The notes below the pieces were generated by a model that searched no databases, was not told where the DNA came from, and was given only the letters and a program-made list of their open reading frames with translations. Below are positions 1-64,000 of a DNA stretch of 64,000 nt, piece after piece. The position numbers and the translations under genes were made by a program. Location: NCBI GenBank assembly GCA_947034885.2, contig OZ019759.1:4342501-4406500 (forward strand), given 5' to 3'. The stretch's first letter is position 1; the number at the start of each line of letters is the position of its first letter. This DNA is from Thuidium tamariscinum. Its lineage: Eukaryota > Streptophyta > Bryopsida > Hypnales > Thuidiaceae.

Positions 1-74
1 ATGTTCGAAAAACTGGGGAAGATGAAATACGGAAGGTTAGTTCACAAAAATGTTGTGCAAACCGATGTTGCCAA

Positions 75-1705
75 ATGTTTCATCATGAGAGTACGTCGAA
101 GGTGAGGAAGACATTTTACCTAAAGTCATTTGAAGACCGTCGGGAATATGGGATCGCCGTAGGCGGGCAACTGCATAGTGGGGACGGGAATCGGAAGCGT
201 AAATATGTTACATTGGAGGGAGCTGAAGTATGTACTATAGCGTGGTATATTATTCACGGAATTCCAAATTGACCTACCACAATTATATAGAGAAGTACAA
301 TGATGGTGTGGTCTCGGGAATGCACGGGAATAAAGGGATTAAGCATCCCAGGATTTGAACCGTCCAAGTGACAGGAATGATAAAAGCAATCATAGATGAA
401 ACCGCTGATCAAATGCCACACCAAATGTGGGGCATTGGAAATGGATGAATGGACACTTTGAAATTTTTGCCTGTTGGAAATAATTGGAAACGAGTTCAAG
501 TTGATGCCAATGAGGTAGTTGAATCACTCGAAATCTGTCTGTTGAGTCTGTGAGTTACATTATGCCATCGGGAGATCTCTGGATATATTATTACATCGGG
601 AGAACTCCCGATAAAATTGTTTTGGAGGGCAATCGTTCTTAGCCATTATCTGTTGTTGTTGCTTTTGATTTTGAAGTGTGCTTTCATTCCATTGCAGTTA
701 AATTTGGATTATGGTCTTCCTCAAGTGAACCAGTCAACCATTAGTAGAATAAAAAAGAAGCACTTCAACAATGTTGCGGTTAAACATGTTGGCAGTTCGT
801 TTGTAAAGTGTACTACTTGTGATCAATTACTGGCGTTCCTTTTGAAATCACCGAAAGGAAGTCTCGAGTTTGTAGAGTTCACAAAGCAGCGAACTGAGCA
901 TCTTAATCATCAAGCGTCTTGTCGTCGCTTGTACAAGTCTTGGCGTGAAGAATCGAAACGGAACCCTCAGGAGATGTTATGCATTATTCATGATAAGATG
1001 GATACATCTAAAACCGCTCTTCCGAGGATGCGGATGACAACAAAGACCACTCAAGGTTTAGGTCAGCTTCCGTTGAGCATGACCGATATGGTAGCTCATG
1101 GTCATGGTGATGGCGCTTATGCTCATTATGCTCCATCATGTTGGCCGGGGGACTTGAACTTTACGATCTCGTCCTTGGCCAGATTGTTTCGCCGATTGGA
1201 GGGTCCTCTAATTCAAGAGACAAGCAACCTCTTCCCTTATTCGCCGACCAATTCAATGTTTGAGGCACTACTCAGAGGAAAATCTAGGTGTATGGACACC
1301 CTAAAATTGATAGATCCAGCAGCTTGGCATGGATCTATTCGCTTCCCTGAAAAATTGTATCTTCAGCTTGATAACTTTGCAAAGGATAACAAAAACCAAT
1401 ATCTCATGGCGTTCTTGTCTATGCTTACAGCAAGAGGAGTATTCAAGGAAATCCAAGCCGGTTTCCTTCTAGTTGGACACACTCACGAGGACATAGATGC
1501 TTATTTTAGCCATTTGTCTAAAGCTTTGAAGAGTAAGAATACGTTTGTTGGTGCTGACCTTATGAAAGCCTTCATGGAATCTCAGGAATTATCATTCATG
1601 CCCGAGGTCATACAAGAGGTGTCAGATTTTAAATGCTTTATTAGAGGTTACTTGTGCAGTGGCGCAGCTAGAATTATCGGATCGGAAGAGATACATCTTT
1701 TTTAA
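75..1705 (+). pseudogene. Decayed DUF7869-like transposon gene
   Basis: I read this as one broken gene of the family whose C-terminal domain is, to my recollection, catalogued as DUF7869; its proteins occur in many plants and animals in a transposon-like distribution. The first piece (75-272) ends in TGA, but its reading continues at 272 in the next frame (TYHNYIEKYNDG), through TGA at 356 and TGA at 446, to NWKRVQ near 500. A likely GT-AG intron (515-697) follows, then an open frame to 1705. Recognisable motifs of the 3' part are IIHDKMD (near 985), LYLQLDN...NKN (near 1365) and GHTHEDID (near 1480). The three acidic motifs suggest an RNase H-like nuclease fold; that is inference. The two in-frame TGA codons are each one C-to-T step from CGA (Arg). 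The ATG at 617 lies inside the presumed intron and is probably not a true start. No terminal repeats were found, so element limits are unknown. Confidence 0.6.
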
Positions 1706-1911
1706 TTCTATGTGGATGGTGATGGAATCTCCGTTATGAAGTATAAAAAATCAGCAGTGGATTCACAGTGGGCATTGTTAATAACTGTGTATGATCCTAT
1801 GTAAGCAATAAGTGCTTACAAAGCGCAAAATAAATAGAAGTTGCACTATCTATGGCATATGAGAACCTGTTGTCCATTTGAATGTCACTGCTTGCTTTTG
1901 GATGTGAGCAC
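1706..1911. other. 3' flank of the DUF7869-like gene, no feature seen
   Basis: AT-rich sequence directly after the reading frame. It shows no open frame, repeat or terminal structure that I can support. Confidence 0.3.
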
Positions 1912-2695
1912 TTCATCAGGGGAGTTCCAGATGAGCCATACTGACATTTAAATTTTCATGTTTGAATAATATGTAAAACTGCATAGGAAATCTGTGGATA
2001 TGAAAATTTCGTATTCATAATGACATTTTAACATCAGGGATTTCTAGCTGAATGATCATTACAGTAGTACATCACGAGATTTCCAAATGAACATTACATT
2101 AGTACAGAGGGGAATTTTCAGATGAACATTACTTTACTACATCGGGGGATTTCCAGATAAGCATAAAATTAATACATACTACATTGGGGGTTTTGCAGAT
2201 GAACATTACATGAGTACATCTTAAGAGTGGGGGGATCCAGATGAATATTGCATTAGTACATCGAAGGCTTTCCAGAAACAAAAGATCAATACATCGGGGG
2301 ATTTCCAGATGAACATTACATTAGTACATAGGGGGTTTTCGGGATGAACATTACATTAGTTCATTGGGAGATTTCCAGATGAACACTACATTATAACATT
2401 AGTACATCGGGAGATTTCTAGATGAACATTACATTAGTACATAGGGGGTTTTCGGGATGAACACTACATTAGTTCATTGGGAGATTTCCAGATGAACACT
2501 ACATCATAACATTAGTACATCGGGAGATTTCCAGATGAACATTACATTAGTAATTAGGGGGGGTTTACATGGACATTATATTAGTACATCGGGGGATTTC
2601 CAGATGAACATTACATTAGTAATTAGGTAGATGGGTTCGCATGTACATTACATTAGTACATTGGGAGATTTCTAGATGAACATCAGTGACATTAG
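1912..2695. repeat. ~35-bp minisatellite with higher-order units
   Basis: About eighteen imperfect copies of a ~35-bp unit built on ACATCGGGGGATTTCCAG followed by ATGAACATTACATTAGT. Copies differ in the G run and in short indels. Part of the array shows a higher-order duplication of about 113 bp: GGGGGTTTTCGGGATGAAC recurs at 2331 and 2444. Two degenerate units of the same type (CATCGGGAGA) also lie at 560-605, inside the presumed intron of the upstream DUF7869-like gene. The repeat may therefore belong to that element rather than being a later neighbour. Confidence 0.85.
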
Positions 2696-3149
2696 AACTC
2701 TCTGGTTTGAAATCTTTGGATAAATTGCCAACCGTAATTATATGCATCCGAAGATTTTTCCATAAATTACTTCTGGACTTTCCATAGTCCGAAAGTAGTT
2801 AAATAAGGCATATGTACATCCTCTAACACTTAAAGTAATTATAGTAGTTTGAAGACAAGAGGTTTAAGAACTTCACATACTAGAACTACATAGAGTCCAT
2901 GTGATTACTTCTTGAAAACTACTAGTATTGAAAATACTAACTAAATACTATAGAAAAGTACAACAAACTACACCCTAAAACCGCTAATAGTATTTGCAGA
3001 CTACTATTGACTGTCATATAAGAAGTGAGAATACATGCAGACTCACAAACTATGTAATTTATTCCAATACATACTATAAGTTGTTTTGAATGTATGGTGT
3101 GAACCAAATCTACAAGTACAATAGTACTTTTGACATACAAAAACAGAAT
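2696..3149. other. AT-rich stretch, no clear feature
   Basis: No repeat or convincing coding capacity. The long minus-strand frame of the RING-like gene runs open into this stretch down to 2937, but its residues there look like random AT-rich translation (many I, Y, S, L), so I end the gene before it. Confidence 0.3.
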
Positions 3150-4929
3150 ATAAATAAAAGAAGTGAGTATATCTGAATCTGGGTAGTTCAGCCTTACAAC
3201 CTCGTCACGTTTTGCCAACAGCTTGGCATCTTCTTCAATACCCCCTAAAGTGGCTGCCCTCTTTTGTAATTCAACGTTGACCTTTCCAACTCCCAAGCTC
3301 CTAAACCAATCAGGATCTACAAAGGCTTGGGTGCACTTTAGGTCAACACAGCGATTCCCACTTTGATACACAATTTTGGCGCAGAATGGATGATACATAT
3401 GTTTACAACTACTCACAATGATATCACTTTTAGGAAATGCAAAACCACAAAGGGAACAGGTCGTGATTTTGAGGAACATGTCCAACCCTAAATCATCTTC
3501 ATCAACTTCAGAGCTTGGATAGATAATAGGTGTAGGATGGAACCCAAGGGTTGGTCTTCCGATCTTCAAAAGTTCACACTCGGACTTGACACCAACAAGC
3601 ATAATTTTTTTCAAACGCAGCACTCTCTCACATTCTTCAGCTTCTTATTCAACCTTTGATGCTTCCATCTTCTTGGCGTTCAGCTCCTACTGTTTCTCCT
3701 CCATTACCTCTTCCATGAATGCTCTTTTTCCCTCATTGCACTTCCGTATCACCTCATCAAGGACATCACAATCACCTTTCATTAGTATTTTCAATTTGGC
3801 ACTGAATGAATCACAAACCAGCTCTAGAACCCTTACTTCACCTCCAACTTTACTCTTTCTGGTTACTGTAGAGTTGAAGCTGGTCTGCAGTGCTTCCAAC
3901 TCCATATTCAAGATGCAGAATAGGTTTTCCATGTATTCCACAGTAGTCGAACTCCCTATGCCTACTTCTCTTTGAAAAGCACTCCCAGGATTGAAATGCC
4001 AAAGTTGGGCAGATTGTGACTGCAAAACACACAAGAAAAAACCCTAAACCTTCAATTCTAAACATTTCAGTAATTCATGCTCATAATGCAAACCTATCCA
4101 TCATTTTTGAGGTACTGAATTTAATAACTTAGAAGAACTAAAATCAAAAAATTAATGTCTACCAAAAGACTTCCAAGGACATTGTTCATGAATAGGAAAT
4201 GCTGAATAATTTGAAAATCAAGTAATTTCAAATAGAGTATAAATAAGAAAAACAAACCGTTCCAATGTCAGATTGACCACGAGAGGAGCCTTCTCCAATT
4301 TCGACCTTCACCTCCGTCTTCACAATGGGCACAGGAACCTTGACTTTCCTTCAGCTCGTTTTTGTAACCTGAAGCTCTTCTTGAATTGCATATTCCAATT
4401 TCGTTTTGTCTTGAGCATATCTTATACGTTGGTGCAAATTGGTCTCCTCCCTAAATTTGCACCAATTCACTTTTTCCTTCGTTTTGTGCTCAAACACAAT
4501 ACCCCGAGCGAATTGGCAACTCACAACCCATGGAATCTCCAAATCAGTTGTTTGATACACAAGAGGGTGCAAGTACTAGATCCTTGACCTCACTTCGGTG
4601 TCTTTGCAATCCGCCCAAGCGTATCTTGATCTCCCTCCAGCCCCTTGACCCTTACCAAATAATTCGATCATCATCTCTTCTGGGATGTCTTTCCCCTTCT
4701 TCAGTCTGTGGGGATTCATTCCATCATCTTCAAGTTTGTAGGCTCCTTTGAAATCCTGCCACTGCATAATGGCAGGAGGTTGCTTAAGACCATGCAGGAG
4801 CCCTTCAAGCTTAGAAATAGTGAGTACTGGACTGTTCCCTTTGTTATTTTCACCCATGGTTCCAGAGGACAATCTAGATTTTGATCTTCCTCTAGACTCA
4901 ATCACCTTCTTCTTCATTGTACCCTTCAC
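3150..4929 (-). pseudogene. Decayed RING-like zinc-finger gene, unrecognised family
   Basis: Two probable exons on the minus strand. Exon 1 (4929 to about 4257) starts MKGTMKKKVIESRGRSKSR and has a basic, nuclear-type N-terminus. It is crossed by TAG (4576-4578) and TGA (near 4350) and ends at a GT donor. Exon 2 begins after TTTTGCAG at 4020 and is one frame to about 3150, crossed by TAG (3687-3689) and TAA (near 3648). Its first half is helical and charged (MELEALQTSFNSTVTRKS). The second half has a RING-type ligand pattern: CSLC near 3450, CKHMYHPFC near 3405 and CVDLKC near 3345. A ubiquitin-ligase-like or other zinc-binding role is possible but not shown. All four stops are one C-to-T step from CAG, CAA or CGA, so this is decay, not a set of separate small genes. 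I do not recognise the family; domesticated or transposon origin is open. Confidence 0.5.
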
Positions 4930-6649
4930 AAAATCAAAGGAATAACAACAATATGAGAAATCCTTAACTTAATCACCAACCTAAAAGGGGGCCTACATTG
5001 TAAGAAAGTTTCTTGAAAAATTAAAACGACAAAATTCTAACGTAGAATATTGTCCCTTGCTTTAGGACTGTACTCCTATTTAAGTAGTTCCCCATTGAAG
5101 CAACGCCGTCCAAATGACATGGTAAACAGTTAAGTGCGTATTTCATCTGGACACAAATTTTGTAGCAACTAGCTCTCAAGCTACCGGGATGTGATAGAGA
5201 TTCTCCCAAAGAAATAAAGTAAACAATAGAATTAATCAAAATCCTAAAAGTCTCAGTCGCACCTAAACCCAAGTCCTAGTAAGTGCTTTCTTGAACTTCC
5301 TACTCACTTAAGGTACCCTAACACCCACTGATTGGTAAAACAAGTGGATCTTTCCCTAAACCCTTTCCCCTAACAAAATAGAAAAGATAGGGCGCACTTT
5401 GAAAGAATGAAACCATACCCTAAACTCAATAAGCATTATCATGTTTACTTATGCAAGAAATCATGAGGAGTTTACAAACTTACCAAGCGTAGAAGCAGAA
5501 TATACTGGAGAAATCAAGGTTTCTTGACAACGCCGTCAACTTTGTTTACATCTCCTTTGCAAATCTGTGATACCAACAACACAGGAAATTTAGAACTGTG
5601 CAGTGTATCTAATGCACAATGATGAATGCAATAAGAAAGCTCATGACTAGAGTAGATCCCCAAAATGCACAAACAATAAACGTAGCACTTCTCTATCACT
5701 CGTAATCCTCGATACTCCCCATACCCTAAAATCGTCACAAGAGAAATTAACATTGGAATACTACCAAAATTAATCTATAAGCATTGTCCATGGAAAGCAA
5801 GCGTATGTACAAAAAACAAAATGTAGAATTCCAAGTGGAACCCAAAGAACATCTGCATAATCCTCAATACTCCCCAAACCCTGAAACTGTCCCACGAGAA
5901 TATAACAAAAGTAAACTTCCGGAATCATTCTCTGAGCATTGTCCATGGAGAACAAACCCACATGTAATTGACCCTAAAACCCTAAACCGCATGCAAAGAG
6001 ACGAATTTTGTCCTTCCTTCTTCTGTAAGCTAAAATGAAACCGTTTGCTCATTTTAGGGCTCCCTTTCCAAGCTTAATGAGCAAATTCTGAACCGCACAA
6101 ATAGGCGACACTCTACCTCCTCCCAAGCAAGATTAAACAAAAACGAGGCAGAGCTATCTCACATTCTCACTATAGAAGTTGCTGTTTTCACTTTTCAGAA
6201 CCAGAGAAATAAGCCTACGATTGCAAGGTTCTCTAACATCAACAAAGCCTTCTAAACCCTAAGCTGAAAGTATGGTGCGGTAGGAGGGAACATGGAACAA
6301 GCAAAAAAAAACTAAAATCAAGCGCAAAACTAAACCACAAACTTGGAAAGTGAACGGGTGAACGGAAAAAAGGAGAGAGACGAAGATGACCGGCTCCAAC
6401 CGGTTGTGGCGATTGAGAGACTGTGTACTGGCGGTCATCTTCGCCGCCATTGGTTCATCTGGATTTCACCCAGATTTCAAACAAATGGCGCGCAGTTCCT
6501 TTAATTGACGATTGATATTCAATGAAAAATGTACACTTAGTACAAAGTACAAACCAAGTGTAATTCAAGTACTCTCAATTTTTGTCGAAAGTGTACCTAA
6601 TGTAGTCGACTTGTACCCAAAAGCATCATGAAATTAATCTACAATCATT
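4930..6649. other. Upstream region of the RING-like gene, mostly non-coding
   Basis: AT-rich sequence with several CCCTAAA/TTTAGGG fragments, as is common in plant leaders and introns. A short minus-strand frame starts at 6450 (MAAKMTASTQSL) and could be a first exon of the gene at 3.2-4.9 kb, since its first codons look better than the rest, but I see no supporting splice evidence. Otherwise nothing. Confidence 0.25.
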
Positions 6650-7680
6650 GAACAGGTGTATTCTAACTTATAAAATTTCTTCTTTTTGCTTCCGGATGTC
6701 CACTTTGAAACATTCTTGCTTTTGTAGGTTGTGTTAAGAATGGCAGGGTTGGTCCCTTTTTGGAATTCCATGGAATTTGAAAACCAAAGTAGTGGGACAT
6801 TGAAATTTGAGCATCAAATTTCATTTTAGAGAAGTACTCTAACTTGTACGTTATTTCTTCTCTCCTTTTGGACGTCTACTTTGAAACATCTTTGCTTTCG
6901 TAGGTTGTGTTAAGAATGGTAGGGCTGGTCCTTTTTTAAGAATTCCATGGAATTTGAAAACCAAAGTAGTAGGACATTGAAATTTGAACATCAAATTTCA
7001 TTTTATAGAAGTACTCTAATTTGTATGTTATTTTTTTTCTCCTTTTGGACGTCTACTTTGAAACATCTTTGCTTTCGTAGGTTGTGTTAAGAATGGCAGG
7101 GCTAGTCCTTTTTTGGAATTCCATGGAATTTGAAAACCAAAGTAGTGGGACATTGAAATTTGAGCATCAAATTTCATTTTAGGGAAGTACTCTAACTTGT
7201 ACGTTATTTTTTTTCTCCTTTTGGACGTCTACTTTGAAACATCTTTGCATTTATAGGTTGTATTAAGAATGGCAGGGCTGGTCCTTTTTTGGAATTCCAT
7301 GGAATTTGAAAACCAAAGTAGTGGGACATTGAAATTTGAGCATCAAATTTCATTTTAGGGAAGTACTCTAACTTGTACGTTATTTTTTTTCTCCTTTTGG
7401 ACGTCTACTTTGAAACATCTTTGCATTTATAGGTTGTATTAAGAATGGCAGGGCTGGTCCTTTTTTGGAATTCCATGGAATTTGAAAACCAAAGTAGTGG
7501 GACATTGAAATTTGAGCATCAAATTTCATTTTAGGGAAGTACTCTAACTTGTATGTTATTTTTTTTCTCCTTTTGGACGTCTACTTTGAAACATCTTTGC
7601 ATTCGTAGGTTGTGTTAAAAATGTTAGGGGTGGTCTCTTTTTGAGATTCCATGGATTTTTAAAAACAAAGGGGTATTACA
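6650..7680. repeat. 176-bp tandem repeat, about six copies
   Basis: The anchor GGTTGTRTTAAGAATG recurs at 6727, 6903, 7080, 7256 and 7432, and in decayed form at 7608, a spacing of 176-177 bp. Each unit contains TTTTGGACGTCTACTTTGAA, an EcoRI-like GGAATTCCATGGAATTTG and CATCAAATTTCATTTTA. The two central units are nearly identical and the first and last are the most diverged, as expected from unequal exchange. The length is close to one nucleosome repeat, as is usual for plant satellites. Confidence 0.92.
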
Positions 7681-8340
7681 TACCGTCTCTTAATGACAAT
7701 AATATTTTATTTGAATGAATGTAAGTTTATATATGGAATATTTGTTTGATTTAGTGTCTTGTGAATGAATTGATTTATTATTCTCTAGATTTCATTGCTA
7801 GTTTTCCTTTCAACTTTAATAGAAGTTAATCATGATATTTTTAGGTCTTGCATACATAATGTTTATAGTTTAGAGAGGTTGTTGTGGGTGAAGCTATCAT
7901 GTGAGACACTGGAGTTTTTGTTCAATCTGTATATGATTGAATTAATCAACAATTTGAATTTGTGAATGATATAGACTTTGTACTAATGATGAATGTATCA
8001 TTTGCATAAAGTATATTTGAATTGAAAATGATAATGATTCTAAAGTGAGAAGGAAGTTCCTACTTTAACCAGAAGGTTACATGGCTACACTAAAAAAAAG
8101 GTTTTATACTTTATTATATTTAGTTTGTGAACTACTACATGACTTCAATTGGTCATAATTGTTGATCATATACACATTGTAGAAGCTCTATGAAATTAAG
8201 TAACAGTTTTGTGTGTGTACTTGACTTCAAATTGATTAATTTATTAATGTAGTGTTGTAAGTATTTAGATATTTGTAAGGAAATTAATTGTTTTCCTTTT
8301 AATCCCTTGGTAATGAAGTTGATCTAAGTCTTTAATAAAC
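7681..8340. other. AT-rich stretch, nothing seen
   Basis: Very AT-rich, with no frame longer than a few dozen codons, no tandem repeat and no inverted repeat that I could find. Confidence 0.3.
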
Positions 8341-9794
8341 CCTTAAACCTTTAATACCCTTGCCGAACCTACAGCCTCGGAGTTTCCCAAACCTCCACGT
8401 GCGGCTCGTTCTAGCCTTGAACCTTATCAAAGCACGAGCTTCGGATCCAATCCAGTAGGTTCGTGATTCCCAAACTTGAGTTTGTGGCTCAGTGGTCAAG
8501 TTTAGGAGATCATCTCTCCTCTGTTATTCCAGGCTCCTAATCGTGCGCACTTGCGTTGTTCATTTCAGAGAGTCGTGTGTTTTGTTGTGTGCTTCATGTG
8601 ATTGGGAGGTCTGGTGGTGAGCGAGAGTTGTTTGTGCATTGTGGTTGGGGTTCGTTTTGTTCTCATGCAGACCTGCTCCTGTGAGTGTTGTTAGACTTCA
8701 GCGCTCCTGAGAGTGAGCTCATCCAAACCCTGAACTTCTATGGTAGTTGACTTGAGGGAGGGGTGGCGAACCTCATTGGATCCCAAGTTTGCAGGTGAGG
8801 ACGATAGGGACAAGCGCTTCACGAGGGCGATCGGGCTTTGAGGAGGACGACGAGGGTTTAGATTGACGGTGGTTTGTCTTCTGTCTTCCGTCGTGGTGCT
8901 CCGAGGTTTAGGGTTACGACAAATTTTGCAACAAGCTTTGTTGTCAAGGTGTCGGGGTTTCAATTGTCTGGCTATTGCAATGTGGATTTGTAGTTGGCGG
9001 GAGGTTGACGATTGAATTGGGCAAGTACACATTCTTGCGGTAAGTTTCCTTTAAATCCAAATGTGCATGCAGTTGTTTTCCACTTCTTGGTGCTTTGTCG
9101 GATGCAGGTTGTTTGTGCATTGTGGTGATTTTGTTTGTGCATCGTGGTTTTGCTTACGTGACTGGTTCGAGTGGAAGTTGTTTTCACTAAACCTTGAATA
9201 CTAATTTCAAGGTATGACTAATTCGTCTCTGTATTGAGCTTGGCCATACGTTTGAGTTCTATTTTCTGGAATTGTGTTTCCCCTTGGTTGATTTCTTTCC
9301 CCTTAAGTTCTTGTAAATGTTTTGTAAATGATTCCTAAAATTTTTTTTTCTGCCTTTCAGCATCCAATACCCGTATAGGCGGGAATTGGCAGAGGTACTT
9401 GACGCCATCAATTTCAAGCACTGCATTTCACGTAAGTCTCTTGCGGTCAAATTTCTTAATGGGTTTGCTTGTTTGTAATATAAACCTTCCAAATTCAGAT
9501 TGCAATTCATAAGGTATAGTTCAGAAAGGATTAGTGAGCTTTGAATATGTGAATGTCCATGGAAATTAAGGGTGTTTTGGATTGGAATGACAAAGGAGCA
9601 TGTAAAACTAGGGTTCAAGACTTCACGTCCAAATTTAGACCAAAAAAACCACAAAGTAGAATTAGGGTTTTGGTTTCTGGGTTCAACAAGTGCCTATGCA
9701 TGGCTGTGTATATTAGGGTTTAGGATTTCTAGCAGTCCTGGAGCAACCACACAAACGCATATTCTATAAGCTCACTATAGTCTACACTATGTAA
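8341..9794. other. GC-richer then mixed stretch, no supported gene
   Basis: From about 8341 the composition becomes clearly more GC-rich up to about 9180. Two similar segments (CCTACAGCCTCGGAGTTTCCCAA near 8370 and TAGGTTCGTGATTCCCAA near 8456) suggest a decayed internal duplication. Short frames on both strands look like shadows, rich in R, S, T and P. It could be the remnant of a retroelement end, but no terminal repeats or protein motifs support that. Confidence 0.25.
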
Positions 9795-10038
9795 TATCAT
9801 TGAGTCGAGGATAACCATCAAGTACTATTATGCATTTACTGAATCGTTATTCTTTTATCGATGATGATGACATCCACCAGGAAATGTGTACAAACTATCG
9901 AGAGTTGTCTTCCAATGACTGACCAAACCTACAGGAATTCACCTTCCAAACATTCTAGAGTAATCCTGTGTACTTGACAAAGGAATTGTACTTGCAGTCT
10001 GTAAACTCTTTTTGCAGTTATCCTTGAGTCGATGATAA
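9795..10038. repeat. Palindromic motif cluster, left part
   Basis: Two copies of the ~21-bp motif (half-site TTATCRTCGA, one central base, half-site TCGAYGATAA) lie at 9795-9814 and 10018-10038. The second abuts the ACATA duplication of the LTR-like element, so that element landed at the edge of a motif copy. Confidence 0.7.
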
Positions 10039-10410
10039 CATATGTCACAGTCCGAAAATATCGTGTAAGTGAAATAGGAAGATGGTGAATAGAATAGTTC
10101 AATTTTTCAAAAATTTTAGGGTTAGATATGGGGAGAAGAAGACAATTAGAATCTTTTTACCTTGGGATCCGTCTGAACCGGATTGACCAAGGAGAATTTC
10201 CAGATTATGGGTATGAGTTTCCGGATCCGGAACGGAACTTTCCGGAAGACGGAACTTGTCAAGGACGGATCCGGTATACTCCAGGACGGATCCGAGCTAG
10301 TTCCGGATGGTCGGCACCTACGGGTCTACGCCGCCGACCTACGGAAACTAGCGTAACGGCCGAGGAACGTCGCGCCGTTCCGAGGGGAACTGGGAACGCA
10401 GGGTACCGGC

Positions 10411-10418
10411 TGGTATAT
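10411..10418 (+). promoter_or_regulatory. TATA box of element A
   Basis: GGTATATAAACCCCTCC lies about 150 bp before the first ATG of the element A reading frame, in the right place for a TATA box. The inverted copy has a decayed equivalent (ACTTATACCCC on the minus strand near 56940). Confidence 0.6.
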
Positions 10419-10556
10419 AAACCCCTCCACTCCACTTCATTTTTCCTTTTCGATTTGGCAAATCAAGGTACGGCTTGTGTGCAGGTTCTGGAGCGCGTAT
10501 AGAGAGAGAAAGAGTGGTGAGTAGTAGAGATCGGTTCCGGGTTTAGTTCAGGGTCG

Positions 10557-12581
10557 GTGCCGACCGCATCGACAAGTTCCGACTCGGGCGGAGAGATGGC
10601 GAGCTCCTCCAATCCGAAACGAGCGGTAGTGACTGCCAAGGCGATTTCGCCACTCATCCCTTCCGATCCGCAGCATCGGAAGGAGTTAGAGGATGATTTA
10701 GTCTTCCTAGGGTGTCATGGGTTGATCCGGCGCCCGTGGAGTATGAAGAGTGACGAGATGGTGCAGGAACTCCCCTCGGGAGTTCTGAATCAATACCAAC
10801 TCACGGTGAGGGGTAGACCGGGTGCCTGGTCGCCAGATATTTGGGCGGATGTATACGGGTTTGATAAAACCGGATTAGGTATAGCTCCCCGGATGGACAA
10901 GTTTAGTGTTAATAAGTTCCGGAATCCGCCCCACCCTAAGGACGGATATTCAGTTCCGGATTGCACGAACGACCGGCATAGGCGGATGTTGGAGTTTCTG
11001 ATCCCCATCTTCTACCCGGAAAAGCCCACCCGTGTCATGGTGACGGTAGCAAACACCATCTTCGGGTGTTTTGAGAAGCGGATAGTCAACTGGAGCCTAG
11101 TCCTCCAGTATGTAGTTAATCGGCTAGCCGAACATGTGGGACGGGAAAAGACCAGTACTATCATCGCCTATCTGATCCATCTGTACCACCACAATGATGT
11201 ACTGAGTGGGCCGGAAATCCTCCACTATGAGACCGGAGTTCAGATCCTCAAGTACGGCTTAACGGATGAGGTGGAGAAGGATCCGGAGGACCTAGAGGAC
11301 GAGCGGATGGAGGAAGACCCCCAGGAGCAGAAGCCGGCCAGCCAGCCGGAACGGATGAAATCCACCACGCCGGATAAGAGGGGCAATCCAGATCCGAATC
11401 CACTCGAATCGACCCTGGGTAAGAAGAAGCGGAACCACTTCGACACCATCATCCGACATGCCATGATGGCACACGCGGACAGCAACAACTACGAGGCCAT
11501 ACTCGAGCAAATCTCCGTCAAGCTAGGCGGAGTGAAGATCGAGGAAATTCCGGAAATCCTCGATCATCTTTCGACTCAAAAGGTGTTGCGAAAGAAGGAC
11601 GAGGAGATCCGGAAGTGGGAGGACGAAGCCCGGATCCAGGCGGATCGGATCCGGTAGGCGGAAGATCTGACCCGGGTGGCTGAAGAGGGACGGCAGAAGG
11701 CAGAAGAGGAGCGGAACGGGCTCCGTAATACGGTGACCTATCTGGAGAGTGACCTTAGTGTCGCCAACAGGAAGATCAGTGAGGCTACCACCTTGGTTCA
11801 GAACCTGCAAGGGTTGGTGGCCCAGCTGGCGGAAACAGTGGTGAGGGCCAAACTGTTTTCCGCCCGGTTGATGACGAAGGGACACATCACCGGATCGAAA
11901 GTCCTCACCATCTTGGTGGATTACCAGGCCAAGATGGAGGGGGTGCTGAAGGAGATGAGGGCCTTGGTGGGGGCTCTCAATCCGGAATTGGGAGAAGGCA
12001 TGTCGAGCTTGCTCAACCAGCAGGTTTACACGGACTTCAGCCCCGGAGCGCAAGGACGGATGTCGACGGATCAGAAGTTGCTCGGAAACTCGCCGGTCAT
12101 GAAGAACCTCGGCAAGCTCGGATCGGATCCAAATGCGGCCGGACCGTCAAATACACCTACGGAGCCGCAAGAGAAGAGGGTAGTACCGCGACTCGACTTG
12201 GAGATCCGGATGAAGGCCCTACCGAATCCAGCCAGGGAGAATCCGGAGAAGTTCGCCCACATGAACGAACTAGACAAGGTGCCGGGCAAGGAGCCGCGCA
12301 ACACGACAGTCATCCTAGATGACTCGGACAAGGAAGACAATCCGCCCATCAGCATCCATGATGAAGTTGGGGAGCAGGGCGGATTCCAAGAAGTAGAGCG
12401 GTCGGAAAGCTCAGAGGCGGATTCGGATGAGACCTCGACGGAAGACAACGGAACGCCACCAGTTCCGATTCAGAAGAGGCAGACACGATCCGCCACCAAG
12501 AAGGCTCCACCTCCCAAGGCAGCGATGCGGAGGAGTTCAGTTCCGCCTACGGGTACTACATCGAAGCGGGCGCGTAAGTAG
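10557..12581 (+). pseudogene. Element A gag-like ORF, one in-frame TAG
   Basis: One frame of about 675 codons, broken once by TAG at 11655-11657 between RIQADRIR and AEDLTRVAEE; CAG-to-TAG would explain it. ATG at 10557 or 10593 (MASSSNPKRAV) could be the start. The N-terminal third is a folded domain with DGYSVPDC and IPIFYPEKPTRV followed by ANTIFGCFEKRIVNWS, conserved in the inverted copy at 56.66-56.22 kb. Then come an acidic linker, a long coiled coil (about residues 330-450) with ILVDYQAKMEGVLKEMRALV, and a serine/acid-rich tail ending in basic TSKRARK. No zinc knuckle, protease, reverse transcriptase or integrase motif is present. The order (folded core, coiled coil, basic tail) suits a capsid or structural protein of a non-autonomous retroelement, but I do not recognise the family and the function is inference. 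Confidence 0.65.
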
Positions 12582-13804
12582 GACAGAGTTGAGTAGTTAG
12601 GATTTTGAGATTTTGGGACGGAAGTTTCCTGGACGGGTTTCCCAGGTGTGGGCCCCGATCCGGAACTTTAGGAACAACTGGCCGGACCTTTCTGGATAAT
12701 CCGATTGGGCTCCGATTGGTTGTTTCGGATTTTCTTTTGCCTTGTTGGCATTCCATTTCTGTTTTTAGGCTTTGACTTTCGTTTTGTTTTGAGCTTTTAA
12801 GGGGCAGGCAAGTTAGTTGGCCTGTCATTCCTTCCTAGTGCATATTCCATTGTATTTCATTCCCTTCTTTAATCTGAGCCGGCGGATGGACATTCTAGCT
12901 CTGACTTGTGTTTGAGTCTCTCTTGATGTGTTTGTTGGAGTGTTGAGAGGCAAGAGGGACAGGTGAGGAGGAATCCGGATACTTAGGCAACTGAGGTCTG
13001 AACTAAGTGACCAGTTTCTTAGAATTTGGATTTAGAGTTGTGCGTTTGCGCGTGGAGCCTTCAAATTGCCGGAACGACGATCCGGTGTGAGCGTGGAGGA
13101 GGTTTCGGAACCACGGGGGTGGATCCGTGCGGAGCTAAGCAACTGCCAAGAGGAAAGTTTCCGTCCACCGGAAGGTCTGCCAACCACTAAGTCGATCCGC
13201 TGATCTAGGGAAGTACGTCCTTTTGGGCTTAGATGTCTTTGGATCTGTCGTTGTAGTAAGGGTAAGTGAAAGTAGTCCTGAGTGACCTGCTAACCGGATC
13301 GGCTCAGATCCATCCGGAAAGTTGTGAGGATCCGGATCTGCCTCTACTGCAAAAACGGATATCTTTGTGTGTTTTGTGTATTTTGTTTGAGAGAAGAGAG
13401 TGTGAGGTTTATGAGTGGTGAGTCCCTACCCCTCTAAAGATTAAGAGAGGACCCCCTGAGGGTAAAACAGGGGTACCTAAAACCGATTATTGAGTGACGG
13501 AACCGGAATCCGGATTAAGACGGATCTCGAAAAGTTGTAATCCTGATTCGAAACGGATTCGGATACAGGTGACGGATTTGAAGCAGATCCGGAAAGTGTG
13601 ACAAGACGGATCCGGATTGAATTTCGGTCACAAGGTTGTGTTCCGGAAGAGAGTAATAACTTGGGGGTTTTGGGGGCCGGAAAACCGAAAAACCGAAAAA
13701 CGCAACTATTAGTAACGTCTGGAATCTCCTGGGACGATATTCCGTGTTATATTATCATGATTGGGTGTGATAAAGGTGCTTTTTGCTAGACTGCGCGTAC
13801 GACA
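12582..13804 (+). other. 3' non-coding part of element A
   Basis: No open frame. It carries many GGATCCGG-type words and ends in TTGCTAGACTGCGCGTACGACA. The word TCTGTCGTTGTAGTA at 13245 recurs at 53641 in the same orientation, followed in both places by GTGACCTGYT. This ties element A's 3' end to the LTR-like end behind gene B. Confidence 0.5.
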
Positions 13805-13809
13805 ACATA

Positions 13810-14329
13810 TTCACCCTCTAGAGGTTCAAGATCTGAGTACAGCTATTTTTGAGTGAAAAATTGATTGATTTCACTTCTTAGTACTTGAACTACTTCAAAG
13901 TCTTATCATCGCATTGATGATAATATAATTAGTTCGATAGTTCCTTCAATTTAATCATGTGCTTCATTCTCAAGCAGGTGTTGCACATTTCTGAGGTCAT
14001 TATCCTCGACCCAAAGATAACAGTTGATATATTGAACACCACACTCCTAATATGCAGAGCAAGAAAAAAGTTTTATAGACTTCCTCACCGCATCAATGTT
14101 TAACTAATAGACTAGTAAGAGAAAAATTCTAAAAACTACATTATATCCGTAAGAAAGAGTTGTAGCATCACCAAAAGATAATAGTATCATCGAGTCGACG
14201 ATATCGTAACTAACAGTTCCTTGTGCATTCTTCTGCAGCTCGTAAGAATGAATCCTTAAAACAATTATGACTACTCAAGAACCTTGCCACACCTTTAGCC
14301 TTTCACTAACCCAATGAATGATGAGCCCT
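13810..14329. repeat. Palindromic motif cluster in the gene B leader
   Basis: Three motif copies, at 13903-13922, 14000-14020 and 14184-14205, in AT-rich sequence upstream of gene B. If element A is removed they form one cluster with the two copies at 9.8-10.04 kb. No other feature is seen here. Confidence 0.65.
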
Positions 14330-14975
14330 TCATTTCCAAAATGGAAAAAAATTATGGAGAGCTGTGGCAATTTAAAGAGCACATCGCGTCGTGGACATTT
14401 GGTGTTAGTCACTGGAAAGACTACGTATACCTTCGAATCCATGTGCTAGGGACAGAGAACTATCTGTCATAGAGTATAAACGAGAAGGTAACAATAGTAG
14501 AGGATCATTAGAAAAATTATCTCGTCATCATTCTTCGAGAGGTGGATGACAATGGCAAAGACAAAGGCCATTGTCACTCAATTGTAATAAACATTCACGC
14601 CGGGAATGGGAAGTTTGATCTTCCAACTTTGATGAACTTCTTGGACGGCTCACAGATGGAGTCTCTAAATGTGGATTTCTAGAAAATGGGATATGTGCCA
14701 TGGAAAGAGGGGTCTGCCAAGTCCATTGCACAGAGACTCTGTCTCATTTGGTAGTCCCTGGACCGGTACGCATTCAAAAATAAAGAGGCAAGACTTGTTG
14801 TTGGTGGAATAGACTCTACAGTGTCTAGAAATCCCCAAGCTCGGCAACCCCGAGCGTCTGGGACTACGTCGTTGGGACAAACTTGTCCCACTCAGTCGAA
14901 ACCTAGATTTGAGCCACAAAAGCGAGGTGCCACCTCGTTTGAACCAAGGGAATCTAGCAAGAAAAGGCGAAAGTC
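14330..14975 (+). pseudogene. Gene B, 5' part, interrupted by the giant element
   Basis: One frame (14401 is a first codon position) with scattered stops (TAG near 14470 and 14509, TAG near 14680). It includes MEKNYGELWQFKEHI, WTFGVSHWKDYVYLR, FDLPTLMNFLDGSQMESLN, and a basic proline-rich stretch ending ESSKKRRKS at the insertion point. The inverted copy at 57.96-57.31 kb matches along its length (MEATYGTLWEFKEHI, WTFGVNRFKNYVYLR, FMTFLEDSQMESLN). After the giant element and one 9-bp duplication are taken out, the frame reads straight on as RRKS-IAQAMASTAA at 49209, so this is the 5' half of the gene continued there. No known domain recognised. The true start is not identified. Confidence 0.65.
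14967..14975 (+). repeat. 9-bp target-site duplication, left
   Basis: GCGAAAGTC next to the left end of the giant element; the right copy at 49200-49208 reads GCAAAAGTC. Eight of nine bases match, and the difference is a CpG transition. Nine base pairs is the usual duplication length of Mutator-like elements. Confidence 0.8.
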
Positions 14976-17100
14976 GGTGTACACTATTTCTCACCCTCCT
15001 TATAGCGGCTCATAATGAACTGGCTCCTTAATTGCTTCACAGTTTACAGCTTTGCGTGCTGGAGTCAGAAATTGTTTCCAGCTGACACGTAGGTGCACAC
15101 CTGTAATTACTATCTGACCTGCCCGCGATAGAAGTAAAACCTTGCTTCCCAAAGGAAAAATGTACCGTTTCAGTCCTAGTGTTCTGGTAGGGATTGACAC
15201 AAGCGTATCTCCACTGAACCTGCCATGGGAAGGGCTGGAGGGGCTTGGCATGGGGCGAACCATACCCTATCATGCGCATGTATGCCCATGCCCATGCCTG
15301 CATGTTTTTTCATCACGAATTCAGCACTGATGCTGCATTCCAGTGTTTCACTATAGTTAGTTGGTCTATTGGCAACGGTTTTGGTCGGCTCATATTTTTG
15401 CTTGCTACGGTCTACATGTTTACTTTAAAAAATTAAAAATTTTGTCCCGTTAAGTACTAAATTTATTCATAAATTATACTGAAACCATTCTTCTCGCATA
15501 CAATGTTTGGAAAAAGGTGTCTAATACCCTAAATCCATCAAACATTTGGAGAGACATATATAAATTTTTTTATTACATTTAGAATTATATAGAGATAAAT
15601 TTTCACATATATATATATATAAATATTTAAATGCACACGCATATTTTTTTATCTGTAATGCGATTCACCCAAAAAAAGAATGCATGCATGTATGTGTGTA
15701 TGAACTATCTAGGACATCAAAAATTCGAAATCCATGGCGGGTCAATCCTTTCTAACCAAAAAAATGCTCAAAATTTCCATTCCTATACCAACTAACATGA
15801 AAATATAAATAATCTCACTTCCTTCACGTCCAACAACACCATGTCATCTGTAACTAGTATGCAAATGCGTAGAATTCATTTCAAAATTTATGCCCACATA
15901 CATCGCAACATTTAGCACTGTGGAATTTTATTTCCTTGCACCCCTAATTTTTTTCCTTGAAGTCATTTTCGCTTATCTAGAAGAAAGAGCGTTTTTACAC
16001 ACACCATTTTTTTCTTCATCCACTTCCCTCTCCACAAGCTTCGGTGGTTCGTGCTAATTTTCTTGTTCTTGTACACCTCATGTTTCCTTCTTTATCAAAT
16101 TTCACTTAACTTAACGATGATGTTTTAGTACACACAACACACACCATTTTTGTGGTTCATTCATTTCCCTTTGTGCAAGCTTTTGTGCTTTGTGCCTTTT
16201 TTTTCCGGTTATTGGTCAATATATGTTTCGCCCTTTAAAACATTTCACTTATGTTAACCATAATGTTTTGAGGAACAACTACACACACTATTTTTTTAGG
16301 TGATCCACTTCTCTTTGGGCAAGGTCTAGGGTCTTAGTCCAATTTTTGGGTTCGTAGCCACCTTATGTTTCGTTCTTCTAAACATTTCGCTTCATCGAAA
16401 TTGTAATATTTGGGAACGCACTACACACCCCATTTTTTTTATCCATCTATCTTCCTATGTGCTAGGTTTAGGGGTTCTGGAAAATTCTTGGATTTGTAGT
16501 CACCTTATGTTTCGGTTTTTAAGACATCTAGCGGGATGAAATTTTAATGTCTTGGTACACACTACACACCCCATTTTTTTATTTATCTATTTCCCTTTGC
16601 GCTAAATTCTGTGGTTTATTCATTTTTGGTGTTTATGGTCACCTCATATTTCGTTCTTTAAGACATTTTGCTTAATCTAAACCGTTCTGTTCTCGTATAC
16701 AATTGCACACCCTATTTTTTTTCCTTCATCCACTTTCCTTAGTGGAACGTTTTGTGCTTTAGGCAAATTTAATGGGTTTGGATCACCTTCTATTTTGCTC
16801 TTTATAACATTTTACATCATTGAAACTTTAGTGTTTCGGTACACACTACACACACCATTTTTGGGGGGGGGGATCCACTTTTCTTTGTGTAGAATTTCTT
16901 GCTTTTTTATAAATTCTTTGCACTTTGACACCTCATGTTTTGTTCTCTATAACACTTTGCTTTACCTACACCATTTGTCTTGGTACACACTACGCACCCC
17001 ATTTTTTTGTCAACATGGAGTGCTTTGTGCTATTTTTTTGGTTTTTGGACTCCTCATGTTGCATGATTTAAAACATTTTGCAGAAACCTTAAGCCCAATG
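14976..17100 (+). repeat. Left terminal inverted repeat with 142-bp subrepeats
   Basis: The outer ~700 bp are non-repetitive and AT-rich inward (AT dinucleotide run near 15608). From about 15990 follow eight tandem units of about 142 bp anchored on ACACACCATTTTTT (near 15999, 16140, 16285, 16428, 16565, 16707, 16850 and 16990), each with a TTCATCCACTT...CACCTCATGTTTCGTTCTTT core. Pairing with the right arm ends near 16825, so the last two units lie inside the paired limit. Relative to the right arm, two units are missing between those at 16285 and 16428. Such regular subterminal units could be transposase-binding sites; that is inference. Confidence 0.85.
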
Positions 17101-18569
17101 TGATAGTGCACTTTCAATTTTTTTTCCTTTGCATGAAATTGTAGAAACTTTAGGCATATTTTAAATGCAAAGGCCAATCCTTGTTCTATAGCGCTATTTT
17201 ACATTTTCATCCGTACTACTTTAGGATGCATGTGTATTTCATAGGATAGTGGAATATAAATTTGGTGAAATATTTGACCCAAGTTCTTCATGAAATTCCA
17301 ATAAATATCAATTATTTCTCTATTGTTTGTTTGTCAAAACTCATTCTTGCAATTAAAACCCTAGAGAGTACTAGTTCACAATATAGCAATTCTTATATCT
17401 TATGATGATGTACTACTCATATTTCAAAGCCAAAAAATTGTATGATTGACTTCATCACAATCTAAAAACCTAAATTTAACCATAATTTTTTTGGCTTCTT
17501 TGAGCACTTCAGAAATAATGGACCACACATCAAATTTTTAACCAACTTTTCAAAAAAATTTTAAAAAAATCAACTTCAATAAATCGATAAAGACATTATC
17601 AACCTCATTCGCTTTGATGCTTTGCTTAGTCGTGTATTTAAAAGCAACGTTTCCACAGTACTGCAAGGCCTACCTTTGCTTCGGATGGAGGTCTGGTTAT
17701 ACCAAACCTAACCTAAATCCTTGTGCTGTGTTAGAACAATGCAATCACTGTATTCCATCTGCAACAGTGGTAGTGTTTTGCGGAATTTGTTGTTGTGCTC
17801 TTCTTCGCTCGTTCGGTTCTTGGTTTCATTGTGGTGCACTTGTTTTTGTAGCGCAAGTTCTCCTTCCTTAGGATCCAGTGGTGTAGAACTAAAGTGGAAC
17901 ATTTCAAGGAAGCACTTACGCTGCCTAGTCATAGGGTTTAGAAGTACTCGAGTGCTCCTTCCACCATCTTCAGGTTCAAATTGAGGACACAATTATGATC
18001 GCTGCAAGGGGCGCTGGATTATGGGAGTTCTTCGCTCCCATTACGCATGACTGCTGCGACATTGGACCTCCAATTCCGCAGTGGGGCACCTCCACCAGCT
18101 TCGCTTACAGAGGTTCAATTTTCACATTCCTTTGTTTTTTGGGCCGCTTCATTGTTCTTTGTCACTTGGATTGTATGTGTATTCCGTTTGAGAGATGGAA
18201 GCTCAGGATGCCGGGCGTTTTGAAAAACATTGCTGTTGTCTTTTGTTTGCATATGCCGATGAAGGGAGGCACTTGGGTGTAGCTACGGTTTAGGGCTTAG
18301 GCATTGCTTCTTGTACTTCATAGTCATTTGAGATGGGTGTTTAGGGTTTGGTGGATTTAGTGCTATCCCCGCTTGAAGCCTGGCTACTCCAATGACGAAC
18401 CCAGGGAGGTCAAAATTTAGGGTTTGGGAGTTCACTTCCAACTGTCAAGCTACCTTCTTCTACAACTGACTTCAATTTTTCATTATTGATCCACCATCGC
18501 ATTCTTTCACAGTGAACTACAACTATCCCTACAGCCCCCTCTAAGTGCCCGCGTTTGAATTCATTGCAG
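17101..18569 (+). other. Leader region of U1
   Basis: Lies between the left terminal repeat and the first recognisable U1 exon. It probably holds a first exon and intron of U1. A frame from 17995 (MIAARGAGLWEFF) and a GT donor-like site near 18112 are candidates, but the comparison with the first exon proposed for U3 (MNSTAGAEVIKDV) is too weak to fix it. Confidence 0.3.
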
Positions 18570-21500
18570 GATTGGATTTCATTACCCGGACTATTACTTT
18601 TATCATTGCCCTGTGTTTCGGTGGGGTGACCAGATTGGTTTGGCGAATTGGTTTACAACTGCTAACTTCAAAGGGGTGGCTCACTATTGCTCATGCAAAA
18701 TGACAAGGCATAAGCAGACAACGACTAGCACAGTTGGTGTACTTAAGCAGCTGCAAGGAAATGCGGCGAAGGGTGGAGAGGCTACAAAGTCGAAGGTATG
18801 CAATATTTCAGTCTAATATTCTTGGCTTCAGTCTTCCTTGTATGTTGTTATCTTTTGGTACCGTCCACCTTCTCCTTTGTTTTTGACATGGCGCTGCTTT
18901 GGAGCAGATACCATCTCCACCACCTCCGGAAGGAAAGGCTGCCTTAGTGAATGAGGGTTTCTGTCAAGCTCTTATGATAGATGGTCATGTTTACAACATC
19001 AATTATGGCTCAGTAGAAGAATTTGCTAAGCTCATACAGGAATGCGCCACTGATGTTGTTACGAACATACCACGCGCTGTTGACCCTGTCCGTTATTTTT
19101 TCCAATGCATTCACTATGGAGACCAGACCTTCACCATCAAAAACGATTGAACCATCACAAGTTTATGTCACAGTGTCCTGCCGTGTTAGATGACACAGGA
19201 AATCCTTTGCGCATGTTGCCCTATCCAGATCAAGGGAGAGGTCAAGGAAAGAAATCCGAAATGATTCGGAAGGGGAAGTCCGTGGATGTGGCGACGAAGC
19301 TTGTTACAAACAAGGGCATTAAAGATGCGATGGCTTCAACAAAGGTGAGAGTGGAGCCCTTTAAGGCCAAGAAGGAAGCTACTACAATTCCGAAGGGAAC
19401 TAGACAATCACCATCGGCAAATACAATTGCAGAAAATGCTCAGGGTGGTGGAGCAAGGACAGAGAAGACGGTACAGGGAGACAATACGGGTAATGTGAAA
19501 GGGAAAGAACAGTCAAAGTGCTGTGACAACAAAGGTGCTGATAACAAGACAAGTGCACCTCAGACTACACAACAGCAGAAGATTGTGGATTTTCCGATGA
19601 TTTAACACCGGCGAAAGGGACGCATGGCAGTAGGACCGGGAGTGGGACTGCATGTACCGATGGGGACTTCCAGAAGACAGGGAGTGCAAAGAGGAAAGAA
19701 ATAAACGTCCATCAGCCACTACGGTCGGCTTTGAAACACTACCACAAGATTGTACAGCCGGAAATGCAGGTGCAACTTGACCCTGATGTCCAGCTTGTGG
19801 GTGGAACTGCGTTGGAAATTGCTTCAAAGTTGAAGGCTAAGAGCAAGCCTATTGGAGAAGCATTGGATCCTGTTTGGGGTACTGGGAGTCAGGCAGATGC
19901 AACAACATATATAACAAGGCAGAAGGAGAAGAAACAATTGAAGCAAAATGTAAGGACTTAGTCAACATCAGGAGTCCTTGCCGGGGAATGCACAGAACCA
20001 AAGGTGACACCACTGAAGAAAGGAAGATGCCGTGTACTTCTCTCAAATGAAAGCAAGGATGAGTCACCTACAAAGCACGGTTCTAGAGGCATGGCGGATG
20101 TGGACACGGAGTTCCCGGCCAAAGACCCCGTAGTGTCACAAGACGATGCCTTCGAAGAGATGATGCACATGGACTTCATTGAAGACACTCCTGCTGAAGG
20201 TGTTCTTGAAGAGGAGGGCATCCAACATGAAGATGCTTTGGACCCTTCTGCCATAGTCCAACAAGATCAACAGTCTTCTCCTGTAGCACAGAAGCCTCAG
20301 CCCCAAATATCCACCACATCTGAACCTCCGCAGTGTTTTACTGAAGCACCGAAGCCTGTAACCAAGAAAGACGAAGCGCCTAAACCTCCAGAGTGTGGCG
20401 AGGCAGATCCAAAGCGTCATGGACAGTCTTTTGCAATGCGGAAACGAAAAGCAGGTTTGAAAACCGAAACTACGCCAGAACCACTTTCGCCCAATGTTTC
20501 GCCAGCGAAAAAGCGTCCAAAGAGTGCTGATGAATCAGCGATTGTGGTGTGGACTGGAAATTACGAAGGTAACTATGCTTTACATCAATACTGGCTAAGC
20601 GGTCGAGGTTCTCCAAAGACAAAAATGTATCATCCAGACTTAGCAGGCTGCACGTCCGGACGAATGGAGCGTCTAAATCGTGATGAGCGGGAGGTCAGGA
20701 TGGCTGCCCGTGTAAAGGTAGATGCTTTGATTGAATTGTGCCACCGCCCTAAACCGCCAATCAGTTGTGAGCCTCCAAACATCTACCATTTGCTTCAAAT
20801 TAGGCCACAGTTGTTCGAATGGGTGTGGGAGGGGCAATCAGAAGAAGCTTTTAAGGACCAGTTTCAACACTCTTGGGACTCTCAAACATTCCAAGCTGCA
20901 ACCAAGCAGTGCGTCATGTGGTGGACATGTGAGGCAAAGGTAAGAGAATGTTGACCTTAGTTTCTATTTCCAATCTACAATTTCTGAAGTGTTTTTTTTT
21001 TCTTTCTATTTTGCACTTCCCAAGAGCGTCCATTCTTTTGTGTTATGGCAATTTCCAGCATGGTTGAAAGTGTACTATTGCAAATCTGCGGCAGCAGAGG
21101 TATTGTATTCTCACCCTCCAATCTTCCATGCATGTCATCGCTCTAATTTTTTGCGTCCTTTGTTCTTTGACAGGAAGAAGATTACCCAGACGTATTTGTG
21201 GCAGTTGGCCATGCCATAAACTCTTTGTGCTACAGTGTGAAATATGGAAAAGTCCCACCAAACATCTCACTGCTGGGGACATACTTACAGTATGTTAAAG
21301 ATCTTACTGAGTATGAAGAGAAATGTCGGTCCTATGTTGTTGACTTGAAGAAAGAGCAAGAGTGCATGGTTGAGGATGTTGTGTCTAAATTCCGTCAAGC
21401 CACGAGAATGAAACGCGAGGCTTTTCTGTGGGATTGGTGCCCCCTCTGGTATGTTGTTTCAAAGAGCAAAGAGCTACTTGCAAAGCTACCGCAACCACCC

Positions 21501-23726
21501 TGGCGTCATGATGGTTAGTGATAACCGCCACTGTTCTTCGTAGGAGGAATTACTTCATTATGCCTTTATTCATTGCATTACTGTCTTTCTATTATGATGT
21601 CACAATGTTAAAGAGAAAACACTGTCACAGTCACAGTGTCACAATAAGATGTGGAACGAAAAGTACCTAATGTGAACTTGGATTTGCATTACAGACGAGG
21701 AGGCTGAGGAGGTTCGGCGCATCATCCTTGAAGAACCGTTTTCTAGAATAAAGCCGACAGCGTTTGTGCAAGTGATGCGAATAACCCTCCACAACGTCTT
21801 TGGAAGGTGGAGGCAAATGGCTTGTCCCATCTTTGGCCTCAATCGTTCGCTTCTTAGAACTCTTTGCTCTAGGCAAAGAGACATCATGCTAGTTGTATCC
21901 GCCTTCACCTTTGAAGCACCTTATCAATTTGCAGGTATGGCATCTTTCGAATGGGACTTGCTGCAATCTACCATCATCAAGGACGCACAACTTGTTACCG
22001 AGGGCAAGGGAGAACAAATTTTGGATAGCGTTTTGGATTGGCTCGAGCAAGTCCGTGTGCGTGCATTGCAAGACCTTGCACGGGATTATCCAGTTGCATT
22101 TAGGCAGTGCTGGACAACAATCCTACATGAACACTAGGGAGATCAAGCAAAGTATTGGTCTAGGTGCCTCCGCTTTCGTGAGGACTTTGACATGGGTTGG
22201 GTTGCAGATACAATGGCACCCACATGGGCTAAAAAGGTGAGGGAGACCCGTATGAAAATCATGGATCTTGTAAATTCGATGGAGACAACGTTTTGTGAAG
22301 ATGAAGACGCAATTTGGGCGAACTACCGCGCTTCTACTGTGTAGTGTTTTGCGGAAGCAGGGAATGAAACACTACAGGAACCCTCTGAGATACAAGCTCC
22401 GCCTATATCTTCCGAGTCGTTGGACCTAGTGGAGGGTCAAAACGCAATACGCATTGATGACATTTGCACCGAAGATCTCCACCTAGAAGGTTTGCCCATC
22501 TCAGACACATCGACGACTTTGGCGGATTTGGTAGGCATAGAGCCAGATTCTGCCAAGGGAAAAGGGTTTCCCATGCATGCTACTCCACGAAACATGACTG
22601 TTGAGTTCGCTTCCGCTGCAAGTACAGCTCCAGAGATTTGTTTGCAAGAAGAGGATGATACTCACGATAGTGACGACTTGGAAATTCCGCAAGACATGCT
22701 GGTTACAAAAGACCCGGTGAGTGCACAGAGAGTGGGGCATTCAAAAAGCGTGACAGTCCCCCCCCCAAACATGGCTGATTGCATGGAGACGCATGACTCC
22801 AGGTTTTCTATACAGAAGACTTATGAATATTTCAAGGTGGATGACCTCGTCGACGCCTTGCCCAGATACCCTATTTCTTTTCTTTATCCTCCAGTTCTAT
22901 TCCATGCAAAACACTGACTTCCAAAAAATTGGATTACTGATTGCTGATTTCATGACGTGTACAGAAAGGCTGCATGTCACAAAGATATTGGTACTATCAA
23001 CTTCTTTGGATTTGATTCGGAGTCTCTGCCAATGCCAATAGACCAAATCCAAGATCTGCAAAGGGGAAGAAAGATGTTGGGACAGAATGTCGTGGAGCTT
23101 TTATGTCACCGCCTTTGGTGGAGCATGTCAACAGAGGCACGAGGCCAAGTTTACATAGCTTCTTCACTTATGCAAGGTCCTCTACATCTAGCCTGGGAGT
23201 CGCAGGTGGAGGATGATCTGGTTAGGTGGGGTCGGGAATATCTTGTCCCCTCAAGAATATATATGAAGTGCCTGAAGACCTTCACAGTGGTGGTGCCATA
23301 TATAAACAATTTACATTGGTCCTTGTTCATTTTAACAGAGTCCTCATTCATGCACCTAGATAGTGCAAATTTGCATAGGAAGCCGGAGCACCAGGAGCAT
23401 GCAGAGCGCTTATGGAAGCGTGGAAGCTTGTATATGAGCCCCCTTTGTTTGGGAATCCCCCTTTGAAGAAGGTGCCAGTGTTTTGTCAGAGAGGCAACTA
23501 CGAGTGTGGGTTCTTCATGCTGCGCTTCATCGAATTGTACATTCGTTTCTTCCATATAGATGACCCCCCTTTGCCTGTGCAGAAGGCTCAGACAATGTTC
23601 TGCGCTGAGGTTATGTGTGCACAGAAGCCTGCTGCAATGCAGAAGAATGTCATCTGTGCAATTGCAGATGAGTTGAGCATCACTTCGGAGTGTGGGCTTT
23701 ACGAGCTTCCGTTTCGAGCAGTTTAG
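18570..23726 (+). pseudogene. U1: transposon Ulp1-like (C48) protease gene, broken
   Basis: Five exons read by GT-AG sites and comparison with U2 and U3: 18570-18795, 18908-20939, 21174-21513, 21695-22865 and 22965-23726. Domains in order: a short Cys motif (YCSCKM); a C2HC-like finger (CIHYGD...HHKFMSQC; its second Cys is now Tyr); a long acidic disordered region; a conserved block (VVWTGNYEGNYALHQYWLSG); PPNIYHLLQIRP; DWCPLWYVV; a helical block; and a C-terminal Ulp1 fold. Catalytic residues are visible: His (LHWSLFIL, 23314), Asp (HLDSAN, 23359), Gln (23487) and Cys (NYECGFFMLRF, 23505). Breaks: frameshifts near 19145, 19590 and 23420, and TAG at 19959, 22135 and 22342. The donor after exon 4 reads AT instead of GT (22866). 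The 23420 frameshift separates His/Asp from Cys, so no active protease can be made. Ulp1 enzymes remove SUMO or similar modifiers; this copy's substrate is unknown. Confidence 0.75.
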
Positions 23727-24604
23727 GGTCCATCATCAAGCGGATGAATTCTTGAAGCTCATAGTTCGGTAACGTAGTTGGTAGAGGACAAAGCTGACGA
23801 CCTGGATATGTAGTGGAGGCGTTAGTATGTTCGTTGGCATATTGGGGTGGAGAACACAACGTTTTTACTACGGATGAGTTCTGTAAGTGCAAGTTGAACT
23901 TTTTTAGTTTCCAAAGAGAATTGTTTGACAGGAAGGCCTCAATGTCTCGTGGTTTGCCAAATCTTTGGTGGCTGTGCATAGTGTTTGAATGTTTCAACTC
24001 TATTCAGCGTAGTGTATCAGTGTGACAGAGTTGGCTGCCAACTATTTTTTGTTCATTGTCACAGACCGCATTTCAGTGGCTAATAGTGAAACATAATTGA
24101 ACTGCTTATAACGTGGCAATCCTAAACCATCATACATATATACTATAGAATACTGTATACTGAGCAATTGAGGGGCACCTGCTTTCACTGCAAGGCTATA
24201 TTTTGTTTTAAGTGCATTTCCGCAGCATTGAATTCTTTCAATGTGGTTTGTGTATTGGAATATCACATGGACTTATCCCTCATTAAATTCAGCATTATTT
24301 TAACTTCATAGTTGTTTCTGCAGTAATTCAAGCAAGATAACAGTAACCCAACCTTGCCCCTTCTTAGTGCATGACACGAAACTCAGCGTTTTGTGAGATC
24401 CAAAGAGCAAGGTAGAGGTTGGCTCATATAGACACAAGGTTTTATTCAGATGGTATGAGGTTTACATATAATGTATGTGACTAGATTTTTTTTTTAAATT
24501 GACATTGTAGACTTTTGCCTACAAGAAACCACTACCATTGTTCACACCTTTCATCATGCCTTAGCGTCAGCGTAATGATTCCTGTACTCTACAGCCCCCT
24601 AAAT
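23727..24604. other. 3' flank of U1, no feature seen
   Basis: AT-rich sequence after the U1 stop. It has no ORF, repeat or recognisable terminal structure of its own. Confidence 0.3.
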
Positions 24605-26870
24605 GTATTCCAGTGTTTCACTGCCGTCAGATGTAAACAATGGCTAGGGTTTTGGTGACTAAGGGTTAGGCGACTCGTGTTTTTCCCTATTTGGGTCTAC
24701 AAGTCTCCCTGAATAGGAATTTAAAAATAAAAATTCGAGTAGTCTCAATAAATGTTATTTCCTGAATATTAAGACCTCTCTTCATGCATACAATGTTTCG
24801 AGAAAGGTGTCAAATGAAATGAACCCATCAAACAGTTTAAGATATATATAGAGAGTTTCAAATATGTATATATATACACACACACATATGTTTTGCTTTT
24901 TTCTTTGATTCTCCAAGAAAAACAATGTGTACATCCATGTATGTATGTATATATGGATTAGCTATGATATCAAAAAATTAAAATCCATGAAGGGTCAATC
25001 CTTTCTTGCAAAAGAAGTACAGAGAACTTCCATTCCTATACGAATAAAGATGGGAATTTTTTAAATCTTCCTTTCTTCACATATAACAATAGCATGTTAT
25101 CCGTCAGTAGGATGAAAACAGGTAGAAATAATATCAACGTTTTTGCCCACATGCATCACAAGAATTAGTATTGTGAAACTTTTCTTTACTTGCACCCCTT
25201 ATGTTTTTTCTTGAAAGAAATTTTGGCTTACGAAAAACAAATAGCATTGTCACAAACACCATTTCTTCCTCAATGCATTTTCTTCCACACAAGGTTTGGT
25301 GGGTTGTGCAAATTTTTTAGTTCTTCTACACTTCATGTTTCTTTGTTAAAGAAATATTGCTTAAGTAAACCATTATATTGTAGGTTACACAGTATGCAGT
25401 ATTCACCCCATTTTTTTGGTTCATCCATTTTCCTTTGTGCAATGTTTCGTGGTTTGTGCAATTTGTTTATGTTCTCGGTCTCCTCTTATTTCATTCTTAA
25501 AAACATTTTGCTTGATCTCAACTGTTGTGTTTATGACTTTTGGTACACACTACACACCCCAATTTCTGTGGTGATCCACTTTTCTTTGTGCAAATTTTCA
25601 GCTCTGTTCAATTTTTGGGGTTTTTGGACACGTTGTGTTTTGTTTTTTCAATCATTGTGCTTGATCACAACCAAAATGTTTTGGTTCAGAGTGTACTACC
25701 CATTTTTTTGGATGATCCACTTTCCTTTGTGATGAAATTTGTGATCCGTGCAAATTTTTTGGATTCTAGTCACCTCATGCTTAGTCCTTGGAGAAGTTTT
25801 ACTTCTATAAAGGGTCGTGTTTTGTTATACACTGCACACACCATTTTTCGGAGGGATCCATTTTCCTTTACCCAAGGTCTCGTTGTTTAGGAAATTTTTT
25901 TGGGTTTAGGGTCCTCCTGTTTTGTTCCTTGAAACTCTTCGGTAATCCTAAAACATAATTTTCTGTTACAAAGTATATACCCCATTTTTTTTGGGTCATT
26001 TTCCCTAGTGCAACATTTCATGGTTTGTGCAAATTCTTTTGTTCTAGCACACCTCAAATTTCGTTCCTTCAACCATTTACCTTTACGTAAACCACAATGT
26101 TTTGTTACAGAACCAATTTTTTGGGGTGATCCAAGATTCTTTCTGCAAGGTTAGGTGGAACCCATTTTTTTGGATGATCCAATTTTATTTCTGCAAGGTT
26201 AGGTGGTCTATGAATTTTCTTGTTCTAGAGCATTTCATGTTTCGGTCTTTAGAACATTGGATTCATCGAAACCAAAACGTTTTTGCAGTAACACTGGTTT
26301 AGGTGGTCATCCATCTTACTTTATCAAATGTTTGTTGGTTTAGGAAATTTTTGGGTTCTTCTACAACTCATATTTCGTATTTTTAAACCTTTTCCTTCAT
26401 ATAAACCAAGATGGTGATGTATACACCGTGTTCGGTCTACTGATCTATTTTGTTCTTTTCAAGTTTTTTTTTTGGGGGGGGGACATTTCTGTGTTTCTTG
26501 ACTAGTCACATTTTGCTCCTTAAAACATTTTCTTCTATCTAAACCAAATTTTTTTTATACACATACACATTTTGGGGGGTTATCCATCTTGCTTCATACT
26601 AGGGTGGATGCACTTGGAATTTCTATATGTAGTTGGACACTCGACACCTCATGTTTTGCTCTTTCAAACATTTTACTTCAGGAAAATTAAAATATTTTAG
26701 TATACACACCATTTTCTGGAGAGATCTGTTTTCATTTGTACCAGGCTTCAGTGGCGTGCCCATTTCTTCCTCCTGCACACATTTTGCTTCAAAAAGTTTT
26801 AGTACACAACCCATTTCTTTCTTTTACATTTTTATGCACGCGTACCCTCAAATATAGAATTTTTATGCAT
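24605..26870 (+). repeat. Internal diverged copy of the left terminal repeat
   Basis: Direct-orientation copy of the terminal repeat beginning at ATTCCAGTGTTTCACTG (left arm equivalent near 15337) and running through the same order of blocks: ATACAATGTTT..GAAAAAGGTGTC, an AT run, AACTTCCATTCCTATACGAA, then diverged 142-bp units (for example CACACCCCATTTTTT). It lacks the outermost ~360 bp, including the GGTGTACAC end. It is far more diverged than the two outer arms are from each other and sits directly before U2. Confidence 0.75.
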
Positions 26871-28184
26871 ATAGATTTCTCTTTATCATTCCAATGTGCT
26901 ATAGGGGAATAAAAAGATTATGTTCTCAGAACATTTCTGGCACTCTTCTATAGGGAATATGTAGTCATAAATATACTTTGATGTCTCCTCTGAGACCTAT
27001 TTTTTCATGTCGTAAAAAATAAATAAATTTCATTGACATATAGGTTTTATTTTCTAAGAAAATCATAGTGCTTGGTAGAAAACTTGGAAATTTGTGATGC
27101 GGTTAGATTTTTTATATGAAGAATCAGATGTCAAGGCAGCCATAAACCAAATTTTATAGGGAAATTCAATTTTTTATGGCTCTAAATTTGAGAACGACAT
27201 TCGTTATTTAGGGTGTTTGGTGGCTGGGGCACCCTCGGCATGCATCACGTCACCTTGGAGTGAGGTCTGGACAACTGCGAGCCTTAGTGAATCCACTTCT
27301 GTCGATCGATGAGACGGCATACGGCATTCCGTACAGTGCACGGAAAAGGTGGCGCAGTGTTTCGACTACGTCGTAGGCTTCCAAGTTTTGGGTTTCTTGA
27401 ATTGTTGTGGACTCGTTGCTTTCTATAGTTCTTTCAAATGAGACTTACTTCACTGCACACAAATTTTGGACGTAGTTGGTGGCAAGTGCTTGCGCTGCCT
27501 TTTCTTAGGGTTTAGGTGCTTACAAGCACCGCTTTGCCTATATTCTTACAGTGAATGCGTTCCTAATTGTAGGGCGAAATCATTACCTTTGCAGCGCTTG
27601 GGACACGTGTGAAGCCCATCGCTTCGGAAACTACTCAAGAGCGGTCTTCGAATCATCAACCACTCAACGTTTGTCTTCACTCCTCACGGGCGCATAGGTT
27701 CTCTTTTCACCATCTTGTACTGCTCTTGCGTTCGATTTTCTGTTGGGTTGAGGCATTTCAATTTCACGGCACTTGTTGCATTCGAGATTAGGGGCTGCGT
27801 TTGCACGTCTTGCCGGTAGACTGCATGGTCAAAGCTTAGTCAAATTTCTTGTATTCAGGAGCGCAGTTATTCAGGCGGTCCTCATTCCGTGACACAACAG
27901 TGATGCACGTTTTTAGTACCAACTCCGTTAGTCTTACAACGTTGAAATGCGTCTCAGTTTGGAGAAACAAAGGTTAGGTGATTCAGTTCTGGATGCTTGC
28001 AAGGACATGGCGTAGCAAAAGCACTTAATCAATTGAAGTCCGCCTAGGGTTTAGAGTTCAGATATGCCTAGGGAGGGAATACAAAGACCTCTTCGTCATG
28101 ATGCAGCTAGCAGAATCAAGGAAAGGGGTCGTTAAGAATTCGTAGTTCAATGGTACTAATCATACTTCTTCTGATTGGTGGTAG
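26871..28184 (+). other. Leader region of U2
   Basis: Between the internal terminal-repeat copy and the first recognisable U2 exon. It becomes GC-richer from 27200 and includes weak frames (27609, MKPIASETTQ) that may be the decayed first exon, not established. Confidence 0.3.
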
Positions 28185-31100
28185 GGCTAGGGCACAGTAT
28201 GTGGATGCTTACTTGTACTATGAACTAGTGTTTCGTTTGGTTCAACAAGTAGGCTGGACTAACTGGTTCAGTGGTATAGGTGTTTCCATCAAACTCTATT
28301 GCTGCACATGCGACATGGCAAAGCTCAAGAAAACTGTTATTATCAGAGAGGTCAACGGCCGAAGGGCGCAGAAATCTGTGGGTGTTCCTGGTGGAGGTAC
28401 TTCAAAGGTATGCAGTGTCTCAATTCCATTTTCTAGTTCCCTGTGTTTGTCCAATGTGCTTTGTTACTTAGATAGGAAGACATTGTGACGTCTTTGACAT
28501 GAGGATCGATTTTGCAGGTTGACCCTCCAGGATCAAGTGCAAGAGTACAACCTCTTGCACTAAGTGAGGGTTTTTTTCAGGAAGTAACAATTGACAATCG
28601 TTCTTATAATGTCAACTACGGGTCCGCATCAGAGTTTGCCAGGTTGTTGCAGGAGTGCGCAACGGAGGTAGCGACTGATATCTCTCGTGCTGTAGACCCT
28701 GTCAGGTATTACTTCCAGTGCATTCACTGTGGTGACACATCATTCACCAATAAAATGCGCTTGAATCGACACCGTTTCATGTCATAGTGTCCTGCTGTGA
28801 AGGATGACATAGGGAATCCTATGCGATTACTGCCTTACCCAGATCAAGGAAGAGGACAAGGGAAGGTTACAGAAATGATGCGGAAGGGGAAGGCTGTGGA
28901 TGTGGAGGCCAGGGTGGCTCACCAAATAAGTAGCCTCCACTCAAGCAGCCTCAACCAAGGTTACGGTGCAGGCTTCTCACTCTAGGGGTGGTGCAGACAC
29001 GATTCCAAAGGGGACAAGGCGAGCATCATCTGCAATGGCCATTGTAGATGCTGCCAAAGACGGCAATGTCAAGAAAGTGAAGAAGGGTCAGGAGGAGGGT
29101 ACCAAGTCTACGAAGGAGACAGTGCTTGCGTTGATGAAGGAGGGCAAAGGCGGGCAGCAGGTTCCACCAAAGAGTTCGCATGACACTAGGCATCAACAGA
29201 AGGTCATGTGCTTCAGTGAGGATGTGGCACCTATATACAGAATACAAGGCATTGCTGAGGACAACGACTCTGAAGATAGCGTAGGGGACTTTCAGACACC
29301 ACTGCCCATGAAGAAAAAAGATGTGGTTCCCAAGACTACACTTTGTAGGTCACGTTTACGATCACACACACGAGAGCTTGAGCCGCTCTTTGAAAAATGT
29401 AACACCATTGGCCACGCATCGCTTGGAATTGTCTCTGACATTGCTTCGCAAGTGCGATTACAAGATAAGGGTTTAGGGTTGATGGCTGATCCAGTCTAGA
29501 GTGCTCAAGTGCCGCCACAGAAGACAACAAAGGAAGGATTCAGTCAGAAATCCAAAAAGAAATTGAAAGGTGCCTTGGGAGGAGTTCTTCAAAAAGGACT
29601 AGCGAAACATGGCAAGGGTCCACTTCTAATGACAGGAAAGAAGGATAAACGGAGGGTACTGGTAACCTCTGACAGTGCCGAAGGATCCCCTACCCGAGAT
29701 GTGTCTTCTAAAGACGTTCAAAACACTGGGGACTCACCAAATGGAGGTATACCTGAAGATTTTTCTGTGGGTGGTGATGATAGCTATGAATGTCACAGGG
29801 CAGAAGATGATGAACTTATAGCTGTGATCGTTGCATCGCTGGGAGAGGAGCCACCTGTGAAAGCTATAACGACGGGAGATTCCCTCAAGCTGCAGGAATT
29901 GAAGGAACCAGCTTTGGCAGCACCGCTTCAGCAAACGTGCCCTTCTATAGTCACAACAACTTCACCACATTCTTTTGCAGTGACACTATGTGTACAATAG
30001 TCTTCTCCAATTGCTCAGCCGTTGACTCAGCCCAAACAAATACCTCGAAGTAGAAAACGTCCCCCTAGTGTTTCGGGTAGCCCTTCTGTTACACTCGCAG
30101 AGGAGTCGGACCAGAAACGGAGAAAGAAGGTTACGAATTTGGCTATTGTTGAGTGGACAGGGAGTTTTGAAGGGCACCATGAATTGCATCAATATTGGCT
30201 TAGTGGAGTAGGTACGCCAAAAACTAAAATGCATCATCCAAATCTCCCGAATTGCATACGCTGCACGACTGGAGCAGCTCAATAGAGAAGAATGAGAAGT
30301 AAGGATGGCCGCTCGCAAGAAGGCAACGACGTTGGCAGAAGAGAGCCCTAGTCCATTGAAGCCAGTCTTCCAGGAGCCTCCTAATGTATTTTACTTGCTT
30401 GAAATTCAGCCACAACTACTAGATTGGACTTGGGAAGGTCAGTCTGAAGCTGAGTTTAAGGAGCGGTTCGCAGAGTCATGGGCCTCCAAGACTTTCCAAG
30501 CTACTACAAAGGAGTGCATTGTGTAGTGGTCATGTGAAGCTAAGGTAAGAGAAATGCTAACTCCCTTACGTCATTAGTTCCCTTCTATATGTGTTCAGAT
30601 TTTCTGTTGTCCTCAATTGTTGTGTAAGTGGACATTCATTTGGTTCTTTGATATTTTGGACCTCAGTCTATGAATTTCATGTGGTTCTTTTGTTTCAGGG
30701 TGTTTGTTCTTTTAAACCAGAATTTTATAGTTTTTTTTTCGTATGCATTGATTGACAATTTCTTGTAAGGCAATTTGTAATAGGAGGAGGACTACAGTAC
30801 AACAGTTTTGGCTGTTGGACAAGCCATGAAATCCCTGTGCCACAGTGTGAAATACAATGAGGTTCCACCAGACATTTCACTGCTTGGAACATACTTGTAG
30901 TATGTGAGAGATCTTGCAAAGTACAAAGAGAAATGTCGGTGTCATGCGTCTGAGCTCAAGGCAAAACAGGAGGGCATCATACGTGAGGCCGTTACAGAGT
31001 TTCGACAACAAACGCAAAGAAAACGTGAGCAGTTTGTGTGGGATTGGTGCCCCATTTGGTATGTCATCTCAGAGCAGAAAGAACTACTACAGAAATTGCC

Positions 31101-33460
31101 TCCCATGCCTTGGCGTCATGATGGTAAGTGATGATTTATCTTCTGTATACTATTACAGTGTTTCATTCATGCCAGCTCAGTGTTTTAGTGTCACATTTCC
31201 AAAACTGGGGCTAATACAATGCTTACCAACTTTGCAGATGAGGAGGATGAGGAAGTTCGACGCCTTCTCGTTGAAGAGACCTTCAAGAGAATTAAGCCAG
31301 CGGCATTTATCCAAGTGTTGCGAATTGCCCTGCACACTATATTCGGGAGGTGGCGGCAATTGACGTGTCCCATTTTTGGAATCAGTCATTCTTTGCTTAA
31401 AACGATTTGTCAAAGGCAGAGAGACATTGTGCACGCCCTGTCAGTGTTTACCTTGGAATCTCCCTTCCAATTCTCCGGTATGGCGTCATATGAGGCAGAC
31501 ATGCTTCATACGGCCATTATGAGGGATGTCAAGCTTATTTGTGAGGGAAAAGAAGATAGAGTAATGGAGAATATATTACAGTGGGTGCAACATGTTCAAC
31601 TGCGTGCTTTACAAGATCTTGCGCGTGACTACCCTGTTGCCTTCAGGTCGTGTTGGACAACAGTGTTTCATGAACACTGGGGAGACCAAGCTCAGTATTA
31701 GACGAAGTGCCTCCATATGCGTGAGGACTTTGACATTGGTTGGATAAATGTCCAGTGTATGCCCACATGGGCTTCCAAGGTTACAGAGACGTGTGAAAAG
31801 ATCTTGGAGCTTGTTAATTCAATGGAGGTGGCATTTCAAGAGGATGAGGACGCAAGGTGGGCAATGTATCGTACTTCAGCCGTGTAGTGTCGCGTGACAG
31901 AGGATGTCAAAATACCGCAGCTGAATTCGGAGACTACGGTCAACGCTACTCCTGTTGAGCCCTTCACTCTGTCTCAACTGCCGTCTGCATTGCACATCGA
32001 TGACATTTGTACACAAGATCTCAATATGTGTGTCCAAAGCATCGCAGAGACATCGACAACGTTGGTTAGGCTGGTTTGCAAGGAGTCATTTGCAGTTGAG
32101 GACAGCTTCTGTCTTGTGGAAGCTACTCCTCGAAGCCTTATTGCAAACTTTATAGCACTTGACAGCGCTAACCCAAACTCGAGTGTGGTGTCAGGTGCAG
32201 ATTCTGTAAATGACATGGGTGTGAAGTGCGTGGCCAAAGCAGGCATACCTGTACAGGTTCCTCGTGACGAGGATGCCTCCACTGCTGAGGATGATTCACA
32301 TACAGGAGAAGACGAGTCCATAGAGGACAAAGTGTAACAACTTACAAGTGTTGATTCTGACCTCGAGAGTGCGCGTCGGCTTACTAATAGGAAAACTGTA
32401 ACATTTCCCCCACTTTCCACTATCCCAGTGGACGACAAACGCATTTCTAAGCTTTCTATACCGAAGACCTATGAACACTTCGAGATAGACGAACTCATGG
32501 AGGCCTTGCCAAGGTATAATACCTTTTCATCTTGACCTTCTTATGTCTGTGTTTTGAAGCAGTGGCGTTCAAACGCTTTTTTGGAAACACGGGGGCCTGA
32601 ATGCAAGAAAACTCTTTCTTTGCAGGAATGGCAGAGGGGATCGTGATGTGGGTGCAATTTACTTCTTTGGATCGGATAAAGACTTGATACTAGTACAGGT
32701 GACTGAAGTAGAAGAACTACGAAGTGCTAGAAAATATCTTGGACAAAATATGATGGATCTTCTCTGTCGCCGTCTTTGGTAGAGTCTAACATCTGCGGCG
32801 CGAGGCCGGCTATTTATAGCCTCGTCCTATATGCAAATCCCTCCTGGAAAATTGTGGGAATCATAGACAGACGAGGCACTTGTGAAGTGGGGTCGACAGT
32901 TTCTTCTACCCTCACGAATTTTTGGACACTGCCCTCGTCTAATGCAAGTGCTGATTCCATACGTTGATTCCGCACACTGGTCACTACTTGTTTTAACAGA
33001 GACATCAATCTTGCACATGGACAGTGCAAGTATGCACAAAGATTTGGTGGAGAAAGACTTTGGCCGTCGGCTTTGGAAGGTTTGGCAACTCCTATACAGC
33101 CCCCCATTGACCTCGCAACCTGAGTTGAAGAAGATTCTAGTGTTTCGTCAAAGAGGGAATTATGAATGTGGTTTCATTGTGCTTCGTTTCATTGAGCTGT
33201 ACATTCGAGTCTACCATGGCAATGAACTTGCTCTTGAAATGTCACAGGCTGACGCCTTTTTCCGCTCTGAGGTAATGGCGGAGGCAAAACCTGCAACTAT
33301 GCAGAAGCATGTTATAGCTGCAGTTGCAGATGAACTCAGTCATCACTCAGTTGCTGACTCGTATGGGCGACCGTTTCGTCTAACCTATGATGCGGTATTA
33401 GGCGAGGCATCCCCCGTAGTTTTTACTGAGGAGGATGCAGTTGTCCACGTAGAGGCGTGA
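28185..33460 (+). pseudogene. U2: transposon Ulp1-like (C48) protease gene, broken
   Basis: Five exons parallel to U1: 28185-28407, 28518-30544, 30784-31123, 31238-32513 and 32625-33460, all with GT-AG borders. It keeps the Cys motif (YCCTCDM), the C2HC-like finger (CIHCGD...RHRFMS then stop for the usual Gln-Cys), the VEWTGSFEGHHELHQYWLSG block, DWCPIWYVI, the helical block (WRQLTCPIFGISHS) and a full Ulp1 domain. Stops with sister-copy evidence are TAG at 28785, 30524, 30898, 31699, 31885, 32780 and 32864; all correspond to Gln or Trp codons elsewhere. Other breaks: TAG at 29497 and 29998, TAA at 32335, and frameshifts near 28930 and 30255. It follows the internal terminal-repeat copy at 24.6-26.9 kb. 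Sequence is well diverged from U1, so U1 and U2 are old duplicates. Confidence 0.75.
32882..33460 (+). CDS. U2 protease-domain reading frame, catalytic residues intact
   Basis: The longest unbroken piece of U2 contains the whole catalytic core. His is in AHWSLLVL (33075 is downstream; codon 32975-32977), Asp in HMDSAS (33020), Gln in FRQRGNYECG (33149) and Cys in the same motif (33167). The His-Asp-Gln-Cys order and spacing suit the C48 (Ulp1/SENP) family. It ends with a normal TGA after about 97 further codons. As an isolated ORF it would start at an internal Met (32882) and lack the N-terminal part of the domain, so expression as such is doubtful. Confidence 0.6.
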   Translation: MKWGRQFLLPSRIFGHCPRLMQVLIPYVDSAHWSLLVLTETSILHMDSASMHKDLVEKDFGRRLWKVWQLLYSPPLTSQPELKKILVFRQRGNYECGFIVLRFIELYIRVYHGNELALEMSQADAFFRSEVMAEAKPATMQKHVIAAVADELSHHSVADSYGRPFRLTYDAVLGEASPVVFTEEDAVVHVEA

Positions 33461-34654
33461 AGTTATAGTGTCTGTTTGGTTTTCTGTAGTTGTATTCTAG
33501 TGTTTTGTACCGTGTCCAATGTTTCACTGGTTCTCTACTATCTTCTCTTCCCCTGAATTTGTACAATGATTGGTTAGCCAAATTATATTCTTCATTGTAT
33601 CATTCTCAGGTTAATTTATTAATACCATTCTTAGGTTAATTTATTAATACCATTCTTATCTTCATTCTATGATGTTGTCATATGAAGAACCCCAAAAGAT
33701 GTACTGACATGAAGCCATTTTTAAAACGCATATTGTAATATACCCAAAACAGTGGATGTAAAGTTGATTTTCAATATGTAGTGCTTCTTGCATTTTTTGT
33801 TGCTCCAAATGATGTTTTTGTTACTAGATCTTCGTCCACTTTATCTGTTGTTGCCCATTTCAAATGTTTCAGTGTGACAAATGAGCCGCATTGCAAGTGA
33901 GGTAGCTTGGTTTGAAGACAACAGCAATGCCCAGCTTCACAAGTATGACAGCTTTTTCACAGTTAACGGAGAAGTCAGTTTTTTGTAGCCAAATACTTGA
34001 TGGAGTTGTAATTCAAGTCTTTGGCAACTGAGAAGCATTTCTAATGTTTCATAATTATGACGGTGTTAACCTTAAAAGCGTGTAGTGCTCAGTGAGTACA
34101 ACAAACACTTATTTCTGTGAAGACAATGAATAATGATTTCTGGGAAATGAAACCATAGGACAAATCAAGGGAGTCCTTCACTCCGGCATACTGAACATTT
34201 CCTACAGGATTGTTTTCGTAGGAAGTGCCCTCTTACACAGATTTTGATGTAGTTATAAGAAAACAAAGTTCCATTGAATAGAACACACCTCAGAACGCCG
34301 TCTCGGAAATTATATGAGGGAGTACTTTTCAATGAAAACGATAAAGAAGAAGTACCTTGTCACCTATGGCACTAAGTATTACCATCTTAAATTCCTTTGA
34401 TAAATGAGTAGGACAACGCAGTGGCACTGAATTTATTAGATTGAAAATATTGTAGCCATCCTTGTCATTGCCATAGATCAAACTTGAAGTGTACTCTGGA
34501 ACCCAAAGAATGGGCTACGAAAAGAAGGAATGCAATTTACATTGCAAAAATCAAAATTGTAGCATTGTCCAAAGATAATTGTAGTGCCTGAAGGAACTTT
34601 TGCATGCCTAAAACTATTCTAAATGCTCACATACACTTCTAGTTTGATGTACTT
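33461..34654. other. 3' flank of U2 with one 25-bp duplication
   Basis: Non-coding, AT-rich. A perfect-looking 25-bp tandem duplication (GGTTAATTTATTAATACCATT core) lies at 33605-33654. Nothing else seen. Confidence 0.4.
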
Positions 34655-35390
34655 AGAATTTTCATTTCCATAGCAATAAAGATGGGACTTACAGAAATCC
34701 TCATTTTTTCACATCTCACAATAGCATCTTATCTGTACTTAGAATGCAAACATGTAGAAATAATATCAACATTTTTGCCTGCATACATTGCATGGTGTGG
34801 TAGTGTGGGAATTTATTGTCCTTTTATCCCTCATGTTTATGTCTTGAAAATATTTTGGCTTGCGTAAAAGAAATTGTATTTTTACACACACCAATTCTTT
34901 TGGTCATCCATTATATATTGTGCAAGGTTTCGTGGTGTGCTACGTTGATTGTTCTTGGACACCTCACATTTCATTGTTTCAAACATTTAGCTCTTCGTAA
35001 ACCACACTATTTTGTGCACACCCCATTTCTTTCCTTGATTCATTTTGCTATATAGAAGGCTTAGGTCTTCAAGAATGTAGGAGATTTTCATTTCATGGAC
35101 ATCGTGTGTTTTTGTTTGAAACAATTTCCTTCGAAGAAGCTAAATTTAATTTTTGCACACCCAAATTTTTTTTACGGATCTATTTTGCTTTCAACGAGCT
35201 TTACAATCGTGGTAATTTGTTTAGGTCTTCGACACTTAATTCTTGTTCCTAGAGACAACCTACTTTACCTTAACTAAAATCGTTTAGTACACCCCCCATT
35301 GTTTTGGGTGATCTTTGAGGAGGTACAATATTTTTTTTTCTAGAAGTCATGTTTATTTAGATTCATTGCTTTTTTCATTTTTTTTAAATT
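34655..35390 (+). repeat. Third, partial copy of the terminal repeat
   Basis: Direct-orientation fragment starting at ATTTTCATTTCCATAGCAATAAAG (left arm equivalent near 15772). It includes the TTTTTGCCTGCATACATTGCA block, the TTTTTACACACACCAATTC junction and a few diverged 142-bp units. It stands upstream of the transposase gene, as the other copies stand upstream of U1, U2 and U3. Confidence 0.7.
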
Positions 35391-36297
35391 TTTTAGAGAA
35401 AGGAAATAATAGATTCAGTGTTTTGAGGCAAACTACATGCCCAGTCACCTCATGCATGACCAATGCATGAATTGTAATGACCCATCCATATCATCATAAT
35501 ACATGCTATGTATGATGGAGCATGTTGCCTCGTAGTTTGTACTGGCTGCAATGCTACAACCTCGTGTTCAGTGCCAATTCAAACGTATATAACATTGTTC
35601 TGCGTGAAGGTTAGGGTTTAGGGCGGCTAGGGTAAACACCTTCGGTGATTCTGGATTGTATCGTCGCTTCACTAGTTCCACCGTGATGTTTTGGGGTACA
35701 AGCTCGTACGTTGTATTCTCTATTCTAATATAGAGTGAAGGCGTAGCTTTGGGAGAAACAAGTGCTGGATTCTGGTATTGCAACTGAAATTTTTACATTG
35801 TTGTTTTCTTTTTGAATTTCGTGAATTGTTGTGTTGCGCTTGACTATGCTCTCCTATGAATTTCCATATTGCGGTTGGATGCATGGACTACAGAATTGTT
35901 GTATTATAGTTCAACGTCTAAACTCCTGAATTACTGTATTTTGTCTCAATACAAACATTTGTCAATTACTGTATTCCGAATTAGGGTGTTCTCTGTTTAG
36001 TTCCTAAATTGTACTGTCAGTGGGTTTTCAATTTTAATATTGCATTTCAATTGTATTGCAGACTTAGAGTTTAGAGTAATCACAGTCATTGTCTTCTGCA
36101 CTGAAGTTTAGGAATTAAGAAACTTTCGCAACCGAGATGTAGGAGACATTACTTTCTCATGAATTGTGCATTAGGGTTTAGGGTCGGGATTTTGGGGGTG
36201 GGCGGTCCTCTATTTCAAGTAGTATCAGTTGCCATAGTGGAATGAGATAAGAGTGATGTATATGCATGCTAGCCTGAATGCCTTCCTCTTAATTGAA
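35391..36297 (+). other. Leader region of the transposase gene
   Basis: Non-coding, with TTTAGGG fragments and several loose repeats of GAATTNTTGTATT between 35820 and 36010. A 3' splice site (TTGAATTCAG) at 36297 leads into the first recognisable transposase exon, so this stretch is probably leader plus intron. Confidence 0.4.
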
Positions 36298-39200
36298 TTC
36301 AGGGGTCATGGTTTCATGGGAGGACTTGTGTAAAGAACAGTTCAAAGAGGAACTACAATGTATCGAAACAATGGTACAACGACCGCCTGAAGGCCCCATG
36401 AGGAAATCCGACTTGATTTGGGAATTGCGAGAGACACAGTTAGCTCGTGGACCACATGGAGAACGGAAGAAAAAGGTAGTGGTGGCTCAACAACGTTTCA
36501 TTCCTACAAACAGGCTTGAAGACTTCATGAAAGGGATGCAAACCATCACTGGGGGGGGACTTGCAAATATGTGAAGATCTGCACAAAACCAGGAAAGGAC
36601 AAGGGACCATCCAGGGCTACTACAACTACCTCAAAGGATGTTACACAGTATATTCTCCTACCTTGTTATTTTTATCCAATGTTCCGCTTTATTGCTTCAC
36701 TGCATTCATAGAATTCATCAAGTTCTAATGACTTAGATCTTGTGCACTTATCTCTACAGCTACCATTGCCAGTATGGTCCGGAAAATCATACTACAAAGG
36801 TGAAGGTAGTGACGGAGTCCATGCTGCCGAAACACAGACGTAAGGTCTTACTTAGAAGTACCCTTACAAGTCAACGTTCACACGAAGATACGAATGTCAT
36901 GGCAGGTGGTGATACCCAACTAGATGCAGTGAAGAGTTGAAGAGGGAGGAAGAAGGCCACTACAAGGACGGGAGCAATGGAGACGTGCAAGCCCAAACGA
37001 GGTAGGCCAAAGAAGACAACTGCAGATCCTAGTGAAAATCAAAACAATGATGTCACTACAGGGACGGGAGCAATGGAGACATGCAAGCCTAAACAAGGTA
37101 GGCCGAAAAAGACAACCGCAGATCCTACTGAAAATCAAAACAATGGTTTCACTATAGGGACGGGAGCAGTGCAGACATGTAAGCCCAAGCGAGGTAGGCC
37201 GAAGAAGACAACCGCTGATCACAGGGATAATGAAAACAATGGTGTCACTACAGGGACGGGAGCAGTGGAGACGTGCAAGCCCAAGCAGGGTAGGCCGAAG
37301 AAGACAACCGCTGATCATAGGGCAAATCAGAACAATGATATCAGTACAAGGACGGGAGAAGTGGAGACGTGCAAGCCCAAACAGGGTAGGCCAAAGAAGA
37401 CAACTGCAGATCAAAGTCACACTAGAAAGAGTGTTGTCATAGTTGAAGAAGGTTTACTCCAATGTACACTACCAGGAACAGGGTGTAACACTGGAGACAC
37501 GGCGCTAGACATCTCTAAATCGCTGCATGACACTTCAGCCCAAAGCGATGAAGTACACAAATCTGGGTGTGGAAAATTAGACTGTAGTCAGTTCCAACTT
37601 CTACTTGATTTGAATTCTCCAGCTGAAGACCTCTTGCAAGAAGAAACACATCATCCTCCTAGCAGCACTTGTGTATCAACTGCTGACTCAAAGAAAAGGT
37701 GGCCTGTACGAAAGAAGAATCCAGTTCCCTGCAAGCGTGTTCAACGACCGCAAGGCAAGAAAGGTGAAGGCTGGAACTTCGGACTTGGACCTCAACGTAA
37801 TTCCTATCGAGATTGACCTCAATGTTATTCCTGTGGAGGAAAGTAGCCATGATCCAGCAATACAGCACATTTGTGACACTACATCTGTTGCCTCCAAAAG
37901 TGGGTTCACTTCCACTTCGTTACCAGTGCCAGTCGTGGTTGAAGGCTGCCCAAGGGTGAACAATCAGGGCGAACAGGAAGTAGATACTGTTTTATCATTG
38001 AACTCTTCTGGAGTGCTTCATAATACTTGCAGCCCGGACAAAGAAACCCTGGAAACTAGCACTGCTACGAGAGATACACCAACTGAAACAGACACTGTCG
38101 CTAGGGAGGAAGGAGAAGTTGGGAGCACTACAAATAACTCAAGCACTGCCTCTGTAACGAGAAACAGGGACCCTAAGCCACGTGATTCTTTGAAAAAATG
38201 GGGGGCCTCATTAAAGCGTGGCTGTCTGGCATCATTCTCTGTGAAAACTCTTCTATTTCTTCCACACGTGACTCAGATTTGCATTTATGAGTCAGACCAT
38301 GTCAATGAGAACTGGGTGCAGTGTCATGGCTCACATGATAGTGGTGATCATAGTGCTCTTGCTTGGCAATTGTCCTCTGAAATAAAGGAATTTGTTGTCA
38401 CTCTTTTGAGGAGTGGAATGACTGTTGCACAAATTATGGTGAAACATATAGCAGTGGTGAAAGAAGCTCTCCAAGAAAAGAAGGAGGTTACAAGGGATAT
38501 GTTTCTCCATGAGCGTGACGTCTGCAATTTGGCAACTAAGGTTGCACGGGAGACGTACATGCTGCACAGTGAGGATGCCAAAAGTGTTCGCATGTGGGTG
38601 CAAGAAAACAAGGGCACTGTTTTCTTCTACCAAAAAACAGGCAGTGTTGTACAAGGAGGTCTCACGCCTACCAATATACCATTCACTATTGGTATTTAGA
38701 CATCCTGGCAACAGGAGATGATGTTGAAGTTTGGACATGAAAGTGCAGTTTCAATTGATGCCACGTTCGGCACAAATGAAAAGAAGGTACTGTTTTGCTC
38801 CTCAGTGATTCTAGTTTTCAATTTCTTGAAAGTGACATAGCATCTGTTGTCATTCAAAGTTCATGATCCTCGTCCACACGTTACGGATCTTCTACAATAC
38901 TTTATTGTTTGCTTAATGCAGTTTCTTCTTTACACTATCATGGTCTTCGATGACTGGCACAATGGCATTCCCATGGCCTTCATTGTAACATCGCGATCCG
39001 CTCAAGAGGACTTGACTCCTTGGATGCGGGCATTGGATGACAACATGAAAAAAAAAGCCCTCTTTGGAAACCAAATGCCTTCATTGTTGACTGTGCACAG
39101 GGAGAGATTAATAGTCTGCGATAGGACCAAAACACTCCCTTTGTTTGAACAACTCATTGCTGTAAATGATTTCTGTAACATTGATTTCTGATTGCCAATA

Positions 39201-40511
39201 CTTTTGTCATGCACATGAATGAATATTGAAAGTAACGTCATGCCATCCGTAGGAGGTAACATGAAACTGTCTTAGAGAATACTTGAAGGTCCATCCCAAA
39301 TCATTCACTAACTGAATTTGATGCTTGACAGGATTGTATGGTCGTCCACTGCAATCTTCCTTTGCTTATGGCACGTGCATAGGGCATGGCAAAAACAGGC
39401 TTGCATCAAGATACACGACATACCTCTACGCGCAAAGGTCCTTCAAGGCCTTGGAGTAATCATGTACGACTGTGATGCTCCGGCAGGAAATGATGCTAGT
39501 ACGTGGGCTATTCAAAAATTACAGCAGCTTCAAACTTTGTACCCTGCTGCAAACAAATTTTGGGATTACATGACAAAGCAGTGGTTGCCAAAAATTCACA
39601 TGTGGGTAGTTGGTTATAGAATTCTCCCTTATGTTGGACAGGACACCAATGCAGCGATAGAGAACTATCATGGCTACATGAAGTCCATTCTAAAGGCTAA
39701 GAGGAGTCGCTTGACAGGTCGACGTGTTGATTGGTGCATCCATGTACTCACTGGGGATGTACTCACGCACTACTGGTATGAGCAAGTGCGTAAGCGGTAT
39801 GGATTCGTGACCAATAAAAAGGAGCAAAGCATTTTTGTCTCTACACTTATCCGAGCGCGGGACATTCCTGACAATGATGTAACATTGCCAGAATGGAATG
39901 GGGGCCCAACATACGTGACATCCTCCAGCCATAGGCATCTGTAGTATGTTGTGCACAATCCGGGTGAGTTGTGGGCTATTTGCAACTATCTCCATGCTCA
40001 GAAAGGTAACACTTGTAAACACAAGCTCAAGATCTTGCAGCTTCTTCATCCTCTAGTAGCCGAAGGGACTATTGCAAGGTATTGCATAGGACTGAAGGGG
40101 AAAGCTGTAGCCGAAACAAGGGATTTACTTACTCCTGGTAGAGTACAACCTGAGCCTTCAGCACCAACACCAATGTCATGCTCTCCACATTCGCCACTGA
40201 CGTCTGAAACACTGGATCCGTCGTCACGGCAGCACGTAGACCCGCATTTCAACTTATAAGTCCAAGCTAGAGACCTGCTTGAGTTTGTTGACGGGGATGT
40301 GACTCTAATGGAGCACTTGCAGGCAAACTTTAATAGATTACTTGGAAAATTGAAGCTGCTAAAAACAGAGATAGAGTCAGGTAACATCCATCCCACGACA
40401 TCAAATCTAGTGTTTCATATAGTGCAAGATGGTCTAGGAATGCGTCTGCGACGCCTGAAAGACATGTTGGAGTGGGGGGGAAGATCACGAGCATCTAGAA
40501 GGCTGCTTTAG
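36298..40511 (+). pseudogene. Mutator-like (MURA/FAR1-type) transposase gene, broken
   Basis: Exons: 36298-36647, 36760-38786, 38922 to about 39120, and 39332-40511. An N-terminal basic region (LIWELRETQLARGPHGERKKK) is followed by five tandem AT-hook units, two EAR-like DLNVIP motifs (near 37790 and 37820), then the transposase core. Catalytic acids seen: Asp in SIDATFGTN (38757), Asp in FIVDCAQGEINSLR (39089) and Glu in NAAIENYHGYM (39660), with the family's LCLWHVHRAW in between. A SWIM-type finger follows (39981-40022), but its second Cys is Tyr (TGT-to-TAT would explain it). Breaks: frameshift in the G8 run near 36550, TGA at 36938, a one-base shift near 37760, TAG at 38697, a shift at the A9 run near 39050, TAG at 39942 and TAA at 40257. 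Such proteins bind terminal repeats and cut DNA. This copy cannot be translated whole. Confidence 0.8.
36977..37420 (+). repeat. 96-bp coding tandem repeat, five AT-hook units
   Basis: Units start at 36977, 37073, 37169, 37265 and 37361. Each is 32 codons, METCKPKRGRPKKTTAD plus a variable N-rich tail. Every unit has the AT-hook core GRPKK, preceded by KPKR or KPKQ. A sixth, older hook-like motif (RGRKK) lies just upstream, after the TGA at 36938. The frame stays open through all units. Confidence 0.92.
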
Positions 40512-42109
40512 GGCATAAACTGTCTTACTTGATTGCCATCATCTTTTTTCCACACAAGTGCTTAGAGTACAATTCACTTGTACGGTATGTGAGCATTTGA
40601 GGATGAAGCACCTTACCATTTCATATGTGGCATGCAAAAAAAAGTTTTATTGTGGTGACACTTTGCTTTTCTTCAAATTCTGTGCAGACTTGTACGATAC
40701 GGCACTTCCTAGGCAACAAATCTTCTAAGAAATGTTTGATATGGCAGATTCAAGGACTCCTGAAATGCATTGTAATTGTGCTATGATTTCATTTTGAAGA
40801 AACCGTCATGCATAGTCTTCACAGAAACAAGTCATGTTTGTAATCAATGACTGGTATGCGCTTCCGAAGTCAATGTTGTTATGATTTCAAAACACTGGAG
40901 ATGCTTCTCTATAATCCTAGATCAAAGTAGAGCCTAGTCAAGCAACGATTTGGAACATTGATTTATAAATGAAAGTACAGCCCAGTCATGCAATGATTTG
41001 GAACACTGATTTATAAATGAAAGTACAGCCCAGTCATGCAATGATGTGGAACACTGATTTATAGATACCTTTTCGACAAAACAAGTAAAGGGTCTGCAGA
41101 AATTAGTCAATCGACATTCACTACCATGCGTTAAGGACTTAAGGTCATAATAGAACCTTCACTTAAAGAAGGCAGAAATTGAATGCATGAATGATGCATA
41201 TAGCAGAGGTACACACAAACATTGACCACAGGATCCCTCCCTTGCCATTGTGCAATGACCATATACAAGTCCAAGTTTAGAAGTTAGAGACTGAAGGAAC
41301 AAAATGATCCCTAAAGCTCACAGAATGCATCCTCAACTTCATGTCAATGTCAAGCTAGTCCTAAATGGTAATATGCTCCTACTTGTCTCATAACACAAAG
41401 TTCCTTGCCATATATATATAGAAGTACTTTGGCAAGGTCCCAATTACATTGATCTAATTCATAAACTGAAGCTTCTACAGCATCAATAACATTGAGTTCA
41501 ATTAGTGAACAATCCATATCATATTCCAATCCATTAGGTTGGACTTGGTATGCAATTCTACAGAATGTCACAGTTATGTGGAGTCCATCCTAGCTATACA
41601 CACATCCATACATTGTTCTATATACATTGTAGTACAAAATATATAAGGTGGTTCAAAACAGATACATCACAAGCAGTTCAATCATGCTCTGCTATAGGCC
41701 AAGAAAACGTTACCAATCACTACAAATACTACGTGGTGAAAGACAATTCTGTCGAAGCGAAACACTGTACAGGAAATGTGATGAAACATTATAACCACCT
41801 GCATAGACAGAAATGCACCGTTAGAGCTCCATACAAAGAAGCAATACTGTTGTACAAGTAATTTACAAGGTAAAGATAGTCAGAAATCCACTAAGAAAAC
41901 CAGTGCACAAGGAGATAGGTGTCTTCTTCACCCCAACATACATAGGAAATACTGCAGACTAAATTACAGCGGGAAGTTGTGAACTCCATCCTCCAACGAC
42001 TGCTTTTTTGGACTTAGGACTTTCATGCCCGATTGGTTGGACAATGAGGAATGGAAAACTCTAAATGGAGGCTCATGAAGCCATAAAGCCGAAGCGATGC
42101 TCAATTTCG
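40512..42109. other. Spacer between convergent transposase and U3
   Basis: Non-coding sequence between the 3' end of the transposase gene and the truncated 3' end of U3. Apart from a 48-bp tandem repeat I see no structure. It would be the shared 3' region of a convergent gene pair. The U3 protease exon should lie here and does not. Confidence 0.4.
40925..41065. repeat. 48-bp tandem repeat, three copies
   Basis: Units begin at 40925, 40973 and 41021 (AAGTACAGCCCAGTCATGCA core), with TGGAACACTGATTTATA at the end of each. Copies two and three are nearly identical. Confidence 0.9.
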
Positions 42110-45100
42110 CGGGGCTAGTGTTTCAGACAGTTCCTGCAGTGTTTCGTTGTCCGCTTCCTCCAAGCATTGTGTAGTACTTGCGTGATATTTGGCCCAAACA
42201 GCATCTTCATCCTCAGTCTAAGCCATCTCCATACAGTTCACGAGGTCCATGATTCTTCCACGCACCTCCTTTGCTCTAGAAGCCCATGGTGGCGCCCCAT
42301 TGTCTGAAACCCAACCCATGTCAATGTCCTCACAGAATTGGAGGCACTTAGACCAATACTTTGCCTGCTCTCCCCAATTTTCATGTTGGATCGTCGTCCA
42401 ACACAATTTGAACGCCACTGGGTAATCACGCGCTAGGTCTTGCAATGCACGCACACGAACGTGTTGGAGCCAGTGCACAATGTTATCCAGAACTCGGTCT
42501 CCTTTTCCCTCGGTAACGAGTTGTGCATCCTTCATGATAGATGTGTGTAGCATGTCCCATTCGTAAGATGCCATACCAGAAAACCGAAAAGGTGCTTCGA
42601 AGGTAAAGACGGATAAGGCTATCAAGATGTCTCTCTGCCTATTACACAATGTTCTAACTAATGAACGACTGAGCCCATAAATAGGGCAAGTCATTTGTCT
42701 CCATTTGCCAAAGACGTTGTGGAGTGCTATCCGCAACACTTGCACGAAGGCCATGGGCTTTATTCGAGTGAAAGGTTTTGCAAGGATGATCCGCCGAACC
42801 TCCTCAGCCTCCTCATCTGCATGGCAAGCTAAAGATTATAGTTTGCAAGTAGCCTAAATTGTGACACCAAAACAATAAGAGAAACAATATGGACATTCTA
42901 AAACAATTGTTCAATGGAAGACAGCAAAAGGTCAGCACTTACCATCATGACGCCAAGGGGCCGGGAGGAGCTTTGCAAGCAGCTCCTTGCTCTCCGATAC
43001 AACGTACAATATGGGGCACCAATCCCACACAAAAGCCTCACGCTTCATGCCTGTAGCTTGACGGAATTCAAAGACCGCATCTTCTACCAAGCGCTCCTGC
43101 TCCGCCTTCAATTCATTTGCATAAGATTGGCATTTGTCCTTATATTCCAAAAGATCTTTGAGGTATTGTAAGTACTTCCCAAAGACTAAGATGTCCGGTG
43201 GGACCTTTCCATACTTTACACTATGGCACAAGGAGTTCACAGCCAAGCCTACCGATACAAATACTTAAGGGTAATCCTCCTCCTGCATGAAGTCAAGGGA
43301 TGAATATATTTTCAACGATGGCATGGAGTGCAAACAATGTACATCATTTGTGCCTATACAGGTGTGAACCTAAGCAATTCGATAGAGGGCAGTTCATTCC
43401 ATGTACGAAGCGGTTGAAATACAAAACAGTAGACAGGAGTTGGAAGTTTTAAATGGAACAACAATAAAACACCATCAAAATCACATGTGTTGAGCAAAAC
43501 TGGAAGTCAACATGTCTTACCTTAGCCTCGCATGACCACCACATTACACACTCCTTCGTTGCCGCTTGGAATGTTTGAGAGTTCCAAGAGTCCATAAAGC
43601 GGTCTTGGAACTCCGCTTCTGACTGCCCCTCCCACGCCCAGTCCAACAATTCTGGCCTGATTTTCAACAAGTGGTACATGTTGGGAGGCTCAGAATTGAC
43701 GGGTGGCTTAGGACCGTGGTGTGATGATGACAAGCCATCTGCCTTCACACGGGCAGCCATCTTCACCTCTTCCTCATCACGATTTAACCGCTCAACTCGA
43801 CCAAATGTGCAATATGCCAAATCTGGATGATACATTTTGGTCTTTGCAAAACCAAGACCGGTGAGCTAATAACGATGTAAGCCATGGTTCCCTTCGTAAT
43901 TACCTGTCCACTCCACTATTGCCAACTCATCACTACTCCTTGGCCACTTCGTTTCTGGTGTAACAGTAGGGGAAAGCACCCCTGCATCCGCTACTGCATT
44001 TGAACCTGCTTTCCATTTACGGCTTCCAGAAAATTGCCGTTGAGAATTGTTAGCTACCTTAGAACGTAGCTGCGGTTTAGCGGCTTTCAGTTTCTTGGCC
44101 TTCGACGTAGATGGTGGAGTAGAACACTACTGCAAAGTAGGTTCTACGACTTCTATGGGCAGAGTGCCGGGGGCCAGAGTAGAGCACTGCTCCGGTTCTA
44201 ACTCAGCAACGGTAGGCTAGGAAGTATGTTCCGCTAAATCTTCATGGTGGATGCACCCTTCTTCTTGGACACCGTCGAAGTGGTCATCCAGTGACAATGG
44301 AGACTGCTCGTCTACAAATTCGCTAGAAACGTTTGGGTGGCTTGTCGAAGGTGGTGGTGCACTAGACGCCGAAACACACTTGGGCGATGACTTCTCTTCG
44401 CTATCATCAGAGAGAATAATCTGATTGCTTCGTCTCTTTGGTCGCGTAACGTCCGATTGTGTGCAGTGTTTCGCAGCGTTGGCCGAAGTTGGTCCTTCAT
44501 TAACATCACCCTTTGATTGATCCTTCTTCTCCTGCACTATCATCTTTGTTGGTACAGAAGCTTCAACCCCAGAACCCAAGATGGGATGAAGTGCCTCTTC
44601 AGAATGGATTTTGTTTGCCTTCATTTGTGATACAATCTGCAACACCGTCCCACCTGCACCCTGGCCAGCTACTTCGACGTGCACCTGTGTTTCTAGCTGT
44701 GGAGTCTTCTGAAGGGAGTTGATTGTTGGATGTATTGGTTGCTCGCTAATCAGATAGGTTTTCTTCGCAGTCACTGGCTCCTGGAAGTCCCCTATGGTGT
44801 CTTCAGTGTCACGCCTTGCTACAGTGTCACACTCTCCTCCCGCTGATGTAGCATCTTTGGCAAACCGCACAGTCCTCTGCTTCTCTATAATTTGAGGCTG
44901 ATTTATCTTCCCAACACCATCCACAGACTCTTCGTCATGGCCCTTCTTATGTGACTTCTTCTTTGAACTAGCTTGACCTCCTTGGCTTGCTTTCTGGCTG
45001 ACCTTAGTGCTAGCGTCCCCAGCAACTTCTGTAATGGTTTTTGCCAAAGGACTTGCCCTTTTTCCTCCAGGAATCATATTAGACTCCTTGTTAGCCTTAC

Positions 45101-46551
45101 AAGGCTCCACTCTGACCTTAGCTGAAGCTTCTCCACTCTTGGTGCCCTTCTTTCAGACCAACTTTGTCTCCACGTCCACTGTCTTCCCCTTCCGAATCAT
45201 TTAGGGTTTCTTGCCTTGTCCCGACCCTTGATCTGGATATGGCAACATCCGCTTAGGGTTTCCAGTGTCGTCTAGTACGGTAGGACACTGAGACATGAAC
45301 CGATGATGGTTCAGTCGGTTCTTGCTCATGAAAGTCTGGTCTCCACAATGAATGCACTGGAAAAAAAAGCGAACAGGGTCGACAGTGCGTGGTATGTTTG
45401 TAACTGCATCCGTGGCACATTCGTGCAAAAGTTCAGCAAACTCTTCAGCTGAACCGTAATTGACATTATACACTCGACTGTCTATAGTAACAGCCTAACA
45501 GAAATTGTCATTGAACGATGCAGGTTTGTCTTCCTCAGGTATTGCCATTGTTGGGAGTATCTGCCACGTCCAAAGCAATGCCATTTCAGAAAAATGGACT
45601 AAATATTCCAAAGCAATGCCATTTCACAAACATGGAAGAAGGACCCTAAACTGAAGATATCAACGTCCTAAAAGCACACGGGGCTCAGAGAAGGCACTGT
45701 AACACTGCGTACCTCAGAATTGTCTAGCTGTCCATGTGTGGCTGCATCTCCTTCCAAATGCCTCAGTGCACCATCTGCAGCAATTGTTGTGTGCGTGTGC
45801 TTTGTCATTTTGCAGCGGGAGCAACGAACCTCCTCTCGAAGGTCAACAAAAGTAAACCAATTTGCCCACCTTATCTGCTCCCCCCAACGAAACACAAGCC
45901 GATAGTAGAAGTAATGGTCTGGGTAAAGGATGCCAACCCAGCAATTCATTGAAACGTGCCTACTTAGATTGGGCAGCAGAGACGGTGCTAAAAAACAATG
46001 CAACAGGATAATGGTGGATCATTGCTATGAAATTCACATTGATCACCCTAAACCCTAAACCGCAACATATTTTCATGGCCCTAAAACAAATTTCTTACCT
46101 CCCACTATCGCTCATCGGAGCAGCTGCAGCACAAATACAAATTACCAACAGCTCCTACAAAAATTACTCATGCAAAAGCAGTCGGCGATGCAAACGAAGA
46201 TGACAATGTTATCCTACAACTGTGCCCGATGCCAATACACTCCGTAAACCCTAAACCCTAATGTAGCACTTCTGTAAACAACCTTGCAGCCTACGATTGT
46301 AAAGAGCCTTCAACCTATGCTCAGAGGAACGAAATGCAATGCAACTGAATGAGAAGACTCAAGCCCTGCAGAAGAAGGAAGAAGGGCAGAAACAAAACCT
46401 GCGCAAATAAAGACAGGAAAGATGTCTGTTTTGGACTAGCTAGTCCAATCGCGCCATCTTGATTCGCAAAAGTTGCGACGTCCTTGATCACTTCGGCACC
46501 CGCTGTAGAATTCATAATGTTTGCCTCCGCTGAATGTCTTAACAATAGCAT
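42110..46551 (-). pseudogene. U3: Ulp1-like transposon gene lacking the protease domain
   Basis: Minus-strand sister of U1 and U2. Probable exons: 46551 (or 46515) to 46399 with MNSTAGAEVIKDVATFANQ, about 45942-45713, 45560-43521, 43282-42943 and 42816 to about 42110. It retains the CSRCKM motif, an intact C2HC-like finger (CIHCGD...HHRFMSQC), the long acidic region, VEWTGNYEGNHGLHRY, DWCPILYVV and the WRQMTCPIYGLSRS block. Homology to U1/U2 stops near 42110 after ETLQELSETLAP, before the Ulp1 domain, so this copy is 3'-truncated. Stops: TAG at 45495-45497 and 43866-43868 match Gln and Trp in the sisters; TAA at 45201-45203 and 43265-43267 are not simple transitions. The acceptor before the second exon reads CTG instead of CAG. 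Its 5' end faces the right terminal repeat. Confidence 0.7.
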
Positions 46552-47040
46552 GCAGATTGCGGTGGTGCTTGAATACCCCTATACCTACGACGAGACAACT
46601 AAAGTCACTGTCAGAAGTGCCTGCTAAAGGGAAACATCGTCAAGTCGCCGCTCCGCTGGAAACGTAGAAGCGCTGCTGTAGGCAATGAAGGAAATTGACG
46701 AAAAATAGAGAGGCGCATTCCGAAAACTGTATCAAAACACTGCTGCGGTAGTCCACGAAATGGCAGGTGACCGTACTTGGGAAGTGGGAAATGGGTTCGG
46801 ATTAGGGTTGGGGAACTCCGAACGCCCACCCGAAGCAAGGCAACGCTTTCTTCACTCGAAACAGTTTGTAGCTCTGCAGGAAATGGAAGTACATTATCCC
46901 AAAAATATAAAGGTAGCATTAGTACGTAATAGCATGATTTTAAGTAGTTGCTTAAACCATGGAGGATGAAATCCATTTGCAAGCGGTCAATACAAGAAAA
47001 TGTGAATTGAATTTTGTTTGTTACATTGTTTTAAAAATCA
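46552..47040. other. Leader between U3 and right terminal repeat
   Basis: No supported gene. A minus-strand frame (46982-46611) shows no recognisable motif or sister copy and is probably chance. Confidence 0.3.
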
Positions 47041-48534
47041 TTCATATCATTTTCAATGAAGTAAAATGTTATAAAGAGCTCAATTGAAGGTGACCCAAAT
47101 CCATTAAATTTGACTAAAGCACAAAATGTTCCACTAAGTAAAGTACATGAAGGAAAAAAATAGGGTGTCGAATTGTATACCAAAACATAATAGTTTAGAT
47201 TAAGCAAAATGTCTTACAGAACGAAACATGAGGTGACCATAAACACCAAAAATGAATAAACCACAGAATTTAGCGTAGAGGGAAATAGATAAACCAAAAA
47301 AATGGTGTGTGTAGTGTGTACCAAAACATTAAAATTTCATCCCGCTAGATGTTTTAAAAATCAAAACATAAGGTGACTACAAATCCAAGAATTTTCCAGA
47401 ACTCCTAAACCTAGCACACAGGAAGATAGATGGATAAAAAAAATGGGGTGTGTAGTGCGTTCCAAAATAGTATGGTTTTGATGAAGCACAATGTTTCAAA
47501 GAGCAAAACATAAGGTGACTGAAAACTAGAAAAGTAGCCTAAACCCGTAAACCTTGCACCAAGAAAAGGGGATGAATCCAAACAATGGGGTGCAAAGTGG
47601 GTACGAGAACATAACGGTTTAGATCCAGCAAAATGTCTTCAAGAACGAAATATGAGGTGACCCTAAACAACAAAATTGCTGAAAGCACATAATTTAGCAC
47701 AGAGGAAGATAAATGGATAAAAAAAATGGGGTGTGTAGTGTGTTCCCAAAAATTACAATTTCGATGAAGCAAAATGTTTAGAAGAGCGAAATATAAGGTG
47801 GCTACAAACCCAAAAATTGGACTAAGCCCCTAGACCTTGCCCAAAGAGGAGTGGATCACCCAAAAAAATGGTGTGTGTAGTTGTTCCTCAAAACATTATG
47901 GTTCACATAAGTGAAATGTTTTAAAAGGCGAAACATATATTGACCAATAACCGGAAAAGAAAAGCACAAAGCACAAAAGCTTGCACAAAGGGAAATGGAT
48001 GAACCACAAAAATGGTGTGTGTTGTGTGTACTAAAACATCATCGTTAAGTTAAGTGAAATTTGATAAAGAAGGAAATATGAGGTGTACAAGAACAAGAAA
48101 ATTAGTACGAACCACCGAAGCTTGTGGAGAGGAAAGTGGATGAAGAAAAAAATGGTGTGTGTAAAAACGCTCTTTCTTCTAGGTAAGTGAAAATAACTTC
48201 AAGGAAAAAAATGAGGGTTGCAAGGAAATAAAATTCCCACAGTGCTAAATGTTGCGATGTATGTGGGCATAAATTTTGAAATGAATTCTACGCATTTGCA
48301 TACTAGTTACGGATGACGTGGTGTTGTTGGATGTGAAGGAAGTGAGATTATTTATATTTTCATGTTAGTTGGTATAGGAGTGGAAATTTTGAGCATTTTT
48401 TTGGTTAGAAAGGATTGACCCGTCATGGATTTTGATTTTTTGATGTCCTAGATAGTCCATACACACATGCATGCATGCATTCTTTTTTTGGGTGAATCAC
48501 ATTACAAATAAAAAAATATGCGTGTGCATTTAAA

Positions 48535-48570
<36 letters not shown>

Positions 48571-49199
48571 AAAATTTATCTCTATATAATTCTAAATGTA
48601 ATAAAAAATATATATATATGTCTCTCCAAATGTTTGATGGGTTTAGGGTATTAGACACCTTTTTCCAAACATTGTATGCGAGAAGAATGGTTTCAATATA
48701 ATTTATGAATAAATTTAGTACTTAACGGGACAAAATTTTTAATTTTTTAAAGTAAACATGTAGACCGTAGCAAGCAAAAATATGAGCCGACCAAAACCGT
48801 TGCCAATAGACCAACTAACTGCAGTGAAACACTAGAATTCAGCATCAGTGTTGAATTCGTGATGAAAAAACATGCAGGCATGGGCATGGGCGTACATGCG
48901 CATGATAGGGCATGGTTCACCCCATGCCAGGTCCCTCCAGCCCTTTCCATGGCAGGTTTAGTGGAGATACGCCTGTGTTAGTCCCTGCCATAACACTGGG
49001 ACTAAAACGGTACATTTTTCCTTTGGGCAGCAAGGTTTTACTTCTATCGCAGGCAGGTCAAATAGCAATTACAGGTGTGCACCTGCGTGTCAGTTGGGAA
49101 CAATTTCTGACTCCGGCACACAAAGCTGTAAACTGCGAAGCAATTAAGGAGCCAGTTCATTATGAGCCGCTATAAGGAGGGTGAGAAATAGTGTACACC
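47041..49199 (-). repeat. Right terminal inverted repeat with 142-bp subrepeats
   Basis: Inverted partner of 14976 to about 16825. In the outer 200 bases I count about eleven differences, mostly transitions. Eight 142-bp units are present (AATGGTGTGTG-type anchors near 48152, 48011, 47868, 47725, 47586, 47445, 47303 and 47162). Those at 47725 and 47586 have no partner in the left arm, and the AT dinucleotide run near 48540 is longer than on the left. Confidence 0.85.
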
Positions 49200-49208
49200 G
49201 CAAAAGTC
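49200..49208 (+). repeat. 9-bp target-site duplication, right
   Basis: GCAAAAGTC, partner of GCGAAAGTC at 14967-14975. Confidence 0.8.
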
Positions 49209-51310
49209 CATTGCGCAGGCCATGGCATCAACTGCTGCCTCTAGTTCAGCATCAGGGCTAACAATGGTGTCTGCTGCCATAGATATTGAAGAAGCTGCTC
49301 AACACGACTATCAGAAGTTTGCTTTGATGCGGCGTGACTTCTAGGCAGAGCACAAAGATTGTTTTCTACTCAAGATGGAGACAATTTTTGTGCCAATTTT
49401 GCAATGTATGATTGCCGATGATTAGTATATTATTCAGACATTGCAGAAAGACATTGTCGACATTGTAAAGAACCAACTTATACAGGTTGGCAATATCAAG
49501 CAACAACAAAAGGTTTGCTTTAACACCCGTGGATGAAAACAAGTAGCTCCTTAAAAAAAAACCTGAAACTTGGGAGGAGATAGCCAATGGCCAATTCATG
49601 ATAATCAATGGTCAGCACAATATTACAGCCTCCAAGCAGCTTCAGGACATTATGTCTCTAGGGGAAAAGCGTAGAACTAAACTGCAGACGTGGGAAGCGT
49701 TTATTGTAATTATGGAGCCTTGACGCCAATAAGCTAAGAAACATATTGAGGTTTTATAATTGTACAAACCATCTAAATCTTGTTCAACCGACTTGGGGGA
49801 ATTAGATAATCAGCTGCCGAAAAATTTGGCTCGCTTGCAAACGTCCTTCGGACATACAAACGAAGGGATCTACACGATGCAACGAGGCCGTTTTTTATTG
49901 TGCAAATTTTATGGTGGATAGTGTTACCTGAGACTTATTGTCAAGTCAATGATACCCATTTCATTGTGGTATTTTTTGCTCTCGAAATTACTTTTTGGTG
50001 ATAGTTTAATTCTGGCTTTTTTAGTGCTTTTTTAATGCATAACCTGAATGTCAGTCATATACTATTAATTTCTTTGGAACTTGTAGAAAACTTGACTGTA
50101 TTGTTTATGGAAATTGCAGAGCTTTACAGATGCTGTTGTGCAGCGCTTCCAGAACATTAATCCTGAAAGGGATGGTGCTTCAATCAAAGGGCCAACCAAT
50201 TTGAAAAATGAAATATAAATCATAACTTTGCCTGATGGTATGTGGGATTTCTGGGAGCGCTTTCTGACAAAGCAATCCGATGGCGAGCTCGTTGACCCCG
50301 TATCCTTGAAGCAATACAAGGATACAAAGGGATACAAACCGAAGAACTCCGCCCTCAAAAGAGAGTTTTTCAAACACTATGGACGTTTTACAGATTTGGA
50401 CTACAAGGTCCTTGCCCAGCACTTACTAGCGGAGACACCTGGTCGAAAGGCTTATTACTCCAAGGTGACGATGCCCAAGAATAGAATTACAGTGCCTGAC
50501 AGTCTAGCTCATGTAGAGTGGGTAGAGCGACGGAAGCGAAAAAAAGTCGTCCTCCAAGACTTGATGGCGATAAACCCAGCTTTGAAGTTTTTTGAGGTCA
50601 GAGGGGACGTTGCCCACAAGACATGGAGAGCCTGGAAGGCTAGGCATCGGTTCTCTTCAAGGACGTGGGACTTTTTGTTGTCCTACCCCAAAGCGGGGTA
50701 CTTTGCCCTTTGTTTGAAGAACAAAGCATGGTTGAAGCGGTCCAAGGACTTGGAAAAACAATATCCAAAGGTCTTCTATATGTTTTGTCGCTTTATGAAG
50801 CTAAAGTACCAGTTGAAGGATCCTCTGGGTGGAGTTCAGACCCGCAGTATTGATGTCGCGGCAAAAGTTCTAATAACGAGCTCACAATATCGGTACATTC
50901 CTCGGAATGTGAATCTCGCAGTGTTGGATGCAATGGAGATCTCGTGCCTAAATCCAACAAAGAAGCATGTCCCTTTGGATCTGTTTCTAGCCTTTTTTCA
51001 GGAGAAGCTGGAGCCAGAAATGAGAGAGCCAAACGTTTGGCTCTTCATTCTACGGGGTTTAGACGACATGAAAGCGACGATGAAGTTTGTAACATACAAA
51101 TTGAAGGAATACGAATACGCAAAGGCCTTCTACGTTCCGAGCAAGGGGAAGATGATGGGGAACAACACCAAATTGCACAATAGCTATCAACATTCCCCTT
51201 TTCTTCTTCTTCAAAAAAGGAGCAAGTTTGCGGCCAAGGTTAGGGGGTACGTGAAAGCTGAGTACAAAACACCAGCTTCATGCACCTACTACTTTGATGC
51301 TGCGAAGAAC

Positions 51311-51547
51311 CACTACAAGAAAAAATGTCCGAATTGACAGAAACTGGTCCAAATCAACTAGTCCTAATTGACAAAAAATTGACAAAAAATTGACAGATTT
51401 TTGTCAATTCGAACAATTTTTTGTCAATTTGGACAGAAAATTGTTCAAATTGACAAAAATTTGTCAATTTTTTGTCAATTTTTTGTCAATTAGGACTAGT
51501 TGATTCGAACCAGTTTTTGTCAATTCGGACACTATTTTCTTGTAGTG
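51311..51547. mobile_element. CACTA-type foldback MITE, 237 bp
   Basis: It begins CACTACAAGAAAA and ends TTTTCTTGTAGTG, the classic plant CACTA (En/Spm) terminus, with a perfect 3-bp duplication AAC (51308-51310 and 51548-51550). The two arms of about 115 bp are almost perfect inverted repeats built from AATTGACAAAAA words, so a transcript would fold into a long hairpin. It is inserted inside gene B between Asn (AAC) and Ile (ATA) codons and adds a premature end. Confidence 0.95.
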
Positions 51548-51708
51548 AACATAGAGGCAAAGTGGAGGATTTAGCCGTCGGAACTTAGAATGGAGTTCTA
51601 CCTCCAAATCCTCAAAGACTTTGCAATTCCCGAGGAAAATGTCCTCGAACTGTACACAAGCCCAAATTCATATTGGCATCAAAGATATTTTTTCCTACCC
51701 CTCCAGCA

Positions 51709-51731
51709 CTTATCGTTGACTCAACGATAAG
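51709..51731. repeat. Perfect 23-bp palindrome of the dispersed motif
   Basis: Eleven-base arms CTTATCGTTGA and TCAACGATAAG around one central C, with no mismatch. It lies within the decayed gene B and ends the frame there with TAA. A weaker copy lies at 51793-51812. Confidence 0.9.
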
Positions 51732-53110
51732 TAGGTAATATGTTTATTCTGTTTTGTTATTGCTTTTTGTAGTTCCTCTCAAATCCACAATACCATCGAG
51801 TCGATGTTATCTCAAAAGATCACAATATTTAGGGCTAATTCTACACGAAATAAAACCTTGCAGATGTTTGGGGCCTATTTCTACGGCTTCAGTAATCGAG
51901 AAGACGTAAAATCTCTCTTGAAGATCTCCTACTTGGCGAGAAAAATGGACAAGAACAATTACTTGTTTTCAAACTCGCCTTACACGGTAACATACACTCG
52001 TCCACTCTCCTAGGGTGTAGTGGAAGTGAGATCTACTTCGCCTTCGTCCCCGCTTGTGAGCTTTGTGTCTCCTGTTGAAGTTGCAGAACGAGGACAACTT
52101 GGCCGCGGATCAACAAGTCCGCGTGTCAGTAATGACCTGGGGGAGAGGGCATCAATGAATATGGAACAAATACGTTCCAAATCCATTTGTGGATGTCCAC
52201 TCTGGCTTTTGTACTTGAGTTGGGACTTGGGACTCAAAGCATATAGGGTGATCCAATGGACACGCAAGGTGATCCGTTGGATTCTCAAAATGAGTTTGAC
52301 CATATGGATGAGCCGCAGGAGTCTCAAGACGTCTTGCCTCTGTTTTGTCCAGTGAATTTGGACGATGAAATTAACGATGACACAGAGTTCGACCAATTCC
52401 TTCGCCAAGATAGAGTTCAATATTGGAGGAGAGGCTCAGAAGGTGTCGTCCATGGCGACGTGGAGATGGATCCTCTGGAAATAGAGGCGGCACAACTGAT
52501 GAAGATCAATGAAGTGGAGGATCAGAGGAGACAAGCGTTGGAGCTAGAAGAAGTTGGTGAAGAAGACGACGTTCGAATAGAGGACCCCATTCTGAATGCA
52601 GGGGAGGAGACCACAAAAGAAGTGGCGAGACCCCCGCCAGTGATCCATGAGCTCAGTAGTGATTCTTCCAATGAGGAAGAGTTGAATAGGCCCCATGAGT
52701 CCGACGACAACGACAAAGACCACAATGGCCTTCCAAGGTGAAGGAGATGAAGCCCCTTCTTGCACCAGATGGCATAGTTGTCAAAGCATGAGATGGCAAA
52801 GTCATCAAGATCGAGAAGGGGTATTGGAACGAGCTGGAGAAAATCGGAGCGAGGCGGAAGGCGAGGATGGCGAAGAAGGCCCAAACAAAAAAAGACCTAG
52901 AGGAAGCGAAGGTCGAGAGCGCTACGTCAAAACAGAAGATGGAGATGATGGAGGCACAGCTCTCCCAGATCACGAAGTTTTTGGAGTCCCAAAAAATGTT
53001 TTCCCAAGGAACTCCATTTTCTCAACCTTTTGGCGCAAGCTAGGGGGGGCCCGTGGTCCCATCTAGCATCCTCGCCCCTCAACAGGTCGTGGAGTTGGTG
53101 AGCTAGCTCC

Positions 53111-53311
53111 CTTATTGTCGAGTCAACGATAACGTTGACACCCTGGCTGTAACTGAGGTACAAGCAACGCCCTCCATCCCGTTGTTTGACCCTCCCAGGC
53201 ATGCCCCTTCGGATCCTACTATGTTTGAGGTCGTCATTTCAGAGACGCAGGATCTTGCATCTCTGGATCTCCAAGTCCCTACTGCAAAGGAGTGTCGTTG
53301 ACTCGTCGATA
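53111..53311. repeat. Two further copies of the palindromic motif in gene B
   Basis: 53111-53132 (TTATTGTCGA then GTCAACGATAA) and 53291-53311 (TGTCGTTGACTCGTCGATAG). Both lie inside sequence that reads as gene B coding frame, so the motif was either inserted there or is part of the element. Confidence 0.6.
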
Positions 53312-53366
53312 GATCTGAGGCAGAGGCTGGTCCGTCACATGTGGTGGCATAGAAGAATGACAATAT

Positions 53367-54212
53367 TGAAGTGCCACCATGTGTGATGTCAGAATAAAAT
53401 CCGTTGTAGCCCGAGACAGAATTTGTGTAAGATCCCACAGTGTTTTCCGGAACAGGTCTAGGGAGTAATCGACTAAGATAGACACTTGTAGAGTCTGGGT
53501 TTGAGATTGGGAGCGTCCGACCAAATGCCAACTGAATGGTGATCTGATCTCTTTAGACGAAAGAAGGACTAGTGAGGAAATTCAGCTCTCTTATACAAGC
53601 TACCGCCCTTGTTCTGCCAGGATTTAGACTAACTGGGTAATCTGTCGTTGTAGTATTTGTTAGGACTAGGCAGGAGTGCTTGCGTGACCTGTTGGGCCGG
53701 ATCAGTCCCGGTCTAGTTGTGAAGTGTTCCAGTCTGTTTTAGTATTAGTTCATTTTTCCTTACAAGTGGAGCTTCTGACACTTTAAAACTTGAAGGGTAG
53801 GAGTAAGCTTCCTTCCTAAATGTCCAAACAAGTAGACCCCTCTTATTACAGAGGTTAAACTTACACTTGGTCACTTATTTAGGGACCAGACCAGATCTCA
53901 GTTCCGGTCTCCGGTCCCATATTCAAAAAGAGTAAGTAAGAAAATTTTAAATATGATGGTATAAGTAAAGAAGGAACTCTTTGAAGTCAAAGGATTGATC
54001 TCATATCAGGTCCAAAGTAAATTCTAGGAACCCTTTAGACCAGGTCCGGATCATTCTTTTGCTTGGGTTTTGTTGTGGTAACCACAAACGTATTCCAGTC
54101 TTACGTCAACTTTCAACCAAATCCTTTGGGAACGATACACGAGTCACTTTAAGGCTAACTTAGTGCATTCTAACGCCTTAGAGAAGGAATTGTGCTTTCC
54201 TGTGCTACGACA
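53367..54212 (+). repeat. LTR-like 3' end related to element A
   Basis: Shares TCTGTCGTTGTAGTA (53641) and the GTGACCTGYT word with 13245 onward. It ends CTTTGGGAACGATAC...GTGCTACGACA, as element A ends TGGGACGATAT...GCGTACGACA. The characteristic words here are GACCAGACC/GGTCCGG rather than GGATCCGG. It follows the end of gene B, so gene B may belong to a retroelement of the same broad class as A. No start or duplication was found. Confidence 0.45.
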
Positions 54213-54820
54213 CCATTGGAGGATCAAAATCACTTTCTACTTCGGATCTTGCTACAAGCAAGAGCATGCAAAAGCAAAAGCATAATATTTCAAGCAATGT
54301 GAGGTCCTGGGATAACCAAGATGGTAAAAGTGGGCCTTCATATCCTTCTCGACGCAAGGATATCTTGAGAGCACTCGCAAAAAGCTCAAGTTATGGAAAA
54401 TAACAAATGAGTAAAGTGACGTAGTACATTTTTCGAAGCCATTGGCTTTTGAGTTCTCATTTTTATAAATAGTAAGGCCATATATAGAACGCTTAATACA
54501 CTTAAAGTAGTAAAGAGTCACATGTACAATGAGGCTCTTTGTTTGTTCATTTTTGAAGATAGATAAAATGTAGACCGCACCTTGTGTATTGAGGCTTTAT
54601 CTCACTCTCTATATTGTAAAAAGATGGTCCTCATTTTCTACTAAGTTATTGGCCGTTCTGTTATGCCTTCCCCATCAAAACTCTCACTTGTTCACTGAAA
54701 ATTAGTGAACATTGTAATTAATCTTGAATGCAGCTTGATTATTATCATAGAATTCAACAACTCTTTGATCAATGGAGCTTTCACATTCTATTTTGAAAGT
54801 CTCATAATGGTCATTTTGTC
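54213..54820. other. AT-rich spacer, no feature seen
   Basis: Non-coding; a short frame on the minus strand (54521-54252) has no recognisable features. Confidence 0.3.
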
Positions 54821-57313
54821 TCAATTTAACGAATAAGGCCTTTTTAGAGTTGGCTTGGGCGGAGCAGGTGGAGTTGTACTTTCCTCCTCCTCCGTGGTCT
54901 CTTCCGAATTGGCTTTATCCTCTTCAGACTCTACGATTTCTTCCTCAAACTCCTCATCCTCTTCTTCCTTGTTGTGAACAATCACCACACGCTCTTCCTC
55001 CTTGTCAAAATCATCCGGTACTACCACCACCGGAGTGTTGTGAGGTGCCAGAACAACTTCCGCCATATGGACAAAGCGCTCCGGAAACTACTTTGCTGGA
55101 TTCTAAAGTGTCTTCATCTAGATCTCCAGATCAATCCGGATCGGCGTTGGTATCGCGGTGGGCAAAACGTTCTCAACTGTGGACGTTCCAGCTCTCGTGC
55201 GATCCGACCCAAGGTCAGACAGCCTCTTCTTCATTGGTGTGTTCCCTAATTGGCCCCTGTCCGTCAATAACCTCCCCTGCTGCATCAGATTAAGGTTTGT
55301 GAAGACCGGAAGGTTCATTAGGTCTGAAAGCGCCTCGGCTAATTCCGGGTTCAAACCCGCAACCAAGGTCTTCATCTCCCTTAAGACTGCTTCCATCTTT
55401 GCCTGGTAATCCACCAGGATTGTAAGGAGCTTGGTCCTTGTTATGTGCCCTTCTTGGGCCAGTTGTGAGGCAAAGAGTCGGGGTCTTACCACTGCCTCGG
55501 CTGGTTGATCCACTAGCTCCCTCAAGCTCTGGACCATCGTGGTCGCCTTGCTCACCTTCCCCTTGGCAATGCTCAGCTTACTCTCAAACCAATGGACTTG
55601 GTTTTGGAGTGCATCCCATTCCATCTCAACCCTCTTGTGATCCTCCTCAACCTTTCAAACCCAATCCTCTCCTTTTTGAATCCGCTCCTTTTGGATCCAG
55701 AACTCTTCCGTCCACTTCCGTATTTCTTCAAATTTCTTCGTCCTTCCTCTGCAGCACTTCCGGATCCAAGATCTGGTCTAAGACCTCTAGCACGTCTTTT
55801 AGCTCGACCCCTCCCAACTTGGCGACGATTTGTTGGAGCAGTCCTTTGAGGTTGCGATACTCTGAGTGGCCTAAGATGAGGTACTTGGTTGCCAAGTCAA
55901 AGTGGTCTACCTTCTTCAGCTTCTCTTGCAACGATTTAGGTTGATCATCAACCGATACTCCTCTCTTATCCAGAGTCGTATTCTTCTGTCGATCTGGCTT
56001 GCAATCCAGAACTTCTCCACCCTCTTGTTCTTGGTGTTCGTCATCCATGGTTTCGGATCAACATTCGGCTCCTCTCATTTTGTCTCTACCTCGGCGGTAA
56101 AATCGTACTTCAATATTTGAAGTCCGCTTACGTATGCCAGCATTTCCGGGGCGTTCAATACATCTTTCTAGTGATATAGATGGAATAAGTATGTACTAAT
56201 GGTATTGTACTTGACCCTCTAAACATCGTTAGCTAGTTTAGAAACTAGTTGGGAGAATACCATTGACCAATTTACGATCCGTTTCTCGAAACACCCAAAG
56301 ATGGTATTTGCCATCGTGACGATGACCTTGGTAGGCTTTTTCGGGTAGAAGATGGGAATCAAAATTTCTAACATTCTCTTATGACGGTCGTTCTTGCAAT
56401 CCAAGATTGTGTATCCATCCTTTGGGTTCGCCGAATTCCGGAACTTCTCTAATTCGTATTTATCGTTCTGGGTGGCTAACCCTAATCCGGTTTTCTCAAA
56501 ACCGTAAACTGTTGCCCAATGATCTGCCATCCAAGTAGCCGGCCTATCCCTCACCGTCAATTGATATTGATTTGAAACTCCCGTGAAGAGTTCCTGAATC
56601 ATTTCCTCACTCTTCACACTCCACGAACAACGGATGAGTCCCTCGCAACCTAGAAATACCAAATCATCCTCTCACTCCTTTTGATATTGCAGATCAAAAG
56701 GAATGACCTGTGCTATCAACCTGACGATAACAGCCGCCTTCTGCGGATTGGATGAGCTTGCCATCTCTCCATCCGCGAATCCTTTCTTTGTTGGTGCGGT
56801 TGATACCGACCCTAAACTCAACTCGGAATCGATTACTAACTCACCACTCTTTCACTCAATTATACTCGCGCTCCAAAACTTGCAGAAGAATACACGACAC
56901 TCGCAAACAAAAGTGGGAAATGGGGCGAGGCAATGGGGTATAAGTACTTGTTGGTATCCGCCATTCCCGGTCTCCAACAGAAAGTCGCGACATTCCCGGA
57001 CCGTTACGCTAGTTTCTATAGGTTGGTGGCTTAGACTCGTAGGTGTTGTCCATCCGGAACTTTTTCGGATCGAATCCGGATCATGTTCGATCCGCCCCTG
57101 GATCCGTTCCACTTACTCCTAGGATCCGTTCCACAAATTGCCAAGATCTATTCCAAAAATTCTTCGGAATTTCCAGATCCGTAAATCCTTAGGCAGTAAA
57201 AGACCCTAGACCTCTTTTATTCCTACATCTAAACTCCAAAAATTTAGAAAATTTAGACTAGTCTAATAAAATACATTCCTATTTTATGTTTTTGATATTT
57301 TCAGACTGGGACA
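54821..57313 (-). pseudogene. Element A, inverted diverged copy (gag-like gene broken)
   Basis: Homology to element A begins at TGTCCCAGTC (57313) and runs through the promoter region and the gene, ending near 54821. Four broken pieces match the left copy in order: 56662-56219 (GYTILDC, IPIFYPKKPTKV, ANTIFGCFEKRIVNWS), 56048-55728 (LGGVELKDVLEVLDQ), 55624-55118 (ILVDYQAKMEAVLREMKTLV, LNPELAEALSDL) and 55066-54821 (acidic tail). Frameshifts and stops separate them. The conserved positions mark the real domains of the family: the IPIFYP core, the coiled coil and the acidic tail. The 3' end of the element is missing. It is inserted in gene B copy 2, as the left A is inserted in the leader of gene B copy 1. 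Confidence 0.7.
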
Positions 57314-57960
57314 ACTTTGTTCCAATGAATGATGGGGGGGCAAGACTGACGCTTCCCTGACAACGACCTTGCAAATGGTCGGTAGGACGACCCACTACAG
57401 GTTCTTTCTCTACGTGTTTCAATGCGTAGCAATCAAGCGTTTGAAAAATGAGACGCACTCTCATTGCATTTGATCTGGTTGTGCTGTTCTTCTAAGGCAC
57501 GTATCCAGCTTTTTCAAAATGGTCATTCAGTGACTCCATTTGTGAATCCTCCAAAAATGTCATGAAATTGGAGAGATCGAAACTTCCATAATAGAAGTTC
57601 ACATTCAGTACAATGGAGTGGTAGTGCTCTTTTGATCTTCTACTCTCATTGACCTCTTACAGCATAATCAAAATGTAGTCCTTCTGGTGTTCTTCAAGTA
57701 GTATTACTTTCTCTTTCAGATTCCAAGGCATATACATATTTGTCCCTTGAACTTTGTAACGAAGGTACACATAATTTTTAAATCGATTTACACCAAAGGT
57801 CCACATGTGAATGTGTTCTTTGAACTCCCACAACGTCCCATACGTGGCCTCCATCTCCGTGATGAAGGGTTTATCATTAAAAGGGTTAATGAACGGTTTA
57901 ATGTGGTGAGATGTCAAGGAGTAGTTGTAGTTGTCCGTTTGCTCTATATTTGTTTTCCTA
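57314..57960 (-). pseudogene. Gene B copy 2, 5' fragment
   Basis: Minus-strand match to 14330-14790: NPFNDKPFITEMEATYGTLW, WTFGVNRFKNYVYLRYKV, then after TAA/TAG-type stops HYHSIVLNVN, FMTFLEDSQMESLND, and DCYALKHVEKEPVVG. It ends where inverted element A begins (57313). One stop at the AGYVP-stop-KN position corresponds to Trp (GYVPWKEG) in copy 1. Confidence 0.6.
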
Positions 57961-58950
57961 TGTAACCATAAAATGCGTTGTTCAGATTTTTGTTATCATA
58001 CATGATACTCGTTTGAAAACATCATGTTCATGAATAAAATAGGAATGCCTCTGAACATGAGCAAAATATTACAATAAATATGCTAACCTATGTCTACGGT
58101 GAATCCTATATTCACTAATAATGCTTTTGCCGTTTCATTACAAAATGAAGATAGATGTAGATTCTTTACAAAATTAAATCAAGTAATTCCTTTGACACTA
58201 CTAGTATTTTGTTATAAAGGTGACCAAAAGGTTTAAAATATTTCTAACAGGATAAGTTATCTTTGAACCCAACCTATCCTCAGTGATGAGGAAGCAATTA
58301 TCCTTGACCCAACAATAACTTCAGAACATGAGAATGCAATTATCCTCGCCCGATGATAATTCAACCCTGAAGATGTGCATTGGTTTACAAAGTTAAAAAT
58401 ATTTCATTCCTAACCATCATTAATTTGTAAGTTGGTGATCTCTTTCTACTTCTTTATGGATTTTATTTGTCATTGTTTTGTTTTAATCAGAACCACCAAT
58501 TAAGAGACTTATTAGGGTTTGAACATTTCATTTGTTATTGTTGTCATGATGATAAGTCACGTTTTCTTAAACTTTTATTGTATTTCTCTATTTTTCCTGA
58601 ATGACTAACCTATTATCATCGAGTTGAGGATAAAGACATGAGCACTGAAGTTTTTCTAATAGGAAAGATTAATTCACAGTGAGATCAGATGTTGAATTTA
58701 GGTGATTTTTAATAGTATGTTTCGTGGTCATGGAGTTAAAATTTGTTGAAATTGTTTATTATCATCGTATCGAGGATACTTATCTATACAGATGTAAGTC
58801 CTGAGCATGACATCGTCTTATCATTGGTTCAAGGATAGCATTTCTATCTTCCTTTAAACCCTAATTTTATCAAAATAAATAGTCTGCCTTGTTATCACCG
58901 GGTCGACGATAGCTCCAGCACTCTTGTCAAGACCCTAATTTCATTTTTGT
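57961..58950. repeat. Palindromic motif cluster upstream of gene B copy 2
   Basis: About seven copies of the TTATCRTCGA-type motif in 650 bp: 58257-58280 (weak), 58297-58320, 58339-58361, 58613-58634, 58759-58778, 58818-58840 and 58891-58913. The surroundings are AT-rich and non-coding. The position mirrors the cluster upstream of gene B copy 1. Confidence 0.7.
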
Positions 58951-59480
58951 TTCTTCATTCGCTTTAAATTTGTAAAGAAATTTGAAGGTATAGCTCCTAA
59001 ACCCTAATTCTACGTATACCTAAACCCTAAACCTCAGACCACATTCTATCTTATGGCAAAGTCACCCTATCATTTCAATTCATCAACAGAACTAACCTGA
59101 TCAATGAATGAGTTTAGAACTGCTTCACAAGTGAAAATGAAATCGCTCCAAATCTTCAAATTCCACTCTGCAATGCATTTCATGAAGACTAAGTCAGTAT
59201 AATGTCATACTGGAGTTTTGAATGCTCTGTATATTAATGTACCATGACCCTAAACCCTAAACCAATACCAATTTGATTGTAACATTCAAAACACTAAAAT
59301 CCTAAACCCCAAATGGAACCGTAAACAATATCATTGAACAATTGCTCAACCCTATGCATTTTGGAGAAGATACCAATCCGAATGTAAAGAGAAGAGAATG
59401 CTTGGTGAATAGGAGAATGCCCAACAAAGATGGTCACCTGTACCCAACTAAATGCACAATTGTTTTGGCTTGACCAGAAC
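58951..59480. other. Non-coding, with CCCTAAA fragments
   Basis: Short interrupted CCCTAAACCCTAAA runs near 59000-59030 and 59250-59300. They are too short and broken to be a telomere array. No gene seen. Confidence 0.35.
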
Positions 59481-59697
59481 AGTAGAAGAAATCCCTGTTT
59501 ATTTCAACAAAACACATCAGCGAGATTGTGTTGAGACTGCATTGCTGAAAACGCAGAAAAAACGCAAGAAAACACAAAAAAACGCGTTTTTTGTGTTTTT
59601 CTGCGTTTTTTCTGCGTTTTCAGTATTGTAGTCTCAACACAATCTTGCTGATGTGTTTTGTTGAAATAAACAGGGATTTCTGTGTTTTTCTTCTAGT
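59481..59697. mobile_element. 217-bp foldback element (MITE-like)
   Basis: Two arms of about 105 bp pair almost fully. The left arm starts AGTAGAAGAAATCCCTG and the right arm ends as its inverse, with nine extra bases. The centre is rich in AAAACGCAGAAAAAACGC. A 5-bp direct repeat AGAAC (59476-59480 and 59698-59702) is a candidate duplication. The superfamily is not clear from ends or duplication length. Confidence 0.75.
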
Positions 59698-61869
59698 AGA
59701 ACCAACTCAAGCAAGTAGATGAGACGAAATTCACTTAATGCAACTTACTCAACTAGAGCAACCAAACAAAGATGACATTAGATGAAGATAAAATGAACCC
59801 TAAATCCTAACCAACAAAACAACACCATTGAAGAAAAAAAAATGACACGAAGCACGGCGGATCAGTGATTTGAATACTACCACAATCAATTGAAGCCACT
59901 ACATCAAGCCAGAAAATCAGAAATGAGGCAAATTCCGCAACAATCTTATCGAAGGCTCCGAAATTGGACTTTTGTGCAGCTTTGTAGCACTCCAACATCC
60001 ACCACAGCAACTCCAAACCGCCGCAAATCAAAAAGTTGCTTCCTATTCGCACAACCTCCAAGTGAAACTAGAGTGAAACCGCACGCCTCTAAGAAATCCA
60101 CAACAAGAACTTCGTACACCGCCTCTGGAAACACAAGAAAAAAAACAAAGCGCTCATAAGTACACGGAAAAGGCAAAAAACAAGAACAACACAATCAATT
60201 ACACGGCACATATACAACAAGAGAAAAAACAAACTGAAACCCTCCCTTGCAACGAGGGAGATGAATTCTTGCAGCAAGTCCGAGCCGTTCGCGAGCCTAC
60301 CCAAGCCTCCTCCAAGCCATCCACGAGCCTCCCCGAGCCGTCAGCGAGCTTGCCTAAGCCTCCCCCAAGCCACCGTCCTAAACCTTGAACTTGCTACTGA
60401 GCCTAAATTTTGTTTTTGTTCCTGTTTTTTAATTTACACACCTATTTTGATACTTAGAGATTGCACAAGTTTAAGAACGTACAAATTCTGTTGTTGTTGT
60501 TTTTTCAAAATTTACACACCTATTTTGACATCTTAGAAATTGCATAAGTTTGTTAGGAAAATAAAACAATATCAGTTATGGAGTGAAAAATTATAATGTT
60601 TAACAACAAGGATGTTTGAAACTGCAAAAGTAATGTAAAGTCTTTCTATCCTCTTTTTGTAAAAGAAATCTAAGAAGTTGGCGACTGTCAAATTTAATAT
60701 CAATTTGAAGGGCCTTAAAAGCATAATTCTAGTAAATTTGTAGCTTCTAAAAATGTATTCTACAATTTCCGGAACTTGGATTTGGATGGTGATATTTTTT
60801 CCAACATTTAGAGTATTTGAAGCCAATTTTCAAGACCTCTCAACAAAATGAAAAGTCAATCTTAATGTAGCCAAGTACACTTGTTTAGAATTTCGAATCC
60901 AAAAATCACCATCATTCTTTCATCAGATCCAATTGTTTATAGTAAAAACTATACTTCTTTGAAAATGTTATCTATACACTTCAAATTGGTTAGAATACTA
61001 TGATTTTAAGACCTAACTACAGAATTAAGTGAACTTATGGGTGAACTACAAATTTACGCTTACCATTTGCTTCTCCTCCTACTTACAATTCTAATAATAA
61101 AATGTCTGAAGATGTTATAGGGACCTATCTAAAAAATAAAGAAAAATACCATTTCAAATTAGACATGATAGGATCAAATGGCTATTAATAGGTTCAATAT
61201 CATTTTAGCACATTTGTCATACACATAGAGGATATCTCTCCTTTATGGACCTACAATGGCTTTTCTATTTCTTAGAAACTAATTTAATTTAACTTCTTCC
61301 ATAACTTGGAATTCTTCGTTTTCAATCTAATACTTGCAGTTCAGTATTTCATAGGTTCTCAAAACTTCGAGAAAAAACTTCTGATGACTTGTTCAATGTT
61401 GTATTGCACCATAATTGAAGAAGACTTACATTCAATACTAAAATTTCTTTCTTCTTGTCTGCGAAGTTCTATTCATACATGGCATTTGTTTTACAAGGGA
61501 CTCCTGAACTACACTTTAAGATTTATAGAAAGGCATGGATCAATCAATAGTAAACTCATTTTCTATATTTCAAATTAAGATTTCAACTTCTACAAAATGA
61601 AAATTATATATATTACATAAAAAATCATTTTATTTCATTCAATTCTTTCCATTTCCTACAAAACCTACAATGGAACTCAAGTATTTTTGTAAAACTACTT
61701 TATGGAGTACACTTAAATAAATGTTGAATTCTTTAGCATTGTTAAAAAAACACACTTATAATTACTTCTCAACATTGACAGGACTTCTCAACATCAATTA
61801 CAAAATGAAATATCATATAAATATATATTTACTTACTACATGAAATGAAAAGAAGATCATATGTTGTAC
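59698..61869. other. AT-rich stretch with a small duplication, no supported gene
   Basis: 60261-60380 has a run of GAGCC/AAGCC words that gives a proline-serine-rich frame. At 60433 and 60511 the block TTTACACACCTATTTTGA is duplicated with a 78-bp period. Frames on both strands between 59800 and 60300 have no recognisable domain. Confidence 0.3.
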
Positions 61870-62720
61870 ATTTTGTATTTGAATTCCCTTCACAACAAAA
61901 TAAAAAGGGAAACCCTAACCTTTTCTTTTTTTAAGACCCTAAACTACAAATATTAGAAATTGCACAGACAAAAGAGCCAAAAAAATAGGAAGAGGTCGGG
62001 GTGTCATAGAACATGAATGTTCTATGACAATTTCCATCTCAAACACTCTAATTGCTCATTAGCTAAGTCGTGGACAAAAAAATGGCAACCCTGCCATTTC
62101 CTTTCCAAAGTACCAAGGTCCAAAATATTCTAGTATTCACGTTCAGAAAAGGCCAAAAAAATGTCTAGAAGTTGGAAACTCCTAGAACATTCATAATCCA
62201 GGGTGAAGTTGAATTCTGTACTCAAACAATTTAAATTCTCTTGACGACAAAAGGAAAAGGAAAACCTTGGCCTTTTTAAAAAAAAATGAAGAAACCACAA
62301 ATGTTAGAAATTTCACAAACAAAGAAGCCCAAAAAAGAAGAAGAGGTCGGGGTGTCATAGAACATTCCTGTTCTATGACAATTTCCATCTCAAACACTGT
62401 AATTGCTCAACTTTTATCCTAATTAATATGAACGATGTAGGAATTTCCAAATTCTAAACATTTTTATGGCCCTTCATTAACTTGAATTCTAGAATATTTG
62501 GGACCTTCATACTTTGAAAAAGAAATGGTAGGGTTGACATTTTTTTTCCCACGACCTAGCTTAATATAAACAATTACAATGTAAGATGGAAATTGTCATA
62601 GAACAGGAATGTTCTATGACACCTTTATCTCTTCCTATTTTTTTTGGCTCTTTGGTCCATGCAATTTCTAACGTTTGTAGTTCTTTCTACGACTTGTGAT
62701 GAATTTTGCACCAAGTGTGC
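61870..62720. repeat. Repeat cluster with three copies of a 26-bp palindrome
   Basis: A block of about 190 bp (AAATTGCACAGACAAA...GAGGTCGGGGTGTCATAGAAC) occurs at 61870-62060 and again, diverged, at 62205-62400. An inverted relative follows at 62400-62720. In each, GTCATAGAACA is mirrored by TGTTCTATGAC around 4 bases, at 62003-62028, 62354-62379 and 62594-62619. This looks like nested or duplicated copies of one small element with terminal inverted sequences. Confidence 0.7.
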
Positions 62721-64000
62721 ATTTCTATTGAGTATGGACACTCCTTAAAAACTTTAAAATGTTGTATAGTAAAGAAAATAATGAATTATTGAAAATCACA
62801 TGTATCCAAAAGAACTTCAAATCCTTGTGAAAACATTAAGAAGATATATCACAGTGAATTGTGAACCTCCTTCATGATAGTCTTTACTTAGTGAATATTG
62901 TAGTTGAACCAACACTACATCACTTATTGAATTAAATTAGATAGTGAGCTGATAAAGGCTTGTAGCTCATAAGATATGCAAATACATTGCATTCTTTAAA
63001 GTAAAAGCAACTACTTTAGCCTTCCTAAGTCATGATTGAATCTTATGAATGAATATTCCAAGCATGAAGACACTAATTCTGGCATAGCACTTCTATTTAG
63101 AACATGGTACCTACAAAATATACGAAGTTTTCCCTCTCAAGCACTACTCATAATTTTTCCTAAAAAATAATGAACAAAAAACAATATAATCATAATTTTT
63201 CTACTATAAATTTAAGAATATGCATTGAAAGACATTCTAGATAATTTAGCAAAATGACAGGGCTCCCTTGTCATTTGAAATAGCTAGAGACTATGCATTT
63301 TGAGAGTTTGAAATTTAATTTATTTATAGAATATTAAAATTGTACTTCATTCTAAACATGGATTATGTGCCGTGATACTTTTGGAGCCTTTTTGGATATA
63401 AGTTTGGTAGAAGACATCAGACACTTTGGAATTCAATTAAAAAAATTGATTGAGTTCTTCGATTTTAAAGTTTCAGTGACAAGTGGGCAATCCAAAAGCA
63501 TGAAATTTGAATTTGAAAAGTAATGTACACATTCTTGGGGATTGCAGAATGGAACTTCAATGGATTAAGATTTGGAAAGAGTTCTCAAAAAGTACTCCAA
63601 TTAAAAAGAGTGCAATAAATAAAGGTTCTTTAACTTCAAAGTTTAATTATTGGGCACTATACAATGGGACTTCTATAAATTAGAGTTACAAAAGAGTTCT
63701 CTAAAATTACTACAAACAAAGAAGAGTGTAGTAGGTAAATATTTGTTCACTTTTGAAGTTTTATAAACATAATTTTTTTAATGCATTGGGATTTAGGGTT
63801 TGTAGATTTTGATTATAGGGAGTGTATTTTAAAACGTCATATTAAAGCCATATGTTATCGACCCTAAACCCTAAGATCCTAAATTCTGATCATGAATGCC
63901 AAAAACCTACAAAAATGATCCTAAATTTTGACCCTAGAAACCCTAAATCCTAAATTGTGACCCTAAACCTGACCCTAAAAGCTTAGAAAACCTAAAAACC
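62721..64000. other. AT-rich end of window, no gene seen
   Basis: No convincing frame or repeat. The last 150 bp contain broken CCTAAA-type words (ACCCTAAACCCTAAGATCC), common in plant intergenic DNA and not an array. Confidence 0.35.

Follow-up and report, generated by a model that had tools for sequence, protein, structure and literature searches.

A giant Ulp1-carrying Mutator-like element with three accessory paralogues in the genome of the moss Thuidium tamariscinum

Background

MuDR of the maize Mutator system carries two genes that face each other, the second of which is mudrB, and in Mutator elements the terminal inverted repeats (TIRs) serve as promoters. Other Mutator-like elements (MULEs) combine the transposase with a different partner, such as the KAONASHI elements of Arabidopsis (KI/KIU), which carry a MULE transposase gene and an Ulp1-domain gene that is reversed relative to it, and Ulp1-bearing MULEs have also been described in melon, rice and grapevine (PMC2528002, PMC13317346). 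Ulp1 domains are recurrent in plant transposons, where their precise function is unknown, and in non-TIR MULEs the partnership has been dated to the monocot-eudicot split (PMC13317346). MULEs with multiple or tandem TIRs, in which extra TIR copies lie internally, occur in tomato, maize, rice and Arabidopsis, and the tomato set is mostly non-autonomous (PMC3310237). In VANDAL elements, the target motifs of the VANC proteins sit in tandem repeats of the non-coding parts (PMC5735166). Large DNA elements with extra open reading frames (ORFs) are represented among eukaryotes by Teratorn, the Polintons and enlarged CACTA elements of red algae (PMC6431247).

Here, we analysed a window of 64,000 nucleotides, the whole stretch under study, from the moss Thuidium tamariscinum (contig OZ019759.1; positions below are those of the window), in which an initial annotation had placed an unusually large, gene-rich Mutator-like element. 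We conclude that 14976–49199 (34,224 bp) is a MULE, a DNA transposon with inverted ends and a 9-bp duplication. We hold this explanation with high confidence; the proposed steps on transposition and promoters are inferred, and the anti-silencing step carries a confidence well short of even.

Results

The element begins at 14976 with GGTGTACACTATTTC... and its inverse copy finishes at 49199, exactly as annotated. Alignment of the left TIR (14976–17100, + strand) with the right TIR (47043–49199, − strand) gave eleven differences in the first 200 columns, in line with the earlier estimate of about eleven. Identity is 88–100% per 100 columns across the first 1,500 columns and 61–74% onward to ~2.1 kb, the length of the TIR, with an overall value of 86.9% across 2,120 ungapped columns. 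The end homology of 1.85–2.15 kb that had been proposed does extend over about 2 kb, but near-identity is limited to the outer ~1.5 kb, inside which lies a tandem array. The flanking 9-mers GCGAAAGTC (14967–14975) and GCAAAAGTC (49200–49208) agree at eight of nine positions, and the empty site carries a single 9-mer, GCAAGAGTC. All ten paired elements checked have such flanking 9-mers (9/9 agreement in eight, 8/9 in two), a count from which nine unpaired ends were left out. The pair flanking one close copy, C4 (9/9), is T-rich.

Empty sites were sought with the joined flanks, and 21 of 21 non-self matches cross the join uninterrupted; these are paralogous empty sites. The same matches show that the left (14726–14966) and right (49209–49458) flanks belong to one dispersed repeat, which is older than the element and was the target of its insertion, with duplication of 9 bp.

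The genome contains four further copies of the family, with 94.7–95.6% identity to the window copy outside the TIRs. Four end pairs were found, each flanked by a duplication of its own; three span 34,224, 34,284 and 35,114 bp and the fourth, a deletion derivative, 13,972 bp. The two ends, tested for occurring apart, stand together in four of the five close copies; in the fifth, C6, the right end alone was seen and pieces are scattered over ~90 kb. That the ends come from separate insertions, or that nested insertions or misassembly inflated the size, is hardly credible: insertions do enlarge C6 and repeat-rich regions are prone to misassembly, but the architecture, whole or partial, is common to five copies at different places, the four end pairs carry their own duplications and empty sites exist. 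We reject this reading because of the empty sites and the shared architecture. Close copies of the element occur as whole units at other genomic places, and MULEs are shown to move as 34-kb units. The size does not stem from inserts private to the window copy, because 33,320 of its 34,224 positions have a counterpart in one or more of the other copies and the sole unmatched stretch longer than 20 bp (47574–48471) lies inside the right TIR; inserts that predate the spread of the copies may contribute. Since the right third of C4 is diverged and the middle of C8 is inverted, simple descent from a single master does not account for all copies. The annotated size is indeed unusual when set against a published table of grapevine MULEs, in which the longest is 17.7 kb and TIRs reach at most 710 bp (PMC2528002).

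The transposase gene (36941–40259, + strand) has at least three exons, an AT-hook repeat array with a 96-bp tandem unit and a MULE DDE domain, and in the window its reading frame is disrupted by frameshifts and in-frame stops. The MULE family PF10551 matched the joined exons of C4 with an E-value of 3.8e-12 (46.9 bits, cutoff 27.6), and the only other Pfam matches at E ≤ 1 were PF21056, AT_hook and a sub-cutoff DUF5575_C. The 9-bp duplications, the long TIRs and this domain bear out the Mutator-like identity; the 'MURA-type transposase' annotated earlier stands as far as the MULE domain goes, but the Pfam family that we take to mark MuDR gave no match at E ≤ 1 in the C4 joined exons. CxxH and SWIM-like motifs were spotted by eye, and a SWIM match appeared in the 17.4-kb C9 relative alone (E 0.01, 15.8 bits, below the cutoff of 19.6), with none listed for the C4 protein. 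The transposase dN/dS for C4 against C9 is 0.075. The element would transpose by cut-and-paste, with the MULE transposase acting on its ends. A Pack-MULE was ruled out, as the element holds its own (broken) transposase gene; host gene fragments were sought via Pfam only.

As for the supposed gene richness, the content amounts to one transposase gene and three paralogues of a single accessory gene, recognized by paralogue blocks. U1 (18559–23717, + strand; exons approximate, several conserved blocks) has a conserved middle domain that matches no Pfam family, followed by a terminal Ulp1-type protease domain (PF02902, E 8.1e-4, 19.7 bits, slightly below the cutoff of 20.7). Its paralogue U2 (28198–33460, + strand) has the same protease domain (E 3.2e-4, 21 bits) with the His, Asp, Gln and Cys columns all present in the alignment. 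U3 (42173–45949, − strand) faces the transposase gene, and a search for the protease domain in it found no match. Ulp1 was the only Pfam domain to reach its cutoff in the scanned pieces of the accessory genes; its matches lie close to the cutoff and two scored pieces fall short of it. PF02902 was matched at E ≤ 0.1 in eight of ten homologues (best 1.8e-5). A single-sequence search of the PDB with the U2 protease piece gave nothing at E ≤ 1, and a ten-row profile gave just five matches at that threshold, all weak (E 0.04–0.19) and all to Ulp1/SENP8/ChlaDub-type proteases. Structure predictions were of low confidence, with a mean pLDDT of 35.6 for the U2 protease piece and 48.4 for the U3 middle domain.

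Outside the giant family, the transposase and Ulp1 genes face each other in 36 of 36 pairs among the matches compared. This facing pair is the usual plan in the host genome, and the giant element is related to this widespread MULE lineage, in which a gene for an Ulp1-type cysteine protease faces the transposase gene. The giant family departs from the plan in having three copies of the accessory gene: U3, which occupies the facing position, has no detectable protease domain, and U1 and U2, which retain the domain, lie upstream of the transposase gene, U2 behind an extra inner-TIR copy. In the tree, built without the U1 pieces of C2 and C8, U1–U3 and the gene of the C9 element cluster together (93/91).

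The accessory genes might be passengers: captured sequence that does nothing for the element and is retained by hitchhiking. MULEs often capture genes (PMC13317346), and U3 is without a protease match and evolves near neutrality between copies of the family, with dN/dS of 0.75–0.87. With U1 at 0.44–0.85 and U2 at 0.37–0.54 between copies, a large share of the recent divergence reflects decay. We nevertheless consider this improbable, as the transposase–Ulp1 pair recurs at 36 other places, always facing among the matches compared, and dN/dS between U2 and the C9 gene is ~0.12, at a dS near saturation. Ten aligned homologues show no variation in the His, Asp, Gln and Cys columns; nine protease loci were retrieved, and L070, from a 54.9-kb element, was excluded from the alignment with two stops and an Asn that breaks the Asp column.

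The inner TIRs consist of ~142-bp units with a 28-base core motif, which has six matches in the left array (16127–17009), all on the + strand, and six in the right, all on the − strand. An internal copy of the inner TIR upstream of U2 (24837–26107, + strand; 69% identity to TIR positions 603–1794) holds five more, and a second, shorter TIR-like stretch lies upstream of the transposase gene (34646–35012, + strand). All 17 matches in the window fall within arrays and all 36 in the genome inside the five family copies, with none for a backward-pattern control; within the host genome, the motif is specific to the giant family. By the Mutator rule of the TIR as promoter, the inner TIRs and internal copies would be promoter or leader regions of the genes behind them.

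CG/CHG decay in the window copy, which is defective, indicates past methylation, a scar apparently left by host silencing. Local protection of the internal array was sought, and CG/CHG decay there was no lower than in the rest of the dead copy.

Discussion

By analogy with VANC on VANDAL motifs, we tentatively propose an anti-silencing role for the Ulp1 proteins, in which they would be recruited to the family-specific arrays and there remove SUMO, or a modifier like it, from silencing proteins. It is possible, at a confidence again well short of even, that they instead aid transposition directly, for instance by deSUMOylating repair proteins or the transposase, and that the arrays bind the transposase. 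Mutator TIRs contain transposase binding sites (PMC3310237), and by eye the motif sequence GGTACACACTA agrees with the terminus of the element, GGTGTACACTA, at 9 of 11 positions and with that of its relatives, GGTGCACACTA, at 10 of 11; but the full 28-base motif fits the terminus at best at 14 of 28 positions, with two ungapped offsets tied, and the internal array is distant from both ends, whose recognition does not need it.

The anti-silencing proposal can be extended to a moss MULE system in which an Ulp1 protease, tied to MULEs at dozens of loci, would be a sequence-addressed deSUMOylating factor docking on the 142-bp arrays, its gene tripled, with its own TIR-derived promoter array for one copy and perhaps for each, as an arms-race escalation; in this full form we rate it as rather unlikely. 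If true, bryophytes too would have the Ulp1–MULE partnership, whether inherited from deep ancestry or evolved convergently. The role of Ulp1 in transposons becomes testable here because of the facing pairs at dozens of loci, the family-specific arrays, the readable methylation decay and the tripled gene. As a moss, the host belongs to a haploid lineage that is readily transformed.

The giant element resembles MuDR in its 9-bp duplication, its TIRs, its MULE DDE transposase and the two facing genes of the ancestral plan, and differs in that its second gene is of Ulp1 type rather than mudrB, its TIRs are ~2 kb and no MuDR-specific Pfam family is matched at E ≤ 1. With VANDAL elements it shares motifs in tandem arrays, family-specific here, and its accessory proteins may, like VANC, bind these motifs and remove DNA methylation. 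Compared with multiple-TIR MULEs, its internal copies are without the outer ~500–600 bp and are placed before genes, and unlike the mostly non-autonomous tomato set (PMC3310237) it has its own transposase gene. Size and extra ORFs are common to it and to Teratorn, the Polintons and CACTA, whereas its transposase is that of a MULE; viral-type genes (polymerase, capsid, integrase) were absent from the Pfam matches of the pieces scanned, which are part of the ORFs. Among the matches listed in a literature search of mainly non-subscription sources, bioRxiv not included, no title or abstract opening named a moss Ulp1-MULE or a ~34-kb MULE. As described, KI shares with it the MULE transposase and the Ulp1 (C48) accessory gene (PMC2528002, PMC13317346), but KI elements are non-TIR, whereas the giant element has ~2-kb TIRs, three accessory paralogues, a length of 34 kb and a moss host. 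What is new is a giant variant of the already known Ulp1-carrying MULEs.

Insertion site and genomic setting

The giant element, a Mutator-like transposon (MULE) of 34,224 bp (window 14976-49199), was inserted whole and duplicated 9 bp at the target. The initial annotation had proposed matching ends, long terminal homology and such a duplication, all of which were borne out: in the alignment of the left end with the inverted right end, 11 of the first 200 columns differ, identity is 88-100% per 100 columns up to 1,500 and 61-74% from there to ~2.1 kb, and the flanking 9-mers agree at 8/9 positions. Empty sites, which it had named as a check, were found as well. A query of joined flanks (250 + 250 bases) gave 23 matches in the genome (363,211,507 bases, 19 contigs; the window is C11:4342501-4406500), of which two are self-matches of the window. 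The remaining 21 span positions 1 to 499 or 500 (19 matches) or 1-464 (two) and thus all run uninterrupted across the join, so the element was inserted into an older dispersed repeat. At the best empty site (locus L050, C11:6050960; 6050960-6051458), the only one of the 21 that was aligned, identity is 80% and the 9-mer GCAAGAGTC is single. The target repeat is concentrated on C11 (16/21 non-self matches on 17.5 Mb of the 363-Mb genome), a contig that is perhaps a sex chromosome or unusual in some other way.

The window also contains an outer inverted pair (10260-11093 and 56267-57100; 71-79% complementary, ~46 kb apart), probably two copies of another repeat because the ORFs at its two sides are alike and oppositely oriented, two near-perfect, MITE-like palindromes of ~200 bp (51320-51537, 92%; 59487-59681, 94%) with 5-6 bases between the arms, and, outside the giant element, tandem repeats of 176 bp (6580-7760) and ~35 bp (2025-2627). 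Contig C19 looks like the plastid, from an rbcL frame (top PDB match of the protein, 9chz) and an adjoining frame that we take to be accD-like. The search for PF01000 (plastid-type RNA polymerase alpha) gave one match above cutoff on C2, one below cutoff on C5 and none on C19; movement of rpoA from the plastid to the nucleus is a moss trait. We regard the host as a plant, most probably a moss.

Family copies and diverged relatives

Other copies with the same ends, also raised in the initial annotation, were recovered by a genome search with the left terminal inverted repeat (TIR), which found four more, 94.7-95.6% identical to the window outside the TIRs where aligned. The copy on C4 (34,284 bp between ends; T-rich 9/9 duplication) departs from the others in its right third, that on C8 (C8:13783509-13818622; 35,114 bp; 9/9) has an inverted middle (window 24071-40867), that on C2 (13,972 bp; 8/9) lacks most of the middle, and that on C6 has a right end only, its interior scattered across ~90 kb. 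A TIR version without the equivalent of window ~15689-16301 occurs at both C8 ends, one C4 end and the C6 right end; the stretch is retained in C2, in the window and at the second C4 end.

The 70 outermost bases, used as a query, recovered 29 ends, 20 of which make 10 inverted pairs and nine of which are unpaired. Six pairs are diverged relatives (54,900, 5,382, 30,241, 21,173, 17,435 and 18,410 bp between ends), likewise inserted as units, with 9/9 duplications in all six. The largest (C11:14581705-14636604) has one transposase and one Ulp1 match near each other and, ~35 kb from these other gene parts, a match to the middle domain (a conserved part of the accessory genes without Pfam match); this distance suggests internal insertions, so its size is probably inflated.

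Transposase and accessory genes

The transposase gene (36.9-40.3 kb, + strand) encodes AT-hook repeats and a MULE domain, the latter matched by PF10551 at 3.8e-12 in the joined exons of the C4 copy. In the window it is broken by stops and frameshifts, several absent from other copies; the compared codons contain three stops in the window, one in C4, four in C6 and one in C8. Three accessory genes, U1 (18.6-23.7 kb, +), U2 (28.2-33.4 kb, +) and U3 (45.9-42.2 kb, -), are related in several conserved blocks, with approximate exon borders, and U1 and U2 end in an Ulp1-type domain. Against PF02902 (curated cutoff 20.7 bits), U1 scored below the cutoff (E 8.1e-4, 19.7 bits), one U2 exon above it (3.2e-4, 21.0 bits) and a longer U2 piece below it (6.3e-4, 20.1 bits), and the gene of the C9 relative, the diverged 17.4-kb element, above it (2.7e-4, 21.3 bits). 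PF02902 matched 8/10 aligned homologues at E<=0.1, and His, Asp, Gln and Cys columns, which we take to be the catalytic ones, are invariant across all ten; an eleventh homologue from the 54.9-kb element (L070; Asn for Asp, two stops) was kept out of the alignment. In the PDB, the ten-homologue profile weakly matched five sequences at E<=1, each of them a protease of Ulp1, SENP8 or ChlaDub type; a single protease sequence used as query matched none.

None of the genome's Ulp1 matches falls at U3, the gene that faces the transposase in the window. An Ulp1 match lies within 9 kb of 39/52 transposase matches and of none of the other 13 (C6 included). In the pair comparison, which used 52/71 transposase matches (19 weakest or partial rows left out) and 47/52 Ulp1 matches (five partial or weak rows left out), 37 of the 39 pairs face each other, including the C8 copy owing to its inversion, and the two same-strand pairs are the window and C4, so that outside the giant family all 36/36 pairs among the matches compared are facing. 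Gene order points to a facing transposase and Ulp1 gene as the ancestral plan. In a midpoint-rooted middle-domain tree of 22 rows, U1, U2, U3 and the C9 gene form one group (93/91) and U1 and U2 are each supported at 100/100; the branching order among U1, U2, U3 and the C9 gene is unsupported, and the U3 of C4 falls apart from the other U3 rows. On the simplest reading, the accessory gene would have multiplied inside the giant-element lineage before the copies spread.

Arrays and internal TIR copies

The inner TIR contains units of ~142 bp, and the best-kept part of the seven left units is the ACACACYCCATTTTT core (0.80 vs a median of 0.61). A 28-base motif (<=8 mismatches) has 17 matches, six in the left TIR (+), five in a copy at 25.4-26.0 kb (+) and six in the right TIR (-), with none elsewhere in the window and none in any of 10 shuffled versions of the array stretches; its 26-base form (<=3 mismatches) has 36 genome matches, 36/36 within the five copies, and the backward-motif control has 0. 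Ahead of U2 lies a stretch that copies the inner TIR at 69% identity and lacks the outer ~500-600 bp; the transposase gene is preceded by another, shorter TIR-like stretch, free of motif matches.

Substitution decay and past constraint

Of 550 substitutions private to the window copy, counted at positions on which three or more other copies concur, 373 are C>T or G>A. Rates in this copy are 88/851 at CG, 107/1042 at CHG and 112/6110 at CHH, vs 54/13017 for A>G or T>C. The CG/CHG tilt recurs, more weakly, in C4 (44/778, 54/938, 88/6160; A>G 102/13108), C6 (57/709, 76/882, 69/5339; 30/11515) and C8 (29/722, 57/915, 60/6017; 41/12973). Such an excess would be the expected trace of CG and CHG methylation; sparing of the internal array region was not seen in the window copy (CG 5/32, CHG 6/49). 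Between C4 and the C9 relative, transposase dN/dS is 0.075 (525 codons, 83.6% identical), and for U2 against the C9 gene it is 0.119 (600 codons, 57.5% identical) at a near-saturated dS of 2.6; for U1 and U3 dS was saturated and gave no dN/dS. Among family copies the ratios are 0.21-0.46 (transposase), 0.37-0.54 (U2), 0.44-0.85 (U1) and 0.75-0.87 (U3). These ratios argue for genes constrained in the past and decaying since.

Proposed working and comparison with known systems

The MULE transposase presumably cut and pasted the giant element, and the inner TIR copies could serve as leaders of the genes behind them. By analogy with VANC, the proteins of Arabidopsis VANDAL elements, we tentatively propose that the Ulp1 proteins might reverse silencing at elements carrying their arrays, a role we consider less likely than not. 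An equally good alternative is that they act directly in transposition and that the arrays are bound by the transposase. The precedent for anti-silencing by a MULE-encoded protein is the VANC work, which describes binding to tandem motifs and stripping of methylation (PMC5735166, PMC10398659).

The giant element is a MULE; we assign it to neither the KAONASHI (KI) nor the VANDAL elements, because KI elements lack TIRs, unlike the giant element, and no domain besides Ulp1 was matched in the accessory-gene pieces scanned. Ulp1-bearing MULEs in Arabidopsis, melon, rice and grapevine, and MULEs with extra TIRs, are already described. As far as our search extended, an Ulp1-bearing MULE in a probable moss host is new, as are three accessory paralogues with one internal gene preceded by a TIR-derived array, a family size of 34 kb, and TIRs of ~2 kb, compared with up to 710 bp in the grapevine MULE table.
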